The position numbers and the translations under genes were made by a program. This document shows, one piece after another, positions 1 through 64,000 of a DNA stretch of 64,000 nt; the first letter of the stretch is position 1, and the number at the start of each line of letters is the position of its first letter. The notes under the pieces were generated by a model that was not told where the DNA came from, did no database searches, and saw only the letters and a program-made list of their open reading frames with translations. The stretch covers positions 186,001 through 250,000 of the forward strand of contig JAUYSK010000019.1 of assembly GCA_030696345.1 (NCBI GenBank), in the 5' to 3' direction. The stretch is from Azonexus sp. (GTDB lineage: Bacteria > Pseudomonadota > Gammaproteobacteria > Burkholderiales > Rhodocyclaceae).

Positions 1-104
1 TTCGCCGGGCCGACTTTTCAATCGGCGAAGGCTCCTGGGCCAAGTTCGACATCGTCGCCAACGACGTCCTGATCAAGTTCCGCATCACCGCAGCAAGCAA
101 GTAA
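1..104 (+). CDS. YceI family protein, C-terminal end (partial)
   Basis: The reading frame is open from the window edge to a TAA at 102-104 and codes for about 33 residues. It ends in a pattern (FSIGEGSWAKFD, then VLIKFRIT) typical of the last beta strands of the YceI lipocalin-like barrel, in which periplasmic proteins bind polyisoprenoid lipids. The next gene downstream is a complete YceI protein 35 bases away, so these are probably a tandem pair in one operon. The start and signal peptide lie outside the window. The assignment rests on a short tail and on its neighbour. Confidence 0.7.
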   Translation, partial: RRADFSIGEGSWAKFDIVANDVLIKFRITAASK

Positions 105-139
105 GCCCCCAACCCCAAAGCCATAAACGGAGAACCACC

Positions 140-718
140 ATGCAAAAACTGAGCAAACTCACCGCCGCTCTCATCCTCGCCGCCGTAGCAGCCAGCCCTG
201 CACTGGCTGCCCCGGAAACCTACGTTGCCGACAGCACCCACACTTTTTCGCGCTTCTCGTACAGCCACTTCGGCTACTCGACCCAGCTCTCCCGCTTCAA
301 CAAGAACAGCGGCAAGGTCGTTTTCGACAAGGTCGCCAAGACCGGTGCGGTCGACATCGTGATCGACACCAAATCCGTCGATACCGGCGCCGACACTTTC
401 AACGAGCACATCCAGGGTGAGGATTTCCTCGACACCGCCAAGTACCCGACCGCCACCTTCAAGTCCACCAAGGTCATCTTCGAAGGCGACAAGCCGGCCA
501 AGATCGAAGGCAACCTGACGCTGAAGGGCGTGACCAAGCCAGTAACCCTGACCGTCACCTCCTTCCAGGCCATGCCGCACCCGATGCTGAAGAAGGACGC
601 GATCGGCGCCAACGCCTTCACGGTGGTCAAGCGTTCCGAGTTCAACGCCGGCAAATACGCCCCTTACGTTGGCGACGAAGTGCGCATCGACATCGCCATC
701 GAAGCGATCAAGGAATAA
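140..718 (+). CDS. YceI family periplasmic protein
   Basis: A 192-residue protein with a clear Sec signal peptide (cleavage after ...SPALAA, about residue 23) followed by a single YceI domain. Family features visible are the start YVADSTHTFSRFSYSH, the central DTGADTFNEHIQGEDFLD segment and KYPTATFKST. YceI proteins form a barrel that binds isoprenoid lipids such as ubiquinone precursors in the periplasm; the exact role here is unknown. A ribosome site GGAGAACC stands just before the ATG. It follows another YceI gene, and a strong terminator closes the unit. Confidence 0.92.
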   Translation: MQKLSKLTAALILAAVAASPALAAPETYVADSTHTFSRFSYSHFGYSTQLSRFNKNSGKVVFDKVAKTGAVDIVIDTKSVDTGADTFNEHIQGEDFLDTAKYPTATFKSTKVIFEGDKPAKIEGNLTLKGVTKPVTLTVTSFQAMPHPMLKKDAIGANAFTVVKRSEFNAGKYAPYVGDEVRIDIAIEAIKE

Positions 719-738
719 GCGGAACCAGCGCTCTCTAC

Positions 739-765
739 GCCGTCCGGAATCCGGGCGGCTTTTTT
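739..765 (+). terminator. Rho-independent terminator after yceI
   Basis: A nine-base-pair stem (GCCGTCCGG with CCGGGCGGC, one G-U pair) closes a three-base AAT loop and is followed at once by six T. It lies 21 bases after the stop codon. Confidence 0.9.
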
Positions 766-833
766 CTCGTCAATACCGTTTTTGAAACGGCGGTCAGGTG
801 GATTTCTGCTGCGGAAGAAATCCTAGCCGTTAC

Positions 834-1526
834 TTACAGACGCTCACGCAGCCGATCAATATTCGAAATATCAATTCGACGGCCATTCACCCTGATGAGC
901 CCGCTGGCTTGCAATTCCATCAGCAGTCGAGAGAAGTGTTCGGGGCTCAGATTCAAACGGGAGGCCAAAACGCCTTTGGTCGTCGGCAGGGTAACGCTGA
1001 CATTGACGCGACCTGCCTCACTTTCCATTACTTGGTCCAGAAGATAACGGACCGTTCTTTGTGTGCCAGAAAGTAGCGTCAGTGACTCTACTGCCTCCAT
1101 CATCTGCTGCGTGCGGCTCGCCAGGATTTCCATCATCTTCTTGGCCAGATTCTGGTTTTGCAGCATTTCCTCGAAGATTCCATCGGCAGAAACCTTGAGC
1201 AATATCGCATCACACAGCGCTTCTGCTGAAATGCCATAGGGCCTGCCTGAAAACAGGGCAGCCTCGCCGCAGCAATCTCCTTGTTCGAGAATGTCGCAAA
1301 CCTTCTCGTTGCCGTCCGATGAGCTGAAATACCGCTTCACCTGCCCGGCAAGGACGATGAACAGACCGATAAACGACTGCCCCTCGCGAAAAACGACAGC
1401 ACCTTTCCGGAAATGAACCTCCTGCGTGTGTCGCGCAACCCTCGCGAGCGAAGCCTCGTCCAAGGCACAAAACAACGGCGTCTGAAGCAGACGGACCTGG
1501 GGCTTGAAGTTGTGGTTGCCGTGCAT
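834..1526 (-). CDS. Crp/Fnr-family transcription regulator (Dnr-like)
   Basis: A 230-residue regulator: an N-terminal cyclic-nucleotide-type beta barrel (about 20-130), a long dimer helix (about 135-155), then a winged helix with recognition region SRLNLSPEHFSRLLMEL (about 185-210). The N terminus lacks the cysteine cluster that binds the Fe-S centre in Fnr, so it is more like the Dnr/NnrR group, which often senses NO through haem. It is divergent from a clearly related regulator at 1692. The nearby denitrification genes suggest a role in anaerobic gene control, but the ligand cannot be read from the sequence. Confidence 0.85.
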   Translation of the reverse strand: MHGNHNFKPQVRLLQTPLFCALDEASLARVARHTQEVHFRKGAVVFREGQSFIGLFIVLAGQVKRYFSSSDGNEKVCDILEQGDCCGEAALFSGRPYGISAEALCDAILLKVSADGIFEEMLQNQNLAKKMMEILASRTQQMMEAVESLTLLSGTQRTVRYLLDQVMESEAGRVNVSVTLPTTKGVLASRLNLSPEHFSRLLMELQASGLIRVNGRRIDISNIDRLRERL

Positions 1527-1691
1527 GTCTCACCGCTTAAAACTCAATGCCACCGAGGTTCACATCATTGTGGGCCGTAGGCAATCCGCCTTTGGACCTA
1601 GCCTCGCCCCCACTTGGCTATTTGTGCATAATCCTTTGTAACTATATGAGCGACTTGCTTTAGTCTTGCTTCAACTTCCGGGAGAACCTGT

Positions 1692-2387
1692 ATGCGAGAC
1701 CATCAAACCATCAGTGTCGAAACTCATCTGTCGCATGTGCCGCTGTTTGAAGGCTTGCACGCTGATGAGATTGCCCTTATTGCCAAGGGCACGAGGGAAA
1801 TCCACGCGAAAAAGGGCGAGGTTCTGTTTCACCGGGGAGATGCCTGTACCGGCTTCCATGTCATGGTATATGGACAGGTAAAGCTGGTTTTCAGCTCTTC
1901 CCAGGGAACCGAGAAAGTCGTTGAGGTTATTCGAGAGGGGCAAAGTTTCGGGGAGGCTCTCATGTTTCTTGAGAAGCCTTATATCGTTTCTGCCCATGCA
2001 CTAAATGACTCCCTGTTGCTTTACGTCTCGAAATCAGTGATTTTCGACGAGATAGCGCGCGACCACAGCTTCGCCCGGAAGATGCTTGGCGGCATGGCAA
2101 TGCGGCTTCATCAGCTGATAACCGATGTCGAGGCCTATTCACTGCAATCGGGAACGCAACGCATCATTGGTTACCTGTTGCGCGAACTGCCCGAATGGCA
2201 ATTGAACGCGAGCGATGTCGTCATCGAATTGCCGGTTAACAAGGGTGTAATTGCCTCCAGACTCAATCTGACCCAGGAGCACTTCTCGCGCATCCTTCAC
2301 GAACTATCAAGCCTCGGTTTGATTTTGGTCGAAGGGCGCCGAATACACATTCCAAGCGTTTCGAAGCTGAGCAAGTATCAAATCTGA
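1692..2387 (+). CDS. Crp/Fnr-family transcription regulator (Dnr-like)
   Basis: A 231-residue protein with the same layout as its divergent neighbour: sensor barrel (about 20-130), dimer helix, and winged helix with SRLNLTQEHFSRILHELS (about 187-205). The two share many positions (PLF near the start, SSS near 67, SGTQR near 152, and the recognition helix), so they arose by duplication. No Fe-S cysteine cluster is present. The start has GGGAG a few bases upstream. The 165-base gap between the divergent starts must hold both promoters; I see no clear TTGAT-N4-ATCAA site there. Confidence 0.87.
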   Translation: MRDHQTISVETHLSHVPLFEGLHADEIALIAKGTREIHAKKGEVLFHRGDACTGFHVMVYGQVKLVFSSSQGTEKVVEVIREGQSFGEALMFLEKPYIVSAHALNDSLLLYVSKSVIFDEIARDHSFARKMLGGMAMRLHQLITDVEAYSLQSGTQRIIGYLLRELPEWQLNASDVVIELPVNKGVIASRLNLTQEHFSRILHELSSLGLILVEGRRIHIPSVSKLSKYQI

Positions 2388-2448
2388 CCCGGCTTCAAGC
2401 AAGGTCAGTTATCTGCTGTTTGCCACTCAGCGCCAGCGAGAAAAATCA

Positions 2449-3774
2449 TCAAGCCATGGCCGTTCCGCACATTTCGCCAATGCTGGCGATTTGCGCCTGG
2501 GGTACTTTTGCTTTTGCTGCAAACGAAGGCCAGGCCTTGATGGCCTCGCTCACCTCCCGAATGACCTTGGTGCCGGTGCCAATTTTGAACCGGTCAGCTT
2601 CGACCAGAAAATCGTCTTCGATGAAATTCTTGAACTTCCCGTTGACTGACATCAGGTGCTGATTGGTCCACTCACCCTTGGGGTTGTGCGCAAAAGTGAC
2701 GTCGTAGGCCGGAGAAAGCTCCCAAACGCCGCCTTTTTTCAGACGGAAGGATAGGTTCTTGGTGTGGTCGTCGCAGTTCCGCCCCATCACATTGAAAACC
2801 ATCCGGCGAAAGGCTTCTTCTCGCTGTTCGTAAGGTAGCCCCAACGCGTTCATCGTCAGAAAAAGCTGGGAATAGGCATTCGTTCCTTTTTTCTTGTAGT
2901 CCAGGTGTGCCATGGCGCACAAGGTTTGCAGATGATGCCGGGTATCGGTCCCTTCCCGGTCGAACCGGCGCGTCATGAAGTGGGCTCGGCCATTTTCTTC
3001 GAGAAGCCGGCATTCCATCATATCGATGCCGGCCTCCCTGGCCATCAGGTAGTACGCATACTCAATGCGACCGTAGCCCCCGGAAGCCCCCAACTCTTTG
3101 TCTTTGCCGATTCCATCGAATTTCAAAAGCCAATGCTCGAAACCATCAGGAACCTCAAACTGACCGGAGCGTATCTCATCCGTCTCGCGATTCCAGGCGA
3201 TGACCGCCTTGGCGCGAGCCCCTCCAGCCGAGGTGCCGACCTCAATGATGCTGCGGAGCGCGGCATTCGCCTGCTCATCGCCATCCACTATGCCGGTCAC
3301 GGCTTTTCTCGCCTCGGTAACGAGTTGGCTCAGCTCGATCGGGGTCGGCTTGTGCCGGGCCGGCCCTCTGGACGGGCGAAAAACAAGAGCCCCCATCGCC
3401 CGATTGCTCATGTAGGCCAATCGGTCAATTTCAGTCACCTCGGCGGCTGCAATACCCTGATCGGCCATATATTTGTTGATCAACGCATTGCCGAAGTCAT
3501 CCGGGAGTGCATCGCTCAGTACGGCAGGAAGGCGCTTGTAGGTATCCGTCGGCAAATCGGTAAATAGGTAGGGTTCCTCCCGCAACGGCATTTTCAAGGG
3601 AGAAGGCTCGATTCCTTTTTCAATGAACCTGGGCGCATAGCCAAACGCGTAATAACCGTATGTCGGGTCCAGCGCCACAGCACCCATAAGCTCTCCCCAC
3701 AGATAAACCTCAACCCGATCAACGTGCCGGTAGGGTGAGCCTGTTTTACGCCTTGATTTAGGGAGTGCAGCCAT
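2449..3774 (-). CDS. hipA: HipA-type serine/threonine kinase toxin
   Basis: A 441-residue HipA-family kinase, the usual length. An N-terminal subdomain (YLWGELMGAVALD near 25) is followed by the HipA_C kinase fold. Visible motifs are GTSAGGARAKAVI (about 180-192), EHWLLKFDG (about 213-221), the catalytic loop NCDDHTKN (333-340, Asp336 the likely base) and the metal-binding SPAYDVTF (354-361). HipA toxins phosphorylate glutamyl-tRNA synthetase in E. coli and induce dormancy; the substrate here is unknown. The partner antitoxin gene lies 22 bases upstream in the same direction. All core residues are present, so the toxin looks active. Confidence 0.93.
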   Translation of the reverse strand: MAALPKSRRKTGSPYRHVDRVEVYLWGELMGAVALDPTYGYYAFGYAPRFIEKGIEPSPLKMPLREEPYLFTDLPTDTYKRLPAVLSDALPDDFGNALINKYMADQGIAAAEVTEIDRLAYMSNRAMGALVFRPSRGPARHKPTPIELSQLVTEARKAVTGIVDGDEQANAALRSIIEVGTSAGGARAKAVIAWNRETDEIRSGQFEVPDGFEHWLLKFDGIGKDKELGASGGYGRIEYAYYLMAREAGIDMMECRLLEENGRAHFMTRRFDREGTDTRHHLQTLCAMAHLDYKKKGTNAYSQLFLTMNALGLPYEQREEAFRRMVFNVMGRNCDDHTKNLSFRLKKGGVWELSPAYDVTFAHNPKGEWTNQHLMSVNGKFKNFIEDDFLVEADRFKIGTGTKVIREVSEAIKAWPSFAAKAKVPQAQIASIGEMCGTAMA

Positions 3775-3796
3775 GGCAAATCAACCTGATAAATTG

Positions 3797-4114
3797 CTAC
3801 TTTGGGGTGGTTTTTGGCGCCCGAAGCGATGTCGCGCGTTGTCGCGGGGAACGGGAACGGACCATGGTCATCGGGTTGATCGAGGCGGTCGGTGCAACAA
3901 GCAAAAGCCAATCTTCCCGGTCCAGGGCTCGAACGACCGAGAGCAGGGTGGTGAGATTGGAACCATCTCCTGCTTCCAGCTTTTGCAGTGCTCGCACGCT
4001 TATCCCGGCCCGGGCTGCCAATGTCTTCTGGTCAATATTTCGGCCAAGGCGCAAGTTACGCAAGCGTTCCCCCAGCAATGATTCCAGTTCGGCAAGTGTG
4101 TGGCTATTCTGCAT
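3797..4114 (-). CDS. hipB: HipB-type antitoxin, XRE helix-turn-helix
   Basis: A 105-residue protein with an N-terminal Xre/Cro helix-turn-helix (LGERLRNLRLGRNIDQKTLA, then ISVRALQKLEAG, about 15-50). It is the DNA-binding antitoxin of the pair and by family analogy represses its own operon and neutralises HipA. A TTG six bases further upstream could extend the frame by two residues; ATG at 4114 is preferred. The C-terminal tail (RSRSPRQRA and on) is basic and probably disordered. Several repeated sites lie in the region upstream. Confidence 0.88.
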   Translation of the reverse strand: MQNSHTLAELESLLGERLRNLRLGRNIDQKTLAARAGISVRALQKLEAGDGSNLTTLLSVVRALDREDWLLLVAPTASINPMTMVRSRSPRQRATSLRAPKTTPK

Positions 4115-4127
4115 ACTCAACTCTCAG

Positions 4128-4203
4128 CAATACGCACAAATATGCGCCAAGAAAAACAAACTATGCTCAATACGCACATTTGTACATATCTGCGCACAAT
4201 ATG
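4128..4203. promoter_or_regulatory. Repeated GCGCACA/ACGCACA sites upstream of hipB
   Basis: CAATACGCACA occurs at 4128-4138 and again at 4168-4178, exactly 40 bases apart, and a related TGCGCACAATATG follows at 4191. The stretch is AT-rich against its GC-rich surroundings. Position and repetition fit an autoregulatory operator array for HipB; this is inference. Confidence 0.5.
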
Positions 4204-4275
4204 CCACATCTACTACACATCCGCAAGATGCATATAGGTGCGCTCAGAACATTATTTATCTACCAATCCGCACCA

Positions 4276-4313
4276 TTGTGCACCTTGATGGATATATATC
4301 CAGAGGTGCACAA
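4276..4313. promoter_or_regulatory. Nested palindrome between hipBA and the HD-GYP gene
   Basis: Outer arms TTGTGCACCT (4276-4285) and AGGTGCACAA (4304-4313) are a perfect ten-base inverted repeat. Between them lies a perfect twelve-base palindrome GGATATATATCC (4290-4301). HipB of E. coli recognises TATCC-N8-GGATA, so the inner sequence is suggestive. No T run follows, so a simple terminator for the HD-GYP gene is less likely. Confidence 0.55.
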
Positions 4314-4358
4314 GCGGGCCATCAGAGACAAGGGCTCCCCGCTACGGCAGCCATCGAA

Positions 4359-5621
4359 TCACATGCCGAAATGCGTGCGGACGCGATCTTCGAGCAGGCG
4401 ACGAGCTTCTTCTTCATCGCATTCAGCCAGGCGGTCAAATACCTGACGCGCAATCGGTCGGAAAGCTGCCATCACGCCCGGATCAAAATGGCTACCGGTA
4501 TCTTTTTCGAGGATTCCCATTGCCGTGTCGAAGCCCATCGCCTCCTTGTACGGGCGCCTTGAACACAAGGCATCGAAAACATCCGCGACCGCGAAAATTC
4601 GCGCCGCCAGCGGAATCTGCTCAGCCTTGAGTTGCCGCGGATAGCCGGTACCGTTCCATTTTTCATGGTGGCCCGATACCACTTCATTGGCCCCATCCAA
4701 CCAGCCAATGCCGACGACGATCTCTTCACCCTGGCAGACGTGCGTCCGCATGATGTTAAATTCGTCCTCATCTAGTTTGCCCGGCTTGAGCAGAATGGCA
4801 TCCGGTATGCCGATTTTCCCGACATCGTGCAAAAAGCTGCCGGCGATCAGCGACTGCATGTCCTTGTCGCGCAGCCCCAGTTTCTCGGCGATACGCGCTG
4901 CGATCCAGGCCACCCGGTAGTTATGGACACCGGTATCGGAATCGCGTTTGGCAATCGCCCGACCAAGCGCTTCCATCATTGAAATGTGCGAGTCGAGCAC
5001 CTCGCGGGCTTTTTGCTCATTGTCAGCCGAAAGACGCACCACAACCGGATAGATTGCCGCGCCACAAAGCAACGACGCCAAGCCAATCATCAGCGCTGCG
5101 GTCAGCGCGTTCTCCCACATCTGGTCCTTCTGCCACTGCGGCACGATGCGGACGCCTTCAAAATAGCCGGTAATCGCCGCGCCGCTGACGCCGGATGCTT
5201 CCTGCAGCGGCACAAAAACGCGCAGTATCCAGCGCTTGTCCGGCAATTCCAGGCTTTCGTAAAAGGTCGACGTGTAGCTTGGAGCGCCATGCGCCGGCAG
5301 CAATTTTTCAATGAGTTCGCCGTCTCTGGTCATCTTCTCGGCCAGCTTCTTGCCACGCGGATCATAAATCTCGGCGATATCGAACAAGCCACCGACGATG
5401 GCATTGGCTGCACTGTCCGCATGGGCCTCGGCATCCGGCCCGCTCAGGGCAATCGCGTCAAAATGGCGCAACAGGCGCAACGACTCTTCAGTCGCCAGCA
5501 ACTTTGTGCTTTGCTCGGCTTTTTCCTGCGCCACCAGCCAAGCAACCGGACTCGCCAGAGCCGCCAGCACCATGCTCACCGCCGCAATGCGCAAGGCAGT
5601 GCGCTTGTTGAACGAATTCAT
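4359..5621 (-). CDS. Membrane-bound HD-GYP domain protein (probable c-di-GMP phosphodiesterase)
   Basis: The start is placed at 5621 (MNSFNKRTALR) because GAGGAGGGCAGG stands directly before it; this gives 420 residues. Transmembrane segments lie at about 10-31 and 173-196, with a periplasmic sensor domain between them. The cytoplasmic HD-GYP domain has SDTGVHNYRV (about 228-237), the metal pair HDVGKIGIPD (265-274) and HHEKWNGTGYP (about 318-328). HD-GYP enzymes hydrolyse cyclic di-GMP. All signature residues are visible. The periplasmic ligand is unknown. It stands alone, divergent from the efflux operon. Confidence 0.9.
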   Translation of the reverse strand: MNSFNKRTALRIAAVSMVLAALASPVAWLVAQEKAEQSTKLLATEESLRLLRHFDAIALSGPDAEAHADSAANAIVGGLFDIAEIYDPRGKKLAEKMTRDGELIEKLLPAHGAPSYTSTFYESLELPDKRWILRVFVPLQEASGVSGAAITGYFEGVRIVPQWQKDQMWENALTAALMIGLASLLCGAAIYPVVVRLSADNEQKAREVLDSHISMMEALGRAIAKRDSDTGVHNYRVAWIAARIAEKLGLRDKDMQSLIAGSFLHDVGKIGIPDAILLKPGKLDEDEFNIMRTHVCQGEEIVVGIGWLDGANEVVSGHHEKWNGTGYPRQLKAEQIPLAARIFAVADVFDALCSRRPYKEAMGFDTAMGILEKDTGSHFDPGVMAAFRPIARQVFDRLAECDEEEARRLLEDRVRTHFGM

Positions 5622-5768
5622 CCTGCCCTCCTCTGTTCGCTTGCGCATATTGTCCCACCACAGTCTTAAGTTATTCTGAAGATGCACAATCCACAAGCGT
5701 TCTTCCCGCTTTAAGGAACGCTTAATGCAGCACCGCTAGACTCGCCTCAAATCATTGTGAGCACGAAC

Positions 5769-6845
5769 ATGACCGTTAGCCACCGCCTTCTTGCCCTGCC
5801 CCTGTGTGCCCTGATCGGACTAGCCTCGGCAGCCGAGCCCATGTTGTTGCAAGCATCACAGGCCAAAGCGCTGGGCATTGAAACAGCGATCGTCAGCGAA
5901 TCGACTTCCAGTCGTGCCGGCACGCTGCCAGCCCGGGTTCTGGTCCCCAATGAACAGATGCGGGTCGTTGCAGCCCCGGTCGGCGGCATGGTTGAAATGC
6001 TGGCCGTCGCTCCCGGCGCCATGGTCAAACGTGGCCAGGTCGTCGCCCACCTGGCCAGCCCGCAGGCGCTGGAACTACAGCGCGATGCAATGCAATCCGG
6101 CAGCCAGGCCGCCCTGCTCCAGCAAAGCCTTAAGCGCGACGAGCAGTTGTTCGCCGAAGGCCTGATCGCCGAATCCCGTCTGCAGGCGACTCGCGCCACG
6201 GCAGCCCAGGCTGGCGCGCAAGCTAGTCAGCAACGGCAAAGCATGGCGCTGGCCGGCGTCGCACCGGGCAAAATGGGCGGCCCACTGGCGTTGACCGCAG
6301 CAATCGATGGTGTGGTGCTCGAACAGGGTGTACAACTCGGCCAACGGGTCGAAACCTCGGCGATGATCTACCGCATCGCCAAACTCTCGCCGCTCTGGCT
6401 GGAAATCCAGGCCCCGCTCGATTTCGCCGCCGGCCTCAAGGAAGGCGCCGTCGTCAAAGTAGCCAACAGCGAAGTCAGCGGCAAACTGATCGCCATCGGC
6501 CGCGCGGTCGATGCCGCCAGTCAGACAGTTTTGCTCCGTGCCGCGGTCAGTAAGGGGGCCGAAACACTGCACCCAGGCCAGGTGGTTGAAGTCGAAATTG
6601 CCGCACCACCTGGCAAGGGGCAACGACTTCCGGCCGCAGCAGTGGCTCGCAACGCTGGCAAGACGCTCGCCTTCGTGCAGACCGCGAGTAATGACAAGGG
6701 CCAGAGTTTTGAGGCCAGAGAGGTACGGATCATTTCTCAAGGCGGCGACAATGTCGTCGTCGAGGGCATCCAGCCGACCGAGCGCATTGCGGTCAAAGGC
6801 GTTTCTGGCCTGAAGGCGCTGCTCACCGGCGTTGGCAAAGAATAA
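5769..6845 (+). CDS. RND efflux periplasmic adaptor (CusB/CzcB type)
   Basis: About 358 residues from the ATG at 5769; a GTG at 5757 is an alternative start. A signal peptide (LLALPLCALIGLASAAEP) is followed by the membrane-fusion layout: a barrel-sandwich half (VGGMVEMLAVAPGAMVKRGQ), an alpha-hairpin (about 100-150), the second half (AIDGVVLEQGVQLGQRV), a beta barrel and a C-terminal domain. It links the inner-membrane pump to the outer-membrane channel. Its stop overlaps the start of the pump gene by one base. Codons 175-179 contain one copy of the dispersed 13-base word. Metal specificity cannot be told from the adaptor. Confidence 0.88.
   Translation: MTVSHRLLALPLCALIGLASAAEPMLLQASQAKALGIETAIVSESTSSRAGTLPARVLVPNEQMRVVAAPVGGMVEMLAVAPGAMVKRGQVVAHLASPQALELQRDAMQSGSQAALLQQSLKRDEQLFAEGLIAESRLQATRATAAQAGAQASQQRQSMALAGVAPGKMGGPLALTAAIDGVVLEQGVQLGQRVETSAMIYRIAKLSPLWLEIQAPLDFAAGLKEGAVVKVANSEVSGKLIAIGRAVDAASQTVLLRAAVSKGAETLHPGQVVEVEIAAPPGKGQRLPAAAVARNAGKTLAFVQTASNDKGQSFEAREVRIISQGGDNVVVEGIQPTERIAVKGVSGLKALLTGVGKE
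6290..6302 (+). repeat. GTYGACCGCAGCA copy 1 (T variant)
   Basis: Lies inside the adaptor gene, coding for L-T-A-A in its frame. Confidence 0.8.
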
Positions 6846-9800
6846 TGCTCGACAGACTGATTCGCTTTTCGCTGACCCAGCGCCTGTTGGTACTGGTGCT
6901 GACCGTCATGCTCATCGGCGCCGGGGTGCAGGCCTTCCTCGGCCTGCCGATTGATGCCTTCCCCGACGTTTCAACAACCCAGGTCAAGATCATCCTGAAA
7001 GCCCCGGGGATGACCCCGGAAGAAGTCGAAACGCGCCTCGCCGTGCCGGTCGAGCAGGAACTGCTCGGTATTCCGCATCAAAAGTTGTTGCGCTCGGTGT
7101 CCAAGTACGCACTGACCGACATCACCCTCGATTTCGAGGATGGCACCGATATTTACTGGGCCCGCCAGCAGGTCGGCGAACGCCTGGCCGCAGCGATGGG
7201 CAACCTGCCACCCGGGGCGACCGGCGGCATGGCCCCGATCACCACGCCGCTCGGCGAAATGTTCATGTTCACCATCGAGGGCGACATCTCGCTGGCTGAC
7301 AAGCGCGCCCTGCTCGACTGGGTGATCCGCCCGCAACTGCGCACCGTGCCCGGCGTTGCCGACGTAAACAGTCTGGGTGGCGAGGTGCGCACTTTCGAAG
7401 TCGTACCGCAACCGCAAAGCCTCGCGGCGCGTGGTCTGGCATTGAAGGACCTGCAGGCCGTACTCGAAGCCAATAACCGCAACGACGGCGCCGGTCGCCT
7501 GAACGACGGCGAGGAATCGCTGCTGGTACGGGCCGAAGGTGCGATTACTACGGTGGACGACGTAAAAGCCATTGTTTTGCAGGCCAAGGACGGCAATGTC
7601 GTGCGTATTGCCGATGTGGCCGAAGTCCGCCTCGGCGCCCTCACCCGCTACGGTGCGGTGACCAAGAGCGGACAGGGCGAGGCGGTGCAAGGCTTGGTCC
7701 TCGGCCTGCGCGGGGCCAACGCGCAAAAGGTGGTGGCCGGCGTCAAAGTTCGCCTGGCCGAGATCGCCCCGACCCTGCCACCCGGCGTCACCATCGATGC
7801 TTTCTACGACCGCAGCAATCTGGTCGGCCGCGCCATTGGCACCGTTTCAAAAGCCCTGCTCGAAGCCATCGTCCTCGTCGTGCTGCTGCTTCTTGCCTTC
7901 CTCGGCAACCTGCGTGCCGCGCTGGTCGTCGCCCTGATGTTGCCGCTATCGGCACTCGCCACCTTCATCCTGATGCGCATGTACGGCCTCTCGGCCAACC
8001 TGATGAGCCTTGGCGGCCTCGCCATCGCCATCGGCATGTTGGTCGATGCGGCGGTCGTCGTCGTCGAGAACGTCGAAAGCCAGCTCGCCGAGGCTCCGGA
8101 AAACCTGCCGACGCTGCACCTGATCTACCGCGCCTCCCGCGAAGTCGCCTCGCCGGTGACCTCCGGCATCATCATCATCATCATCGTCTTCCTGCCGCTG
8201 CTCACCTTGCAGGGACTGGAAGGCAAGATGTTCGGCCCGGTCGCGCTGACCATCGTCTTCGCCCTCGCCTCCTCGCTCGTGCTGTCGCTGACCGTGGTGC
8301 CGGTGCTGGCCTCCTACATGATCAAACGCGGCGTGCATCACGAACCGTGGCTGGTGAAGAAACTGGCCGCCATCTACGATCGCACTTTGACCATCGCCCT
8401 CGCCAACAGCCGCCACTTCATCATCGGCGCTCTGATTGCGCTGGCCGCAGCAACCGGCGCCTTCATGCTGCTCGGCAAGAGTTTCATGCCGACCATGGAC
8501 GAAGGCGACATGATCATGCAGCTCGAAAAGCTGCCGTCGATAAGTATCGATCAGACCATTGTCATCGACAGCGCCGTTCAGAAGGCGATCCTGGCGCAGG
8601 TGCCGGAAATAAAATCCATCGTCGCCCGCGCTGGCTCGGACGAACTTGGCCTCGACCCGATGGGTCTGAACCAGACCGATACCTTCATGGTGCTGCAGCC
8701 CCGCGACACCTGGCGCAACCCGGACCCGGCCTGGCTGGCCGACCAACTGCGCACGGTAATGGCCGACTTCCCCGGTATCGGCATCGCTTTCACCCAGCCG
8801 ATCGACATGCGCGTTTCCGAAATGCTGACCGGCGTGCGCGGCGATCTGGCAATCAAGATATTTGGCCCCGATCTCGCCACGCTGAACCGCCTGTCCAACG
8901 AGATTGTCGCGACAGTCAAGAAAGTAAATGGTGCAGAAGACACCTTCACATTGAAGAACGATGGTGTGCAATATCTGAAGGTTGCGGTCGACCGTCTGGC
9001 AGCCGGCAGATTCGGCCTCAATGTTGACGATATCCAGAACGATTTGAAGGCCCTGCTCGAAGGCCGCAATGTCGGCGTCGTCATCGAACAGGGACGACGC
9101 GTACCAGTCGTCCTGCGCGGCCCGAGCAGCCTGCTCAACTCACCCGCCGACTTCGAAGCCCTGCGCCTGACCCTGCCGAACGGCGGCAGCGTACCGCTGG
9201 CCAGCGTGGCAAAAATTGGCCGTATCGATGGCCCGGTCAAGGTCGACCGAGAGAACGCCCAGCGTTACGTCGTGGTCCAATCGAACGTTCGTGATCGCGA
9301 CCTGGTCGGCTTCGTCGAAGACGCCAAGGCTGCCGTTATCCGCGACGTCAAACTGCCGGCCGGCTACCGTCTGGCCTGGGGTGGCCAGTTCGAGAACCAG
9401 CAACGGGCCGCCGCCCGGCTGATGATCGTGGTTCCGGTTGCACTGGCGCTGATCTTCTTCCTGCTCTTCTCGACTTTCCGTTCGGTACGGCAAGCCCTGC
9501 TGGTTCTTTCCAACGTGCCGTTCGCGATGATCGGCGGCGTCTTCGGCCTGCTCATTGCCGGCGAATACCTCTCGGTGCCGGCCTCGGTCGGTTTCATCGC
9601 CCTGCTCGGTATCGCCGTGCTTAACGGCGTCGTCATGGTCACCTATTTCAACCAGTTGCTGGCCCGTGGCATGCCGGTCGTCGAAGTCGTGGTGGAAGGG
9701 GCCAAGCGCCGCCTGCGGCCGGTGCTGATGACTGCCAGCATCGCTGCCTTCGGCCTGGTACCGATGCTGTTCGCCACCGGACCAGGTTCCGAGGTACAGC

Positions 9801-9916
9801 GCCCGCTGGCCATCGTCGTCATCGGTGGCCTGGTCACCTCGACCGCACTGACGCTGGTCCTGCTCCCCATCCTGTTCCGTCGCTTCGGTGTCAAACCCAC
9901 CGTGTCGTTCAACTGA
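6845..9916 (+). CDS. Heavy-metal efflux RND transporter (CusA/CzcA family)
   Basis: A 1023-residue inner-membrane pump with the family's twelve-helix plan and two large periplasmic loops. The N terminus has the heavy-metal-group feature PIDAFPDVSTTQVKI. The fourth helix has GMLVDAAVVVVENVE (about 398-412), the proton-relay segment; it is closer to the CusA pattern (MVDAAIVMIEN) than to CzcA. An unusual run of six isoleucines is coded near 8170. It exports metal ions using the proton gradient together with the genes on either side. The substrate, perhaps Cu/Ag or a divalent ion, is inferred only from this motif. Confidence 0.9.
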   Translation: MLDRLIRFSLTQRLLVLVLTVMLIGAGVQAFLGLPIDAFPDVSTTQVKIILKAPGMTPEEVETRLAVPVEQELLGIPHQKLLRSVSKYALTDITLDFEDGTDIYWARQQVGERLAAAMGNLPPGATGGMAPITTPLGEMFMFTIEGDISLADKRALLDWVIRPQLRTVPGVADVNSLGGEVRTFEVVPQPQSLAARGLALKDLQAVLEANNRNDGAGRLNDGEESLLVRAEGAITTVDDVKAIVLQAKDGNVVRIADVAEVRLGALTRYGAVTKSGQGEAVQGLVLGLRGANAQKVVAGVKVRLAEIAPTLPPGVTIDAFYDRSNLVGRAIGTVSKALLEAIVLVVLLLLAFLGNLRAALVVALMLPLSALATFILMRMYGLSANLMSLGGLAIAIGMLVDAAVVVVENVESQLAEAPENLPTLHLIYRASREVASPVTSGIIIIIIVFLPLLTLQGLEGKMFGPVALTIVFALASSLVLSLTVVPVLASYMIKRGVHHEPWLVKKLAAIYDRTLTIALANSRHFIIGALIALAAATGAFMLLGKSFMPTMDEGDMIMQLEKLPSISIDQTIVIDSAVQKAILAQVPEIKSIVARAGSDELGLDPMGLNQTDTFMVLQPRDTWRNPDPAWLADQLRTVMADFPGIGIAFTQPIDMRVSEMLTGVRGDLAIKIFGPDLATLNRLSNEIVATVKKVNGAEDTFTLKNDGVQYLKVAVDRLAAGRFGLNVDDIQNDLKALLEGRNVGVVIEQGRRVPVVLRGPSSLLNSPADFEALRLTLPNGGSVPLASVAKIGRIDGPVKVDRENAQRYVVVQSNVRDRDLVGFVEDAKAAVIRDVKLPAGYRLAWGGQFENQQRAAARLMIVVPVALALIFFLLFSTFRSVRQALLVLSNVPFAMIGGVFGLLIAGEYLSVPASVGFIALLGIAVLNGVVMVTYFNQLLARGMPVVEVVVEGAKRRLRPVLMTASIAAFGLVPMLFATGPGSEVQRPLAIVVIGGLVTSTALTLVLLPILFRRFGVKPTVSFN

Positions 9917-9925
9917 GGCCCACCC

Positions 9926-10228
9926 ATGGCTGATGTCCTGCTTTCCCTGACCATGCCCACCGACGTTGCTCAGCACGTCGAGGATTTGCTGCTCTCCCGT
10001 TCCGATCTCGTCCGCGGCTTCACCGCCAGCATCGCCGAAGGTCACGGCGCCGTCGTGCCATTGGTCGAGCCGGCCGAACTGGTCAGCGGCCACTCGCCAC
10101 GCGTCCAGATCCGGCTGGCCGGGCCGGAAGAAGCCATGCGTGAGGTACTGAGTTTGATCAAGGCGGAGCTGCCAAGAGCCAATGTGTTCTATTGGCTGGT
10201 GCCGATCATCGAGATGGGGCGGCTATGA
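9926..10228 (+). CDS. DUF3240 family small protein of the efflux operon
   Basis: A 100-residue protein with no signal peptide. It matches the DUF3240 pattern: a compact ferredoxin-like alpha/beta fold ending in FYWLVPIIEMGRL. Members of this family accompany heavy-metal RND pumps and have no proven function; a PII-like or metal-sensing role is possible. It lies nine bases after the pump and overlaps the outer-membrane gene by four bases (ATGA), which points to coupled translation. Confidence 0.8.
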   Translation: MADVLLSLTMPTDVAQHVEDLLLSRSDLVRGFTASIAEGHGAVVPLVEPAELVSGHSPRVQIRLAGPEEAMREVLSLIKAELPRANVFYWLVPIIEMGRL

Positions 10229-11457
10229 AAAAGACCCTTGCTCTGCTGCTTGCCTGCCTGGGCAACTTCGCCAGCGCGGCCGAACCCAACCTGCCGCCGG
10301 ATGATATCGTCGCCAAGGTACTGCGCACCAATCCGACCGTGCAGGCCGCCGACAGCCAGATCAATGTCGAGGAGGCCAACCGCAATCGCCTCGAAGCCGG
10401 GCCCTATGAATGGAACGTCCGCCTCGGCGGCCAGCAGCGCAAGACGACACCTTCGAGCAGCCCGGAGCAGCAATTCAACGAATGGAACGCGGCACTCGAA
10501 CGCCCAATCCGGATGCCCGGCAAATCATCGCTTGACGCCGAACTTGGTGCCGCCGGCGTCAGCCTGGCCGAAACGGTGCGCGGCGACGCCCTGCACGAAA
10601 CCAGCCGCAATCTGCTTAAATCCTGGTTCCTCTGGCTCAAGGAAAGTGCCGCGGCCAGCCAGTGGTCCGAACAGGTCGCACTTCTGGAGAAGCAGGCCAA
10701 GGCCACCCAGCGCCGCCAGCAACTGGGCGATGCCGCCCGTCTGGAAGCAGTGCTGAGCGAAGGCGCCCTCGCCCAAGCCGAAGCCCAGCTTACCCAGGCC
10801 CGGGTCCGCCAGCGCACGGCGGCCGAAGATCTGCGCCGTCGTTACCCCGGCCTGCCCCTGACCGAGCCGGCCAGTATTGCCGAACCCGCACCGGTGGGTC
10901 GTAATGAAAATGAATGGATCGCGTTGATTCTTGAACACAGTCACGAACTGGGCATCGCTCGCGGCGAAGTGCAACGCTCGCAAATCGTCGCCGGCCGCAG
11001 CAGCCGTGACCGCATGCCCGACCCGACTTTTGGTGTGCATGTCTCGCGCGAACGCGCCGGGGAAGAACAGGTCGTCGGTGCCTACATCAGCATCCCGCTA
11101 CCGGGTGGCGCCCGTCGGGCCACCGCCGATGCAACGCTCGCCCAGGCCGCAGCTGCGGGACGTCGTGAGGATGCCACCCTGCAAAAAATCACTGCTGAAG
11201 CAGCTTCGCTCTACCAATCGGCCAGCGCCGCCCAGGCCACCTGGCAATCCGGCCGCAGTGCTGCCGAGCGCCTGAGCCGCGCCGCCGACATGACGGCCCG
11301 CGCCTACCAGCTGGGCGAAGGCAGCCAGAACGATCTGCTCGCCGCTCGCCGTCTGGCTAACGAAGCACAACTTGCCGCCAGGCTGCTGCAACTGGATGCG
11401 CTGGAATTGCGTTACCGGCTAATGCTCGATGCGCATCAATTGTGGGATCTGGATTAG
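10225..11457 (+). CDS. TolC-family outer-membrane efflux protein
   Basis: The start is placed at 10225, where ATGA overlaps the preceding stop; this gives 410 residues starting MKKTLALLLACLG with a signal peptide cut after ...FASA. The rest is two outer-membrane-efflux repeats of long coiled helices rich in Ala, Gln and Glu. The protein completes the tripartite efflux system as the outer-membrane channel. It is the last gene of the operon; no clear terminator follows. Confidence 0.88.
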   Translation: MKKTLALLLACLGNFASAAEPNLPPDDIVAKVLRTNPTVQAADSQINVEEANRNRLEAGPYEWNVRLGGQQRKTTPSSSPEQQFNEWNAALERPIRMPGKSSLDAELGAAGVSLAETVRGDALHETSRNLLKSWFLWLKESAAASQWSEQVALLEKQAKATQRRQQLGDAARLEAVLSEGALAQAEAQLTQARVRQRTAAEDLRRRYPGLPLTEPASIAEPAPVGRNENEWIALILEHSHELGIARGEVQRSQIVAGRSSRDRMPDPTFGVHVSRERAGEEQVVGAYISIPLPGGARRATADATLAQAAAAGRREDATLQKITAEAASLYQSASAAQATWQSGRSAAERLSRAADMTARAYQLGEGSQNDLLAARRLANEAQLAARLLQLDALELRYRLMLDAHQLWDLD

Positions 11458-11488
11458 GGCATGACTACTTTGGGTGCCTGACCGGCAA

Positions 11489-11824
11489 TCACTCCGGCGC
11501 CGTTTTGGTACCCATCATTTCATTGCAGGTCGCCCGACCAAAGGCTTCGGCCTTTTTCGGGCTGGAAATCTGCGGCTCTTCATAGATGCGCCGGATGATG
11601 TGGTTGGTGATCCGCGCACCATCGCTGCCATCTTCCACGAACAGCTTCATCGGCCGGCCCTTGTCGCGGTTGTAGAAATTTTGCAGCGCATGATCGCGAA
11701 CCCGTTCGCAAAAGCGGATTTTCTGGGCATCGGGCATGCTGTCATCAATCGGCGCCGGATGGCCGTGCGACCAAGCCGCCTGAAGGCTCAGGCAACCCAG
11801 GGCCAGTACGATCAGATGTTTCAT
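11489..11824 (-). CDS. Small secreted protein of unknown function
   Basis: A 111-residue protein with a signal peptide (LIVLALGCLSLQAAWS, cut about residue 19). The mature part has two cysteines (FCERVRD and ATCNEMMG) that could form a disulfide. I do not recognise the family. Its ATG overlaps the stop of the diheme cytochrome by four bases, so the two are one operon and are probably both periplasmic. Confidence 0.7.
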   Translation of the reverse strand: MKHLIVLALGCLSLQAAWSHGHPAPIDDSMPDAQKIRFCERVRDHALQNFYNRDKGRPMKLFVEDGSDGARITNHIIRRIYEEPQISSPKKAEAFGRATCNEMMGTKTAPE

Positions 11825-12483
11825 TCCTGCGGTTCCTGTATCGAGGTGAGATAGGCCAGAATGTCCTTGATGTCCTGATCTTTCAGGCCATTGAGCAGGC
11901 CGACCATGCCCTCCTCGTCATGCGGGCGGTCGCCTTTCAGGTAGAGATCGGTCTGGCGCTTGAGGTAGCTGGTGTATTGCCCAACCAGCCGCGGGAACAT
12001 GCCGCGTCCCTTGCCATTCCTGGCATGGCAGGAGGCGCATTGTTTCTGGTAAATCTGGCCACCGTTCTCGAGATCACCTTCGCTACGCGGAATGATCATC
12101 ACCTTCTCGGCCATCAGCAAGCGCGTCAGTGCATCTTCCTTGCCGGTATAGGTTGGCATCTTGTTGGGCAATTCGATGCCGGCGATATAGGCCGAGATAT
12201 CCTTGATGTCCTCGTCCGACAGTTCGCGCTCCTGCGTGTAGGGGAACATCGGAATATTCATCCGTGTCCGCGAGCGGAAATTCCGCAACTGGCCTTCAAT
12301 GTATTTGACCGGCTGGCCGGCAATGCGCGGATATTCACCGCGCTTGCCACCTTCCCCATTTTCACCATGGCAGGCGGCACAGGTGCCGTTGATTTCCTTG
12401 CCTTTTTCGAGGTCGACCGCAGCAACCGGCCCACTGAACAACAAGGCGACAAACGCGAGGGGAAAGACGAGGCGAAACCGCAT
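11821..12483 (-). CDS. Diheme cytochrome c (cytochrome c4-like)
   Basis: The start at 12483 (MRFRLVFPLAFV) is preferred because it begins a signal peptide and has a GGAG upstream; this gives 220 residues. Two haem motifs are present, CAACHG (about 40) and CASCHA (about 145), each followed by a methionine-bearing segment typical of class I domains. It would carry electrons in the periplasm. It is divergent from regBA, and an Fnr/Dnr-type box lies about 60 bases before its start, so oxygen- or NO-responsive expression is likely. Confidence 0.88.
   Translation of the reverse strand: MRFRLVFPLAFVALLFSGPVAAVDLEKGKEINGTCAACHGENGEGGKRGEYPRIAGQPVKYIEGQLRNFRSRTRMNIPMFPYTQERELSDEDIKDISAYIAGIELPNKMPTYTGKEDALTRLLMAEKVMIIPRSEGDLENGGQIYQKQCASCHARNGKGRGMFPRLVGQYTSYLKRQTDLYLKGDRPHDEEGMVGLLNGLKDQDIKDILAYLTSIQEPQE
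12412..12424 (+). repeat. GTYGACCGCAGCA copy 2 (C variant)
   Basis: Lies in the signal-peptide end of the diheme cytochrome gene and is read there on the opposite strand as A-A-V-D. A run of five T precedes it by four bases. Confidence 0.8.
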
Positions 12484-12541
12484 GCAAGACAACTCCGGGA
12501 AGACCTGCGGCGAATTGTCGCACGTGCCAGGCAACTGAAAT

Positions 12542-12555
12542 TTGACACAAATCAC
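12542..12555 (-). promoter_or_regulatory. Fnr/Dnr-type box between cytochrome c4-like gene and regB
   Basis: Read on the - strand the site is GTGAT-TTGT-GTCAA, nine of ten matches to TTGAT-N4-RTCAA. It is centred about 66 bases before the cytochrome start, a fitting distance for activation. Confidence 0.55.
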
Positions 12556-12569
12556 GCATAATTCGCCCC

Positions 12570-13826
12570 ATGCCATTTATCTCCTGCAGCATCGACGGTA
12601 CCGAGCACCTGGGCACACTTCGCCGCCTGGTGGTCAGCCGCTGGATCGTGCTGGCGACGATGGCGCTGCTGGTCAGCATCGCCCCCGGCACGCTGGATAT
12701 TCGGCTGCCGCAACTGCCGATGCTGGGCATCATCGGCGTCGCGGTCTTGCTGAACGGCATCGCGCAATGGCAGATCGGGCGTGCCAAAACCGCCACCCCT
12801 TACGAGTTGTTCAGCCAGTTGCTGTTCGATGTCGCGACGCTGAGCGCCCTGGTTTTCTTCAGCGGCGGCGCGACCAACCCGCTGGTGTCTCTGCTACTGC
12901 CACCCGTTGCCATTGCCGCGCTGGCCTTGCCGGCCCGTTGCGTCATTGCCGTCGGCGGCAGCGCCATTACCGCCTATTCGCTGCTGATGTTCTTCTACGT
13001 GCCGCTACCGATGGAAGATGCCAGCCGCGCCACCCGCCTGCACCTGATCGGCATGTGGCTGACTTTTGTCGTCTCGGCCGTGATGATTGCCGCCTTCGTC
13101 GTCCGCATGACCCGGCTGATCCGCGAACGTGACGCCGAGCTGGCCGCTGCCCGCGAACAGGCGCTGCGTGACGAGCGGGTAATGGCGATGGGCACGCTGG
13201 CCGCCGGCGCCGCCCACGAACTCGGCACACCGCTCGCCACCATGGCACTGGTCGCCGGCGAACTGGCCAACGACCCGACCATCTCCGATGCCTCGCGCGA
13301 TGACATCGCGCTGCTGCGGCAGCAGATTGGCGTCTGCAAACAGATCATCACCGGCCTTTCCCGACGGGCCGGCGCCGAGCGACTGGAAAATACCCCGCTG
13401 GAGCCGGTCGACCGCTGGCTCGACCAGCTTCGCCAGCACTGGCACGCCGTCCGGCCACAATCCGGCAGCCGGCTGATCATCGGCAGCGATGGTTCGCCGC
13501 CAGAAATCGCCGCCGACCCCCGGCTGGAACAGGCGATGCTCAACCTGCTGAACAATGCCGCCAATGCCACAGCCCTGCCGCTGGAAATCCGCCTCAGCTG
13601 GTGCAGCCAGAATATCTGCATCGACATTCGCGATCACGGCCCCGGCTTTCCGGCCAACGTTCTGGAACAAGGCGGCCAGACCAGTTTTCCGCCGCACGAA
13701 CACGGTAACGGCGTTGGCTTGATGCTGACTCGCGCCGCCATCGAACAACTGGGCGGCAGCCTGACACTGCTCAACCCGGACGAAGGCGGCGCTCTCGCCC
13801 GCATCGAACTTCCACAGGCTGCCTGA
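12570..13826 (+). CDS. regB: RegB/PrrB-type redox sensor histidine kinase
   Basis: A 418-residue kinase with six hydrophobic segments in the first 180 residues. These include the quinone-sensing motif GGATNP (99-104) that marks the RegB family. The phosphorylation box AAGAAHELGTPL has His216. The ATPase part has NNAANA (N box), DHGPGFP and GNGVGLML. A redox-sensing cysteine just after the H box, as in Rhodobacter RegB, is not evident; a cysteine occurs later (IGVCKQI). RegB adjusts respiration and energy genes to redox state through RegA, encoded directly downstream with a one-base overlap. Confidence 0.92.
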   Translation: MPFISCSIDGTEHLGTLRRLVVSRWIVLATMALLVSIAPGTLDIRLPQLPMLGIIGVAVLLNGIAQWQIGRAKTATPYELFSQLLFDVATLSALVFFSGGATNPLVSLLLPPVAIAALALPARCVIAVGGSAITAYSLLMFFYVPLPMEDASRATRLHLIGMWLTFVVSAVMIAAFVVRMTRLIRERDAELAAAREQALRDERVMAMGTLAAGAAHELGTPLATMALVAGELANDPTISDASRDDIALLRQQIGVCKQIITGLSRRAGAERLENTPLEPVDRWLDQLRQHWHAVRPQSGSRLIIGSDGSPPEIAADPRLEQAMLNLLNNAANATALPLEIRLSWCSQNICIDIRDHGPGFPANVLEQGGQTSFPPHEHGNGVGLMLTRAAIEQLGGSLTLLNPDEGGALARIELPQAA

Positions 13827-14359
13827 TGAACGAACCTACCCTGGTCATCGACGATGACCCCAGCTTCAATGCCATTCTGGTTCGCACGCTGGAAAGGCGG
13901 GGCCATCCGGCCCACGGCGCGCATGATCCCGAGACTGCGCTAAACCTGGCACGCGAGACACAAGCCGGCAAGATCGTCCTCGACCTTAACCTGAATGGCA
14001 GTTCCGGGCTGGCGCTGATCCCCGCCCTGCTCGCCATCAACCCGGATTGCCGCATTGTCGTGCTGACCGGCTACGCCAGCATTGCTACCGCCGTCGATGC
14101 GGTCAAACTGGGCGCTGTTCAATACCTCGCCAAACCGGTGGAAATCGAGGCCATCCTCGCCGCCTTCGAGGACGACAATGGCCCGGATTTCGATTTGCCG
14201 GCCTCGGACGAACCTCTCTCGGTGGACCGGCTGGAATGGGAACACATCCAGCGCGTGCTGAACGAAAACGACGGCAATGTCTCGGCCACCGCCCGCGCCC
14301 TGAAAATGCATCGCCGCACCCTGCAGCGCAAGCTGTCGAAACGGCCGGTCAGGACCTGA
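13826..14359 (+). CDS. regA: RegA/PrrA-type response regulator
   Basis: A 177-residue regulator: receiver domain (acidic IDDDPS at 8-13, phosphorylated Asp53 in KIVLDLNLNGSSGL, Lys in AKPVEIE) and a short linker. It ends in a Fis-type helix-turn-helix (about 137-172, GNVSATARALKMHRRTLQRKL) nearly invariant in RegA/PrrA/ActR. It is the DNA-binding partner of the kinase upstream. The pair is convergent with the antiporter gene; an inverted repeat with the dispersed 13-base word fills the gap. Confidence 0.93.
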   Translation: MNEPTLVIDDDPSFNAILVRTLERRGHPAHGAHDPETALNLARETQAGKIVLDLNLNGSSGLALIPALLAINPDCRIVVLTGYASIATAVDAVKLGAVQYLAKPVEIEAILAAFEDDNGPDFDLPASDEPLSVDRLEWEHIQRVLNENDGNVSATARALKMHRRTLQRKLSKRPVRT

Positions 14360-14371
14360 TTGAAAAAAGGT

Positions 14372-14418
14372 CTTTTTAGCCGGTCGACCGCAGCAATCGA
14401 GTCAGTAACGGCTAAAAG
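14372..14418. repeat. Inverted repeat with embedded 13-base word between convergent genes
   Basis: TTTTAGCCG (14374-14382) pairs with CGGCTAAAA (14409-14417) around a 26-base loop that starts with the word. The right arm overlaps the stop codon of the antiporter gene. The T tract is on the outer 5' side, so this is not a normal terminator. Confidence 0.65.
14383..14395 (+). repeat. GTYGACCGCAGCA copy 3 (C variant)
   Basis: Intergenic, 24 bases past the regA stop, in the sequence TTTTAGCCGG-TCGACCGCAGCA. Confidence 0.85.
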
Positions 14419-15674
14419 GCGAGGAAAGCAGCAGCCGCCACCACCGTCGGCAGCAGCGCAGCGATAAACAGGCCGAGCGGGCTGATTGATTCGTCGGTGA
14501 AGCTGGATTTCAGAATGGCCATGCCCGCCGGATTGGGCGCATTGGCGATGATGGTCAGGCCACCACCGGTGACGGCGCCAGCAACGATGGCATATTTGAA
14601 TTCGGCGGAAACGCCTTCAACCAGTGACGCCAGGTAAGTCAGCGCGGCGTTGTCGGTAATCGCCGTCAGGCCAACCGCCAGAAAAAAGAGAATATCTGGC
14701 TCGACGCCAATCAGCGTTGGTTGCAGCCACCATTGCTGCAAACCGCCAAGCACCACCAGCCCGGCGAGGAAGAAGGCGACGAGCAAGCCTTCGCGCAGGA
14801 TCAGACGGTCCTGATGGCGCTCGTAGGCTTCGGTGTAGCCAAGAAAAAACAGGAACAAGCCCATGAATACCGCCGGATGGTGCGCAAAAACGACGACACC
14901 GACAAGGAAGGCAAGATGGATCAGGATGACCATGGCCGGCATTTTCGATGGCGCTTCGAGCACTTCCGGTGGGCGAATCGAGAGCAGCTCACGACGGAAT
15001 ATCACCGTCAGTACCGTCGCATTGACCAGCACGGCGATCGCCGCCTTCCAGCCAAACGTGGCGAGCATGAAACTGGTCGTCCATTCCCAGGTAGCCGCCA
15101 CCATCAACACGGGCGGGGCACCGAAACTGGTCAGCGTGCCACCGATCGAGACATTGACGAAAAGTACACCCAGCGTCGCGTACTTGAAGCGTTCCGACAG
15201 GCCCTGCATCATAAAGCGATCGCGCAGCATCAGCGCCGCCAGCGTCATCGCGGCCGGTTCGGTAATAAAGGAGCCAAGCAGGGGAACCAGCGAAAGACAG
15301 AGGAAAAAGGTTGCCAGCGAGTGCGGCAGCAGCATCCCCGTCGCCAGTACGCGCACCGCTGCCACACCAAAATGCAGGATGGGCCGACTGGCCGCAATGA
15401 CCATGATGACGAAGACAAACATCGGTTCGGTGAAGTTGCGGCTTTCAACGTACTCCACCGCATCGGTCTTGCCGGTCAGCAGGAACAGCGCCGCAATCAG
15501 GACGAAAGCCCAGAAACCGAAGACCACCTCGACCTCCGCCAGCAGATGCCACAAGCCGGCATGGCTGCTATTCTGGTGGGCCAGACGAGCAAAAACCTTG
15601 GTCGAAAAGGTGTGCAAAACTGCCAGCGCGAAGACAACGGCGGCAACAACTTCAGGGGCGGTGACAGTTTCCAT
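14412..15674 (-). CDS. Putative Na+/H+ antiporter (NhaD/DUF1504-like membrane protein)
   Basis: A 420-residue protein with about eleven hydrophobic segments and very little soluble sequence. Conserved-looking polar spots inside the membrane part are SFITEPAAMTLAAL (about 134-147), GGTLTSFGAPPVL (about 178-190), TAITDNAALTYLASL (about 345-359) and GGGLTIIANAPNP (about 374-386). The paired TEPA/TDNAA layout and the NAPNP motif fit the putative Na+/H+ antiporter family of the ion-transporter superfamily. The transported ion is inferred from the family. It is a single gene. Confidence 0.8.
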   Translation of the reverse strand: METVTAPEVVAAVVFALAVLHTFSTKVFARLAHQNSSHAGLWHLLAEVEVVFGFWAFVLIAALFLLTGKTDAVEYVESRNFTEPMFVFVIMVIAASRPILHFGVAAVRVLATGMLLPHSLATFFLCLSLVPLLGSFITEPAAMTLAALMLRDRFMMQGLSERFKYATLGVLFVNVSIGGTLTSFGAPPVLMVAATWEWTTSFMLATFGWKAAIAVLVNATVLTVIFRRELLSIRPPEVLEAPSKMPAMVILIHLAFLVGVVVFAHHPAVFMGLFLFFLGYTEAYERHQDRLILREGLLVAFFLAGLVVLGGLQQWWLQPTLIGVEPDILFFLAVGLTAITDNAALTYLASLVEGVSAEFKYAIVAGAVTGGGLTIIANAPNPAGMAILKSSFTDESISPLGLFIAALLPTVVAAAAFLAF

Positions 15675-15781
15675 GCATTCAAAAAAGGGGAATTAACAGA
15701 AACAGCAGGTTAGCACAGCTGAGAACCGTTCAACGGCGCGCTATCCGGCGGCAATTCTTTGCGATATGCTGGGAAAAATAA

Positions 15782-15800
15782 CTAAGGTCATAGACCTCAG
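15782..15800. promoter_or_regulatory. Short dyad upstream of the PAS-GGDEF-EAL gene
   Basis: CTAAGGTC and GACCTCAG flank ATA, with seven of eight positions paired, 18 bases before the start codon. It may be an operator or may occlude the ribosome site. Confidence 0.4.
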
Positions 15801-15817
15801 GGGCGTCAATAAACCCA

Positions 15818-17557
15818 ATGTCAGAAATGCTCGGCAAATTTCTCGCCACCGAGATGTCGGCAGACAGGCTCACCCAGCTTGTCCAGCTATTTCAGCATGC
15901 CCATGTCGGGCTGGTGGTGACCGATGCCGACGCCAACATTACCGAGGTCAATGACACTGCTTGTGCCATCAGCGGCTACTCACGGCAACAATTGATCGGT
16001 CGCAACCCCTCCATTTTAAAATCCGGCCAGCATGAAGAAGCTTTCTATCGGGAGATGTGGGCGGCGCTGAATCAGGCGGGATTCTGGAATGGCGAAATCT
16101 GCAATCGCCGCCTTGATGGCATCTTGTTTCATGAGCAGATTTCGATTGCTGCCGTTCGTGGTGCCGATGGCCTGGCCACCCATTACGTGGCAATACTGAG
16201 CGACATCAGCCGGCGCCACGCGGTTGAAGAACAGATGCGGCGGGTCGCGCAGTACGACCCGCTGACCGGCCTTCCCAACCGCCTGTTGCTGGCCGACCGG
16301 CTTGAACGGGCAATCGCCGTCAATCGCCGGGCCGAAACGCTGCTCGCCGTCTGCTTCCTTGATCTCGACGGCTTCAAGCACATCAATGACACGCTGGGTC
16401 ACGAAGCCGGCGACAACATGTTGAAAGAGGTTGGCGACCGGATCCACAGCGCCTTGCGTAGCAGTGACACGGTGGCCCGACTGGGCGGCGACGAGTTCGT
16501 CATGCTGCTCTCCGGCATGGTCAGCGAGGATGAATGCTGCATGACACTGGATCGGCTGCTCAAGGTCATTGCCGAGCCCTATGCACTGATTGCCGACACG
16601 CTCTCCGAGATCAGCGCCAGCATTGGCGTCACCATTTTCCCGGCCGACAGTGAAGATGCCGATACGCTGTTGCGCCATGCCGATCAGGCGATGTATGCCG
16701 CCAAGCATGCCGGCAAGAATTGCTACCAGCTCTTTGATGTCCGAATGGAGCAGCGCATTCAGGCCCGCCAGGACACCCTGCGCCGGGTCGCGCGTGCCCT
16801 GCGCACCGAACAGTTCGAATTGCACTACCAGCCCAAGCTTGATATTCGTCAGGGCAAGGTAATTGGCGCCGAAGCGCTGATTCGCTGGAACCATCCTGTC
16901 CTCGGCAGCCTTTCACCCAGCGAATTCATTCCGCTGGTCGAGGATGATGAACTGGCCATTGCCCTTGGCGAATGGGTTATCAGCGAAGCCCTGCGGCAAG
17001 GCCGTGCCTGGCACGAACAAGGACTGGATCTGGTGATCAGCGTCAATGCCTTTGCCAAGCAATTGCAGCGGCCCAACTTCGCTGAGGTGCTGGCCCGATT
17101 GATAGAAGAAGCCTGGCCAGCGATGCCAGCCGGGCGACTGATGCTGGAAATCGTCGAACACTCCCCCAGCGAGCTGGAATCGATGGAAGAAGTAATCCTC
17201 GCCAGCCACAAGCTTGGCGCGCGTTTCTCGCTCGACGACTTCGGGACGGGACATTCCTCACTAAGCTGCCTGCGCCTGCTGACCGTCGATGAGATCAAGA
17301 TCTATCAGGGCTTCGTTCACGACATGCTGGACGATGTCGAAACCGCCGCCCTTGTCGAAGGCGTTATCGGGCTGGGCCAGGCCTTTGGCCTGCAGGTGGT
17401 TGCCGAAGGCGTCGAGAGCGATGCCCATATCGTCCGCCTGCTCGAACTGGGCTGCAATGTCGTGCAGGGTTACCGCATCGGCTACCCGCTGCCAGCCCGG
17501 GAATTTGAACAGTGGCTGGCCAGTTTCTCGATCAACCCCGCATGGAGCAAGACATGA
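15818..17557 (+). CDS. PAS-GGDEF-EAL cyclic-di-GMP enzyme
   Basis: A 579-residue soluble protein. A PAS sensor domain (about 15-135) precedes a GGDEF domain (about 150-310, DPLTGLPNRL and an intact RLGGDEF) and an EAL domain (about 320-570). The EAL motif reads GAEALIRW, and SVN, DDFGTG and VVAEGVES are present. The segment usually LKIDQSF reads IKIYQGF, with Tyr496 in place of a conserved aspartate, so phosphodiesterase activity may be weakened. Its stop overlaps the start of the hemerythrin gene (ATGA), which suggests that an O2- or redox-binding partner is made with it. Confidence 0.92.
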   Translation: MSEMLGKFLATEMSADRLTQLVQLFQHAHVGLVVTDADANITEVNDTACAISGYSRQQLIGRNPSILKSGQHEEAFYREMWAALNQAGFWNGEICNRRLDGILFHEQISIAAVRGADGLATHYVAILSDISRRHAVEEQMRRVAQYDPLTGLPNRLLLADRLERAIAVNRRAETLLAVCFLDLDGFKHINDTLGHEAGDNMLKEVGDRIHSALRSSDTVARLGGDEFVMLLSGMVSEDECCMTLDRLLKVIAEPYALIADTLSEISASIGVTIFPADSEDADTLLRHADQAMYAAKHAGKNCYQLFDVRMEQRIQARQDTLRRVARALRTEQFELHYQPKLDIRQGKVIGAEALIRWNHPVLGSLSPSEFIPLVEDDELAIALGEWVISEALRQGRAWHEQGLDLVISVNAFAKQLQRPNFAEVLARLIEEAWPAMPAGRLMLEIVEHSPSELESMEEVILASHKLGARFSLDDFGTGHSSLSCLRLLTVDEIKIYQGFVHDMLDDVETAALVEGVIGLGQAFGLQVVAEGVESDAHIVRLLELGCNVVQGYRIGYPLPAREFEQWLASFSINPAWSKT

Positions 17558-18000
17558 AAGCGCTCTACGATCCGATTGAATGGACCAACCAACTGGTCAC
17601 TGGCGTTGCCGAAATCGACAAGCAACACCGTTTTCTCGTCGATGCCATCAATGACGCCAACGGCAAACTGCAGGGCAGCCCGGATATCAAGCTGCTTGAG
17701 CAGATCACCAAGGATTTGCTCAGCTACGCGATCTACCACTTCGAGACAGAAGAAGACCTGATGCTCGAATACGGCTACAAGGAAGAATCGGCAGCCGATG
17801 CCGAACTGCACCAGAAACAGCACCGCGAATTTTCGGCTCAGGTCATTGCCGTGCGTGACGGTCTGCGCGATGGCAAGCTGATTTCACGCGAGGACTTGCT
17901 GGCTTTCCTCAACGGCTGGCTGGTCAATCACATAATGAACACTGACCAGCGCCTCGGTATCTTCATCAGGCAAAAAAGGAATACAGCAACAGCACGATGA
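17554..18000 (+). CDS. Bacteriohemerythrin
   Basis: A 148-residue single-domain hemerythrin, started at 17554 where ATGA overlaps the preceding stop; an ATG at 17542 is possible. The di-iron ligands can be seen in order: VAEIDKQHR (His), YHFETEEDLM (His and Glu), ELHQKQHREF (two His) and WLVNHIMNTD (His and Asp). Such proteins bind O2 reversibly. Coupling to a PAS-GGDEF-EAL gene suggests that oxygen information feeds into cyclic di-GMP, though the protein could also carry or buffer O2. Confidence 0.92.
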   Translation: MKALYDPIEWTNQLVTGVAEIDKQHRFLVDAINDANGKLQGSPDIKLLEQITKDLLSYAIYHFETEEDLMLEYGYKEESAADAELHQKQHREFSAQVIAVRDGLRDGKLISREDLLAFLNGWLVNHIMNTDQRLGIFIRQKRNTATAR

Positions 18001-18049
18001 TCAGAACAAACAGAACCATGAACATGTGGGCAGCCCATGTGCGAACTGG

Positions 18050-18069
18050 ATTCCCGCTTGCGCGGGAAT
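18050..18069. repeat. REP-like hairpin ATTCCCGC...GCGGGAAT
   Basis: A perfect eight-base inverted repeat with a TTGC loop. The flanks AACTGG before it, and GACTGATTCAG after it, recur around a second copy near 45.25 kb. Confidence 0.75.
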
Positions 18070-18091
18070 GACTGATTCAGAGAGTTTTCCG

Positions 18092-18126
18092 GAGGCTGAC
18101 CGCAAGTGCTGCGGTCAACCGGCTAA
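18092..18126. repeat. Head-to-head pair of the 13-base word (inverted repeat)
   Basis: TGACCGCA (18097-18104) and TGCGGTCA (18110-18117) form a perfect eight-base stem with an AGTGC loop. The outer flanks GTTTTCCGG and CCGGCTAAAAC extend the symmetry. It lies between the convergent hemerythrin and PCuAC genes and resembles the paired uptake sequences seen at gene ends in Neisseria. Confidence 0.75.
18107..18119 (-). repeat. GTYGACCGCAGCA copy 4 (T variant, reverse)
   Basis: Intergenic; the full copy is on the - strand and a half copy on the + strand faces it. Its 5' flank on the - strand is TTTTAGCCG, the same as copy 3. Confidence 0.85.
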
Positions 18127-18137
18127 AACGGCAATTT

Positions 18138-18599
18138 TCAGTGCTTGTGTTGCATCGGCATGCCGGCCGCTACCGGACGAACCACCTTGGCATCGACCTT
18201 CTTGCTGCTGCCGTCATCGAAAGTCAACGTGATCGGCACGATATCGCCTTCCTTCATCGGCGCCTTGAGATCGATCAGCATGACATGCAGGCCACCCGGC
18301 TGCAAAACCGCTTCGCCCTTGGCCTTGACGTCGATGGCGGCCACCGGGCGCATCTTCATGACCCCGCCCTCATTCAAATGGGTGTGCAACTCCGTGACCT
18401 TCGAAGCCGGATTGTCGGCCTTGAGCACCTTGACGTCCTTGTCGCCATTATTCTTGATCACCATGAAGGCGCCAGTCGCCGGCGCATTCGGCGGCGCGAG
18501 GCGGACATAGGGTTCCTGCACCGAAATCTGGTCGGCCGCAGCGGCCAGAACACCGGTGGAAAAAATCAGGGCGGCAGCCAGTAGCGATAGTTTTTTCAT
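18138..18599 (-). CDS. PCuAC periplasmic copper chaperone
   Basis: About 153 residues from ATG 18599; an ATG at 18617 overlaps the sco stop and is also possible. A signal peptide (LSLLAAALIFSTGVLA) precedes the PCuAC fold. Copper ligands visible are HTH (72-74), MKM (81-83) and HVM (105-107), plus a Met/His-rich tail MPMQHKH. PCuAC binds Cu(I) and, with Sco, loads Cu-A centres. It lies last in a three-gene copper unit divergent from nosZ, so delivery to NosZ or to a haem-copper oxidase is likely. Confidence 0.93.
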   Translation of the reverse strand: MKKLSLLAAALIFSTGVLAAAADQISVQEPYVRLAPPNAPATGAFMVIKNNGDKDVKVLKADNPASKVTELHTHLNEGGVMKMRPVAAIDVKAKGEAVLQPGGLHVMLIDLKAPMKEGDIVPITLTFDDGSSKKVDAKVVRPVAAGMPMQHKH

Positions 18600-18613
18600 G
18601 GTCGAACTCTCTT

Positions 18614-19216
18614 TCATGGTTGGTTCAAATGTTTGCGAATTTCGCTCGCCACCTGATCGGGCGGTGTGGCGTGGGCAATCTTGCCGACGAGTTTGCCGTC
18701 GGCACTGACAACGTAAGTATCCGAGGTGTGGTCGACGACATAGCCTCCCCCGGCAGTAGCAACTTTTTGCCGGGCATAGAAAACCCCGTAATTTTTGGCC
18801 ACTGCGGCCACTTCCCCGGTGCTGCCCGTCACGCCGACGATGATCGGATGGAAGAATTCGGCGTACTCCTTCAGGCGGGCCGGCGTGTCGCGCTCGGGAT
18901 CAACCGAGATGAAGATCATCGCCACCCTGGCCAGTTCCTCCGGTTTGAGCAGACCCAGGCCCTGCGCCGTCGCGGCCAGAGATGTCGGGCAGACATCCGG
19001 GCAATAGGTGTAGCCGAAATAGATCAGCACGACCTTGCCCCGGTAATCCTTCAGCGAAACCGGCCCGGTTGCTGATTGCAGCGTGAACTCGCCGGCTGGC
19101 GGGAAGGCGGCTTTGGGCAAGGGGCGCTCGGGCATTTCCGGATGCCAGAAAAGAGCCACACCGATGACGAGGGTGGCGAGCAGGCCGGCAATGACCATCA
19201 AAATGCGTTCGGACAT
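18614..19216 (-). CDS. SCO1/SenC copper-assembly protein
   Basis: About 200 residues from ATG 19216; the frame could extend by 14 residues, but the membrane anchor begins here. A single N-terminal helix (ILMVIAGLLATLVIGVALFW) anchors a thioredoxin-like domain with the copper and redox motif YCPDVCP (Cys72, Cys76) and the third ligand histidine in VDHTSD. Sco proteins reduce and metallate Cu-A sites. The gene lies between a FixH-like gene and PCuAC in one unit. Confidence 0.92.
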   Translation of the reverse strand: MSERILMVIAGLLATLVIGVALFWHPEMPERPLPKAAFPPAGEFTLQSATGPVSLKDYRGKVVLIYFGYTYCPDVCPTSLAATAQGLGLLKPEELARVAMIFISVDPERDTPARLKEYAEFFHPIIVGVTGSTGEVAAVAKNYGVFYARQKVATAGGGYVVDHTSDTYVVSADGKLVGKIAHATPPDQVASEIRKHLNQP

Positions 19217-19217
19217 C

Positions 19218-19688
19218 TTATTCGTGGCTCCCCGAGCTGAAGCGGAAAGGGATGGCAATGCGTTCGTTGCCCGTTTCGATCAGCACCGTGACCTGCCAGT
19301 CCATCAAGCCGGTGATGCATACCGGCAGCGTCGCCTCGGCGGCAAAAACGCCATTGCCGCGTGCCGCGAGCTGCGGTCGGTTGAAACCCATGTTCATCTC
19401 GATGCCGGCGAAATCGACTTCGACCCGCACCGGCGTAAAGCCACTGGTCGTCACCAGCACTTCAAAGGGTTTGACCATCGGAATCGGCCGCAGGCTCGAC
19501 GACAGCTCCACCCGCCCGCCATTCGGCAGGCTGACGGCGCAGGCCTGGCGCTGCAGGTCGCAGGCCGGATCAGGCTGGACCGTGAGATCAGCCTTGGGCA
19601 GCAGCATTGGCGACAGCTTGTAGCCGATGACAACGACCAGTGCGATAAGCAGGATGCCAATCACGTCCGTCAGAATTTTTTTGCTCAC
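19218..19688 (-). CDS. FixH-like membrane-anchored protein
   Basis: About 156 residues if started at GTG 19688, which has GGAAG upstream; the open frame extends further but without a better start. One N-terminal membrane helix (VIGILLIALVVVIGYKL) is followed by a periplasmic beta-rich domain with MNMGFNRPQL and PVCITGLMDWQVTVLI. This resembles FixH/YtkA-like proteins, which assist copper-oxidase assembly. Two cysteines (PACDLQRQACAV) are present. Its place upstream of sco and PCuAC supports a copper role. The family call is tentative. Confidence 0.6.
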   Translation of the reverse strand: MSKKILTDVIGILLIALVVVIGYKLSPMLLPKADLTVQPDPACDLQRQACAVSLPNGGRVELSSSLRPIPMVKPFEVLVTTSGFTPVRVEVDFAGIEMNMGFNRPQLAARGNGVFAAEATLPVCITGLMDWQVTVLIETGNERIAIPFRFSSGSHE

Positions 19689-19753
19689 CAGAATGCTTCC
19701 AGGCCCTTGGCCAATAACAACCCCGCATTTTCCTTCATCGAGAGTCTTCGGAA

Positions 19754-19767
19754 TTAACAAACATCAA
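19754..19767 (+). promoter_or_regulatory. nosZ: Possible Fnr/Dnr-type box between nosZ and the copper genes
   Basis: TTAAC-AAAC-ATCAA matches eight of ten positions of TTGAT-N4-ATCAA. It lies about 120 bases before nosZ and about 70 before the FixH-like start, so it could serve either direction. Confidence 0.4.
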
Positions 19768-19881
19768 TTTTTTCATACTCCGGGCGGAATACAGTGTGCG
19801 ACAAATTGCCGCAGGTAGACATCCATGACGGCGGCGATGGGGTGGGAAATTCAGGATTTTGTTTCCAAGGGAGAAACTGAT

Positions 19882-22179
19882 ATGAAGAAATTTGCTGTGA
19901 AATCCACCGTCCTGCTCATTGCAGCCGGTATTGGAATCGGCGCTGCCAGCACCGCGTGGTCGGCCGAATCGCTGCAGGATGTGATGAAACGTCGCAACCT
20001 CAGTCAGCAGGACTTGCTGGCTGCCTCAAAAACCTATGTACCGACTGGCAAGCGCGACGAATTCATCGCTTTCAGTTCGGGCGGCCAGTCTGGTCAGGTC
20101 ATCGTGTACGGCATTCCGTCCATGCGCATCCTGAAATACATCGGCGTGTTCACGCCGGAACCCTGGCAAGGCTATGGCTTTGACGAGAACTCCAAGGCTG
20201 TGTTGCGCCAGGGCAATATCGACGGCAAGGAAATCAACTGGGGTGATACGCACCACCCGGCCATTTCCGAAACCCAGGGCAAGTATGATGGTCAGTTCCT
20301 GTTCATCAACGACAAGGCCAATCCGCGCCTCGCCGTGATCGACCTGCGCGACTTCGAGACCAAGCAGATCGTGGTCAACCCGATCTTCAAGTCGGAACAC
20401 GGCGGTGCCTTCGTCACCTCCAACACCGAATACGTCATCGAAGCAGCCCAGTACGCCACGCCGCTCGAGAACAAGAAGTTCTACCCGCTCGAAGAGTTCA
20501 ACGAAAAGTACCGTGGCGGCGTCACGTACTGGAAGTTTGATCGCAAGGAAGGCCGCATCAATCCGAAGGAATCTTTCTCCCTCGAACTGCCGCCGTACTC
20601 GCAAGACCTGTCGGACGCCGGCAAGGGCCCGTCTGAAGGCTGGTCCTTCACCAACTCCTTCTGTTCCGAGCGTTACGTCGGCGGCATCGAAAAAGGCCGT
20701 CCGCCATATGAGGCCGGCTGCTCTGCCAAGGACACCGACTATCTGCACGTGATCAACTGGAAGAAGGCAGCTGAACTGGTTGCTGCCGGCAAGGCCAAGA
20801 CCATCAACGGCCACAAGGTGCTGATGATGGAAACGGCGATCAAGGAAGGCATCCTCTTCCTCGTGCCGGAGCCGAAGTCGCCGCACGGTGTTGACGTCTC
20901 GCCTGACGGCAAGAGCATCATCGTCGCCGGCAAGCTCGACACCCACGTTTCGGTCTATTCCTTCGAGAAGATCCAGGCCGCCATCAAGGCCGGCAAGTTC
21001 GAATCCAAAGACCCGTACGGCATTCCCGTCATTGCCATGAAGGATGCACTGGAAAAGCAGGTTCAACTCGGCCTCGGCCCCCTGCACACCCAGTACGACT
21101 CCAAGACCTGTATCGCCTACACCTCGCTCTATGTAGACTCACAGGTTGCCAAGTGGAATTACTGTGATGGCAAGGTACTCGACAAGATCTCCGTGCATTA
21201 CAACATCGGCCACCTGATGACCATGGAAGGCGACTCCGTCGATCCGAAGGGTCGCTATCTGGTTGCGCTGAACAAGCTCTCTATCGATCGTTTCAACCCG
21301 GTTGGCCCGCTGCATCCGCAGAACCACCAGCTGATCGACATCGCCAACGACAAGATGCAATTGCTGTACGACATGCCCCTGCCGCTGGGTGAGCCGCACT
21401 ATGTGGTTGCCATCGAAGCCTCGAAGCTGAAGCCGGGCGTTCGCTACAAGGTCGGAACCGATTCCCGCACCGACAAGCCGCATCCGGGCATGGTCCGGGC
21501 CGGCGAGGAAGTGACGACCAAGAAGGGCAACAAGATCGAGGTCAAGGGTACGCTGATCCGTTCGCACATCACGCCGGAAACCATCGAAGCTGAAGTGGGC
21601 GACGAAATCACCATCCACCTGACCAACCTCGAACGCGCCCAGGATGAAACGCACGGTTTCGCGGTGTCGACCTACAACGTCCATGCCTCGATCGAACCGG
21701 GCAAGACGGTCACCGTCAAGTTCAAGGCTGACAAGGAAGGCGTCTATCCGTACTACTGCACCGAGTTCTGCTCCGCACTGCACCTTGAAATGCAGGGTTA
21801 CCTGCTGGTCAAGCCAAAGGGCTGGAAGCCGGGCAAGGCTGACGCTGTCGCCAAGGCCAACTACACCGAAGCTGACTACAAGGCAACGTTGAAGAAGGTC
21901 GTCGATACGCAGGTTGTGATTGACTCCGTGGTCGGCTACATCACCAGCGTCAACTACAAGGACTTCCCTGATGTCGTCGCCATGGTCGAAGATGCAACCG
22001 ACCAGCTCGGCAAGATCAAGGAATCCAAGGGCAAGGCTGACGCAGCTGCCGCCAAGAAGGATTGGGATCAGGCCAACCTGTGGTCAGAACAGATCTGGCA
22101 ATACCAGGTCAAGGCTGCTGACATCGGTTTGCGCGCCAAGACCTACCTTGAGCAGAACGGCGCCAAGAAGACCAAGTAA
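19882..22179 (+). CDS. nosZ: Nitrous-oxide reductase, clade II (Sec-dependent)
   Basis: A 765-residue reductase from ATG 19882, which has AAGGGAG upstream. The signal peptide (KKFAVKSTVLLIAAGIGIG and on) has no twin arginine, as expected for clade II. The propeller carries the Cu-Z histidines: DTHHPAIS (His124, His125), HGGAFV, SPHGVDVSPDG, NIGHLM, HPQNHQL and EPHYV. The Cu-A domain has His591 (DETHGF) and Cys626-x3-Cys630-x3-His634-x2-Met637. It reduces N2O to N2 in the periplasm. About 115 residues follow the Cu-A domain, Lys/Ala-rich and probably helical. It heads the nos operon. Confidence 0.97.
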   Translation: MKKFAVKSTVLLIAAGIGIGAASTAWSAESLQDVMKRRNLSQQDLLAASKTYVPTGKRDEFIAFSSGGQSGQVIVYGIPSMRILKYIGVFTPEPWQGYGFDENSKAVLRQGNIDGKEINWGDTHHPAISETQGKYDGQFLFINDKANPRLAVIDLRDFETKQIVVNPIFKSEHGGAFVTSNTEYVIEAAQYATPLENKKFYPLEEFNEKYRGGVTYWKFDRKEGRINPKESFSLELPPYSQDLSDAGKGPSEGWSFTNSFCSERYVGGIEKGRPPYEAGCSAKDTDYLHVINWKKAAELVAAGKAKTINGHKVLMMETAIKEGILFLVPEPKSPHGVDVSPDGKSIIVAGKLDTHVSVYSFEKIQAAIKAGKFESKDPYGIPVIAMKDALEKQVQLGLGPLHTQYDSKTCIAYTSLYVDSQVAKWNYCDGKVLDKISVHYNIGHLMTMEGDSVDPKGRYLVALNKLSIDRFNPVGPLHPQNHQLIDIANDKMQLLYDMPLPLGEPHYVVAIEASKLKPGVRYKVGTDSRTDKPHPGMVRAGEEVTTKKGNKIEVKGTLIRSHITPETIEAEVGDEITIHLTNLERAQDETHGFAVSTYNVHASIEPGKTVTVKFKADKEGVYPYYCTEFCSALHLEMQGYLLVKPKGWKPGKADAVAKANYTEADYKATLKKVVDTQVVIDSVVGYITSVNYKDFPDVVAMVEDATDQLGKIKESKGKADAAAAKKDWDQANLWSEQIWQYQVKAADIGLRAKTYLEQNGAKKTK

Positions 22180-22212
22180 GCCAAAAGTCTTGATCTGACT
22201 TAAGGCAACAGG

Positions 22213-22239
22213 CGGGGAACAGAGCGAATCTGTTCCCCG
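22213..22239 (+). terminator. Strong hairpin between nosZ and the first cytochrome gene
   Basis: CGGGGAACAG pairs perfectly over ten bases with CTGTTCCCCG around a seven-base loop; only three T follow. It may be a partial terminator or protect the nosZ mRNA end, giving more NosZ than downstream proteins. Confidence 0.6.
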
Positions 22240-22263
22240 TTTCACATTCAGGAGGAAATAACC

Positions 22264-22572
22264 ATGAAATATGTAATGACTCTGATCGCCGCAGCGCTTG
22301 TTGCTTCACCTGCCTTCGCTGCCCTTGATGGCGCCAAACTTTTCGGCGAAAAAACCTGTAACGCCTGCCACGGCGCCAAGGCCGACAAGCCGCTGATGCC
22401 CAACTATCCGAAGCTGGCGGGTCAGAATGCCGCCTACGCTGAAGCCCAGATGAAGGACATCAAGAGCGGCGCCCGTAGTAACGGTCAATCCGCTGCCATG
22501 AAGGGCGTCATGCACCTGGTCAATGACGAGGAAATCAAGGCGATTGCCGAGTATCTGTCCAAGCTGAAGTGA
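22264..22572 (+). CDS. Monoheme cytochrome c of the nos cluster (NosC1-like)
   Basis: A 102-residue class I cytochrome with a signal peptide (MTLIAAALVASPAFA) and one haem site CNACHG (about 37-42). The likely axial methionine lies in the AAMKGVMHLV segment. GGAGGAAA stands before the start. Small cytochromes downstream of clade II nosZ are thought to pass electrons from the quinol side (NosGH) to NosZ. The gene is flanked on both sides by hairpins. Confidence 0.9.
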   Translation: MKYVMTLIAAALVASPAFAALDGAKLFGEKTCNACHGAKADKPLMPNYPKLAGQNAAYAEAQMKDIKSGARSNGQSAAMKGVMHLVNDEEIKAIAEYLSKLK

Positions 22573-22573
22573 T

Positions 22574-22654
22574 CCGGAGAAGCCGGTATTTTTTGGCTTC
22601 TGACCCACATCAAGGAACGCTGATATTCAAGGAAGGACAATCCTTTCAGCGTTC
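22574..22654 (+). other. Two hairpins between the two cytochrome genes
   Basis: AGAAGCC and GGCTTCT flank a T-rich loop (about 22578-22602). Then GAACGCTGA (22615-22623) pairs with TCAGCGTTC (22646-22654) with an inner AAGGA/TCCTT stem. They probably shape mRNA processing or partial termination. Confidence 0.55.
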
Positions 22655-22684
22655 AAAATCACCTGCCACAAAAGGAACCCAAAC

Positions 22685-23449
22685 ATGAAAGCATCACTCC
22701 TTTTAATCGGCCTGCTCTCGGCAGGCATTGCGATTGCCGCCCCCCCCGCCCCGAAGCAGCAAGGCATTGAAGGCAAAGACTACAAGTGGAACGCCGAAGG
22801 CGGCGAGAAAAACGAGGCGCTGACCAAAAAAGGCGATGCCAAGGCCGGTGAAGAAGGTTATGAAACCTGTGGCGCCTGCCACCTGCCTTCCGGTGCTGGT
22901 CGTCCTGACGGCACCTTCCCGCAACTTGCCGGCCAGCACACCACGGTGCTGATCAAGCAGATGGCCGACATTCGTGCCGGTCTGCGTGACAACCCGACGA
23001 TGTATCCGTTTGCCGCAACGCTGATTGATGCCCAGGAACTGGCCAACGTTGCTGCTTACATCGAGAAGCTGTGCATTCCGGTTGAACACGGCAAATACGA
23101 CTCCAAGCCGGGCGACAACATGGACAAGAACTGGAAAGCGCCGGCTGATAACGACAAGCGTCTGGCCGAAGGCAAGGCGCTGTACGAGAAGGAGTGCCTG
23201 GAGTGCCATGGCAAGAATGGCGAAGGCGTCAAGGAGAAGTTCTATCCCGTGATCGCCGGCCAGCACTACAAATACCTGTTGCGCCAGATGACCGAGATCC
23301 GTGATGGCCACCGTCGCAATGCCAATCCGGAGATGGTCAAGATCATCAAGAAGTACAGCAATGACCAATTGATCTCGATCTCGGCCTATCAGTCCAGCCT
23401 GGTCATGCCGGGTGCCATGTGCAAGCCGAAGGCAGCAAAGAAGAAATAA
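22685..23449 (+). CDS. Diheme cytochrome c of the nos cluster (NosC2-like)
   Basis: A 254-residue protein with a signal peptide (LLLIGLLSAGIAIAAP) and two class I haem domains, CGACHL (about 61) and CLECHG (about 181). Each is followed by a FPQLAGQ or YPVIAGQ segment, as in cytochromes c4. A Cys pair outside the haem sites (KLCIPVEHG and GAMCKPK) and a Lys-rich C-terminal tail are further features. It would move electrons in the periplasm to NosZ or to the small cytochrome. It sits just before the inverted-repeat array that separates the cytochromes from nosB. Confidence 0.9.
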   Translation: MKASLLLIGLLSAGIAIAAPPAPKQQGIEGKDYKWNAEGGEKNEALTKKGDAKAGEEGYETCGACHLPSGAGRPDGTFPQLAGQHTTVLIKQMADIRAGLRDNPTMYPFAATLIDAQELANVAAYIEKLCIPVEHGKYDSKPGDNMDKNWKAPADNDKRLAEGKALYEKECLECHGKNGEGVKEKFYPVIAGQHYKYLLRQMTEIRDGHRRNANPEMVKIIKKYSNDQLISISAYQSSLVMPGAMCKPKAAKKK

Positions 23450-23455
23450 GTTAAT

Positions 23456-23551
23456 CCCCCTCCCCTTCAAGGGGAGGGCTGGGGTGGGGATGGGTTTCTT
23501 GGTCCGCTACAAACCCATCCCCCTCCTGACCTCCCCCTTGAAAGGGGGAGG
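23456..23551. repeat. Three nested GC-rich inverted repeats before nosB
   Basis: Arms are CCCTCCCCTT/AAGGGGAGGG (23458-23478), GGGGATGGGTTT/AAACCCATCCCC (23486-23522) and CCTCCCCCTT/AAGGGGGAGG (23530-23551). Together they could fold as a cloverleaf. The first and third arms are alike, so this looks like a compound REP-type element. Confidence 0.75.
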
Positions 23552-23586
23552 AATTGAGGTTCGCAACAAGAACAGAGAGCAGCGCA

Positions 23587-24561
23587 ATGGACAAACAAAA
23601 CAAAATCGTCGGTGGCTTGACCCTGATCTCGCTGATCTGCCTGATCGCCGCCTACTTTGCCCCGATCTGGTGGGTATCACTGACCGCCCCGAATTACCCG
23701 GCCGATGCCTTCCCGGACGGCATCCGCATCCATTTCCATTTTGATGGCGTCTATAACGGCTGCAAGGCAGCCGGCAAGGGGACGCGCATGGCCGGCGAAA
23801 TCATCCAGAAAGACCTTGCCCACGACGACGAGCGTTACAACCCGATCACCGACGCCAAGAAAGACCTCAACAAAGGGGCTGAAGGTCTGGATTGCGTTCA
23901 TGAGATGAACACCATCAACCACTATGTCGGCATGTTCCCGATTGCCACCGGCGCACCGGTTGAAAAGCCACTGGCCAAGTTCTTCTTCGGATTCTTTGCC
24001 GTCATGATTGCGGCCTTCGCGCTGCCCAGGAAAAAGCCCCGTTTATTGGTGTTGACCGCAGGATTCGCTGCCGTCGCCGTCTGGATGATTGTCGACCAGT
24101 TCATGCTCGGCCATCTCGAAAGCCACGTTCAGGCCTACATGCAGGAATCCGGCACCTTCTTCAAAGACATGGACCGCATCAACGTCTGGGGCAACAACGT
24201 GCGCAATATCTCGAAGATCGTTATCTTCGGCCTGATCGCCGTCATGGCCATCGTCATTGCCGGCACCGCCAAAATCAAGCCGTTCCAACTGCTGCTGGCG
24301 CTGGTGCCGGGCCTGCTCCCGGTCTTCTTCGTCATCACCTACGCCGGCTGGCTGTGGTTCTTCGGCCACAACATGCACCCGTGGGGCGCCTTCACCGTCA
24401 AGCCCTTCATGCCCACCGTCTTCGGCGAAGGCAAGGTCGCCCAGTTCTCGACCTTCTCCTACCCGTACTGGGGCTATGGTTTGCTGGTGACGATCTTTGT
24501 CTGCCTGATGCTGGCCCTGTTGATCCGCCGCAAGCAGTTGCGGGAAGGGCAGGCCGAGTAA
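23587..24561 (+). CDS. nosB: NosB-like membrane protein of clade II nos clusters
   Basis: A 324-residue membrane protein from ATG 23587. One N-terminal helix (GLTLISLICLIAAYFAPIW) is followed by a periplasmic loop of about 110 residues with GIRIHFHFDGVYNGC. About five more helices follow, the last before the basic tail RRKQLREGQ. Genes in this position between nosZ and nosD are the hallmark of clade II clusters; the protein's role is unproven but probably concerns electron supply or assembly. The call rests on gene order and topology. The stop is six bases from nosD. Confidence 0.8.
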   Translation: MDKQNKIVGGLTLISLICLIAAYFAPIWWVSLTAPNYPADAFPDGIRIHFHFDGVYNGCKAAGKGTRMAGEIIQKDLAHDDERYNPITDAKKDLNKGAEGLDCVHEMNTINHYVGMFPIATGAPVEKPLAKFFFGFFAVMIAAFALPRKKPRLLVLTAGFAAVAVWMIVDQFMLGHLESHVQAYMQESGTFFKDMDRINVWGNNVRNISKIVIFGLIAVMAIVIAGTAKIKPFQLLLALVPGLLPVFFVITYAGWLWFFGHNMHPWGAFTVKPFMPTVFGEGKVAQFSTFSYPYWGYGLLVTIFVCLMLALLIRRKQLREGQAE

Positions 24562-24567
24562 GCCGCC

Positions 24568-25932
24568 ATGCACATGCTGAAGAATCTGGGCAAGACGGGA
24601 CTGGCGGTAGCGCTCACCCTCGCCTGCTCAATCAGCAATTCGGAGCAGGAACGTGGCTCCAATGCCGACCTCAGCACCGCCCCGCGAGTCGGCATCGACC
24701 GGCCGAAGCCAACCTTCATGCTGCAGGATCGCGACAAGCGAGTCCATGGGCTGAAGCCCTTCCAGAAACTGGTCGACGAAGCCCCGGCCGGTTCCGTCCT
24801 GAAGCCGCCGCCCGGCATCTACGCCGGCCCGGTGGTGATCGACAAGCCCCTGACCATCGACGGTGGCGATCGGGTCACCATCGACTCCGGTGACCGGGGC
24901 ACAGTCATGGTGCTCAACGCCAGCAACTCCGTCTTGCGCGGCCTGCACCTGACCGGCTCCGGCGATTCGCACGATTCCGACGACTCCTGCCTCGACGTGC
25001 GCGGCCACCACAACGTCATCGAAAACATCAAGGCCGACAACTGCCTGTTCGGCCTCGACTTCAAGCAGTCGGACCACAACCTGATCCGTGGCAACGAAAT
25101 CCGCTCCAAGGATGTCGAACTCGGCGTGCGCGGCGACGGCCTGCGCCTCTGGTACAGCAACGACAACATCATCGAGAAGAACCGGATCATCGATTCGCGC
25201 GACATGGTGGCCTGGTATGCACACCGCAACGTATTCCGCGACAACCTCGGCCGGCGAAGCCGCTACTCGATCCATTTCATGTTCGCCAACGACAACGTCG
25301 TCGAACACAACGAGTTTTACGACAACGCGGTCGGCGTCTATTTCATGTACACCGAAGGCGGCGTCGTCCGCGACAACGTGATTTCCCATGCCACCGGCGC
25401 TACCGGCATGGGCATCGGCTTCAAGGAAGCTTCCGGCACCGTCATCGAGAACAATGAAATCATCTACTGCGGCATCGGCATCGGCTCCGACCTCTCACCC
25501 TTCCAGCCGGAAAGCTCGATCGAGATACGCAGCAACCGCTTTGCCTACAACGGCATCGGCATCCTGTTCAACAGCGAAACCGGCGGCAACAAACTGCGAG
25601 ACAACAGCTTTGAAGGCAACCTGACCCAGGTCAGCTACGGTGGACGCGGCGATAACAACAATAACGAGCGGAATTTCTGGGAAGGCAATTTCTGGGATGA
25701 CTACCAGGGCTTTGACCGCAACAAGGACGGCTTCGGCGACCAGAAGCATGAGCTTTACTCCTACGCCGACCAGATCTGGATCGAAATGCCGGTCGCCCGC
25801 TTCTTCCGCAGTTCACCGGTCATGGAACTGCTCGATTTCCTTGAACGCCTGGCCCCCTTCTCCAAACCCGACCTGATCCTGCGTGACGACAAACCACGCT
25901 TCATCAAACCGGAAAGAACGGCACGATCATGA
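24568..25932 (+). CDS. nosD: NosD periplasmic copper-site maturation protein
   Basis: A 454-residue protein with an N-terminal hydrophobic export segment (TGLAVALTLACS) and many right-handed beta-helix (CASH) repeats. These show as a regular N-x-I/V-x-x-N pattern, for example NVIENIKADNCLFG, NLIRGNEI, NIIEKNRI and NVVEHNEF. NosD works with the NosFY ABC transporter to deliver sulfur for the Cu-Z site of NosZ. The end DQIWIEMPVARFFRSSPVMELLDFLERLAPF is typical. It overlaps nosG by four bases. Confidence 0.95.
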   Translation: MHMLKNLGKTGLAVALTLACSISNSEQERGSNADLSTAPRVGIDRPKPTFMLQDRDKRVHGLKPFQKLVDEAPAGSVLKPPPGIYAGPVVIDKPLTIDGGDRVTIDSGDRGTVMVLNASNSVLRGLHLTGSGDSHDSDDSCLDVRGHHNVIENIKADNCLFGLDFKQSDHNLIRGNEIRSKDVELGVRGDGLRLWYSNDNIIEKNRIIDSRDMVAWYAHRNVFRDNLGRRSRYSIHFMFANDNVVEHNEFYDNAVGVYFMYTEGGVVRDNVISHATGATGMGIGFKEASGTVIENNEIIYCGIGIGSDLSPFQPESSIEIRSNRFAYNGIGILFNSETGGNKLRDNSFEGNLTQVSYGGRGDNNNNERNFWEGNFWDDYQGFDRNKDGFGDQKHELYSYADQIWIEMPVARFFRSSPVMELLDFLERLAPFSKPDLILRDDKPRFIKPERTARS

Positions 25933-26789
25933 GCGAAGACGAAAGCCTGCGAAAGAAAGCGTCCGATACGACGCCCCCGGTTTCCATCAGCAAGCGGCAA
26001 ACCAACCGGCGCCGTGTGCTAAGGACGGTATTGCTGACCGGCGGCGTGCTCGGCGCCGCGCTGTCCGGCTTCCTGCCCCTCGTCTACGCCCAGAAAAAAC
26101 GCCTGCGCCCGCCCGGCGCGCTCGACGAGAAGGACTTTCTCGGCAGCTGCATCAAGTGCGGCCAGTGCGTCCAGGTCTGCCCGGTTTCGGCCATCAAGCT
26201 GGCCGACCTGATTGACGGCATGGGCGTCGGCACGCCCTACATCGACCCACGCGCCCAGGCCTGCGATTTTTCGTGCGACGCCGTGCAGTGCATTCTGGCC
26301 TGCCCGACCGGTTCGCTGACTTACCACAAGCCCGACTTCCTGCCTGTTCGCCCCGGTGCTGCGCTGGCTGCCAAGCCCATCCTGATCGCCAAGGAAAATG
26401 ACCCGGAGCCGACGCTCAACATGCACGAACGCATCGGCGTCGCCCGCCTGACCCGCCCGGAAGCCTGTCTGGCCATCCAGGGCAAGGGTTTCAAGGGCCA
26501 GACGCGCGGCCCCGACTTCAAGGGCCAGCTCCGTTACATGACAGTCGACCGCTGGAAGCCGGTCAAGGTCAGCAGCCATCCCTACGATGTCGCCGAATGC
26601 GACCTGTGCGTCCGCGAGTGCCCGGTCAAGGGCGCCATTTCCATCGAAACGGTGTTCGCGCCGGATGGCAGCCAACGCAAATCGCCCGTCGTCCATGAAC
26701 CCTGCGTCGGCTGCGGCGTCTGCGAAATGGTCTGCCCGGTCGAACCCACCGCCATCACCATTGAAGCCGGCGAGGTCTGGAAGCTATGA
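25929..26789 (+). CDS. nosG: NosG, NapG-like ferredoxin-type protein
   Basis: A 286-residue protein with an N-terminal anchor (RRRVLRTVLLTGGVLGAALSG) and four cysteine clusters for [4Fe-4S] centres: CIKCGQCVQVCP (about 74), CDFSCDAVQCILACP (about 112), CDLCVRECP (about 223) and CVGCGVCEMVCP (about 259). It resembles NapG. With NosH it is thought to carry electrons from the quinol pool to periplasmic cytochromes for N2O reduction. It overlaps nosH by four bases. Confidence 0.92.
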   Translation: MSEDESLRKKASDTTPPVSISKRQTNRRRVLRTVLLTGGVLGAALSGFLPLVYAQKKRLRPPGALDEKDFLGSCIKCGQCVQVCPVSAIKLADLIDGMGVGTPYIDPRAQACDFSCDAVQCILACPTGSLTYHKPDFLPVRPGAALAAKPILIAKENDPEPTLNMHERIGVARLTRPEACLAIQGKGFKGQTRGPDFKGQLRYMTVDRWKPVKVSSHPYDVAECDLCVRECPVKGAISIETVFAPDGSQRKSPVVHEPCVGCGVCEMVCPVEPTAITIEAGEVWKL

Positions 26790-27763
26790 GCGCGCTCCTC
26801 AAACGCCGGTTCGTCGATCAGATCAAGGTTCTGTTCGGCGCCGAGCCAACCAGGCCGAAGGAGATCAGCCCGGCCGCCCAGCAGATTCACTTCTATAAAA
26901 AGGGCAACCGCGACCTCATTGCCGAAAAGCTTCACGCTCGCGCTCATGCCGAGCACAGCAACAAGTGGCGTAATCGCCGCTGGGCGACGCTGATTTTCGC
27001 CAACCTGCTGTTCACGCTGTCCTTCTTCCTCGACATCCAGATTCTCGAAGGCGCACTGACCGCTTCGCGCTTCGTCGGCTTCCACCTGATCGACCTCAAC
27101 TCCGCGCTGCAGGTCATGCTCGCCCACAAGCACATCATCAACAACCTGCTGATCGGTACCGGCACGGTGCTCATCCTCTGGGTGCTGCTCGGCGGCCGCA
27201 CGTTCTGCTCGTGGGTTTGTCCCTACCATCTGCTCGCCGAATGGGCCGAGAAAATCCATCTTTATCTGGCCAAGAAAAAGCTGGTCACCGACCAGAACAT
27301 GGATCGCCGCCTGCGCACCGTTTTCTGGATCATCTTCGCCCTGCTGGCGGTGGCCACCGGCTACACCGTCTTCGAAGCCATCTCACCGACCGGCATCCTC
27401 TCCCGCGCTCTGATCTACGGCCCGGGTCTGGCGCTGCTCTGGGTGCTGGCCCTGCTCTTCTTCGAAGTATTCTTCTCACGCCGCGCCTGGTGCCGCTATG
27501 CCTGCCCGATCGGGCTGACCTACGGCGTCGTCGGCATCGTCTCGCCGGTCCGCATCATCTACAAGCTTGACGGCTGCTTCCACGAAGGTGATTGCCGCAA
27601 GGTCTGTCTGGTACCACACGTGCTCGATACGGTGATCAAGGGCCGCGCTGTCGAGAAGGAAGTCCCGATCGGCCCGGACTGCACGCGCTGCGGCCTGTGT
27701 GTCGACGTCTGCCCGACCGGTTCACTGTCGTTCGAGGTCAAGGGCTTGTCCAAACTGGCCTGA
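26786..27763 (+). CDS. nosH: NosH, NapH-like membrane ferredoxin (quinol dehydrogenase)
   Basis: A 325-residue membrane protein with four hydrophobic segments. The NapH/NosR-type motifs are CSWVCPYHLL (about 142) and CRYACPIGL (about 236), followed by two ferredoxin-like clusters, CFHEGDCRKVC (about 265) and CTRCGLCVDVCP (about 299). It probably oxidises quinol and passes electrons to NosG. An unusually long soluble N terminus of about 65 residues precedes the first helix. After it the nos order is broken by non-nos genes. Confidence 0.92.
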   Translation: MSALLKRRFVDQIKVLFGAEPTRPKEISPAAQQIHFYKKGNRDLIAEKLHARAHAEHSNKWRNRRWATLIFANLLFTLSFFLDIQILEGALTASRFVGFHLIDLNSALQVMLAHKHIINNLLIGTGTVLILWVLLGGRTFCSWVCPYHLLAEWAEKIHLYLAKKKLVTDQNMDRRLRTVFWIIFALLAVATGYTVFEAISPTGILSRALIYGPGLALLWVLALLFFEVFFSRRAWCRYACPIGLTYGVVGIVSPVRIIYKLDGCFHEGDCRKVCLVPHVLDTVIKGRAVEKEVPIGPDCTRCGLCVDVCPTGSLSFEVKGLSKLA

Positions 27764-27782
27764 TTTTTGGTCAAAACAGGTG

Positions 27783-27795
27783 GTCGACCGCAGCA
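27783..27795 (+). repeat. GTYGACCGCAGCA copy 5 (C variant)
   Basis: Intergenic, 19 bases after the nosH stop, with a TTTTT run upstream. Confidence 0.85.
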
Positions 27796-27802
27796 TCCAA
27801 GT

Positions 27803-27835
27803 ATTTCCCCTCGCCCTTGAAAGCCGAGGGGAAAT
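27803..27835. repeat. Hairpin after nosH
   Basis: ATTTCCCCTCG pairs perfectly over eleven bases with CGAGGGGAAAT around an 11-base loop. It may end the nosZ-nosH transcript, although no T run follows. The loop CCCTTGAAAGC recalls the arms of the array before nosB. Confidence 0.7.
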
Positions 27836-27930
27836 GCCCTACGTCTCCATGAAAAGGGCCGACGAGGCGGCAAAAGTGATAAAGTTCCGAAAAGTAACCG
27901 AACTCACTTTCGGCAATTGAAAGCCCTTCC

Positions 27931-30900
27931 ATGAGCCTGAACATCTTTCAGAAGAGGTCGCTCAAAACCAGACTGACTCTCTTCACCCTGGCGATTTTCC
28001 TGATCGGCGTCTGGTCACTGGCGTTTTACGCAAGCCGTCTGTTGCGCGAAGACATGCAGCGCCAATTGGGTGAACAGCAGTTTGCGACAGCCTCGCTGGC
28101 CGCCACACAGGTCAATGCCGAACTGGCTGACCGTTTGAAGGCTTTGGAAAAAATTGCGGCTGAAATTTCACCGGCGCTTCTGAGTGACCAGGTCGCCTTG
28201 CAGGCCTCACTTGAGCGACGCCCCGTCCTGCAGAGCCTGTTCAGCTTCGGCATATTTGCCACCGGACCTGATGCCAAGGCAATCGCCTCCGTCCCTTTTT
28301 CCGAGGAACGCATCGGCACCAGTTACGCTGACCGGGACTTCATGATCGGTGCTCTCAAGGAAGGCAGGCCGACCATTGGTCGTCCGGTCATCGGTCGAGC
28401 AATGGGTGCCCCGGTGATCGGCATGGCTGTACCGATTCGCGATGCTCAGGCCAAGGTTATCGGCGCGCTGGTTGGCGCAATCAACCTGGGCAAACCCAAT
28501 TTTCTCGACCGGATAACGGAAAGCCGTTTCAGCACGACCGGCGGCTATCTCGTGATTGCGCCGCAACATCAACTGATTGTTACTGCCACCGACAAGAGCC
28601 GCATCATGCAGCCTGCCCCTGCCCCCGGGGTCAATGCCATGCATGATAAATATTCGCAAGGCTACGAAGGCTATGGTGTTGCAGTCAGTTCCCGCGGCGT
28701 TGAAGAGTTGTCAGCGGCCAAGGGCATTCCCGTAGCAGGCTGGTTCATCGCGACTACCCTGACCACGGAAGAAGCCTTTGCACCGATCGCCGCCCTGCGC
28801 CAGCGCATCCTCCTCGCCACCATCTTTCTGACCCTGCTGCTCGGGGCGCTGGTCTGGTGGATCACGGCTGGCATGTTGCGGCGACAGTTCTCGCCGATGA
28901 TTGCGGCGACGGATGCGCTGGCCAAGCTATCCGATACCAGCCAGCCTCCCCAACTACTGCAGGTCGACCGGCAGGATGAAATCGGCGAACTGATCGGCGG
29001 CTTCAATCGCCTGCTGGAAAATCTGAAACAGCGGGAAGACGCACTGGAGGAAAGCCGGGAAAAATACCGCCGTCTGGTTGCTGATCTTCAGGTAGGGGTG
29101 TTGATCCACTCGCCTACAGCCGAAATTATCCTGAGCAACCGGATTGCGCTGGAACTGCTGGGCCTGAGTGAAAGCCAGTTGCTGGGCAAAACATCCTTCG
29201 ATCCCGACTGGAATGTCATTCACGAAAATGGTTCGCCCTTCCCTGGGCCGGAGCATCCCGTACCGCAAGCCATCGCCACTGGCAAGCCGGTAGAAAATAT
29301 CGTGATGGGGGTTTATCGCCCCAATACACAGGACCGTGTCTGGCTGCTGGTCAACGCCAAGCCGGAACTCGCCGGCGATAGCAGTTTGCAGCAAGTGATT
29401 TGCACTTTCAGCGATATCAGCGAAAGGAAGCGGGCCGAACGGCATGATCAGTTCCGCACCCATGTGCTTGAACTGCTGGCCAGCGACCAGCCGGTCCACA
29501 AGGTTCTTGAAGCTTTGATCCACGGTGCGGAACAACTGTATCCGGCGATGCTGTGCAGCATCCTGTTGCTCGACAGCAAAGGAAAGCATATCGAGAAAGG
29601 CATCGCCCCCAGCCTGCCCGAGTTCTACAACAAGGCCCTCGAAGGCCTTGCCATCGGCGTCGGGGTGGGTTCCTGCGGCACAGCCGCTTTCACGGGCCAG
29701 CGCGTCATCGTCGAGGATATTGCGACGCATCCTTACTGGAAATCCTACAAGGAACTGGCAACCAGCGCGGGGCTTGGTGCGTGCTGGTCACAGCCTGTCC
29801 TCGCCTCGGATGGCAGGGTTCTCGGCACCTTTGCGATCTACCACCACGATGCCCACACGCCGGCGGAATACGATATTTATCTGATCGAACAATGCGCCCG
29901 CCTGGCAAGCATCGCGCTGGAGAAAAGCCTGGCTGCTGAAAAGCTGCAACGCAGTGAAGCGCACTACCGGCTGCTGACCGAGGACATCCGGGACGTGGTC
30001 TGGAAAATGGACCGCAATTTCCGCTTCACTTATATCAGCCCGTCCGATGAGCGACTGCGCGGTTTCAGGGCCGACGAAGTCATTGGTCACCATGTGTTCG
30101 AACTGTTCAACGAAGAAGGGATCGCCTCGGTCACCAAACTCATGCAGCAGCGACAGGAAAGCGAACAGCGGGGTATTCCGATTGGCTCGGTTACCTTCGA
30201 GGTTCCGCATCGCTGCAAGGATGGCAGCCTGGTCTGGGGCGAAGTACTTTCCAAACCCGAGCGTGACGACGAAGGCAACATTACCGGCTATCACGGGATC
30301 ACCCGGGAAATTACCCAGCGCAAGATTGCCGAGGCCGAACTCAAGCGCCACCGTGAGCATCTGGAAGAATTGGTCGAGCAACGCACCGCCGCCCTCTCGA
30401 TCGCCAAGGAAGCCGCTGAAGCCGCCAGCCGTGCCAAGAGCACTTTCCTCGCCAACATGAGCCATGAGTTGCGAACGCCGATGAACGCCATCATGGGCAT
30501 GACCGGACTGGCCCTTAGAAATGCGACCGATCCGAAGTTGCGCAATCAGCTATCCAAAGTCACCCAGGCCTCCCAGCATCTGTTGCATGTCATCAATGAC
30601 ATCCTCGACATTTCCAAGATCGAGGCCGAGCGCCTTAGTCTGGAAATTGTCGATTTCAAGCTGGCAACGATCCTCGATAACCTCTCCAACCTGGTGGCGC
30701 CGACCGCAACGGCAAAAGGCCTGAAGCTGAGCGTCAATATCACCAGTGACCTCGCCAGTCAGCCTCTGAAGGGGGATTCCTTGCGGCTCGGTCAGATACT
30801 GCTCAACCTGACCAGTAATGCCATCAAATTCACGAACAAAGGATCGGTAACACTGGGCGTATCGGTCGATGAAGACAGTTCGAACAATATGCTGGTTCGC

Positions 30901-31572
30901 TTCGAAGTACGGGATAGCGGCATCGGCATTTCTAGCGACGATCAGGCACGACTGTTCATGGCCTTTGAGCAGTCAGACAACTCGATGACCCGGAAATACG
31001 GTGGCACCGGACTGGGGCTGGCCATCTGCAAACGTCTTGCCCATTTGATGGGTGGCAGTATCGGGGTCGAGAGTCAGGTAAATACCGGCAGTACATTCTG
31101 GTTCACTGCCCGCCTCGAGAAAGCCGCCCCGGGCAGCCAGGCCGCTGACCGCCAATTGGCGCAAAAGGCTGAAGAGACACTCAGAACCCTGTATTCGGGA
31201 GCAAATATCCTGCTTGCCGAAGATGAGCCGATCAATCAGGAGGTCTCGCGGGAACTGCTTGAATCTGCCGGGCTTCAGGTCGACCTGGCGGAAGACGGGT
31301 TCGAGGCCGTCGAACTGGCGACGAGCAGGAACTACGATTTGATTCTGCTCGATTTGCAGATGCCGAGAATGAACGGTATCGAAGCCGCGCTGGCCATCCG
31401 CGCCCTGCCGGGCCGGGAAACCGTTCCAATTCTGGCGTTGACCGCGAATGCCTTTAGCGGCGACCGGCAGAAGTGCTTCGATGCCGGCATGAACGACCAT
31501 ATCGCGAAACCGGTGGATCCCGATTGCCTGTTTGAGACCTTGCTCAAATGGCTTTCAGCGCCTCGCCACTAA
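27931..31572 (+). CDS. Hybrid sensor histidine kinase (Cache-HAMP-PAS-GAF-PAS-kinase-receiver)
   Basis: A 1213-residue membrane kinase. A helix at about 15-36 and another at about 289-311 bracket a periplasmic Cache-type sensor. HAMP (about 312-370), PAS (about 385-500), GAF (about 510-670) and PAS (about 678-805) domains follow. Then come the kinase H box [16 protein letters not shown] with His845, the ATPase domain ([21 protein letters not shown]) and a receiver with Asp1141 ([13 protein letters not shown]). No separate response regulator or Hpt protein is encoded nearby. It lies between nosH and nosF, so it may respond to respiratory state, but its ligand and output are unknown. Confidence 0.92.
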
Positions 31573-31809
31573 AAAGCCTGGTGCGAGGCAGCGAAGCTGC
31601 CGTGTTTCAATTTCATCAATAGCGCCGCCGTGTTTCATGTTGCCTTCCGGCAACTCAAGCTGACGGCATGGATTAGCGGGAGCCCCCGCATCAAGGCAAT
31701 GCGCAAGCTCCCCTGACATACGTTAGTATTATCTAACTTTCTAATAAACAGCCGACCGAAGCCTTCAATAACAACGGCGAACAGCACCCCCCATCCAGAG
31801 GAGATAGAA

Positions 31810-32331
31810 ATGCAAGGTTTTATATTTGGAATTCTGATGTGTGCCGGCTTGGCCTGGGCTGGCGTCGACGACTCGTCAAAATTTGACGACTCGGCACTGG
31901 GTGCCCAAAAAGCCGTCTATCAGTTCAACCTTGAAAAGCCGGAAGACCTCTACCAGGCGCTTGGCTACCTGAACAACCACCTGAACAGCCTGAAAGAGTT
32001 TGGCGACATCAAGAAGTCGCACATCGTCATGGTGGCCCATGGTAACGAACTGCACATGCTGTCGCGCCTGAATCGGGCGGCCTACCCGGATATCTACGAC
32101 CGTCTCAAGGCGCTAACCGATCAGGGAGTGACACTGCGCGTCTGCCGCAATGCCGCCAATTTCCGCGGCTACAAGCCCGGGGACTTCTATGACCTGGTGA
32201 CGGTTGTGCCGGCCGCGATGACTGATCTCGCCAAATGGCAACAGAAGGGTTACAGCTACATTTCCGGGGCGGTCATCAATCGGACCAAACGCACTGACTT
32301 CCTGCAAAAGCACCCGGAAATTCTGGAGTAA
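31810..32331 (+). CDS. DsrE/DsrF-like secreted protein
   Basis: A 173-residue protein with a short signal peptide (FIFGILMCAGLAWA, cut after Ala-Gly-like site near 17) and a DsrE-like fold: KAVYQFN, then SHIVMVAHGNELHML, and a conserved cysteine in GVTLRVCRNAANFRG. Periplasmic DsrE-like proteins may handle sulfur or thiols. Since NosZ needs sulfide for Cu-Z, a sulfur role inside this cluster is possible, but that is inference. The gene has AGGAGAT before the start. The 237 bases upstream hold an AT-rich stretch near 31730 that may be its promoter and a weak GGCAGC/GCTGCC hairpin at 31587. Confidence 0.75.
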   Translation: MQGFIFGILMCAGLAWAGVDDSSKFDDSALGAQKAVYQFNLEKPEDLYQALGYLNNHLNSLKEFGDIKKSHIVMVAHGNELHMLSRLNRAAYPDIYDRLKALTDQGVTLRVCRNAANFRGYKPGDFYDLVTVVPAAMTDLAKWQQKGYSYISGAVINRTKRTDFLQKHPEILE

Positions 32332-32364
32332 TCAACGGGAGCGAATCGCTGCCCAAAAGAAGAA

Positions 32365-32976
32365 TCAGCCCGGTGGCAGGGTTAGCCAGATTTCGTTGCG
32401 CCGCATGAACCAGGGCGTAAAGGGTGGGTTGTAGCGGGCGTAGATCGGCTCACCCACCCAGGTCAATTCTTTCCCTTTGAGCATGGCCTGAAGTTTGGAC
32501 AGGTTTTCCTGGTAATTGGCCTCGGACCAGAAACCGGAAAACACGATGACGGCGACTTGATTTGCCGCGACTTCCCGCAAACGGATCCGTTTATCGGTAG
32601 GCTCGGGTGCGGATGCCAGTACCATGCCCCTCGGCAACACGAACTGAACGAGGTATCCGCCGGCTGCCGCGGCCTGGGTCACCGGCGCAGTCATGGGCAT
32701 TTGAATGGGAACATTGGTCTGCGTGACCGGTGCGGTCATGGCGAATTTCTGTTCGCCCTTGTTCTCACCAAAAATGTATCCGGCCAGAATCGGAAATGCC
32801 TGACCGCCCGCCTTGTCGGCCGGACCTTCGACCAGAACCTCGGCGACGATGTAGGGTGAATACCGTCGAATCTCGAACTTGCCGATCTGTTCGAAGACTT
32901 CATAGTTGGGCTCTTCGGTCGCACTACTCATCATGGACACCGTAATCAAGGCAAGGCCGGCTAATAATTTTCGCAT
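32365..32976 (-). CDS. SOUL-family haem-binding protein, secreted
   Basis: A 203-residue protein from ATG 32976 with a signal peptide (MRKLLAGLALITVSMMSSA). The SOUL domain is recognised by EEPNYEVFEQIGKFEIRRY, AGYIFGENKGEQKFAMTAPV and the closing FTPWFMRRNEIWL. SOUL proteins bind haem or tetrapyrroles in several organisms; the role in bacteria is unclear. The segment MTAPVTQ occurs twice (about residues 84 and 99). It is convergent with the DsrE-like gene. Confidence 0.88.
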   Translation of the reverse strand: MRKLLAGLALITVSMMSSATEEPNYEVFEQIGKFEIRRYSPYIVAEVLVEGPADKAGGQAFPILAGYIFGENKGEQKFAMTAPVTQTNVPIQMPMTAPVTQAAAAGGYLVQFVLPRGMVLASAPEPTDKRIRLREVAANQVAVIVFSGFWSEANYQENLSKLQAMLKGKELTWVGEPIYARYNPPFTPWFMRRNEIWLTLPPG

Positions 32977-33025
32977 GGTAGTTCCAATGAATTGCTGCAT
33001 GGGAGTCACAAGGCGATCCTGTAGT

Positions 33026-33136
33026 TCAATCAAAAATAGTAACCGCGAGGACCACGGCGGCAAGTGACATGAGTATGGGGATTAGGTCGCCGGCCGAACT
33101 GGCACTGCTGGCGGCAAGACCGATCGAATAAAACAT
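33026..33136 (-). CDS. 36-residue single-helix membrane peptide
   Basis: A short ORF from ATG 33136 to TGA 33026. A strong ribosome site, CCGGAGGGAAACC, lies just before the ATG. The peptide begins MFYSIGLAASSASS and has one membrane helix (LIPILMSLAAVVLAVTIF). It lies 49 bases upstream of the SOUL gene on the same strand and could be co-transcribed. I know no homologue. The good start and hydrophobic helix argue for a real gene, but the size leaves room for chance. Confidence 0.5.
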   Translation of the reverse strand: MFYSIGLAASSASSAGDLIPILMSLAAVVLAVTIFD

Positions 33137-33299
33137 GGTGGTTTCCCTCCGGTGAACTTGAGCCATGAAACCATGCAGCCATGACGAATTCAGTGCGCTG
33201 CCACACACTGGGCGGCCCCTGATCAACGACGCCAATCCCGGCCTGGCACCAGACTGGCGAACATCGGCGCCAGCCCGAGTTTTTTGATCCAGATTCAAG

Positions 33300-33312
33300 G
33301 TCGACCGCAGCA
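33300..33312 (+). repeat. GTYGACCGCAGCA copy 6 (C variant)
   Basis: Intergenic, 20 bases before the nosF start; a TTTTTT run lies 15 bases upstream. Confidence 0.85.
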
Positions 33313-33319
33313 GCCTTCC

Positions 33320-33325
33320 TATAAT
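33320..33325 (+). promoter_or_regulatory. TATAAT directly before nosF
   Basis: A perfect -10 hexamer ends six bases before the nosF ATG, so transcription would start at or next to the start codon and the mRNA would be nearly leaderless. No good -35 element is visible at the usual spacing. Confidence 0.4.
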
Positions 33326-33331
33326 CGCCCC

Positions 33332-34189
33332 ATGATCCAGTTCAACAATGTCGTCAAGACCTTCCGCCGGGCCCGCGTCCTCGACGGAATCAGTCTCAAC
33401 ATCGGCCTCGGGGAGCGCGTCGCGCTGATCGGCTCAAACGGCGCCGGCAAGACCACCCTGATCCGCTGCCTGCTTGGCGAATACACCCACGATGGCTCGG
33501 TGGCCATCAATGGCCTCGATCCGCGCAGCAACCGCACGACCGTGCTCGGTAATATCGGTTTCGTGCCGCAACTGCCGCCGCCGCTGAAAATGCCGGTCGG
33601 CCAGCTGATCGACTTTTCCGCTGCCCTGTGCGGCACCGACCCGAAACGCATCCACGCCATTGCCAGGCGTCTGGGCCTCGACCTCGATGGCATCCTCGCC
33701 CGCCAGTTCGTCCGTCTTTCCGGCGGCATGAAACAGAAATTGCTGATCGCCATCGCCCTAGGCCGCGACGCCAAGGTGCTGGTGATGGATGAACCCGCCG
33801 CCAACCTCGACCCCGAGGCGCGCAAGATCTTCTTCGACCTGCTGGCCGAACGCCTCGAAGATGCAACGATGATCATCTCCAGCCACCGCCTCGACGAAGT
33901 CTCGGCGCTGGTCAACCGGGTGATCGAAATGGATATGGGCAAGGTCGTGCTCGACGACGAGGTGGCCGATGCCGTTTCAATGACCGCTTCGCTGGCCTGT
34001 CGCATCGTGCTCGGCCGCTTCGAGCCGGCCTTCGCCAAGGCGCTCGATGGCTGGCACTTCACCAGCGACGACGCCAAGCTGGTCTGGGAAGGCAGCATCG
34101 CCGGCCCTGATCGCCTGCGTTTCCTCGGCATCATCTCGCGCTACACGGCGCTGGTCAGCGACCTGTCGCTGGCAGAAGCCAGGGACTGA
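33332..34189 (+). CDS. nosF: NosF, ABC transporter ATPase
   Basis: A 285-residue ATPase from ATG 33332 (MIQFNNVVKTF). It has Walker A GSNGAGKTT (about 38-46), signature LSGGMKQKLLIA (about 129-140), Walker B VLVMDEPAANLD (about 148-159) and the H-loop SSHRLDEV. A C-terminal region of about 80 residues is usual for NosF. With NosY it forms the transporter that works with NosD in Cu-Z maturation. A new transcription unit seems to begin here, since it follows opposite-strand genes and has its own TATAAT. Confidence 0.95.
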   Translation: MIQFNNVVKTFRRARVLDGISLNIGLGERVALIGSNGAGKTTLIRCLLGEYTHDGSVAINGLDPRSNRTTVLGNIGFVPQLPPPLKMPVGQLIDFSAALCGTDPKRIHAIARRLGLDLDGILARQFVRLSGGMKQKLLIAIALGRDAKVLVMDEPAANLDPEARKIFFDLLAERLEDATMIISSHRLDEVSALVNRVIEMDMGKVVLDDEVADAVSMTASLACRIVLGRFEPAFAKALDGWHFTSDDAKLVWEGSIAGPDRLRFLGIISRYTALVSDLSLAEARD

Positions 34190-34191
34190 GC

Positions 34192-34680
34192 ATGTGCAAC
34201 ACCCACCGCCGCAAGTTTCTCGGCCGGTTCGGCATTGGCGGCCTGCTGCTGACGCCGCTGGCGGCCGCACTCAGCGGTTGCAAGAAAGACGGCTGGCCGG
34301 AAGGCATGGTCGAAATCAAGTGGGACCGTGATACTTGCGTCCGTTGCAGCATGGTCATTTCCGACCGGCGTTTCGCCGGCGAGATTCGTGGCGGCACGAA
34401 CAACACCGTATTCAAGTTCGACGACATCGGCTGCCTGGTCTTCTGGCTGAAGGAAAAGGCCGACAAGTATCCGTGGCTGGCCGATGCCGCCACCCGCATC
34501 TGGGTCGCCGATTTCAGCAGCAAGAGCCGCGACGAAATGAACTGGCTGGACCCGAAGCGCGCCCAGTACATAACCAAGACCTCGCCGATGGGCTACAACT
34601 TTGCTGCCGTTTCCATACCGATGCCCGGCAGCCTCGATTTCACCGACATGCGCCAGCACACGCTGGCCAAGGGCAAATAA
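34192..34680 (+). CDS. nosL: NosL copper chaperone lipoprotein
   Basis: A 162-residue lipoprotein: an N-terminal signal with lipobox ALSGC (Cys30), then the copper-binding motif CVRCSM (Cys49, Cys52, Met54) and FDDIGCLVFWL. NosL is an outer-membrane-anchored Cu(I) chaperone that supplies copper for Cu-Z. The twin arginine near the N terminus (HRRKFLGRFG) may allow Tat export. It lies two bases after nosF and touches nosY. Confidence 0.93.
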   Translation: MCNTHRRKFLGRFGIGGLLLTPLAAALSGCKKDGWPEGMVEIKWDRDTCVRCSMVISDRRFAGEIRGGTNNTVFKFDDIGCLVFWLKEKADKYPWLADAATRIWVADFSSKSRDEMNWLDPKRAQYITKTSPMGYNFAAVSIPMPGSLDFTDMRQHTLAKGK

Positions 34681-35508
34681 ATGAAGCAACTCTGGCTTAC
34701 CGCCAAACTCGATATCGTCGAATCGCTGCGTGCCCGCTGGTTCCAGATCTACACGCTGGTCTTCGGCGGCATCGTCGCCCTGCTCTTCCTTTTCGGCCTG
34801 ACCGAATCTCGGGTGCTTGGTTTCATCGGCTTGTCCCGCCTGCTCGTCACCTACATCCAGCTGACCATGGCCATCCTGCCGATCTTCGTGCTGATCACCA
34901 CGGTGCGTTCGGTGGCCGGCGACCGCGAGGCCGGCGTCTTCGAATATCTGCTTTCGCTGCCGGTTTCATTGTCGGCATGGTTCTGGGGCAAGATCGTCGG
35001 CCGTTACATCGTCGTCTTCGCGCCGGTTTTCCTCGCCATGCTCGGCGCCGTAATCTGGGCGACCATTCAGGACATCGAGGTGCCGTGGGACATGTTCGGC
35101 TACTACACCGCCCTGCTCGCCGTCATGGCCATGTGCTTCCTCGGCATCGGCATGCTGATCTCGGCCATCGCCCGCACCACCGACATGGCGCAGGGCGCCG
35201 CCTTCATGGTCTGGCTGTTCCTGCTGCTCTTCCTCGACCTTATCCTGCTCGGCGTCATGATCCAGGGCAAGGTTGCGCCGGAAATCGCCGTCACCATGGC
35301 GCTGGCCAACCCGCTGCAGGTCTTCCGTACCGCCGCGCTGGCCCTGTTCGATCCGCAACTGATTGTCCTCGGCCCTTCAGCCTACGTCATCCTTGATCTG
35401 TTCGGCGTCACCGGCTACAAGATTTTTGCCCTGGTCTATCCGGCAACCATCGGCGCGCTCAGTGCTACCATCGGCTACTTCATTTTCCGCCGTGGCGACC
35501 TGCCTTGA
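34681..35508 (+). CDS. nosY: NosY, ABC transporter permease
   Basis: A 275-residue membrane permease with six hydrophobic segments and the ABC2-type layout. The motif RSVAGDREAGVFEYLLSLPVS (about 79-98, partly quoted) contains the coupling helix that contacts NosF. It starts directly after the nosL stop and overlaps the next gene by four bases. The order F-L-Y differs from the common F-Y-L. Confidence 0.93.
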   Translation: MKQLWLTAKLDIVESLRARWFQIYTLVFGGIVALLFLFGLTESRVLGFIGLSRLLVTYIQLTMAILPIFVLITTVRSVAGDREAGVFEYLLSLPVSLSAWFWGKIVGRYIVVFAPVFLAMLGAVIWATIQDIEVPWDMFGYYTALLAVMAMCFLGIGMLISAIARTTDMAQGAAFMVWLFLLLFLDLILLGVMIQGKVAPEIAVTMALANPLQVFRTAALALFDPQLIVLGPSAYVILDLFGVTGYKIFALVYPATIGALSATIGYFIFRRGDLP

Positions 35509-35999
35509 ATAAACTTCTCCCAGCCCTGGTTTTTGCCCTTTTTTCGACGTTGACCGCAGCAGATGAAATGCCTTCCTCGGCAGCGCTGTTCGCCGCGACG
35601 CTGAACGATCTCGACGACAAGCCGATAGCGCTGGAGCGTTACAAAGGCAAGCCGCTCGTCGTCAATTTCTGGGCCCGCTGGTGCGGCCCCTGCCGCGCCG
35701 AAATCCCCGAGCTGATCAAATTCCGCGCCGCCCACAAAGGCAAGATTGAGGTGCTCGGCATCGGCATCGAAGACAAGGCCGAACCGGCGAAGGAATTCGC
35801 CAAAGCCTACGAGATGGATTACCCGGTTTTCGTCGCCAAGGAAAAAGGCATCCCGCTGATGCAGGCACTGGCCAATACCAAAGGTGGCCTGCCTTACACC
35901 CTCTTCATCGACCGCAATGGCCAGGTAATTCAGAAGAAGCTGGGCCTGATCAAGAAGGCCGACCTTGATGCGGCTGCCGTTTTGCTACTGAAAAATTGA
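35505..35999 (+). CDS. TlpA/ResA-like periplasmic thioredoxin
   Basis: A 164-residue protein with a TTG start overlapping the nosY stop. A signal peptide (LLPALVFALFSTLTAA) precedes a thioredoxin fold with WARWCGPCR (Cys60, Cys63) and the cis-proline region GGLPYTLFID. TlpA-like proteins reduce Cu-A cysteines or apocytochromes before metal or haem insertion, a role that fits the NosZ Cu-A site. It closes the nosFLY unit. No better ATG start is available. Confidence 0.88.
   Translation: MNKLLPALVFALFSTLTAADEMPSSAALFAATLNDLDDKPIALERYKGKPLVVNFWARWCGPCRAEIPELIKFRAAHKGKIEVLGIGIEDKAEPAKEFAKAYEMDYPVFVAKEKGIPLMQALANTKGGLPYTLFIDRNGQVIQKKLGLIKKADLDAAAVLLLKN
35549..35561 (+). repeat. GTYGACCGCAGCA copy 7 (T variant)
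   Basis: Lies in the signal-peptide end of the TlpA-like gene, coding for L-T-A-A; a TTTTTT run precedes it. Confidence 0.85.
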
Positions 36000-36054
36000 G
36001 CCGCCCGTCGATCGCGCCGCCACATCGTGCGGGGCGCACTGGAGACATCTAAAG

Positions 36055-37362
36055 TCAGCCGGCTTTGGCGAACTGCTCGCGCAGCCCTTCGAGAACACCC
36101 GGCTCGCCGCGCAGGCGGAAGAAGGCGCCATCTTCGTCGGCTCGCTCTTCCAGAACTTCACAATTGGCGTAGATTTCCCGACGCAATTGCTGCGCTGACC
36201 ACGGCAGAAAAAGCTCGGACTCAACCAGCCCCTGCTGGAAAAAGGCAATGATCTTCTGGCGCAGCTTCGCCACCTCCTCCGGCCGGCGGGCGCTCATCAC
36301 GACGCAATCCGGGTACTGCGCCCTCAAGGCTGCTTCGCATTCGGCCTGCTCGGCGGCATCACCAACATGGTCAATCTTGTTGAAGATGCACAGGCGCGGC
36401 ACGACATCGGCGCCGATTTCCTTGAGCACTTCGTCAGTGACCTCAAGCTGCCGTTCGAAACCGGGATCGCTGGCATCGATGACGTGAAGCAGCAGCGAGG
36501 CATCAAGCGCTTCATCCAGCGTCGATTTGAACGAGGCAACCAGCCCGTGCGGCAGGTTCTTGATGAAGCCGACGGTATCGCTGACCAGCACGCGCGGCAC
36601 GCTTTCCGGGTGGAGCGTGCGCACGGTCGTGTCGAGCGTGGCGAAAAGCTTGTTGGCAACCAAAACCTCACTACCAGTCAGCGCCCGCATCAGCGTGGAC
36701 TTGCCGGCATTGGTGTAGCCGACCAGCGCCACGCTGGCCAGCCCCTGGCGTTCCTGCCGCCGGGCGCGCTGGGTCTTGCGCTCGGCCTCCATGGCAACAA
36801 TCTCAAGCTGCAGTTCGGCGATACGGTCACGAATCTTGCGACGATCCAGTTCGGTGTGCGACTCGCCAGCCCCCCGGCCGCCGACGCCGCTGCGTTGCCG
36901 TCCCTGCGGCCCGGCCAGCTTCGCCATCTCGCGCAAGCGCGGCGCCATGTAGCCGAGGCGGGCAATTTCAACCTGTGCCTTGGCGGCGCGGGAACGAGCG
37001 TTGTTGTGAAATATTTCGAGGATGACCATGGTGCGGTCCATCACGCTGCAGCCGGTTTCCTTTTCAAGATTGCGCGCCTGCGACGGTGAAATCTCATGGT
37101 CAACGAGGATGGCTTCGATCTCGCACCCGGCTTCGTTGTTTACGAAGTGTTCTATTTCCTGACGCTTGCCGACGCCCAGATAGCCCGTTGTATCGAAACC
37201 GCTGCGCTTCTGGATGAAGGTACGGATCACCGTGAACCCCAGCGTTTTAGCCAGCTCGCGCAATTCGGACAGCGAGGCTTCGAATTCGATGTCGTTGACG
37301 CTCGGCAGTTGAACGGCCGCCGCAACGGCGTAGATGGGCTTCTCTTTAACGTCTGTTTGCAT
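36055..37362 (-). CDS. hflX: HflX ribosome-associated GTPase
   Basis: A 435-residue GTPase. The N-terminal HflX domain ends in the typical GPQGRQRSGVGGRGAGE (about 181-197) and a helical linker. The G domain has G1 GYTNAGKST (about 243-251), G3 DTVGFI (about 290-295) and G4 NKID (about 361). HflX splits stalled or heat-damaged 70S ribosomes. Often hfq lies directly upstream; it is absent here. The gene is convergent with the nosFLY-tlpA unit. Confidence 0.95.
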   Translation of the reverse strand: MQTDVKEKPIYAVAAAVQLPSVNDIEFEASLSELRELAKTLGFTVIRTFIQKRSGFDTTGYLGVGKRQEIEHFVNNEAGCEIEAILVDHEISPSQARNLEKETGCSVMDRTMVILEIFHNNARSRAAKAQVEIARLGYMAPRLREMAKLAGPQGRQRSGVGGRGAGESHTELDRRKIRDRIAELQLEIVAMEAERKTQRARRQERQGLASVALVGYTNAGKSTLMRALTGSEVLVANKLFATLDTTVRTLHPESVPRVLVSDTVGFIKNLPHGLVASFKSTLDEALDASLLLHVIDASDPGFERQLEVTDEVLKEIGADVVPRLCIFNKIDHVGDAAEQAECEAALRAQYPDCVVMSARRPEEVAKLRQKIIAFFQQGLVESELFLPWSAQQLRREIYANCEVLEERADEDGAFFRLRGEPGVLEGLREQFAKAG

Positions 37363-37583
37363 TCCTGAATTGCTTCTCTTCTATAGGCAAAGGCAGATAG
37401 TACCTTCCAATGGAAATGGCGCCGCATTCGTGCTGACGCCGACCCGCCGACTTTCGTCCAGTTCCGACAAATATCAGCCTGCGTGGCGTCAGGCGGCAAC
37501 CGTATGCCTCGTTTATGAGCAGCAGGGCTAACTCCTTGTCGTGACAGGTCTTAAGCGCACCTGCCCACGGGCAACCCACAAAC

Positions 37584-37592
37584 TTATCCACA
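37584..37592 (+). other. Single perfect DnaA box
   Basis: TTATCCACA matches the DnaA consensus exactly. It is alone: no cluster and no AT-rich unwinding region, so it is not an origin by itself. Confidence 0.4.
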
Positions 37593-37712
37593 GAAATTGG
37601 GGACCGATTGTGTGCAATGCACCAATCGCCAATGCTGGATCAAAACTTGCTTCATCAAGCCAAGGTAGCGGTTTCTCCTTTGTCCAGTCATCAGCGAAAT
37701 CGGAGGTGAATC

Positions 37713-37835
37713 ATGAAGGTTTTTCAACAGCAGTTTTCTCAGGTTGCCAGCGGTAACCGCCATCAAGACGCCAAAATTCGGGGTCTGGCGGGTTCCTTGT
37801 TGCACTCAGGAGAACTGCGATGTCCTACCGGCTAA
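37713..37835 (+). CDS. Possible 40-residue peptide
   Basis: The ORF starts MKVFQQQFSQVASGNRHQD and is preceded by GGAGG seven bases before the ATG. It is mostly polar, without signal peptide or membrane helix, and overlaps the start of the next ORF by 16 bases, which suggests coupled translation. I do not recognise it. The ribosome site is the main support. Confidence 0.35.
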   Translation: MKVFQQQFSQVASGNRHQDAKIRGLAGSLLHSGELRCPTG

Positions 37836-38020
37836 ACGAAGAAACCTTGTTCTGGATGCGCCTGGCTGCTTTTGCCAGCCTGTCGGAATACGTGCTATCG
37901 ACTGGTGCTTCGGCAGATGATGCGGAAGAGTTCCTGTTGGGCCATTGCCTTCCGACCAGCCTGCCTTCCAGATATGCCTGCTTGTCCGGTGGCGCGGCAA
38001 ACACCACGGTCTACGGCTGA
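37820..38020 (+). CDS. Possible 66-residue protein of unknown function
   Basis: Starts MSYRLNEETLFWMRLAAFAS with AGGAGAAC before the ATG. The first half is predicted helical (about 8-28 amphipathic), the second contains two cysteines and no known motif. It overlaps the short ORF upstream, and the region is poor in convincing genes. It could be a small accessory gene or a remnant. Confidence 0.4.
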   Translation: MSYRLNEETLFWMRLAAFASLSEYVLSTGASADDAEEFLLGHCLPTSLPSRYACLSGGAANTTVYG

Positions 38021-38450
38021 GTATTTCCACCAAGCTTGCCCGAGGAGCACTGAGTTGGTGCCTCGCGATGTCTGGCAGCACCCGCGCGAGTGCGATTCAG
38101 CCCGTGTGGTCCAACCAGCCATCCTGTTGATGATGGGCTGACACGAACAGGGTTTTGGTCGAGATTCCGGCACGACATAGGATCGATTCTGACAAGAGCC
38201 CAACTGTCATCGGGCTGAGTCCATCAATAACAGCCAATGGGATCTTCAGTCGCAATGTCATCATTCGACTGCGGCCGTTCAAATTTTCACGGTCACCAAC
38301 AAGTCTGTGCCCGTAGCGGCAGCATGACAATCAAAAGCAGCTTGGCTGCAAACAGCCTTGAACCAGTCACGCAGCAATGCAACCAAGCCCCTATCTCCGC
38401 GGAAACTACATCATAATCATCCTTCATTAAAAAAAGCACACGCATAGGTT
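38021..38450. other. Gene-poor stretch
   Basis: Short frames occur on both strands, but none has a good ribosome site, known motif or likely composition. The best is a - strand frame at 38097-38330 that may be a decayed gene. The last 40 bases before 38451 are AT-rich and may hold the promoter of the next gene. Confidence 0.4.
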
Positions 38451-39983
38451 ATGAGTAGCTCCACAAATATCGTCGCAGACTACTACCGCGTCAGCCATAT
38501 TTCTGCCGCAACTATTCCCAGTTCGCGCTTGAGCGACATCCTCGCCAGGATGCATCAGGGACGGGCGCTGACGAAACATTCGCTGGACTTTCTGCAACAA
38601 CAGAACCTTCCGGGTCTGTATCGCCTTGCCTGCAGCGAAATCACCCATGAGGCATACATCTCGGGGCTTGATCCCGCATCGTTGAGCAAACATCAGGCGG
38701 CGAAGGTGGCGAATGAAACTAAGGAAAATGAGCTGCAGGCCCTTGCAGCCAACTACCGCGCCCGGAAGACCAATCACCCATCGGGCAGTGCAGTCCACGA
38801 AATTGACCGGGAGACTGAACGCAAGCTTCGCCGTAAGCGTGAGCGTGAGGCTGACGAAGCCGCCGACAAGGTGCGAAAGATGCGCCAGGCGGAATGGAAA
38901 GCACAAAGGGAGCGCAATTGCGAACTGGCTGCCGCTACATACCGCACTTGCGCGATCACCTCTGGTTATACAGAACTGACCGCCCTGGACCTCGCTCGTT
39001 ACTTCCATCTGGAACATGTCGCCGCTGCGGCCAGCCCCCCGATGAGCGATCTTTTAACGGCTCTCTTTCAGGGGCGCACGCTAACAGAGCATGAGTTTGC
39101 ATTTCTGATGCAAAACGCTCCAAGCCACTTGTTTCAACTTGCTTTCGGCAAATTGACCATCGAAAGCTACATTCCAATAGCAATAACTGCCGAAGCCGAG
39201 GCGCTTTCTCATAAAGCTCGAAAGGCGGCAATCGAAGCCACTCGAATCGCACGCGAGAAAGACCCCGAATACATCGCGATGATTCAAACGCAAGCACTAT
39301 ACAAAAAATATCAAATATCGCTGAATGATGAATCGTTGCGGCCACGCATGACGAAACTCCTCCAGCAGATTGATACAGGTAACCGGCTCCCGAACGAAGA
39401 ATGGATGTGGCTCAGTACCGCAGCCAAAAAACATTTCACGGTGGAACTACGAAATGCGTATCACCGTCTCGAAGCAGATTTCCACGCCGATCAATATCGT
39501 CGAACTCAGGATCCATGGAACGTAATCAATGCCAGTAAGCACTACCGAAAGTGTGCGCAGCCGAAAACTGCTCTCGAGCTGATTGACAGCGTTCCACACG
39601 ATCGCCTCAAACAGCCGAAAGTTCGGTCCGCAATATTCACCACTCATGGTGGTGTAATGCGCGACCTCGGGCAGCGATCAGTAGCAATCGAATTGGGCGA
39701 GACGGCGCATGCGCTGATGCCGAAGGACTACCGACCCTGCACACTTCTTGGTGCAGTGCATATGGAACTGCAGCACTTTGACAAGGGCCACGAATGGTAT
39801 GAGAAAGCCCGAGAACGAGGCGCCCCCGAACAGGGCATCGACTCCGAACTTCGAGCCATCTTCCAGCAACTGGATTCGGTTGGACGTGAAGCCATGAAAA
39901 CCTTCCTGCTCGCAGAAGATTCGCATCGATATCAGTGGCTTAACGAGAATAACTCCCAGAGAGCAAAGAAGCGGAATAGTTGA
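38451..39983 (+). CDS. Protein of unknown function with three tandem modules and a TPR-like tail
   Basis: A 510-residue soluble protein. A module of about 60 residues occurs three times: near 8-70 (DILARMHQGRALTKHSLDFL), 180-240 (DLLTALFQGRTLTEHEFAFL) and 281-342 (KLLQQIDTGNRLPNEEWMWL). Each ends in a hydrophobic helix and is followed by a charged, coiled-coil-like linker (for example ETERKLRRKREREADEAAD). The C-terminal third (about 350-490) looks like tetratricopeptide repeats (GVMRDLGQRSVAIELGETAH; AVHMELQHFDKGHEWYEKA). Codon use is less GC-biased than in its neighbours, which suggests transfer. It stands alone. I do not recognise a family and assign no function. Confidence 0.75.
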   Translation: MSSSTNIVADYYRVSHISAATIPSSRLSDILARMHQGRALTKHSLDFLQQQNLPGLYRLACSEITHEAYISGLDPASLSKHQAAKVANETKENELQALAANYRARKTNHPSGSAVHEIDRETERKLRRKREREADEAADKVRKMRQAEWKAQRERNCELAAATYRTCAITSGYTELTALDLARYFHLEHVAAAASPPMSDLLTALFQGRTLTEHEFAFLMQNAPSHLFQLAFGKLTIESYIPIAITAEAEALSHKARKAAIEATRIAREKDPEYIAMIQTQALYKKYQISLNDESLRPRMTKLLQQIDTGNRLPNEEWMWLSTAAKKHFTVELRNAYHRLEADFHADQYRRTQDPWNVINASKHYRKCAQPKTALELIDSVPHDRLKQPKVRSAIFTTHGGVMRDLGQRSVAIELGETAHALMPKDYRPCTLLGAVHMELQHFDKGHEWYEKARERGAPEQGIDSELRAIFQQLDSVGREAMKTFLLAEDSHRYQWLNENNSQRAKKRNS

Positions 39984-40244
39984 AGTCAGCTTCCTCAGGA
40001 AAGCAGCCGCCTAAAATAGCTCGTTGAGCCAGGAACAAATGACTGCAATCGGCCAGGTGCCGAAGTAGGTTTTCCCCAGTCAATTGCCGGAAACGCTTGC
40101 GGACGCTGGCCCCTCAAGCCTTAACGGCAGTTCAGCGCCCCAGAAGCCCTTCACCTCGCGATACCAACGCATACTCACTCGGCCGGGCATAGGCACCACT
40201 GCACCAAGTCACAACATCAAGATATAAACCCAGTCGCCCTGTTT
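39984..40244. other. Non-coding gap between the repeat protein and tupA
   Basis: No frame with a ribosome site is seen. A - strand frame around 40085-40200 (containing MRWYREVKGFWGAELPLRL) could be a remnant of a gene. No terminator is evident. Confidence 0.35.
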
Positions 40245-41078
40245 TCAGCGCCTGGCATTGGGGAAAAATAACTGCTCGCCGCCAATCTTGTATTCGGCGA
40301 TGCTCTTTTGCCCGGTTGGTGAAACCAGCCAGTCGATAAAGCGCTGACCATCTTCCTTTTTGACATGCGGATGTTTGGCTGGATTGACCAGGATCACGCC
40401 GTACTGGTTGAACAGGCGGGTATCGCCCTCAACCAGCACCGCCAGATCGCCACGATTTTTGAAGGCCAGCCAGGTACCACGGTCGGCCATGATGTAGGCG
40501 TTCATCGAGGACGCGGCATTCAGGGCCGGCCCCATGCCGGAACCCGTATCGCGATACCAGGGGCCTTTGGCCTTGTCGAGATCGACGCCAGCAGCCTTCC
40601 AGTAGCGCAGTTCGGCGGCGTGCGTACCGCTCTTGTCGCCGCGAGAAACAAAGGGCGGGCGAGCCGTGAGTTCAATATTGGCGAGGCGTTGCAGACCTTC
40701 GAGAATATCCCTGCCCGCCACTTTGGCCGGATCAGACTTCGGGCCGATCAGGATGAAATCGTTGTACATCACTTCCTTGCGCTCAACGCCCCAGCCTTCG
40801 GTGACGAATTTCTCTTCCGCCGCCTTGTCATGAACGAAGACGACGTCTGCGTCACCGCGCCGCCCTGTATCCAGCGCCTGCCCGGTACCCAGCGCAACGA
40901 CGCGGACCTTGATGCCGCTTTCCTTCTCGAAGACAGGGAGCAGATGGGCAAAGAGCCCCGACTGTTCGGTCGAAGTCGTCGAGGAAACGGTAATGGTGCG
41001 CTCCTGGGCCGAAGCGCCGGAACCCAGCAGGCAGGTGGCCACGGCTAAAGCCGTGGCGAGGATATGTTTGAGTTGCAT
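40245..41078 (-). CDS. tupA: TupA-like tungstate-binding periplasmic protein
   Basis: A 277-residue solute-binding protein with a signal peptide (ILATALAVATCLLGSGASA). The ligand loop TVSSTTSTEQSGLF right after the signal and RGDKSGTHAAE (about 146-156) match TupA, which binds tungstate with very high affinity; molybdate or phosphate binders differ at these loops. A permease and ATPase (TupBC) would be expected but are not next to it in the window. It is divergent from a ModE-like regulator, which supports an oxyanion role. Confidence 0.85.
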   Translation of the reverse strand: MQLKHILATALAVATCLLGSGASAQERTITVSSTTSTEQSGLFAHLLPVFEKESGIKVRVVALGTGQALDTGRRGDADVVFVHDKAAEEKFVTEGWGVERKEVMYNDFILIGPKSDPAKVAGRDILEGLQRLANIELTARPPFVSRGDKSGTHAAELRYWKAAGVDLDKAKGPWYRDTGSGMGPALNAASSMNAYIMADRGTWLAFKNRGDLAVLVEGDTRLFNQYGVILVNPAKHPHVKKEDGQRFIDWLVSPTGQKSIAEYKIGGEQLFFPNARR

Positions 41079-41163
41079 CGGGGTCTTCCTCCAGTATTTT
41101 GGCGGTCTCGGGCGGACCGATTTTGGCCTTGGAGGTTAGAGTAGAATTCGGGCAAGGTTAAAT

Positions 41164-42255
41164 ATGTCACGGTCTGCAACAACTCCCCCTCCTCCCTCTC
41201 GAATCCGCTGGTCATGGGACTTCGGTCCGGAATTTTCCGGCGCTGATTCGGCCTGCCTGCTGGCCCTGCTCACCGCCATTCGGGCGCATGGAACACTGGG
41301 CAAGGCGGCAACACTGGCCGGCATTTCCTATCGGGCGGCCTGGGGCTTGTTGCAACGTAGCGAGCTGAGTTTCGGTAAAAGTCTGGTGCTCAAGGCGCGG
41401 GGCAAAGGTACCCAGCTTTCCGAATTGGGCGAGCAGCTCGTCCAGCTGGATGGTGCAGCCAGAGCCAGCCTGAGTGAAACCCTCGCGCCGTGGGAATTGC
41501 GCCTGCAGGAAGTGCTCTTCCCAACCCGCACGACACCGCCAGAACGCCTGCGGATTGCCGCCAGCCACGACCTTGCCCTGGCCGACTGGATTGAAAATGG
41601 TCGCCACATCACGGTTGATATGTTCTGGCGCGGCAGCGAGGAGGCGCTATTGGCGTTAACGCGTGGCGAATGCGATGTGGCTGGCTTCCACTTGCCCGAA
41701 TCCTGGACTCCGGAACAGGCAAAGGCCTGGCTGGGCAATTGGCTGAAACCGAAGCAGTACGTGTGTTTTCCGGTCATGCGCCGGCAACATGGGCTGTTGG
41801 CAGCGCCCGGCAATCCGTTTGGCGTCAGCTCGGTGGCCGACGTCGCCCGCCTTGGCCTCCGCATGGTCAATCGCCAACGCGGTTCAGGCACGCGCAGCAT
41901 GATCGACCAGTTGCTGGCTGCCAACCACCTGAGTGCCAAGGAAATTCCGGGTTATGCCCACGAGGAATTCACCCACGACGCGGTGGCTGCAACGATCGCC
42001 AGCGGTCAGGCCGATATCGGCTTCGGTATCGAGGCCGCCGCGGCCCGCTACGACCTGGCATTTGTGCCGCTCGCCTGGGATCGCTATTGCCTGGCACTGC
42101 GTACCAGCATTGCCCACAGCCCGGCCGTCGAGCAACTGATCCGGCGCTTTCAGGGCAGGACTTTCCATGAACGACTCCGGGCAATGTCGGGCTATGAAGT
42201 ACTGGCGACGGGCTCTCCCGCACCCTGGGATGAGCTCTTTACCGCGACGAAATAA
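41164..42255 (+). CDS. ModE-type winged helix fused to a periplasmic-binding-like domain
   Basis: A 363-residue protein. The first 110 residues are a ModE-type winged helix (LLTAIRAHGTLGKAATLAGISYRAAWGLL, about 35-63). The rest is a soluble binding-protein fold related to ModA/TupA (LRIAASHDLALADWI; CDVAGFHLP; NRQRGSGTRSMIDQLL; EEFTHDAVAATIASGQADIGFGI, shown in parts). There is no signal peptide, so it senses a ligand in the cytoplasm. It is divergent from tupA, and its likely job is to control tungstate or molybdate uptake. Confidence 0.82.
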   Translation: MSRSATTPPPPSRIRWSWDFGPEFSGADSACLLALLTAIRAHGTLGKAATLAGISYRAAWGLLQRSELSFGKSLVLKARGKGTQLSELGEQLVQLDGAARASLSETLAPWELRLQEVLFPTRTTPPERLRIAASHDLALADWIENGRHITVDMFWRGSEEALLALTRGECDVAGFHLPESWTPEQAKAWLGNWLKPKQYVCFPVMRRQHGLLAAPGNPFGVSSVADVARLGLRMVNRQRGSGTRSMIDQLLAANHLSAKEIPGYAHEEFTHDAVAATIASGQADIGFGIEAAAARYDLAFVPLAWDRYCLALRTSIAHSPAVEQLIRRFQGRTFHERLRAMSGYEVLATGSPAPWDELFTATK

Positions 42256-42384
42256 ATGCCGGGGCCTATGTGTCCCAGGTCACAGACCGCGGCGATCTCG
42301 TTAGATATCCTGCTGTCGCATTCGCTGATCGGCCAATCAAGACCAACCAGCGCACCACGACACCAACTCAACAGGAGATCCTTC

Positions 42385-42939
42385 ATGAATTTTCGTCGCT
42401 TCGCCCCCGCCCTGCTTCTGGCCAGCCTGACACTCGGCGCTGCCGCCAGCCACGCCGAAGGCCTCCGCTTTTTCCCCGGCGCCGATGCCGGCTTCAAGTT
42501 TGAGCCGACACTGGCGATCACTGCTGGCGTAATGGATGCCAGTGGTGCCCGCGATAGCTCCATGACCGTCTATGGTCTCGACTTCAACATGAACTGCGGC
42601 CTGTTCCAGACGCCGGACAACCGCATCCGCACCCATGTCCAGTTCAATCGTGTCGACGAATCCGGTGTCAAATCCTCCGCTTTCGAGCTGTCACCGCGCT
42701 ACACGCTGCCGGTCGGTGGCGGCTTCTCGGTCGGTGCAGGTCCCGTTCTCGCAGCAGTTATGGTCGACAACGGCAATAACGACAAGACCCTGTTTGGCTA
42801 TGGCGCCGTGGCCGGCCTCAATTTCCGCTCCGGCCCCCTCTATCTCGGTGCCGATGTACGTTACCTGAACACCACCGAACGTGACAACGTTCAGTTCGAA
42901 AACTGGGCGGTGCTGGCCAAGCTTGGTATCAACTTCTAA
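42385..42939 (+). CDS. Small outer-membrane beta-barrel protein
   Basis: A 184-residue protein from ATG 42385, which has AGGAGAT upstream. A signal peptide (FAPALLLASLTLGAAASHA) is followed by alternating amphipathic strands rich in Gly and aromatic residues. The chain ends in Phe (AKLGINF), the outer-membrane insertion signal. It is similar in size and plan to YfaZ/OmpW-like barrels, but no family can be named with confidence. A strong terminator follows, so it is a single-gene unit or the end of the regulator's unit. Confidence 0.75.
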   Translation: MNFRRFAPALLLASLTLGAAASHAEGLRFFPGADAGFKFEPTLAITAGVMDASGARDSSMTVYGLDFNMNCGLFQTPDNRIRTHVQFNRVDESGVKSSAFELSPRYTLPVGGGFSVGAGPVLAAVMVDNGNNDKTLFGYGAVAGLNFRSGPLYLGADVRYLNTTERDNVQFENWAVLAKLGINF

Positions 42940-42960
42940 GCCTGCTTCAACAGGACTTAT

Positions 42961-42986
42961 CGGGGAGGCTTGGCCTCCCCGTTTTT
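42961..42986 (+). terminator. Rho-independent terminator after the barrel gene
   Basis: CGGGGAGGC and GCCTCCCCG form a perfect nine-base stem with a TTG loop, followed by five T. Confidence 0.92.
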
Positions 42987-43287
42987 ATTTCAGGGCCTGC
43001 AAAAAATTCAGGCGGGCAGCTTCCAGTTGCGGCCGGGAAGCCTCATCCAGTAATTCAAAACAGGTTTTGTGGAAGGTTTCAAAAGCTTTGAGCACTCTCG
43101 CTTCGTCAAGCCCGCGTGGCTTTCTGCCATCGTCCGCAGCAACACCATCAAGCGGTTTAAGCACGGCATAGCGCGGAATGATGCGCTGCCCGCCCTTATC
43201 CGAAGAAGCGGTCAGCGGCCCTGTTTTGACGAAAACGATCCCCTCGTATTCAAAGCGTGCGCCCATTGGCAAGTGTTGAAGTTTCAT
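42985..43287 (-). CDS. Small conserved-looking protein of unknown function
   Basis: A 100-residue soluble protein from ATG 43287 (MKLQHLPMGARFEYEGIVFVKTGP). The N-terminal half looks like a short beta-barrel or SH3-like fold (FEYEGIVFVKTGPLTAS; QRIIPRYAVLKPL). The C-terminal half is helical (DEARVLKAFETFHKTCFELL). The ribosome site is weak. It is convergent with the barrel gene and shares its terminator region. No function can be assigned. Confidence 0.65.
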   Translation of the reverse strand: MKLQHLPMGARFEYEGIVFVKTGPLTASSDKGGQRIIPRYAVLKPLDGVAADDGRKPRGLDEARVLKAFETFHKTCFELLDEASRPQLEAARLNFLQALK

Positions 43288-43383
43288 CGGTTGGATTCGG
43301 ATCAGTAAAGTCCGGCATCTTACCAAGCCGAAAAAGAACCAAGGGGCCGAAGCCCCCTGGTCGATCAATTACCCGGTACCCAA

Positions 43384-45180
43384 TCAGCCAAACACTTCAT
43401 CGCCCAGACCAGCCAATGCGGCATCTCCGGCTTTTACCGTTTCGGCGAATGACAAGGCTTGCGGCAGTATCTGATCGGCGTAGAAATGCGCCGTGGCAAT
43501 CTTGGCGCGATAGAAGGCCAAGTCGCCTTCGCCCTTGTCAAGATAGCCGGCAGCCGCCAGCGCTGCCTTGCCCATGAACCAGCCGCCGCAAACGGTCACA
43601 GCCAGATGCAGATAGGGCACTGCTGCGGTCAACACCCCGGAAAGGCCATTTTTCACATTGGCCGCCAGCCATTCGGTGGCGCCTGTCCAGGTTTGCAGAG
43701 CGGTGCCGAGGCGTTGGCCGATGGCCTGCAGTTCCGGCTTGCCGGAAGCGAGCAGCGCCTTGGCTGTGACATGCACTTCGCCGAACACGATTTTGGCCGT
43801 CGCCCCCTGATCGCGCATCAGCTTGCGGAACACCAGGTCGTTGGCCTGGATGCCGGTCGTGCCTTCGTAGATGGTGGTAATCCGTGAGTCGCGCCAGTGC
43901 TGGGCGGCGCCGGTTTCCTCGATGAAGCCCATGCCGCCGTAGATCTGGATGCCGAGCGAAGTCACCTCGATACCCATTTCCGTACCGCCACCCTTGACGA
44001 TGGGAATCATGAATTCAGCCAGATAGAGCGCCATTTTTCGGGCCTCTGCATCGGGCAGGCTATACGCCCGGTCGAGCAGTCCCGAGGTGTAGTAGGTCAC
44101 GGCACGACCGGCTTCAACACGGGATTTCATCAACATCAGCATGCGGCGGATATCCGGGTGCTTGTCGATGGTGACCAGCGCTTCGCCGGTCAGCGCATCG
44201 CGCCCCTGCTTGCGTTCGCGGGCAAAGGCCAGCGCCTGCTGGTAGGCCCGCTCACCCAGCGCAATGCCTTGCAGACCAACGCCGAGGCGAGCTTCGTTCA
44301 TCATGATGAACATGTATTCAAGGCCGCGATTTGCCTGGCCAAGCAGGTAGCCGACCGCCCCGCCATTGTCACCATAGGCCATGACGCAGGTCGGGCTGGC
44401 GTGAATGCCCAGCTTGTGTTCGAGCGAAACGCACCAGGCATCGTTCCGGGCGCCGAGCGAGCCGTCGGCATTGACCAGGAATTTCGGCACGAGGAACAGC
44501 GAAATACCCTTCACCCCGGCCGGCGCATCTGGCAGGCGGGCGAGCACGAGGTGAACGATGTTCTCGGTCATGTCGTGGTCGCCGTAAGTGATGAAGATCT
44601 TCTGGCCGAAGACGCGGTAGCTGCCATCGGCCTGCGGTTCGGCGCGACTACGAATGAGCGCCAGATCGGAGCCGGCCTGTGGCTCGGTCAAGTTCATCGT
44701 ACCGGTCCATTCGCCGGTAACCATCTTTTCCAGATAGATGGCTTTCAGTTCGTCGCTGGCACAGGTCAGCAACGCTTCGACGGCGCCGGTGGTGAGCAAG
44801 GGGCCAAGCGAAAACGACAGGTTGGCCGAGCAGACCATTTCCTTGACGGCAATGGCCAGCGTATCGGGCAGGCCCTGCCCACCAAACTCCGCTGGCGAGG
44901 CGATGCCGTTCCAGCCAGCGTCACGAAAAGCCTTGTAGGCCTCCTTCCAGCCGGTTGGCGTGGTGACACCGTTTGCAGTCAGCTTGCAGCCTTCCTTGTC
45001 ACCGACCCGGTTCAGCGGGGCAAGAACTTCGCCGGTGAATTTCGCTGCTTCTTCGAGCACGGCATCGGCCAGGTCGGGGGTTGCTTCCTCGTAGCCGGCA
45101 ATTCGGCTCAGTTCCTTGAAACCGGCGAGTTCATCCATGACGAACCGCATGTCTTTAACCGGCGCTCTGTAGTCGCTCAT
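43384..45180 (-). CDS. Acyl-CoA dehydrogenase with C-terminal extension
   Basis: A 598-residue flavoprotein of the long acyl-CoA dehydrogenase subgroup: N-terminal helical domain (about 35-160), the middle beta domain with MNLTEPQAGSDLALIRSRA (about 161-179), the C-terminal helical domain (QIYGGMGFIEETGAAQHWRDSRITTIYEG in parts, about 428-455) and an extra C-terminal domain (about 465-598). It introduces the trans-2 double bond in acyl-CoA. AAGGAGACAG precedes the start. A gap of 126 bases with a REP-like element separates it from the nitronate monooxygenase gene. No palindrome like that before tetR is seen upstream. Confidence 0.93.
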   Translation of the reverse strand: MSDYRAPVKDMRFVMDELAGFKELSRIAGYEEATPDLADAVLEEAAKFTGEVLAPLNRVGDKEGCKLTANGVTTPTGWKEAYKAFRDAGWNGIASPAEFGGQGLPDTLAIAVKEMVCSANLSFSLGPLLTTGAVEALLTCASDELKAIYLEKMVTGEWTGTMNLTEPQAGSDLALIRSRAEPQADGSYRVFGQKIFITYGDHDMTENIVHLVLARLPDAPAGVKGISLFLVPKFLVNADGSLGARNDAWCVSLEHKLGIHASPTCVMAYGDNGGAVGYLLGQANRGLEYMFIMMNEARLGVGLQGIALGERAYQQALAFARERKQGRDALTGEALVTIDKHPDIRRMLMLMKSRVEAGRAVTYYTSGLLDRAYSLPDAEARKMALYLAEFMIPIVKGGGTEMGIEVTSLGIQIYGGMGFIEETGAAQHWRDSRITTIYEGTTGIQANDLVFRKLMRDQGATAKIVFGEVHVTAKALLASGKPELQAIGQRLGTALQTWTGATEWLAANVKNGLSGVLTAAVPYLHLAVTVCGGWFMGKAALAAAGYLDKGEGDLAFYRAKIATAHFYADQILPQALSFAETVKAGDAALAGLGDEVFG

Positions 45181-45216
45181 TTGCTGTCTCCTTTGCTGTT
45201 ATTTGACGATCGCACT

Positions 45217-45293
45217 CATCCCCGCGAAAGCGGGCATCCATGAACCAACTGGATTCCCGGCTTTGCACTTCCTTCGGTCGCATGCGCGGGAAT
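45217..45293. repeat. REP-like element, second copy
   Basis: A CCCGC-GAAA-GCGGG hairpin (45221-45234) is followed by AACTGGATTCCCG and, after a 27-base insert, CGGGAATGAC (45287-45296) and TGATTCAG. Outer sequence agrees with the copy at 18.05 kb. Confidence 0.7.
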
Positions 45294-45306
45294 GACGACC
45301 AGTGAT

Positions 45307-46254
45307 TCAGTACGAACTACTGCACAGCGCCGTCTTTGCGGCGCGGTATTCCTGGCGCATTCGGGCGATCAGTTCGCCGGCCGGAAGCACGTCGTCGATA
45401 TTGCCGACGCCCTGCCCTGCTCCCCAGATGTCCTTCCAGGCCTTGGCGTCGCCGCCGCTGCCGAAGCTCATCGCGGTCTTGTCCTTGACTGGCAGGTTGT
45501 CTGGATCAAGGCCGGCGGCAACGATGCTCTTCTTCAGATAGTTGCCATGCACGCCGGTGAAATAGGGCGTGTAAACGACGTCGACCGCAGCAGCGTCCAC
45601 AATGGCCTGTTTGTAGGCTTCGACGGCATTGGCTTCCTGCGTTGCAATGAAGCGCGTACCAATGTAGGCGAAATCCGCCCCCATGGCCTGTGCCGCCAGG
45701 ATGGCACTGCCGGTGGCGATCGCCCCGGAGAGCGCAATCGGGCCGTTGTAGAACTTGCGGATTTCGCCGACCAGCGCAAATGGACTGAGCATACCGGCGT
45801 GCCCACCGGCCCCGGCGCAAACCAGGATCAGACCATCGACGCCAGCCTCCAGCGCCTTTTCGGCATGACGCACACTGATTACGTCATGGAAGACCTGGCC
45901 GCCATAGGCATGCACCTTCGGCACGATGGCTGTCGGCGCCGACAGGCTGGTGATGATCAGCGGCACCTGATGCTTCACGCAGAGCGCCATATCATCGGCC
46001 AGCCGCTCGTTGGATGGGTGGATGATCTGATTGACCGCAAACGGTGCAGCCTTCGGGTCGGCAGCCAGTTCGGCCTTGATCCGGGTCAGCCACTCGTCAA
46101 GCGCCTCCTTCGGCCGGGCATTCAGGGCCGGGAAGGAACCGATGACGCCGCTCTTGCACTGGGCAATCACCAGATCCGGATTGGAGACGATGAACATCGG
46201 CGCGCAGATAACCGGCAGCGTCAGATTCCTGTCCAGGGATGCAGGAATCGGCAT
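45307..46254 (-). CDS. Nitronate monooxygenase family flavoprotein
   Basis: A 315-residue TIM-barrel FMN enzyme (2-nitropropane dioxygenase family). Visible are the start LPVICAPMFIVSNPDLV, the catalytic-His motif GAGGHAG (about 150-156), the phosphate-binding GAIATGSAILAAQAMGAD (about 177-194) and GTRFIAT. It would oxidise alkyl nitronates, though relatives near fad genes may instead act on unsaturated acyl-CoA. Its start overlaps the fadD stop by one base, so it is in one operon with fadD. Confidence 0.88.
   Translation of the reverse strand: MPIPASLDRNLTLPVICAPMFIVSNPDLVIAQCKSGVIGSFPALNARPKEALDEWLTRIKAELAADPKAAPFAVNQIIHPSNERLADDMALCVKHQVPLIITSLSAPTAIVPKVHAYGGQVFHDVISVRHAEKALEAGVDGLILVCAGAGGHAGMLSPFALVGEIRKFYNGPIALSGAIATGSAILAAQAMGADFAYIGTRFIATQEANAVEAYKQAIVDAAAVDVVYTPYFTGVHGNYLKKSIVAAGLDPDNLPVKDKTAMSFGSGGDAKAWKDIWGAGQGVGNIDDVLPAGELIARMRQEYRAAKTALCSSSY
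45580..45592 (+). repeat. GTYGACCGCAGCA copy 8 (C variant)
   Basis: Inside the nitronate monooxygenase gene, read on the opposite strand as A-A-V-D. Confidence 0.8.
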
Positions 46255-47915
46255 TACGCCCCCTCTTTCAGGGCGCGACGCAGGATCTTGCCGACATTGG
46301 TACGCGGCAGGTCGTCACGGAATTCGACATGTTTCGGAATCTTGTAGCCGGTAAGCAGACCGCGGCAGTGTTCGATCAACGCCTTCGCCGTGATGGTCGG
46401 GTCCTTGCGGACCACAAAAATCTTCACCGCTTCGCCGGAATGCTCGTCAGTCACGCCAATCGCCGCCACATCCATCACGCCGGGGTGCATGGCAACCGCC
46501 TCCTCGACCTCGTTCGGATAGACGTTGAAACCCGAAACCAGAATCATGTCCTTCTTGCGGTCGACCAGGAAAACGTAGCCTTGCAGGTCGATATAGCCGA
46601 CATCACCGGTACGCAGAAAATTGTCCGGATAAAAGACGTTTTCAGTTTCCTCCGGGCGCTGCCAGTAACCCTTCATGACCTGCGGGCCACGGACACAGAT
46701 TTCGCCCACCTGAGTCATGGGGACTTCGTGGCCGTAGTCATCGCGAATCGATACTTCGGTCGAGGAAATCGGCAAGCCAATCGAGCCGTTGAAAACCTTC
46801 ATGTCGAGCGGATTGATCGTCGCTGCCGGCGAGGTTTCAGTCAGGCCATAGGCTTGCAACAGCGCCGAACCGGTCACCTTGATCCAGCGATCAGCCACCG
46901 TGCCTTGCACCGCCATGCCGCCGCCAAGGGTGACATTCATCGTCGAAAAATCCAGCTTGTCGAAATCCGGATTGTTGAGCAGCGCATTGAACAGCGTATT
47001 GACGCCGGTCACCACCGTTACCGGGTATTTGGCCCATTCCTTGACGAAGCCGGGAATGTCGCGCGGGTTGGCGATCAGCAGGTTGCGGGCACCGATCATC
47101 AGGAAGGTCAGGCAGTTCGCCGTCAGGGCGAAGATGTGATAAAGCGGCAAGGCGGTAATGATGAATTCCTCGCCATCGCGCACCACTGGCTTGATCCAGG
47201 CATGAGCCTGCATGACGTTGGCAGCGATATTGGCGTGGGTCAGCATCGCACCCTTGGAAATGCCGGTCGTCCCGCCCGTGTATTGCAGGAAGGCGATATC
47301 GTCACGCACCAGCGCCACCGGCTGCCAGCCGCGGCTTTGCCCGGTAGCCAGCGCCGATTTGAAGCCGATGGCACCGGGAATCTTCCAGGCCGGCACCAGT
47401 TTCTTGACGTGGCGGACGACCAGATTGACCAGCATGCCCTTCAGCGCCCCGAGCATTTCACCCATCGGGGTAACCACCACATGCTTGATGGCCGTATGGG
47501 CGATGACCTGCTCCAGCGTATGGGCAAAGTTTTCGACGATGACGATGACGGTCGCGCCGGAATCCTTCAACTGGTGTTCGAGTTCGCGCGGCGTATAGAG
47601 TGGATTGCAATTGACCACAACACAGCCGGCGCGCAGCGTGCCGAACAGGGCGACCGGATATTGCAGCAGGTTCGGCATCATCAGCGCGACGCGGTCGCCC
47701 TTTTTCATGCCCAGCGACTGCAGCCAGCCGGCGAAAGCCTTCGTCTGCTCGTCGAGCTGACGGTAGGTCATCTCGCGGTCCATGCTGATGTAGGCCACCT
47801 TGTCAGCGAACGTCGCGCAGGCATTCTCGAACAGCGCGACCAGCGAGGGTACGTGGGCGATGCTGATTTCGGCCGGTACGCCTTGCGGGTAGCTCTTTAG
47901 CCAGATTTTTTCCAT
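46254..47915 (-). CDS. fadD: Long-chain acyl-CoA synthetase
   Basis: A 553-residue AMP-forming enzyme from ATG 47915, which has GGAGGAGACAAA upstream. Motifs are YTGGTTGISKGAMLTH (about 203-218, AMP binding), YGLTETSPA (about 355-363), the adenylate motif around TGDVGYIDLQGYVFLVDRKK (about 440-460) and the C-terminal lysine region VGKILRRALKE. It activates fatty acids to acyl-CoA with ATP. It sits in a run of five genes with the DUF4442, CHI-like and nitronate monooxygenase genes. Confidence 0.95.
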   Translation of the reverse strand: MEKIWLKSYPQGVPAEISIAHVPSLVALFENACATFADKVAYISMDREMTYRQLDEQTKAFAGWLQSLGMKKGDRVALMMPNLLQYPVALFGTLRAGCVVVNCNPLYTPRELEHQLKDSGATVIVIVENFAHTLEQVIAHTAIKHVVVTPMGEMLGALKGMLVNLVVRHVKKLVPAWKIPGAIGFKSALATGQSRGWQPVALVRDDIAFLQYTGGTTGISKGAMLTHANIAANVMQAHAWIKPVVRDGEEFIITALPLYHIFALTANCLTFLMIGARNLLIANPRDIPGFVKEWAKYPVTVVTGVNTLFNALLNNPDFDKLDFSTMNVTLGGGMAVQGTVADRWIKVTGSALLQAYGLTETSPAATINPLDMKVFNGSIGLPISSTEVSIRDDYGHEVPMTQVGEICVRGPQVMKGYWQRPEETENVFYPDNFLRTGDVGYIDLQGYVFLVDRKKDMILVSGFNVYPNEVEEAVAMHPGVMDVAAIGVTDEHSGEAVKIFVVRKDPTITAKALIEHCRGLLTGYKIPKHVEFRDDLPRTNVGKILRRALKEGA

Positions 47916-47937
47916 TTTTGTCTCCTCCTCCAGTGTC

Positions 47938-48513
47938 TTATTCACCGAGCAGCGCCTTCTTCAACGAGGCGTCTGCCGGCTTGTCTCCCAGCCAGACCTT
48001 GAGCAACGCCCGGGCGAATGTCGGCCCCACCACCTTGCCACGGCTATCACCATTGAGGCTGACGCCGACTCCTTCACCCGTAAAGTCGATAGCAATGCTG
48101 TCGCCTTCGCGGACCTTGCCAATGCCTTTCATGATCATAGCCAGTTGCTCGACCTGTGGCTTCAATTCGGCCAGTTCGCCGACGGAAAGATTGTTGCGCA
48201 AGCCTTCATCCAGCGCAGCATGCAAGGCCTCGGCATCCATGTCGCGCAGCATGCGCATCAGCATCCGGCGCGGCATTGTGCTGTCGAGAATGGCTGCCGG
48301 CGATGACGATTTCTGGCCGACATAGAGCGCGCCGACATAAACCTTGATGAACAGCTTGCTGCGCAGCCCGGCGCCATTCAGCAGCAGCTCGCTGCTGCCC
48401 AGCTTCAGGCGGTCTTCGATCTTGATGCCCGCCACTTCGGCGGCCTGCAAGCCCGGTACCGCGAGCAGAGCCGCCACCAGGGCAGCCCGCCGAACGCTTG
48501 TTGATGAAATCAT
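47938..48513 (-). CDS. Chalcone-isomerase-like secreted protein
   Basis: A 191-residue protein with a signal peptide (ALVAALLAVPGLQA) and a CHI-like domain (RLKLGSSELLLNGAGLRSK, then FIKVYVGALYVGQKS, about 30-70). Bacterial members of this family do not make flavonoids; some bind fatty acids, as plant FAPs do. That fits its position directly before fadD. It overlaps the DUF4442 gene by four bases. Confidence 0.82.
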   Translation of the reverse strand: MISSTSVRRAALVAALLAVPGLQAAEVAGIKIEDRLKLGSSELLLNGAGLRSKLFIKVYVGALYVGQKSSSPAAILDSTMPRRMLMRMLRDMDAEALHAALDEGLRNNLSVGELAELKPQVEQLAMIMKGIGKVREGDSIAIDFTGEGVGVSLNGDSRGKVVGPTFARALLKVWLGDKPADASLKKALLGE

Positions 48514-49022
48514 TTGTCTCCTCCACCGCTCTTTTGTCGGTAATAGTCTTTTTCAGCGATATAAACCGTGCGTTCGACCACGGCATGAACGACACCGTGG
48601 CGGTCCTTCAATTCAACCAGATAGCTCCTTTCCAGCTCCGGATACTCGGTCAGAAGATGCCCGATCGTCTCCACCTCTTCGCCACTGAGTACAAAATCGG
48701 CATACAGCGTCGACAAGCCCGGTTTGCGATAACGAATGCTTGCCGCCTTGTCCCATACGATGAAGCCATCGCCCAGCGCTGCCATCAGCATCATCGGATG
48801 CGCCCCGTCGGTGATTGCGAACAGCGAACCACCGTAGAGCGAACCGACGATATTTTTCGTCTTCCAGTTCAGCGGCAGGCGTACCCGAATATGGCGCAAG
48901 TCCTTTGCCACATGCACTACCCGCCCACCCGTGCCGCGAAAGGCGGGATGGAAGTTGAACCCCATCCGCACCATGCGCGCTCGCCAGGTTGGAGAGAGTT
49001 TGGCCAGCCAGGCGGGTTTCAT
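48510..49022 (-). CDS. DUF4442 hotdog-fold thioesterase-like protein
   Basis: About 170 residues from ATG 49022 (MKPAWLAKLSPTWRARM); the open frame extends upstream without a ribosome site. The single hotdog fold shows as FHPAFRGTGGRVVHVAKDLRHIRVRLPL in parts and NIVGSLYGGSLFAITDGAHPMML. Members are likely acyl-CoA thioesterases or acyl carriers' helpers. It is the first gene of the CHI-fadD run. Confidence 0.8.
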   Translation of the reverse strand: MKPAWLAKLSPTWRARMVRMGFNFHPAFRGTGGRVVHVAKDLRHIRVRLPLNWKTKNIVGSLYGGSLFAITDGAHPMMLMAALGDGFIVWDKAASIRYRKPGLSTLYADFVLSGEEVETIGHLLTEYPELERSYLVELKDRHGVVHAVVERTVYIAEKDYYRQKSGGGDK

Positions 49023-49049
49023 GATTTCAATTTTGGGCGTTTTTTTCGG

Positions 49050-49062
49050 GTTGACCGCAGCA
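49050..49062 (+). repeat. GTYGACCGCAGCA copy 9 (T variant)
   Basis: Intergenic, 28 bases upstream of the DUF4442 start, with a run of seven T just before it. Confidence 0.85.
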
Positions 49063-49188
49063 ATCAGAAATTCACAGGAGTGAGCCAGATCCGAGGTGCC
49101 CAGCGCGCAACAAGCGAGACAACCCTTGAGGTAGGCGAGCTTGTGAGCACTGCGCAATGACGGAGATGGTTTGCTCCTGTGGATTTCA

Positions 49189-50388
49189 TCAAATTCGCTC
49201 GATTATGCCGGCAGCGCCCATGCCCGTGCCGATGCACATCGTCACCATGCCGTACTTGCCGCCCGTGCGCTTGAGGCCATGCACAACGGTGGCGATGCGG
49301 ATGGCGCCGGTGGCGCCGAGCGGGTGGCCGAGGGCGATGGCGCCACCGAGCGGATTGACCTTGTCCGGGTTGATGCCCAGTTCCTGCATGACGGCGATCG
49401 ACTGTGCGGCGAAAGCTTCGTTGAGTTCGATCCAGTCCAGCTCATCCTGCGTGATGCCGACCTGGGCCAGCACCTTCGGAATCGCCGCGACCGGGCCGAT
49501 ACCCATGATCTCCGGCGCCACGCCACCGACGGCGTAACCGGCGAAGCGGGCCAGCGGCGTCAGGTTGTGTTCGCGCAGAATCTTCTCGGAAACCAGCATC
49601 ACGGCACCGGCACCATCGGACATCTGCGACGAGTTGCCGGCCGTCACCGAACCACGGGCATGGAAAACCGGCATGAGCTTGGCCAGCTTGTCGAGGGCCG
49701 AATCCGGACGCGGGCCTTCATCGGTATCGGCGATGCGCTCGCGGATGCGGATTTCGCCGGAGGCCAGATCGGGCAAGCTTTCGCGCACCATGTAAGGCGA
49801 AATCTCGGCCTTGAAATGACCGGCGGCAATCGCCGCACAGGCCCGGCGGTGCGATTCGACGGCAAAGGCATCCTGCGCTTCGCGGCTGACCTTCCATTGA
49901 TTCGCCACCTTCTCGGCGGTGAGCCCCATGCCGTAGGCGATGCCGAGGTTTTCCTCCTTCGCAAAGATGGCCGGGTTCATCGACATCTTGTTACCCATGA
50001 TCTGCGGCATGACGCTCATCGACTCGGTACCGGCGGCAATCATCACGTCGGCCAGGCCAAGGCGAATCTGGTTGGCAGCATCGGCCACCGCCTGCACCCC
50101 GGAGGAGCAGAAGCGGTTGATCGTGATGCCCGGCACGGTAATCGGCAGGCCGGCCAGCAGCAGGCCGATGCGGGCGACGTTCATGCCCTGCTCGGCTTCC
50201 GGCATGGCGCAGCCGACGATGACGTCGCCGATCAGCGCCGGGTCGATGCCAGGCACCTGGGCGACAACCGATTTGATGACATGGGCCAGCATGTCATCCG
50301 GCCGCACGTTCTTGAACATGCCGTTTTTCTTGGCCACCGGCAGGCGGGTGGCGGCGACGATGTAGGCATCTTGGATTTGTTTGCTCAT
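49189..50388 (-). CDS. fadA: Acetyl-CoA acyltransferase (thiolase)
   Basis: A 399-residue thiolase. The nucleophile cysteine lies in NRFCSSGVQA (about 89-98), the general-base residues in GGAIALGHPLGATGAIR (about 343-360) and CIGTGMGAAG (about 384-393). It cleaves 3-ketoacyl-CoA in the last step of beta-oxidation. It follows the fadN-like gene by 128 bases on the same strand. The symbol is by function; exact orthology to E. coli fadA is not claimed. Confidence 0.92.
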   Translation of the reverse strand: MSKQIQDAYIVAATRLPVAKKNGMFKNVRPDDMLAHVIKSVVAQVPGIDPALIGDVIVGCAMPEAEQGMNVARIGLLLAGLPITVPGITINRFCSSGVQAVADAANQIRLGLADVMIAAGTESMSVMPQIMGNKMSMNPAIFAKEENLGIAYGMGLTAEKVANQWKVSREAQDAFAVESHRRACAAIAAGHFKAEISPYMVRESLPDLASGEIRIRERIADTDEGPRPDSALDKLAKLMPVFHARGSVTAGNSSQMSDGAGAVMLVSEKILREHNLTPLARFAGYAVGGVAPEIMGIGPVAAIPKVLAQVGITQDELDWIELNEAFAAQSIAVMQELGINPDKVNPLGGAIALGHPLGATGAIRIATVVHGLKRTGGKYGMVTMCIGTGMGAAGIIERI

Positions 50389-50516
50389 TTTTTACTAGTC
50401 TCCTCGGACCGTTATTCCGTGTCGGCTATGCGCCAGGACGCGAAGCCGTCGCGCAGACGGTACGATTAGTACGGCAAGCGACGGCGACAAAGTCATGGCG
50501 CGTAGAGGACATGGAA

Positions 50517-52922
50517 TCAGTTACGCAAAGGCTTGCCGGTATCGAGCATGTGCTTGATCCGGGCCTGGGTCATGGGGTCATTCAGCAGTTCGACGAACAG
50601 CCGGCGCTCGACGGTGATCAGCCATTCCTCATCAACCAGGCTGCCCGTCTCGACCTCTCCGCCGCACAGGGCGATGGCGGCGTATTTGGCGACCTTGTAG
50701 TCGTGGGCGGAAATCATGCCGCCTTCCTTCATGTTGACCAGCATCATCTCGAAGGTCGCGATGCCGTTCTTGCCGGCGACCGGGATGGCGCGGGCCTTCG
50801 GCGGCGGGGCGTAGCCGGCCTCGGCCATGGCGCGCGCTTCGCGGATCGCCACGAAGAGCAGCTCGTTGGCGTTGAACAGGATGGTGTCGGACGGTTTGGC
50901 GAAGCCGTAATCAACCGCTTCGACCGCGCTCTTGGCGACCTTGGCCATGGCGATGGTCATGAAGGCGTTTTGCAGGTAATTGAAGACTTCGCCCGGCACG
51001 TTCGACTGCGCCGCCCACTCCGCGGCACGAACGGCGAACTCCTTGCAACCGCCGCCAGCCGGAATCAGGCCGACGCCCGCCTCGACCAGCCCGACATAAC
51101 TTTCCAGCGCCATGACGCGCTTGCCGGCATGCATGACGAATTCGCAGCCACCGCCCAGCGCCATGCCCTGCACCGCCGCAACGGTCGGCACCTGCGCATA
51201 CTTCAAAGTCTGTGACGCGCGCTGGAATTTCTCGACGGTCTGTTCAAGCAGATCGAACTGGCCGGCAGCGATGGCCTCGGTCACCTGAGCCAGATTGGCG
51301 CCCACGGCGAACGGTGCTTCATGCCAGATCACCACGCCGTCGAGCGTCGTTTCGGCCTGACGCACGGCAGCGATGACGCCATCGAGCACCTCGTCACCGA
51401 TGGTGTGCATCTTCGACTTGATCGACAGGATGCCGATACCGGCATCGACGGCCGGCAGTTTCCAGAGGCGAACACCGTCGTTCTCGAACAGCGTTTCGCC
51501 GGATTTTTCGGGCGTCGCGGCGGTCTCGCCAAGCACGCGCTCGGGGAACAACTGGCGCTGATAAACCGGCAGCGTCGAGCGGGCAACATAGGCGTTCTTG
51601 CTGGCGGAATACGAACCCTGCGCCGTATGCACGCCGGTACGGCCGGCTTCCAGCGCCCAGGCCGGCAGCGGCGTGGCGCTCATGGCCTTGCCGGCCGCGA
51701 TGTCGGCGGCGATGGCCTGCGCGATATCGGCCCAACCCGCCGCCTGCCAGGTTTCGAACGGCCCCTGCGCCCAGCCGAAGCCCCAGCGCATGGCCAGGTC
51801 GAGATCACGGGCGTTGTCGGCCACATTTTCGAGCTGAACGGCAGCGTAGTGGAAAATGTCACGGAAGATGGCCCACAGGAACTGCGCCTGCGGATGGGCC
51901 GAAGCGCGCAAAGCGGCAAATTTTTCGGCCGGATTCCTGATCTTCAGGATGACGCCGACTTCCTCGGCCACTTCGCCCTCGGACTTGCGGTAATCCTGCG
52001 CCTTCAGGTCAAGCACCTGGATTTCCTTGCCCTGCTTGCGGAAGATGCCACAACGCGTCTTCTGGCCCAGCGCACCCTGCGCAATCAGCGCCTGCAACCA
52101 GGCCGGGTTGGTGAAATAGGCATGCCACGGATCATTCGGCAGCGTGTCCTGCATGGTCTTGACGACATGGGCCAGCGTATCGAGGCCGACGACATCGGCA
52201 GTGCGATAAGTGGCGCTCTTCGGACGGCCGATCTTCGGGCCGGTCAGCGCATCAACTTCATCGAAGCCGAGGCCGAAAGCCTGCGTGTGGTGCATGACGG
52301 CCAGAATCGACATGACGCCGATGCGATTGGCGACAAAGTTCGGCGTATCGAGGGCGCGAATGACGCCCTTGCCGAGGCGCGAGGTAAGCCAGGTTTCCAG
52401 CGCATCAAGCGTGCTGCCGTCGGTGCTCTGCGTGCCGATGATCTCGACGAGATGCATGTAGCGCGGCGGATTGAAAAAGTGGATGCCACAGAAGCGCGGA
52501 CGTACGGCTTCCGGCAAGCCCTGCGCCAGCGCATTCATCGACAGGCCGGAGGTATTGGAGGCGATGATGGCGTTCGGCGCAAGGTGCGGCGCGATCTTCG
52601 CGTAGAGGTCATTCTTCCAGTCCATGCGCTCGGCGATGGCCTCGATAACCAGATCGCAGCCGGCGAGCAGCGGCAGGTGTTCATCGTAGTTGGCAGCGTC
52701 GATGAACTTCAACTTGCCCTTGCTGGCCAGCGGCGCCGGATCCAGCTTCTTCAGCCCGTCGAGCGCCTTCTTCACAATACCGTTCTTGTCGCCTTCCTTG
52801 GCCGGCAGGTCGAACAGCACGACCGGCACGTTGGCGTTGGCGAGGTGCGCCGCAATCTGCGCCCCCATGACGCCAGCGCCAAGTACCGCCGCCCTCTTCA
52901 CGATCAACTTGTTCAATTGCAT
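50517..52922 (-). CDS. 3-hydroxyacyl-CoA dehydrogenase/enoyl-CoA hydratase, dehydrogenase first (FadN-like)
   Basis: An 801-residue bifunctional enzyme. The NAD-binding dehydrogenase is N-terminal (AAVLGAGVMGAQIAAHLA, about 12-29; ASNTSGLSMNALA; GIHFFNPPRYMHLVE). A crotonase domain occupies about 480-700 (VQGMALGGGCEFVMHAGKR). This is the opposite of the FadB/FadJ order and matches FadN-type proteins. It hydrates enoyl-CoA and oxidises 3-hydroxyacyl-CoA. A TetR-type palindrome lies about 35 bases upstream. The oxyanion-hole glycines are visible; one crotonase glutamate (VEAGVGLIPAGGG) also appears to be in place. Confidence 0.93.
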   Translation of the reverse strand: MQLNKLIVKRAAVLGAGVMGAQIAAHLANANVPVVLFDLPAKEGDKNGIVKKALDGLKKLDPAPLASKGKLKFIDAANYDEHLPLLAGCDLVIEAIAERMDWKNDLYAKIAPHLAPNAIIASNTSGLSMNALAQGLPEAVRPRFCGIHFFNPPRYMHLVEIIGTQSTDGSTLDALETWLTSRLGKGVIRALDTPNFVANRIGVMSILAVMHHTQAFGLGFDEVDALTGPKIGRPKSATYRTADVVGLDTLAHVVKTMQDTLPNDPWHAYFTNPAWLQALIAQGALGQKTRCGIFRKQGKEIQVLDLKAQDYRKSEGEVAEEVGVILKIRNPAEKFAALRASAHPQAQFLWAIFRDIFHYAAVQLENVADNARDLDLAMRWGFGWAQGPFETWQAAGWADIAQAIAADIAAGKAMSATPLPAWALEAGRTGVHTAQGSYSASKNAYVARSTLPVYQRQLFPERVLGETAATPEKSGETLFENDGVRLWKLPAVDAGIGILSIKSKMHTIGDEVLDGVIAAVRQAETTLDGVVIWHEAPFAVGANLAQVTEAIAAGQFDLLEQTVEKFQRASQTLKYAQVPTVAAVQGMALGGGCEFVMHAGKRVMALESYVGLVEAGVGLIPAGGGCKEFAVRAAEWAAQSNVPGEVFNYLQNAFMTIAMAKVAKSAVEAVDYGFAKPSDTILFNANELLFVAIREARAMAEAGYAPPPKARAIPVAGKNGIATFEMMLVNMKEGGMISAHDYKVAKYAAIALCGGEVETGSLVDEEWLITVERRLFVELLNDPMTQARIKHMLDTGKPLRN

Positions 52923-52956
52923 CTCCTTTTAAGTCTCTTATTGTCTGCTTCGTTAA

Positions 52957-52980
52957 TATAAAACGAACGTTTGAATTATA
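52957..52980. promoter_or_regulatory. TetR-type operator before the fadN-like gene
   Basis: The imperfect palindrome has a core AAAACGAACGTTTGAA (52960-52975), which on the other strand reads CAAAC-GTTC-GTTTT. Its core matches the two sites near fadL and tetR. Confidence 0.7.
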
Positions 52981-52990
52981 GATTGAGCAA

Positions 52991-53003
52991 TGCTGCGGTC
53001 AAC
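52991..53003 (-). repeat. GTYGACCGCAGCA copy 10 (T variant, reverse)
   Basis: Intergenic, between the fadN operator and the fadL terminator; one of only two exact copies on the - strand. Confidence 0.85.
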
Positions 53004-53023
53004 TGTTTTTTTAGGGCATTTTC

Positions 53024-53050
53024 AAAAAAATCCCCGGGCTGACCGGGGAT
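53024..53050 (-). terminator. Rho-independent terminator of fadL
   Basis: Read on the - strand, ATCCCCGG and CCGGGGAT form an eight-base stem with a five-base loop, followed by seven T. Confidence 0.92.
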
Positions 53051-53078
53051 CAAATGACGCAAGGAATAACGCAGGAAA

Positions 53079-54338
53079 TCAGAAGTTGTAGTTCAACTGA
53101 ACCGAGAAAAGATCAGCGCTTGTCTTGAAATTACCCCTGACCGTTTGCAACGTTGCCGTTTCGGCCGTGTTTTTGACCGCACGGGCCGTTGAACTGTCCT
53201 TGAAGAAAATATGCGCATAGCCCATGTCAAGCGATGCGGTCTTGGTCAGGTTCCAGCGAGCCCCAAAGGCCAGCCATGTCCGGTCAGAATCCGGCACGGT
53301 CATCGTTCGACTTTCATCGTCGGGCACCGGTGATTTGTCGTAGGCAATACCAGCTCGCAGATTCCACGCATCGTTCAACTGATACTTCCCGCCAAGGCCA
53401 AAACGCCAGACATCCTTGAAGTTGTAACGCAGCGGAGCAGTTGCACGAGTTCCGTTCGCCAGCAGCGGGGTCAAGGCATTTACCGAACTCCAACCCGTCC
53501 AGGTTGCATCAGCCAGCAGTTCAATCTGACTGCCAATCTTCTGGCTAAGGGCCAGCGAAAAGGTATCCGGCGTTTCGAGATCAGCCGTGATTTCACGATC
53601 AATATTCAGCCCTGCAACCTTTTGGCGACCTTCGAGATTGAACTTCATACTTGAGCGATAGGCGACACCCAATCGGGTTTCTGGCGTGAACTGGAACATC
53701 GCACCTAAATTGTAGCCCCAGGCAGCATCGTCACCCTTCAGCTTGCCTTCAGGCTCGCCAGCAGCAGTAACGGTTTGCCGAAACTCAATCTCATTTTTGG
53801 CGTAATTGGCACCAAAACCAACCGAAATCATCTCATTGACTTTATAGGCGACCGAGGGGTTCAGGTTGATCTGATGAATGGACGTGTAACGCCCTGAAAA
53901 TCTCCCTGCAAAATTTTTGTCGTACTCCGTCTCGCTGCCATAGGTCACCGAGAAACCAAGACCAAAACGCAGTGCCGGCGTGATGGCGTAGCTGTAATAC
54001 ATTGCCGGTACCAAAGAAGCGCCGCCACCATTACCACCATCGTTACCAACAGGAAAAACTCCCAAGGCCTTGTTGGTACCCGAGTCAGAAAATTTTACGG
54101 AGCGGTCGATCACTGTCCCGGCCACGGAAATGCTATGCCCCAGCGGCAGATAGGTCATGCCTGCCGGATTGAAATAGATTGTGCTCGCGTCTTCGGCTAC
54201 CGCAGCCGCCCCGGCAAAGGCTACGCTGGTTCCTGAAGCATTCTGGTTCTGCAACTGAAACCCGGAAGCCGCCGCACCGCCGGAAAAAGCCACTGCAAGA
54301 AGCGCCGGGATAAGGCGCGGGGTGATGATTGTGTTCAT
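53079..54338 (-). CDS. fadL: FadL-family outer-membrane fatty-acid transporter
   Basis: A 419-residue barrel with a signal peptide cut before SGFQLQNQNASG. The N-terminal hatch has the FadL signature AVAEDASTIYFNPAGMTYL (about 45-63), followed by some fourteen amphipathic strands and a terminal Phe (SVQLNYNF). It takes up long-chain fatty acids or similar hydrophobic compounds. A TetR-type palindrome lies 62 bases upstream and a terminator follows, so it is its own unit. Confidence 0.94.
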   Translation of the reverse strand: MNTIITPRLIPALLAVAFSGGAAASGFQLQNQNASGTSVAFAGAAAVAEDASTIYFNPAGMTYLPLGHSISVAGTVIDRSVKFSDSGTNKALGVFPVGNDGGNGGGASLVPAMYYSYAITPALRFGLGFSVTYGSETEYDKNFAGRFSGRYTSIHQINLNPSVAYKVNEMISVGFGANYAKNEIEFRQTVTAAGEPEGKLKGDDAAWGYNLGAMFQFTPETRLGVAYRSSMKFNLEGRQKVAGLNIDREITADLETPDTFSLALSQKIGSQIELLADATWTGWSSVNALTPLLANGTRATAPLRYNFKDVWRFGLGGKYQLNDAWNLRAGIAYDKSPVPDDESRTMTVPDSDRTWLAFGARWNLTKTASLDMGYAHIFFKDSSTARAVKNTAETATLQTVRGNFKTSADLFSVQLNYNF

Positions 54339-54399
54339 TGGTTTGTCTCCATATATGTTTTATCAAGGAATAAATCCCCGTTGCTGCTGCTGACATTTA

Positions 54400-54421
54400 A
54401 ACTCAAACAAACGTTCGAGTT
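54400..54421. promoter_or_regulatory. TetR-type operator before fadL
   Basis: The palindrome AACTC...GAGTT contains CAAACAAACGTTCG (54404-54417), which resembles the sites near fadN and tetR. It lies between fadJ and fadL. Confidence 0.7.
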
Positions 54422-54474
54422 ATCGCTTTTCCGACAAAATCCCGCGCGTCTGTTGGAAATTAACAACATCGTTT

Positions 54475-56373
54475 TTACTGCTTGTTGCGAAAATTGATGG
54501 GGCCACCGGTGAAGGGGGCGAAACCGGTACCGAAAATCACGCCGGCGTCGGCGAGGTCGGCATCTGCCACGACACCATCGGCAACCAGCTGTTCGACACG
54601 ATCGATCAACGAAGTAACCAAACGCTCCGCCAGCCCGGCCGGCACGGAACCGGCCGCACCTTTACCAACTCTGCCCTCTGTCCAGCCGTAGAAACCCTGA
54701 CCGGATTTCTTGCCAAGCTGCCCCTGCTCGACCCGCTGCAGCAAGCAGCGCGGCGCTTCCGCTCCGCCAGCCAGTTGCTTGCCGGCAGCCAGCGCAATAT
54801 CCAGCCCGACAGTATCGACCAGCTCAATCGGCCCCATCGGCATGCCGAAAGCCAGCATGGCCTCATCAACCGTTTCGGGTGAAATTCCCTCGTCGACCGC
54901 ACGCATCGCCGCCAGCATGTAGGGCGCCAGCACGGCATTGACCAGGAAGCCCGGTTCGCTCCTGACCGGCAGCGGCAATTTGTCGATCTGCCGAACGAAG
55001 CCGCAGGCCGCCTGAACCACCGCGTGATCAGCACCTTCGGCCTCAACTACTTCAACCAGCGGCATCATCGCCACCGGGTTGAAGAAGTGGATGCCAACCA
55101 GACGTTCGGGCTGCTTCAACACCGTGCGCAGTTCTTCGATACGCAAACTTGATGTGTTAGTCGCGAGGATCGCCCCGGGTTTCATCCTCGGCTCCAGTAA
55201 CCGGAACAGCGCATGCTTGGCATCAAGGTTCTCGAAAATAGCTTCGATGACAACATCGGCGTGCGCCACGCCATCGCCATTCACATCCGGAATCAAGCGG
55301 TCGAAGGCTGCACGCGCCAGAAGCGGGTCGCGCAGGCGGCGGGAAAACAACTTGTGAGCTCGTTGCAATGCCGGACTGATGCGCTCGATACCTTGATCCT
55401 GAAGCGTCACCGTCATGCCGCGCAAGGCGCACCAGGCAGCAATATCACCGCCCATGACGCCAGCGCCGATGACATGTACCCGCCCAGCCTTGAAAGCCGA
55501 TTCCTTGCCGAAATTTTTCAGGCGTTCCTGCAGAAAGAAAACCCGGACCAGATTGCGCGCCGTTGACGAGTTGATGATGCTGTCGATCAAGGCTGGTGCT
55601 GCCAGCGCATTGCCCTGATGTTTCGCCCAGATGTCGATAATGGCGTACGGCGCCGGGTAATGTTCCGGCCGCGCCTTGCGGGCGAGCTGTTTGCGGGCAC
55701 CATTGGCAACGAGACTTTTCAGCGGCCCATTCAGCAAACGCTGCAACAACGCCAACGGACGGCGCGGCTGACCAGAAAGCACCAGTTGGCGCGCCGCAGC
55801 ATCCATCACGCGAGGGGGCACGCACTCGTCAGCCAGCCCCATGCGTTTGGCGCGTTTGGCATCAATCGTCTTGCCGGTCAGCATCATGTCCAGTGCAGCC
55901 GATGGCCCGACCCGCTGCGGCAAACGCAGCATGCCTCCCCAGCCCGGGAAGATGCCGAGCATTACTTCTGGCAAGCCCATTTTGGTAGCCGGTTCATCAA
56001 CCGCCAGCAGGTAGCGGCAAGCCAGCGCCAGTTCAAGTCCGCCGCCCAGACAATGGCCACGGATTATTGCCAATGTCGGGTAGTTGACCGCAGCAAGGCG
56101 GTTGAACAGCTTCCAGCCGCGCTCAACCAGCGCCTTGGCCTTGTCAGCACTATCGAGTTGGGTGAATTCCTGGATGTCGGCACCGGCAATGAAACCAGCC
56201 TCCTTTCCGGACCGGATGATCAAGCCTTTGGGCGGGTAGACATCCAGTTGATCCAGAACTTCGTTGAATTCGGCCAACACTTCAGCCGACAGCGAATTGG
56301 TGGACTCGCCGTTTTTGTCGAGAGTCGCGACGACCAAGCCGCTATCTTCACGGAGCAATTGCCAATGTTTCAT
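54475..56373 (-). CDS. fadJ: Enoyl-CoA hydratase/3-hydroxyacyl-CoA dehydrogenase, hydratase first (FadJ-like)
   Basis: A 632-residue bifunctional enzyme with the classic order. The crotonase domain comes first (FIAGADIQEF, about 60; RGHCLGGGLELALACRY, about 101-117; GIFPGWGGMLRLP). The dehydrogenase follows (VIGAGVMGGDIAAWCA, about 302-317; ATNTSSLRIEEL; GIHFFNPV). It is shorter than E. coli FadJ (714), because the C-terminal part is trimmed (ends GTGFAPFTGGPINFRN). It overlaps fadI by four bases and belongs to the tetR-fadE-fadI-fadJ operon. Confidence 0.92.
   Translation of the reverse strand: MKHWQLLREDSGLVVATLDKNGESTNSLSAEVLAEFNEVLDQLDVYPPKGLIIRSGKEAGFIAGADIQEFTQLDSADKAKALVERGWKLFNRLAAVNYPTLAIIRGHCLGGGLELALACRYLLAVDEPATKMGLPEVMLGIFPGWGGMLRLPQRVGPSAALDMMLTGKTIDAKRAKRMGLADECVPPRVMDAAARQLVLSGQPRRPLALLQRLLNGPLKSLVANGARKQLARKARPEHYPAPYAIIDIWAKHQGNALAAPALIDSIINSSTARNLVRVFFLQERLKNFGKESAFKAGRVHVIGAGVMGGDIAAWCALRGMTVTLQDQGIERISPALQRAHKLFSRRLRDPLLARAAFDRLIPDVNGDGVAHADVVIEAIFENLDAKHALFRLLEPRMKPGAILATNTSSLRIEELRTVLKQPERLVGIHFFNPVAMMPLVEVVEAEGADHAVVQAACGFVRQIDKLPLPVRSEPGFLVNAVLAPYMLAAMRAVDEGISPETVDEAMLAFGMPMGPIELVDTVGLDIALAAGKQLAGGAEAPRCLLQRVEQGQLGKKSGQGFYGWTEGRVGKGAAGSVPAGLAERLVTSLIDRVEQLVADGVVADADLADAGVIFGTGFAPFTGGPINFRNKQ
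56093..56105 (+). repeat. GTYGACCGCAGCA copy 11 (T variant)
   Basis: Inside the fadJ-like gene, read on the opposite strand as A-A-V-N. Confidence 0.8.
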
Positions 56374-57653
56374 TGCACGGACTCCACCAGCATTGCGCCA
56401 CCAAGCCCGCCGCCGATACAGATCGTGGCAATACCGCGCCTTGCCTTCTGCCGACGCAGCACGTGCAGCAAATGCAGCACGATGCGCGCCCCGGAAGCAC
56501 CCACCGGGTGACCAATCGCCACCGCGCCACCATCAACGTTCAGCCTGGCATCGTCGAGTTCGCCCAATGCCCCCGGCAAACCCAGTTGCTCACGGCAATA
56601 GTCATCGGATTTCCACGCCGCCTGACAGCCCAACACCTGCGCGGCGAAGGCTTCGTTCAATTCCCACGCGTCGATGTCGTTCAGAGCCAGGCCGTGACGT
56701 TGCAGGATTGGCGTCGAAGCATGCACAGGGCCCAGGCCCATGTACGCCGGATCAAGACCGGACCACTGGCTGTCGACAATTTTGCCCAGTGGCTTGAGAT
56801 TCCATTTTTGGACCGCTTCTTCCGAAGCCAGAATCAGCCACGCCGCTCCGTCAGTAATTTGCGAACTGTTGGCCGCAGTGATGTTGCCGTACTTCTTGTC
56901 GAAGAAAGGCTTCAGCTTGGCCAGGCCGGCCATGCTGGCATCGGCCCGCACGCCGTCATCTTCGCCATAGACTGTGCCCTCGCCATCGACCAGCGGAACA
57001 ATTTCACTGAAATGTCCGGCTTCCCGCCCTGCCATCGCCCGCTGATGGCTGCGCACGGCGAATTCATCCATCTGCTGGCGGTTGATGCCAAATTTCCAGG
57101 CGATATTTTCTGCCGTCTGGCCCATCAGCAAGCCAACGACCGGATCGGTCAAGCCTTTCATCAAACCAATCACCGGGCGGAACAGCGCTCCCGGCTTCAG
57201 TTTGAGGAAATGCCCGAGCTTCTGCCCTACCGTCTTCATCCCCATCATGCCGGCGAACCAGCGCACCATCGTGTCGGAATACAACAGCGGCGCCCGCGAT
57301 AGCGCATCGACGCCACCGGCCAGCACCAACCCGGAACGCCCGCACTGAATGTTGGCAATCGCCGAATCCAGCGCCTGCATGCCGGAAGCGCAGTTGCGCA
57401 TCACCGTCCAGCCCGGCACCTTGTGGCCACAGCCGAGACGCAGCGCGACCATGCGGCCGATATTGGTTTCGTCCGGAGACGGCGCGGCGCAGCCGAGAAT
57501 CACCTCGTCGAGATCACTCGGTTCGAACGGCTGGCGCAGCAGCAGGGCGCGGCCAGACTGCGTGGCGAGATCGGATGCCGCGAAGACGCCCGGCCCTTTC
57601 TGCGCCTTCAAGAATGGCGTGCGGGCGCCATCGACCACATAAATCGTTTTCAT
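56370..57653 (-). CDS. fadI: 3-ketoacyl-CoA thiolase (FadI-like)
   Basis: A 427-residue thiolase. The nucleophile is in MRNCASGMQALD (about 88-99), with VAIGHPVGASGARI (about 378-391) and CIGGGLGGAM near the end. The loop after residue 130 is longer than in FadA, as in FadI/trifunctional-beta types. It pairs with the fadJ-like gene, which it overlaps by four bases, and starts within the fadE stop (TGATG). It releases acetyl-CoA. Confidence 0.92.
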   Translation of the reverse strand: MKTIYVVDGARTPFLKAQKGPGVFAASDLATQSGRALLLRQPFEPSDLDEVILGCAAPSPDETNIGRMVALRLGCGHKVPGWTVMRNCASGMQALDSAIANIQCGRSGLVLAGGVDALSRAPLLYSDTMVRWFAGMMGMKTVGQKLGHFLKLKPGALFRPVIGLMKGLTDPVVGLLMGQTAENIAWKFGINRQQMDEFAVRSHQRAMAGREAGHFSEIVPLVDGEGTVYGEDDGVRADASMAGLAKLKPFFDKKYGNITAANSSQITDGAAWLILASEEAVQKWNLKPLGKIVDSQWSGLDPAYMGLGPVHASTPILQRHGLALNDIDAWELNEAFAAQVLGCQAAWKSDDYCREQLGLPGALGELDDARLNVDGGAVAIGHPVGASGARIVLHLLHVLRRQKARRGIATICIGGGLGGAMLVESVQ

Positions 57654-60007
57654 CAGCCAGCCATGCGGCTTTCAGCCGGCTTGTTGGCCGTTGCCACGCC
57701 GTAGTCAAACGGGAAGTCATCGACATGAACGACGATGTCACGCAGGTGATTGCGTTGCTTCATGATTTCGTAGTCGGCTGCGGAAATGACACCAGCCTCG
57801 AAAGCGACAACAGCAATGTCACGCACATTGGCCAGCGGATTGTTGTCAAACCGCCCCTCTTTTTCGGCAGCACGAATCTGGGCTTCTATCGGCTCGGCGA
57901 GCAGCGTTGCGTGGAGCGCCAACTCGATGGCACCGACCGGCTCGGTCTCGACCAAGGGCACATAGCACTCGGCAGTCAGCCGGTCGCGGGTAGCGGACGG
58001 TGCGATCAGGGCCTTGGCGACCTGATGGCCAACTTCGTCCGACGGCACGACATACGGATGCCCCCACGGGAAGATGCTGCGATGCAGGAAAGCGGCAATG
58101 AAGCGAACCGGGAAATTGGCGATCACGCCATCAAAGGCTTGCTGCGCCTTGTACATCGCGTCCCAGACCGCCCAATGGGCAAGCGGTGCATCTGCCGCCT
58201 GACGGCCTTCCTCTTCATAGCGCTTGAGCGTACAGGAGATCAGGTACATCTGGGCCAGGATGTCACCGAGGCGGGCCGAGAGCTTCTCGCGGCGTTTGAC
58301 GCTACCGCCCAGCACCAGCAACGAGATGTCGGCCATGAAGGCAAATGCCGCCGAGAAGCGCGTCAGTTGCTGGTAGTAGCGGCGCATTTCCGGCGCCGTA
58401 TCGACGTTGACCGCAGCGAAGTGCGAACCGGTCATGCCCAGCCACAGGGCGCGGAAACCGTTCTTGATCGTGAAGCCGATATGGCCGAACAGCGCCTTGT
58501 CGAAATCGACCAAACCTTTTTTGTGATCCGGATTCTGCGCCGCCTGCATTTCGGGCAGCAAATATGGATGGCAGCGGATGGCGCCCTGGCCGAAGATGAT
58601 CAGCGAGCGCGTCAGAATGTTGGCACCTTCAACCGTAATGCCGATCGGCACCTGCTGGTAAGCGCGGCCCATGAAATTGTTGGGGCCGAGGCAGATGCCC
58701 TTGCCGCCGATGACATCCATGCCGTCATTGACCACCTGACGGGCGCGCTCGGTGACGTGATACTTGGCAATGGCTGAAACGACCGACGGCTTCTCGCCGA
58801 GATCGACGGCGCCTGCCGTCATCTTGCGCACGGCGTCCATCAGGTAGGTGTAGGCGCCAATGCGGGTCAGCGCTTCCTCGACGCCCTCGAACTTGCCGAC
58901 GGCCATCTTAAACTGCGAACGCACCCGGGCATAGCCGCCAACGGCGCGCGCCGTCATCTGGGCCATGCCGGTGTTTGACGACGGCAACGAAATCGAGCGG
59001 CCAGCGGCCAGACACTCCATCAACATGCGCCAGCCGTGACCGGCCTTTTCCGGGCCGCCGATGATGAAATCCAGCGGCATGAAAACGTCCTTGCCGCGCG
59101 TCGGGCCGTTCATGAACATGGCGTTCAGAGGGAAGTGACGACGGCCGGTTTCGACGCCCGGATGGTCGTAAGGGACCAGCGCGCAGGTAATCCCGACATG
59201 CTTCTTGTCACCAAGCAGGCCGTCCGGATCATAGAGGTGGAAAGCCAGCCCAAACACCGTGCACACTGGCGCCAGCGTGATGTATCGCTTGTCCCAGCTG
59301 ACGCGCATGCCGAGCACTTCCTTGCCCTGCCACATGCCTTTACAAACGACGCCACTATCGGGAATCGACGCCGCATCGGAACCGGCCCATGGGCTGGTCA
59401 GGGCAAAGGCCGGCACTTCGATGCCTTTGGCCAGCCGCGGCAGATAGTGGTTCTTCTGCGCCTCGGTGCCGTAATGCAGCAGCAATTCAGCCGGGCCGAG
59501 CGAGTTGGGGACCATGACCGACACAGACAGTGCCGACGAGCGCGTCGACAGCTTGGTCACCACCTGCGAATGCGCATAGGCCGAGAACTCCAGACCACCG
59601 TACTTCTTCGGGATGATCATGCCGAGGAAGCCCTTGTCCTTGATGTAGCGCCAGGCTTCGGCCGGCAGGTCATAAAGCTCATGCGTGACTTGCCAGTCAT
59701 TAACCAACCGGCAGGCCTCTTCGCATTCGTTGTCGAGGAAGGACTGTTCTTCCGGAGTCAGTTTCGGGACCGGGTAGGCGTGCAGCTTTTGCCAGTCCGG
59801 CTTGCCACGAAACAACTCGCCTTCCCACCAGACGCTACCGGCTTCGAGCGCATCGCGCTCGGTATCCGACATCTGCGGCAGCACCTTGCGGTAGGTGGAA
59901 AAAATGGGCCGGGTGATCAGCGCCCGGCGGATTGGGCGGATCGCGACGATCCCGACCAAAACGACGAGGGCGCTCAATCCCAGCAAAGGGATGATGCTGT
60001 TGTACAT
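57653..60007 (-). CDS. fadE: Acyl-CoA dehydrogenase FadE (long form)
   Basis: A 784-residue flavoprotein from ATG 60007, preceded by AAAAGGAGACAAC. An N-terminal membrane helix (YNSIIPLLGLSALVVLVGIVA) is typical of the gamma/betaproteobacterial FadE. The dehydrogenase core includes YGGLEFSAYAHSQVVTKLS, ALTSPWAGSDAASIPD and GGKGICLGPNNFMGRAYQ, and a long C-terminal domain follows (about 500-784). It carries out the first oxidation step. It follows tetR by 37 bases and starts the fadE-fadI-fadJ run. Confidence 0.95.
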   Translation of the reverse strand: MYNSIIPLLGLSALVVLVGIVAIRPIRRALITRPIFSTYRKVLPQMSDTERDALEAGSVWWEGELFRGKPDWQKLHAYPVPKLTPEEQSFLDNECEEACRLVNDWQVTHELYDLPAEAWRYIKDKGFLGMIIPKKYGGLEFSAYAHSQVVTKLSTRSSALSVSVMVPNSLGPAELLLHYGTEAQKNHYLPRLAKGIEVPAFALTSPWAGSDAASIPDSGVVCKGMWQGKEVLGMRVSWDKRYITLAPVCTVFGLAFHLYDPDGLLGDKKHVGITCALVPYDHPGVETGRRHFPLNAMFMNGPTRGKDVFMPLDFIIGGPEKAGHGWRMLMECLAAGRSISLPSSNTGMAQMTARAVGGYARVRSQFKMAVGKFEGVEEALTRIGAYTYLMDAVRKMTAGAVDLGEKPSVVSAIAKYHVTERARQVVNDGMDVIGGKGICLGPNNFMGRAYQQVPIGITVEGANILTRSLIIFGQGAIRCHPYLLPEMQAAQNPDHKKGLVDFDKALFGHIGFTIKNGFRALWLGMTGSHFAAVNVDTAPEMRRYYQQLTRFSAAFAFMADISLLVLGGSVKRREKLSARLGDILAQMYLISCTLKRYEEEGRQAADAPLAHWAVWDAMYKAQQAFDGVIANFPVRFIAAFLHRSIFPWGHPYVVPSDEVGHQVAKALIAPSATRDRLTAECYVPLVETEPVGAIELALHATLLAEPIEAQIRAAEKEGRFDNNPLANVRDIAVVAFEAGVISAADYEIMKQRNHLRDIVVHVDDFPFDYGVATANKPAESRMAG

Positions 60008-60044
60008 GCTGTTGTCTCCTTTTATATTTTTTGGTTTTGGTCGT

Positions 60045-60734
60045 TTATTTGCTGTCGACCGCAGCAGTCTCCGAAAACTGTGGCAAAGGCGCGCGCAAGC
60101 CACCTAGCAGGAAGGACATCAAACGTGGCACCAGCCGATCAAGTCGATCCACCGAATCGTCGTCCTCAATCTGCCAGTCGGTCACCAGCCGCAGCGCATC
60201 GGTACCGGCAATGGCGTAGGAAGTCGCGCCCAGCATGAAATGAAAGCGCCAGACGATCTCGGCCTTTGGCACTTCGGGCAGCGCCTTGAACAAGGCTTCC
60301 TTGTAGCGATCCATCACGACCTTGTATTCGTGGGCGAGAAAAGCCCGAATGAACTCGGATGGTTCGGTCAGGGTGCGGCCGAGCAAACGGAGAAATGTCA
60401 TGCCGCCGCGATTCTCGTCACCAGCCATGCGCAGCAGGGTGCCGAAGAAGCCATCGACAATCTGCGAGGGCTTCAGAGCCTTGCCGGCAACTTCACGTTC
60501 CATCTCGTCGAGCACCCGCATGCGCTCTTCGTTAAGCCAGTCCAGGCGGCGCCGAAACACCTCCTGCATCAGCGATTCCTTGGAGCCGAAGTGGTAATTC
60601 ACCGCCGCCAGATTGACGGCCGCTTCGCCAGTAATCTGGCGCATTGAGGTGCCGTCGTAGCCGTGGGCCATGAACAGGTTTTCGGCGGCATCGAGAATGC
60701 GCTCGCGGGTATCGACGGTTCTGACTTCAGCCAT
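60045..60734 (-). CDS. TetR-family regulator of fatty-acid degradation (PsrA/FadR-like)
   Basis: A 229-residue regulator. The helix-turn-helix is N-terminal (RERILDAAENLFMAHGYDGTSMRQI, then AAVNLAAVNYHFGSKESLM, about 10-55). The C-terminal ligand domain contains a TetR_C-type segment (about 100-200). It shares an operon with fadE, fadI and fadJ. A palindrome with a CATAC-GTTC-GTTTG core lies 16 bases before its start and related sites precede fadL and the fadN-like gene. By family analogy it represses these genes and is released by long-chain acyl-CoA; this is inferred. Confidence 0.9.
   Translation of the reverse strand: MAEVRTVDTRERILDAAENLFMAHGYDGTSMRQITGEAAVNLAAVNYHFGSKESLMQEVFRRRLDWLNEERMRVLDEMEREVAGKALKPSQIVDGFFGTLLRMAGDENRGGMTFLRLLGRTLTEPSEFIRAFLAHEYKVVMDRYKEALFKALPEVPKAEIVWRFHFMLGATSYAIAGTDALRLVTDWQIEDDDSVDRLDRLVPRLMSFLLGGLRAPLPQFSETAAVDSK
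60054..60066 (+). repeat. GTYGACCGCAGCA copy 12 (C variant)
   Basis: Overlaps the last codons of the tetR gene, read on the opposite strand as A-A-V-D. Confidence 0.85.
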
Positions 60735-60749
60735 GATGGTTTCCTATAA

Positions 60750-60767
60750 TTCATACGTTCGTTTGAA
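60750..60767. promoter_or_regulatory. TetR-type operator before tetR-fadE-fadI-fadJ
   Basis: TTCATACGTTCGTTTGAA is an imperfect palindrome 16 bases before the tetR start. Its core CATAC-GTTC-GTTTG is like the PsrA pattern (C/G)AAAC-N2-4-GTTT(G/C). Confidence 0.72.
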
Positions 60768-60809
60768 CTATAGAAAAAACGCCAGTGCAATGCAAGCGTT
60801 TTCTGAAAC

Positions 60810-63800
60810 TTAGCTGTTTTTCTGACGAATGAAGGCAATCACTTCATCAGCCGGCACCGGCCGACTGAACAGATAGCCCTGCATGAGATCGCAGTTCTGG
60901 CCGAGCAGGTAGTCGCGCTGCTGCTCTGTCTCGACCCCTTCGGCAACGACCTTCAAGCCAAGGTTATGGGCAAGACCGATGGTTGCATCGCAGATCACCG
61001 TGCCATCGGCACTCTGGCCGATTTCCTCGACAAAGGAGCGATCAAGTTTGAGCAGATCGAGCGGGAACAGGCGAAGGTAGCTCAGGGACGAATACCCGGT
61101 TCCAAAATCGTCAATTGCCAAGCCGATTCCCATATCGTGAAGAATGTCGAGAATACGAATGGTTTCAGCCGGTTGCTGCATGGCGACCGATTCGGTAATT
61201 TCAAAGACCAGATCCGCCGGATTCAGACTGAAGGCTTCAATGGCACCCTTGGCGAGAATCGGCAGATTGCCATTTCGCATCTGGATGGCCGAAATATTCA
61301 CCGCCATCTTCACATCGTAGATACCCGCCGCCCGAAAGTTTGCCAGCTGCCGGCAGGAAGCCCAGAACACCCATTCGCCCAGCGGCTGGATCAGGCCACT
61401 CTCCTCGGTAATCGAAATGAACTTGCCCGGCAACAGCAAGCCTTTTTCTGGATGTTGCCAGCGCACCAACGCCTCAACTTCGCAAACCCGGCCACTGGCA
61501 ACATCGATGATCGGCTGGAAGTGCAGACAGAACTCATCGCGCGACAAACCCTGACGCAGATTGTGCTCGATTGTCAGTCGTTCGAGCGCCACATCATTCA
61601 TCTTGGCATCGAAGAACTGGAAGTTGTTCCGGCCGGCCGTCTTGGCGTGATACATCGCCGCATCGGCATTTTTCATCAGCGTTTCACCGTCATCACCGTC
61701 GGTCGGGTAAATAGCGATACCGATGCTTGGCGTCGTAAACAGATCATGTCCTTCGATCAGGTAGGGATCTCCAATGCTGAACACCACCTTCTCGGCAACA
61801 ACTGCCACCGAGCCACTATGTTCAATTCCGGAAAGCATAATGACGAACTCGTCGCCCCCGAGTCTGGCCACAACGTCACTGTCCCGGACGCTCTCGCTGA
61901 GCCGCTTGGCCACTTCGATCAGCAGCAGATCACCCACATGGTGGCCGAGCGAATCGTTGATTCCTTTGAAGCGATCGAGATCGATAAAGAGCAATGCCAC
62001 TCGCGAACCTTCGCGCCTGGCCGCCGCCAGCGCCTGATCGAGTCGCCCCTTCAGGCTGAAACGATTGAGCAGGCCGGTCAGCACATCGTGATGCGCCATG
62101 TGATGCAGCTTGGCCTCGACGGCCCGCTCCGATGAGACATCCGTAAAGTGGGCAACGTGATAGCGGATGCTTCCCGCTTCATCGCGAATCACCGACACCG
62201 ACATCCATTTCGGGTAAACGCCGCCATCCTTGCGCCTATCCCATATTTCGCCCTGCCAGAAACCGGACTCGATGATGGTCTGCCACATCCGGTCGTACTC
62301 ATCCAGCGTTGTCCGCCCAGCCGACAGGAAGCGTGGATTGCGCCCCATGGCGTCCTCCGGCGCATAACCGGTTAGGCGCGTAAATGCCGGGTTAACCGTG
62401 ATGATATTGTTTTCACTGTCGGTGATCAGAATCGCCTCGCCACTGAAATGAAAGGCGCTGACCAGCAATTGCATCTGGGCTTCCATCTGATGCTGGCTGG
62501 TCACATCCTGGGAAGTGCCAATCGCTCGCAATGGCACGCCATTGGCGTCATGCTCCGCCTCACAGCATTCCAGAACGTACTTGATCCGTCCGTCAGCCAG
62601 CAAGAGCCTGTGCTTGATCGAAACAGCCCGACGTTCGCTGATGCAGTCGTCAAGTGCCTTGTTAACGGCCTCCCGATCCTCCGGATGAATGAGGGCGAGA
62701 AAATCCTCATAATGATTCCCGACCGCGGGAGTATCAATTTCAAAGATCCGCAACAGCTCGTCGGAACAAACAACTTCCTTGTTTGCCAGATTGATTTCCC
62801 AACTCCCGACCTGGGCGATCCGCTGGGCGGATTTCAATTGATTCTGCTGTTGTCGTAATGCCTCGCCTGCCAGCAACTCGCGCCTCTGCGCCCGAAACAG
62901 CCAGATCAGCACCATGCCGAGACACCAGAACAATGCCACGCCAAGGCCGCCGACAATCAACGAACGGTGATGCCAAGCCGCCATCATGTCCGCCTCGGAC
63001 AAGCCCGCCAGCACGTAAAACGGGTATTGATCCAGAACACGGTAGGCATAAATTCGCTTGATGCCATCGGACTGGGCAACGAACTCCAGTCCCCCTTTTC
63101 GTTCCCCCGCAGCAATGCGCTGGAAGATCGGGTGAGATGGATCAAGCGCGCGGTTGATTTCTGAAGGCGCCGATGGCTGACGCACCACCAGTCCGTGGGT
63201 ATCGCTGCGGCGAATCGCCAGCGCACCCGAATTTCCCAACTGAATGGTCTTGAACAAACGTTCAAAATAGTCGAGTTCAATGGCGGCGCTGACAATACCG
63301 AGAAAACGCCCATCCGGCGCACTTATCTTCCGTGCGGCAACAATGGTCATCCGCCCGGTAATCCGCGAACTGATGACCTCGGAGAAAATGATTGCGCCAT
63401 CAGCACCATCTCGCAGGCGATTGAAATAGGAACGGTCGGCCAGATTGACGTAATTGCCGCCACCAGCGATATAGAGCAAATTCCCTTTGGCATCGATCAC
63501 GCGAAAACCGGCAATTTCCGGGAAAGCCAGCCGTTGGCGTTCGATGCCAGCTTCGATTCTCTCGCGATATTTCGGCGCCGATGCACTGTCGAGCGCTTCG
63601 CTCGGCAGTTGGTTGATCAGTTCGGCAAGCGTCGAGTCAACCCGGCGCAAGGTCGCGTCAAAGCGCGCTTCAAGCAAGTCAGCGTGGCTGCTGGCAGTCG
63701 TTTGCGCCTCGGTCCATATTTCCTTGTAACCGGACCAGAGCACATAACCGAGCAGCACAAAGCTGCCCAGGGCCAATGCCACCAGAGCTATCCATAGTTG

Positions 63801-63839
63801 TCGTCCAACCGCTGTACTTTTTTCTGGCGCTTGTCCCAT
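60810..63839 (-). CDS. Membrane Cache-PAS-PAS-GGDEF-EAL cyclic-di-GMP enzyme
   Basis: A 1009-residue protein. Membrane helices lie at about 15-36 and 292-313 around a periplasmic double-Cache sensor (AGGGNYVNLADRSYFNRLRDG). Two PAS domains follow (about 335-450 and 460-575). The GGDEF domain (about 590-745) has an intact ARLGGDEFVIML. The EAL domain (about 755-1000) has EVEALVRW, AVNISA, FEITES, IDDFGTGYSSL, LKLDRSFV and VVAEGVET. All catalytic residues are seen, so both synthesis and hydrolysis are possible, with one usually dominant. No ribosome site is evident; the start follows the family N terminus. Confidence 0.93.
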   Translation of the reverse strand: MGQAPEKSTAVGRQLWIALVALALGSFVLLGYVLWSGYKEIWTEAQTTASSHADLLEARFDATLRRVDSTLAELINQLPSEALDSASAPKYRERIEAGIERQRLAFPEIAGFRVIDAKGNLLYIAGGGNYVNLADRSYFNRLRDGADGAIIFSEVISSRITGRMTIVAARKISAPDGRFLGIVSAAIELDYFERLFKTIQLGNSGALAIRRSDTHGLVVRQPSAPSEINRALDPSHPIFQRIAAGERKGGLEFVAQSDGIKRIYAYRVLDQYPFYVLAGLSEADMMAAWHHRSLIVGGLGVALFWCLGMVLIWLFRAQRRELLAGEALRQQQNQLKSAQRIAQVGSWEINLANKEVVCSDELLRIFEIDTPAVGNHYEDFLALIHPEDREAVNKALDDCISERRAVSIKHRLLLADGRIKYVLECCEAEHDANGVPLRAIGTSQDVTSQHQMEAQMQLLVSAFHFSGEAILITDSENNIITVNPAFTRLTGYAPEDAMGRNPRFLSAGRTTLDEYDRMWQTIIESGFWQGEIWDRRKDGGVYPKWMSVSVIRDEAGSIRYHVAHFTDVSSERAVEAKLHHMAHHDVLTGLLNRFSLKGRLDQALAAARREGSRVALLFIDLDRFKGINDSLGHHVGDLLLIEVAKRLSESVRDSDVVARLGGDEFVIMLSGIEHSGSVAVVAEKVVFSIGDPYLIEGHDLFTTPSIGIAIYPTDGDDGETLMKNADAAMYHAKTAGRNNFQFFDAKMNDVALERLTIEHNLRQGLSRDEFCLHFQPIIDVASGRVCEVEALVRWQHPEKGLLLPGKFISITEESGLIQPLGEWVFWASCRQLANFRAAGIYDVKMAVNISAIQMRNGNLPILAKGAIEAFSLNPADLVFEITESVAMQQPAETIRILDILHDMGIGLAIDDFGTGYSSLSYLRLFPLDLLKLDRSFVEEIGQSADGTVICDATIGLAHNLGLKVVAEGVETEQQRDYLLGQNCDLMQGYLFSRPVPADEVIAFIRQKNS

Positions 63840-63860
63840 TGATCGCCGTCCAGGTTGAAA

Positions 63861-64000
63861 TCATTCAGCAAAATCTGAACAGGCCGCCGTCGAATTGCAA
63901 TCAACACCAATTCGTCTCGGCTCAGGCTGCTCATACTGCAAAAAGCGGCAGACAACATCCTGCCCTGTTTTCCGCTCGCGATAGGTATGACAGACTTCGC
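63861..64000 (-). CDS. Possible C-terminal end of an unknown protein (partial)
   Basis: An open - strand frame runs in from the window edge to TGA at 63863-63861 and codes for about 45 residues, rich in cysteine (VCHTYRERKTGQDVVC and DCNSTAACSD). A second frame is also open over this stretch, so the choice is uncertain. It would lie just upstream of the Cache-PAS-GGDEF-EAL gene on the same strand. Confidence 0.35.
   Translation of the reverse strand, partial: EVCHTYRERKTGQDVVCRFLQYEQPEPRRIGVDCNSTAACSDFAE

Follow-up and report, generated by a model that had tools for sequence, protein, structure and literature searches.

A candidate DNA uptake signal with two phased A/T tracts in Azonexus and Dechloromonas

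A 64-kb stretch of the genome of Azonexus sp. (contig JAUYSK010000019.1, positions 186,001 to 250,000), in the following called the window, contains one 13-base word, GTYGACCGCAGCA, again and again, and the question is what this word does. The first-pass annotation had counted twelve exact copies. The repetition is real, but the correct number is 13, as a copy at 43621 on the minus strand had been overlooked; one listed start, 56093, has to be changed to 56083, and the two near matches placed at 7806 and 58407 exist but start one base earlier, the one at 7805 having two mismatches and that at 58406 a single one. With up to two mismatches the window contains 29 sites including the exact ones, compared with 5.75 ± 2.23 in dinucleotide shuffles (n = 100). 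The claimed excess over the expectation from composition was confirmed in 464 kb of the source genome G000, where 51 exact words stand against 0.12 expected from an order-2 Markov model. A count over the whole genome of 3.96 Mb is in agreement and revealed 357 exact words and none of the reversed control on either strand. The strand bias of the word holds for the window (10:3) but not for the genome (187:170).

The word is strict in its own genome. The 51 exact copies in the 464 kb of G000 compare with 38 single-base variants summed over all positions; variants were nearly absent at C5, G6, G7 and T8, with zero at C5 or G6. The corresponding numbers in 400 kb of the relative G029, for which the G000 word is not the main dialect, are 32 exact G000 words and 34 one-off variants, 14 of the latter being one dialect form. 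Reading of the opposite strand gives TGCTGCGGTCRAC, followed by two A/T tracts with a spacing of 10 bp and peaks at offsets 18 and 28. The far tract was in register at 73 of 90 words (background 3.3%) and was also seen in G029, where no selection for the tract was applied. Conservation fades about 34 bases from the start of the word. The initial view of sharp boundaries had to be abandoned, given these two phased tracts at fixed distances, and the word itself represents a single dialect within a broader motif. The T run described 4 to 20 bases upstream corresponds to the A/T tracts. Rather than standing alone as a 13-mer, the word makes up the core of a more extended signal. The sites in the window are compiled in Table 1.

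Table 1. USS-like and weak sites in the window, with strand of the motif and the scan that detected them.
Site	Word	Position	Strand	Detection
Weak site TGCGGTCGAC + far tract, possibly chance		343..374	+	core+AT only
USS-like site TGCTGCGGTCAAC + far A/T tract	6290-6302	6271..6302	-	exact word and core+AT
USS-like site TGCTGCGGTCGAC, far A/T tract out of register	12412-12424	12393..12424	-	exact word only
Weak site AGCGGTCGAC + far tract, possibly chance		13388..13419	-	core+AT only
USS-like site TGCTGCGGTCGAC + A/T tracts	14383-14395	14364..14395	-	exact word, core+tract scan
USS-like site TGCTGCGGTCAAC + A/T tracts	18107-18119 on -	18107..18138	+	exact word, core+tract scan
One-off USS-like site TCCTGCGGTCAAC + A/T tracts		24032..24063	-	core+AT only
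Weak site CTACGGTGGAC + far tract, possibly chance		25633..25664	+	core+AT only
USS-like site TGCTGCGGTCGAC + A/T tracts	27783-27795	27764..27795	-	exact word, core+tract scan
USS-like site TGCTGCGGTCGAC + far A/T tract	33300-33312	33281..33312	-	exact word, core+tract scan
USS-like site TGCTGCGGTCAAC + A/T tracts	35549-35561	35530..35561	-	exact word, core+tract scan
USS-like site TGCTGCGGTCAAC + far A/T tract, within acyl-CoA dehydrogenase-like gene; absent from first list		43621..43652	+	exact word, core+tract scan
USS-like site TGCTGCGGTCGAC + far A/T tract, within nitronate monooxygenase-like gene	45580-45592	45561..45592	-	exact word, core+tract scan
USS-like site TGCTGCGGTCAAC + A/T tracts	49050-49062	49031..49062	-	exact word, core+tract scan
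USS-like site TGCTGCGGTCAAC + A/T tracts	52991-53003 on -	52991..53022	+	exact word, core+tract scan
USS-like site TGCTGCGGTCAAC + far A/T tract, within enoyl-CoA hydratase / 3-hydroxyacyl-CoA dehydrogenase-like gene	56083-56095	56064..56095	-	exact word, core+tract scan
USS-like site TGCTGCGGTCGAC + A/T tracts	60054-60066	60035..60066	-	exact word, core+tract scan

Chromosomal placement was analyzed in 61 pieces sampled from G000 and G029, of which 58 contained sites. The three 20-kb stretches without sites comprise an integrase/transposase island, a low-GC glycosyltransferase cluster and the stretch L044 with flagellar and chemotaxis genes, where mobility is not obvious. Site density increased with the GC content of the stretch (rho 0.52 for 41 stretches and 0.60 for 20). 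The claim that half of the copies are intergenic was not borne out genome-wide: gene calling with a crude method placed 34 of 120 sites between genes in 864 kb of G000 (18.0 expected), and G029, of which the caller reached only 73%, showed no excess with 17 of 91 (24.2 expected). The majority, 86 sites in G000 and 74 in G029, is located in coding DNA and has no preference for a gene strand (45:41 and 41:33). Only three close pairs of sites were found in the two genomes, each an overlapping palindrome, and inverted-pair terminators could therefore be ruled out.

A short, frequent and asymmetric chromosomal word with a 10:3 strand split in the window could be a polar element like Chi, read by RecBCD in repair, or KOPS, read by FtsK in segregation. 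Chi and KOPS are strand-polar with replication. Using the GC skew of sampled stretches as a proxy for replication polarity, the core-plus-tract motif was found 211 times along the G-rich strand and 202 times opposite to it in samples of seven genomes, and the almost even strand counts of the exact word in the whole genome also argue against polarity. Chi and KOPS are not known to have a counterpart of the A/T tracts. The Chi-like or KOPS-like role considered earlier is contradicted by these data and is extremely improbable.

The core with the far tract occurs 766 times in G000, compared with 19 occurrences of a control motif. Within Azonexus/Dechloromonas, 40 of 76 genomes are motif-rich with 537 to 1682 copies, and the remaining 36 are motif-poor with 7 to 149; the control counts were 2 to 25 across all 76. 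Motif-rich members include the named strains Dechloromonas denitrificans ATCC BAA-841 and Dechloromonas sp. H13. Outside the genus the motif was found 0 to 24 times in the family (241 genomes, 67 genera) and at most 32 times in the order (393 genomes). A search of 200 kb each of the motif-poor genomes G046 and G017 for an alternative dialect revealed no over-represented 10-mer of comparable strength, the top scores being 12 and 14 versus 108 and 120 in G000 and G029. G046 contains 98 core-plus-tract sites (control 13), which we read as relics.

Logos of seven rich genomes, built from sites selected for core and tract, showed that the dialects vary upstream of a common core CGGTCRAC. The G000 dialect contains an inner GCGGT, and in the relatives G101 and G030 ACGGT is commoner, so that GCGG is not invariant within the genus. 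Sites of named species could be aligned gap-free to G000 in 26 of 31 cases, and sites are gained and lost by substitution. One site lies within comEC. Of the 14 named loci aligned there, nine have its core intact; these nine all contain motif sites, and most show their own upstream bases. The core is altered in the other five, none of which has a core-plus-tract site; the rich loci L164 and L181 each lack one of two compared sites of the comEC region. In a tree based on ComEC alone (40 rows) at least six changes occurred within the genus, nine by parsimony, and parsimony favours, and thereby suggests, an ancestral trait with repeated loss.

These results also bear on two further explanations. 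If a small mobile element or an insertion-type repeat had spread, its copies would be numerous and nearly identical, and this could account for the intergenic excess in G000. However, conservation ends after about 34 bases, most of the sites of named species align without gaps, and the copies lie mostly within genes, which leaves this origin with next to no probability. A recognition site tied to DNA modification or restriction and over-represented for epigenetic marking would match the fixed core and the palindromic GTCGAC present in some copies, but the motif is asymmetric with two distant A/T tracts, and in G000 the non-palindromic GTTGAC form is commoner (69% of 49 copies). We consider this role very unlikely.

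The explanation that deserves most attention besides an uptake signal is a cytoplasmic protein, for example a nucleoid-associated, chromosome-organising or globally regulating one, that binds the core and bent A/T tracts all over the chromosome. A protein that bends DNA could be served by a core with phased A/T tracts, and the occurrence of sites in nearly all sampled pieces, their intergenic excess in G000 and the lack of a correlation between the motif and competence genes (see below) are in line with such a protein. However, most sites are coding, the trait is missing in 36 of the 76 genus genomes and in all other sampled genera, dialects shift among species, and the motif is absent from two clusters that look acquired. 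The consensus is also strict in G000; for USS, such strictness is argued in PMC1626085 to be unlike regulator sites. The proposal of a site for a nucleoid or mobile-element protein thus covers some of the observations but explains less than an uptake signal, and we regard a cytoplasmic binding protein as unlikely.

The Neisseriaceae are closer relatives of Azonexus and Dechloromonas than the Pasteurellaceae. Their DUS, read by the minor pilin ComP, is like the Azonexus motif an abundant, dialect-forming and lineage-restricted self-marker. According to PMC12616744 and PMC1626085, the DUS is uninterrupted, at most about 13 bases long, and has an inner CTG and no flanking motifs; the Azonexus motif, with its core CGGTCRAC and two distant downstream A/T tracts, does not fit this pattern. 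For the USS of the Pasteurellaceae the same papers describe an inner GCGG with a pair of AT-rich regions downstream of it, and PMC1626085 gives a Hin-type AAGTGCGGT, with segments 2 and 3 centred 12 apart, an Apl-type ACAAGCGGT and an ancestral core ANNNGCGGT. Common features are the inner GCGG(T) in the G000 dialect, a pair of A/T segments that both lie on the 3' side with a spacing of roughly one helical turn, copy numbers from hundreds to more than 1000 in both orientations, and dialects, origin by substitution and decay following loss. The motif resembles in this respect the tags by which Haemophilus recognises DNA of its own kind. In contrast to the USS, it belongs to a betaproteobacterial and not a gammaproteobacterial host, its core runs on with CRAC, a T instead of the A of the Pasteurellaceae is present four bases before GCGGT, the tracts keep a larger distance from GCGGT and a spacing of 10 bases, and GCGG mostly gives way to ACGGT in G101 and G030. 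Compared with the 9-bp core consensus taken from PMC1626085, TGCTGCGGT starts with T and not A, and neither the full Hin-type or Apl-type core nor the ancestral one is matched. Exact copies of a USS also far outnumber those with one mismatch; the counts for the present word, 51 versus 38 in G000 and 32 versus 34 in G029, give a mixed picture in this respect.

In the source genome ComEC and DprA were matched, as were an HHH_3 (ComEA-type) domain and type IV pilin genes; N-methyl pilin matches number 19, of which 18 exceed the cut-off. Loss of competence genes was rejected as an explanation for motif loss, since ComEC, DprA and HHH_3 each fail to separate rich from poor genomes. In a 60-genome set, 44 genomes reach a completeness of 90% or more; a ComEC frame of at least 750 aa was found in 21 of the 25 rich genomes among them and in 13 of the 19 poor ones (p = 0.29), and ComEC is broken, split or missing in some rich genomes (G008, G002, G018, G054 and G020). 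DprA is present in 75 of the 76 genus genomes, the sole exception being the motif-rich G018, and HHH_3 in all of them. Minor pilin groups occur in rich and poor genomes alike, with a PilE-type minor pilin in all 11 genomes compared, and when the pilins of two clusters in each genome (a single cluster in G000) were grouped, none of the groups distinguished the six rich genomes from the five poor ones. Searches with the FimT-like minor pilin of the source genome (59 genomes including the source), and comparisons of pilin N-termini (10) and pilin clusters (11), yielded no receptor candidate; these comparisons covered part of the pilins of each genome and exclude no receptor. Our literature searches found no paper on competence in Azonexus/Dechloromonas.

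Taken together, an uptake signal that serves natural transformation is very probably present, and the word is its core in the form specific to this genome (TGCTGCGGTCRAC). The first-pass annotation, whose overall interpretation is partly supported, had listed a DNA-uptake sequence among its candidates, and this role is favoured by the anatomy, distribution, dialects and evolution of the motif; the present analysis also shows its number, non-polarity and substitutional turnover. A putative receptor at the cell surface, part of the type IV pilus used in competence, would bind the core on free double-stranded DNA. The A/T tracts, which face the same side of the helix at a distance of one turn, may help to bend or open the duplex, which would then be pulled across the outer membrane; one strand would enter via ComEC and recombine. 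Binding of the core would lead to preferential uptake of DNA from the own kind. Every uptake would favour alleles with a better match, and point mutation together with biased replacement would therefore let copies build up in both orientations wherever they are tolerated; they would decay when receptor or competence is lost.

Our literature searches revealed no earlier report of a self-DNA uptake signal in these genera, in agreement with the statement that no such word had been described in Rhodocyclales. Azonexus/Dechloromonas appears likely to be a third lineage with uptake recognition of self-DNA beside Pasteurellaceae and Neisseriaceae. The trait would be ancestral in the genus, with no counterpart in the other sampled genera of the order, and would have converged on the Pasteurellaceae geometry of GCGGT plus two phased A/T tracts and not on that of the closer Neisseriaceae. 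If this is true, it would point to a mechanical constraint or an old receptor transfer behind the USS design. A third lineage, in free-living bacteria, would untie self-specific uptake from host-associated bacteria and would independently test the roles of the A/T tracts and the GCGGT core. The repeated losses in one genus would be natural experiments on the rise and death of such systems, and with this number of changes it would become directly testable how uptake specificity originates and is lost, and which protein is the receptor.

The word GTYGACCGCAGCA, which reads TGCTGCGGTCRAC on the opposite strand, is present in 13 exact copies in the window. The first-pass annotation had listed twelve; the word does repeat as described there, but one minus-strand copy had been left out and one position was misprinted (both in the table). 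Allowing up to two mismatches, 29 sites were found in the window versus 5.75 ± 2.23 in shuffled sequences. A whole-genome count, proposed in the same annotation as a check, gave 187 forward and 170 reverse copies in the 3.96 Mb (28 contigs) of the Azonexus sp. genome containing the window (G000), and zero for the pattern read backwards. In 464 kb of this genome 51 copies occurred, compared to 0.12 predicted by an order-2 Markov model. An unbiased count of 10-mers in sampled G000 DNA (464 kb and 864 kb) identified pieces of the word and its variant as the most over-represented; G000 uses TGCTGCGGTGRAC as well.

To describe the flanks we tallied 49 G000 copies without any condition, numbering the first T of TGCTGCGGTCRAC as 0. 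The A/T content was 67-80% at bases 17-21 and 90-100% at bases 28-31. In 90 copies, four A/T in a row peaked at offset 18 (52%) and, 10 bases further, at offset 28 (81%, 73 copies; background 3.3%), and from offset 30 on were seen in 8% of the copies at most. The far tract is in register in 12 of the 13 exact words of the window. In 32 copies from the complete genome of a congener, G029, the far tract was the same and the near tract was weaker. Within the core, single-base variants of C5 and G6 were absent from both genomes, and G7 and T8 showed one each per genome; in G029 exact copies do not exceed one-off variants.

The genus Azonexus/Dechloromonas was then searched with a broader pattern of core plus far tract (RCGGTSRAC-N15-WWWW), using the pattern read backwards as control. 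The 76 genomes were cleanly split into 40 with 537-1682 sites (rich) and 36 with 7-149 (poor); controls gave 2-25. Forward and reverse counts in rich genomes differed by about 13% at most. Other genera of the family showed 0-24 sites in 241 genomes (sample of 249 genomes, 68 genera), and in the order sample (399 genomes, 51 families) the 393 genomes outside the genus had no more than 32. The genus was assigned via comEC loci, which matched Azonexus and Dechloromonas records, and the comEC DNA of six genomes was letter-for-letter identical to named records. The comEC of G040 (850 sites) is that of Dechloromonas sp. H13 and the comEC of G059 (1006 sites) that of D. denitrificans ATCC BAA-841.

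Features, positions and core+tract sites
Feature	Genome or locus	Position	Observation
Exact word, minus strand	window	43621	left out of first list
Exact word	window	56083	misprinted as 56093
Genes at or near sites	window	5757-60103	ten, all ordinary
Palindrome TGCTGCGGTCGACCGCAGCA	G000:C4	34652-34671	20 bp; two exact words overlapping back to back
Site within comEC	G000:C3	17092-17123	core intact in 9/14 aligned named loci
Second site	G000	15538	intact in 5/11 aligned loci
comEC neighbourhood, ~22 kb	H13; ATCC BAA-841; Dech2017; UBA6271		10; 7; 5; 10 sites
comEC loci, 22 kb or shorter	four more of the genus		2-4 sites
comEC locus	L181 (Rhodocyclaceae bacterium; genus assignment unchecked)		6 sites
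comEC loci	L143, L145 (genus)		among those with zero sites
comEC loci	named for other genera		0-1 sites
Site-free stretch	L013		51% GC; glycosyltransferase cluster
Site-free stretch	L043		52% GC; integrase, two transposases, VapE-type protein
Site-free stretch	L044		54% GC; flagellar and chemotaxis genes; foreign origin not obvious

Sites in coding DNA were divided by gene strand 45:41 in G000 and 41:33 in G029, and 41 of the 45 gene-strand sites of G000 use the frame reading A-A-V-N/D. With a crude gene caller, 34 of 120 sites in G000 were intergenic (18.0 expected), and 17 of 91 in G029 (24.2 expected, only 73% of the sequence covered). The ten window genes at or near sites encode an efflux fusion protein, cytochrome c, a response regulator, a hybrid kinase, an ABC transporter, a redoxin, a nitronate monooxygenase-like protein, acyl-CoA dehydrogenases and a beta-oxidation enzyme. 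Counts per 20 kb were uneven (variance/mean 0.5-2.3); the lower the GC of a stretch, the fewer sites it tended to hold (rho 0.52 and 0.60). Three stretches in the G000 and G029 samples were site-free, two of them (L043, L044) judged from five proteins each. Because sites were distributed 211:202 relative to the G-rich strand in samples of seven genomes, with GC skew per stretch as proxy, no replication polarity was seen; on this measure Chi and KOPS do not fit. Core+tract pairs overlap once in the G000 and twice in the G029 sample; the GTCGAC form allows a single stretch to carry the site in both directions. The palindrome TCTCCGGAGA was counted 10 times over both strands (each place counted twice) in 464 kb of G000 stretches versus 0.5 expected.

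All dialects share CGGTCRAC and the far tract, and the preceding bases vary: TGCTG in G000; TGCTG, TGTCG or TGCCG in G029; CAG in G038; TG in G050; little in G018; in G101 and G030 an A precedes CGGT. For the latter five genomes 80 kb each were used and sites were picked by the core+tract pattern; over-represented 10-mers for the comparison were counted independently of it. A comparable word was absent from 200 kb each of two poor relatives, G046 and G017. Four G101 stretches (L220-L223) contain a separate, AAAGAAAGTAGCCAAA-like repeat, whose 10-mers reach six copies in 80 kb versus 0.1 or less expected.

A strict asymmetric core with two one-sided A/T segments one turn apart, recurring roughly a thousand times in either orientation, within and between genes, with species dialects and restricted to a lineage, is the combination known from the uptake signal sequence (USS) of Pasteurellaceae. 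By this analogy the motif is very probably an uptake signal, and would work like the USS: the competence pilus would bind the core through one of its surface proteins, and the A/T tracts would ease DNA entry. As published, the USS has the inner core GCGG and, downstream of it, two A/T-rich regions to which a part in melting or kinking the DNA is ascribed (PMC12616744; PMC1626085). It resembles the motif in the two one-sided segments and, for the G000 word, in the inner GCGG. The motif was nevertheless kept apart from the Pasteurellaceae USS: it does not match the family core ANNNGCGGT, the ACGGT dialects of some relatives break the inner GCGG, and its tracts are more distant from the core. It is also distinct from the DNA uptake sequence of Neisseriaceae, an uninterrupted element that contains an inner CTG and lacks flanks. 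A 2025 paper calls these two families the only ones known for such uptake (PMC12616744). Our literature search, which covered a minority of subscription papers and no bioRxiv preprints, found no report of uptake or DNA binding in the genus, nor of uptake sequences for Rhodocyclales, Dechloromonas or Azonexus.

G000 has matches to ComEC, DprA and an HHH_3 domain as in ComEA, as well as a type IV minor pilin cluster. These three competence genes did not separate rich from poor genomes, and no pilin group did so among 11 genomes compared by part of their pilins; no receptor was found. What the poor genomes lost may be the receptor alone or its specificity, or else competence through a different route. 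Competence genes are damaged, split or absent in a small number of rich genomes (G008, G002, G018, G054, G020), and either recent loss or breaks in the assembly could explain this; G018 (1332 sites) is the sole genome of 76 in which DprA was not matched at the search threshold. In the congeners G002, G043, G017, G034, G006 and G008 comEC is split, truncated or interrupted, perhaps a sign of repeated competence loss; G002 and G043 carry a weak N-terminal piece some 33 kb away from the remainder on the same contig.

The nine loci with an intact core at the comEC site are all motif-bearing, most with their own upstream bases and with varying spacers; the L164 alignment has a 2-base shift there. 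The five altered loci (L145, L192, L152, L143, L141) contain zero core+tract sites. The loci intact at the second site are all motif-rich, and two of the six altered ones (L164, L181) are motif-bearing. Sites of named species projected onto G000 without gaps in 26 of 31 cases. This projection and the comEC-site comparisons show that sites are gained and lost mainly by substitution. Eight poor genomes contain 81-149 sites, exceeding their own controls, as relics would. In one poor genome, G045 (106 sites), the sites among those listed are clustered on a few contigs (C10, C14, C25), perhaps imported or slower-decaying segments. A single-gene ComEC tree of 43 genus genomes with intact, fetched ComEC (25 rich, 18 poor) and 5 outgroups needed 9 rich/poor changes; strongly supported branches make 6 of these unavoidable. 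Since the earliest branches on either side of it lead to rich genomes (one of them, G011, being long), this tree favours a system that was ancestral to the genus and was repeatedly lost.
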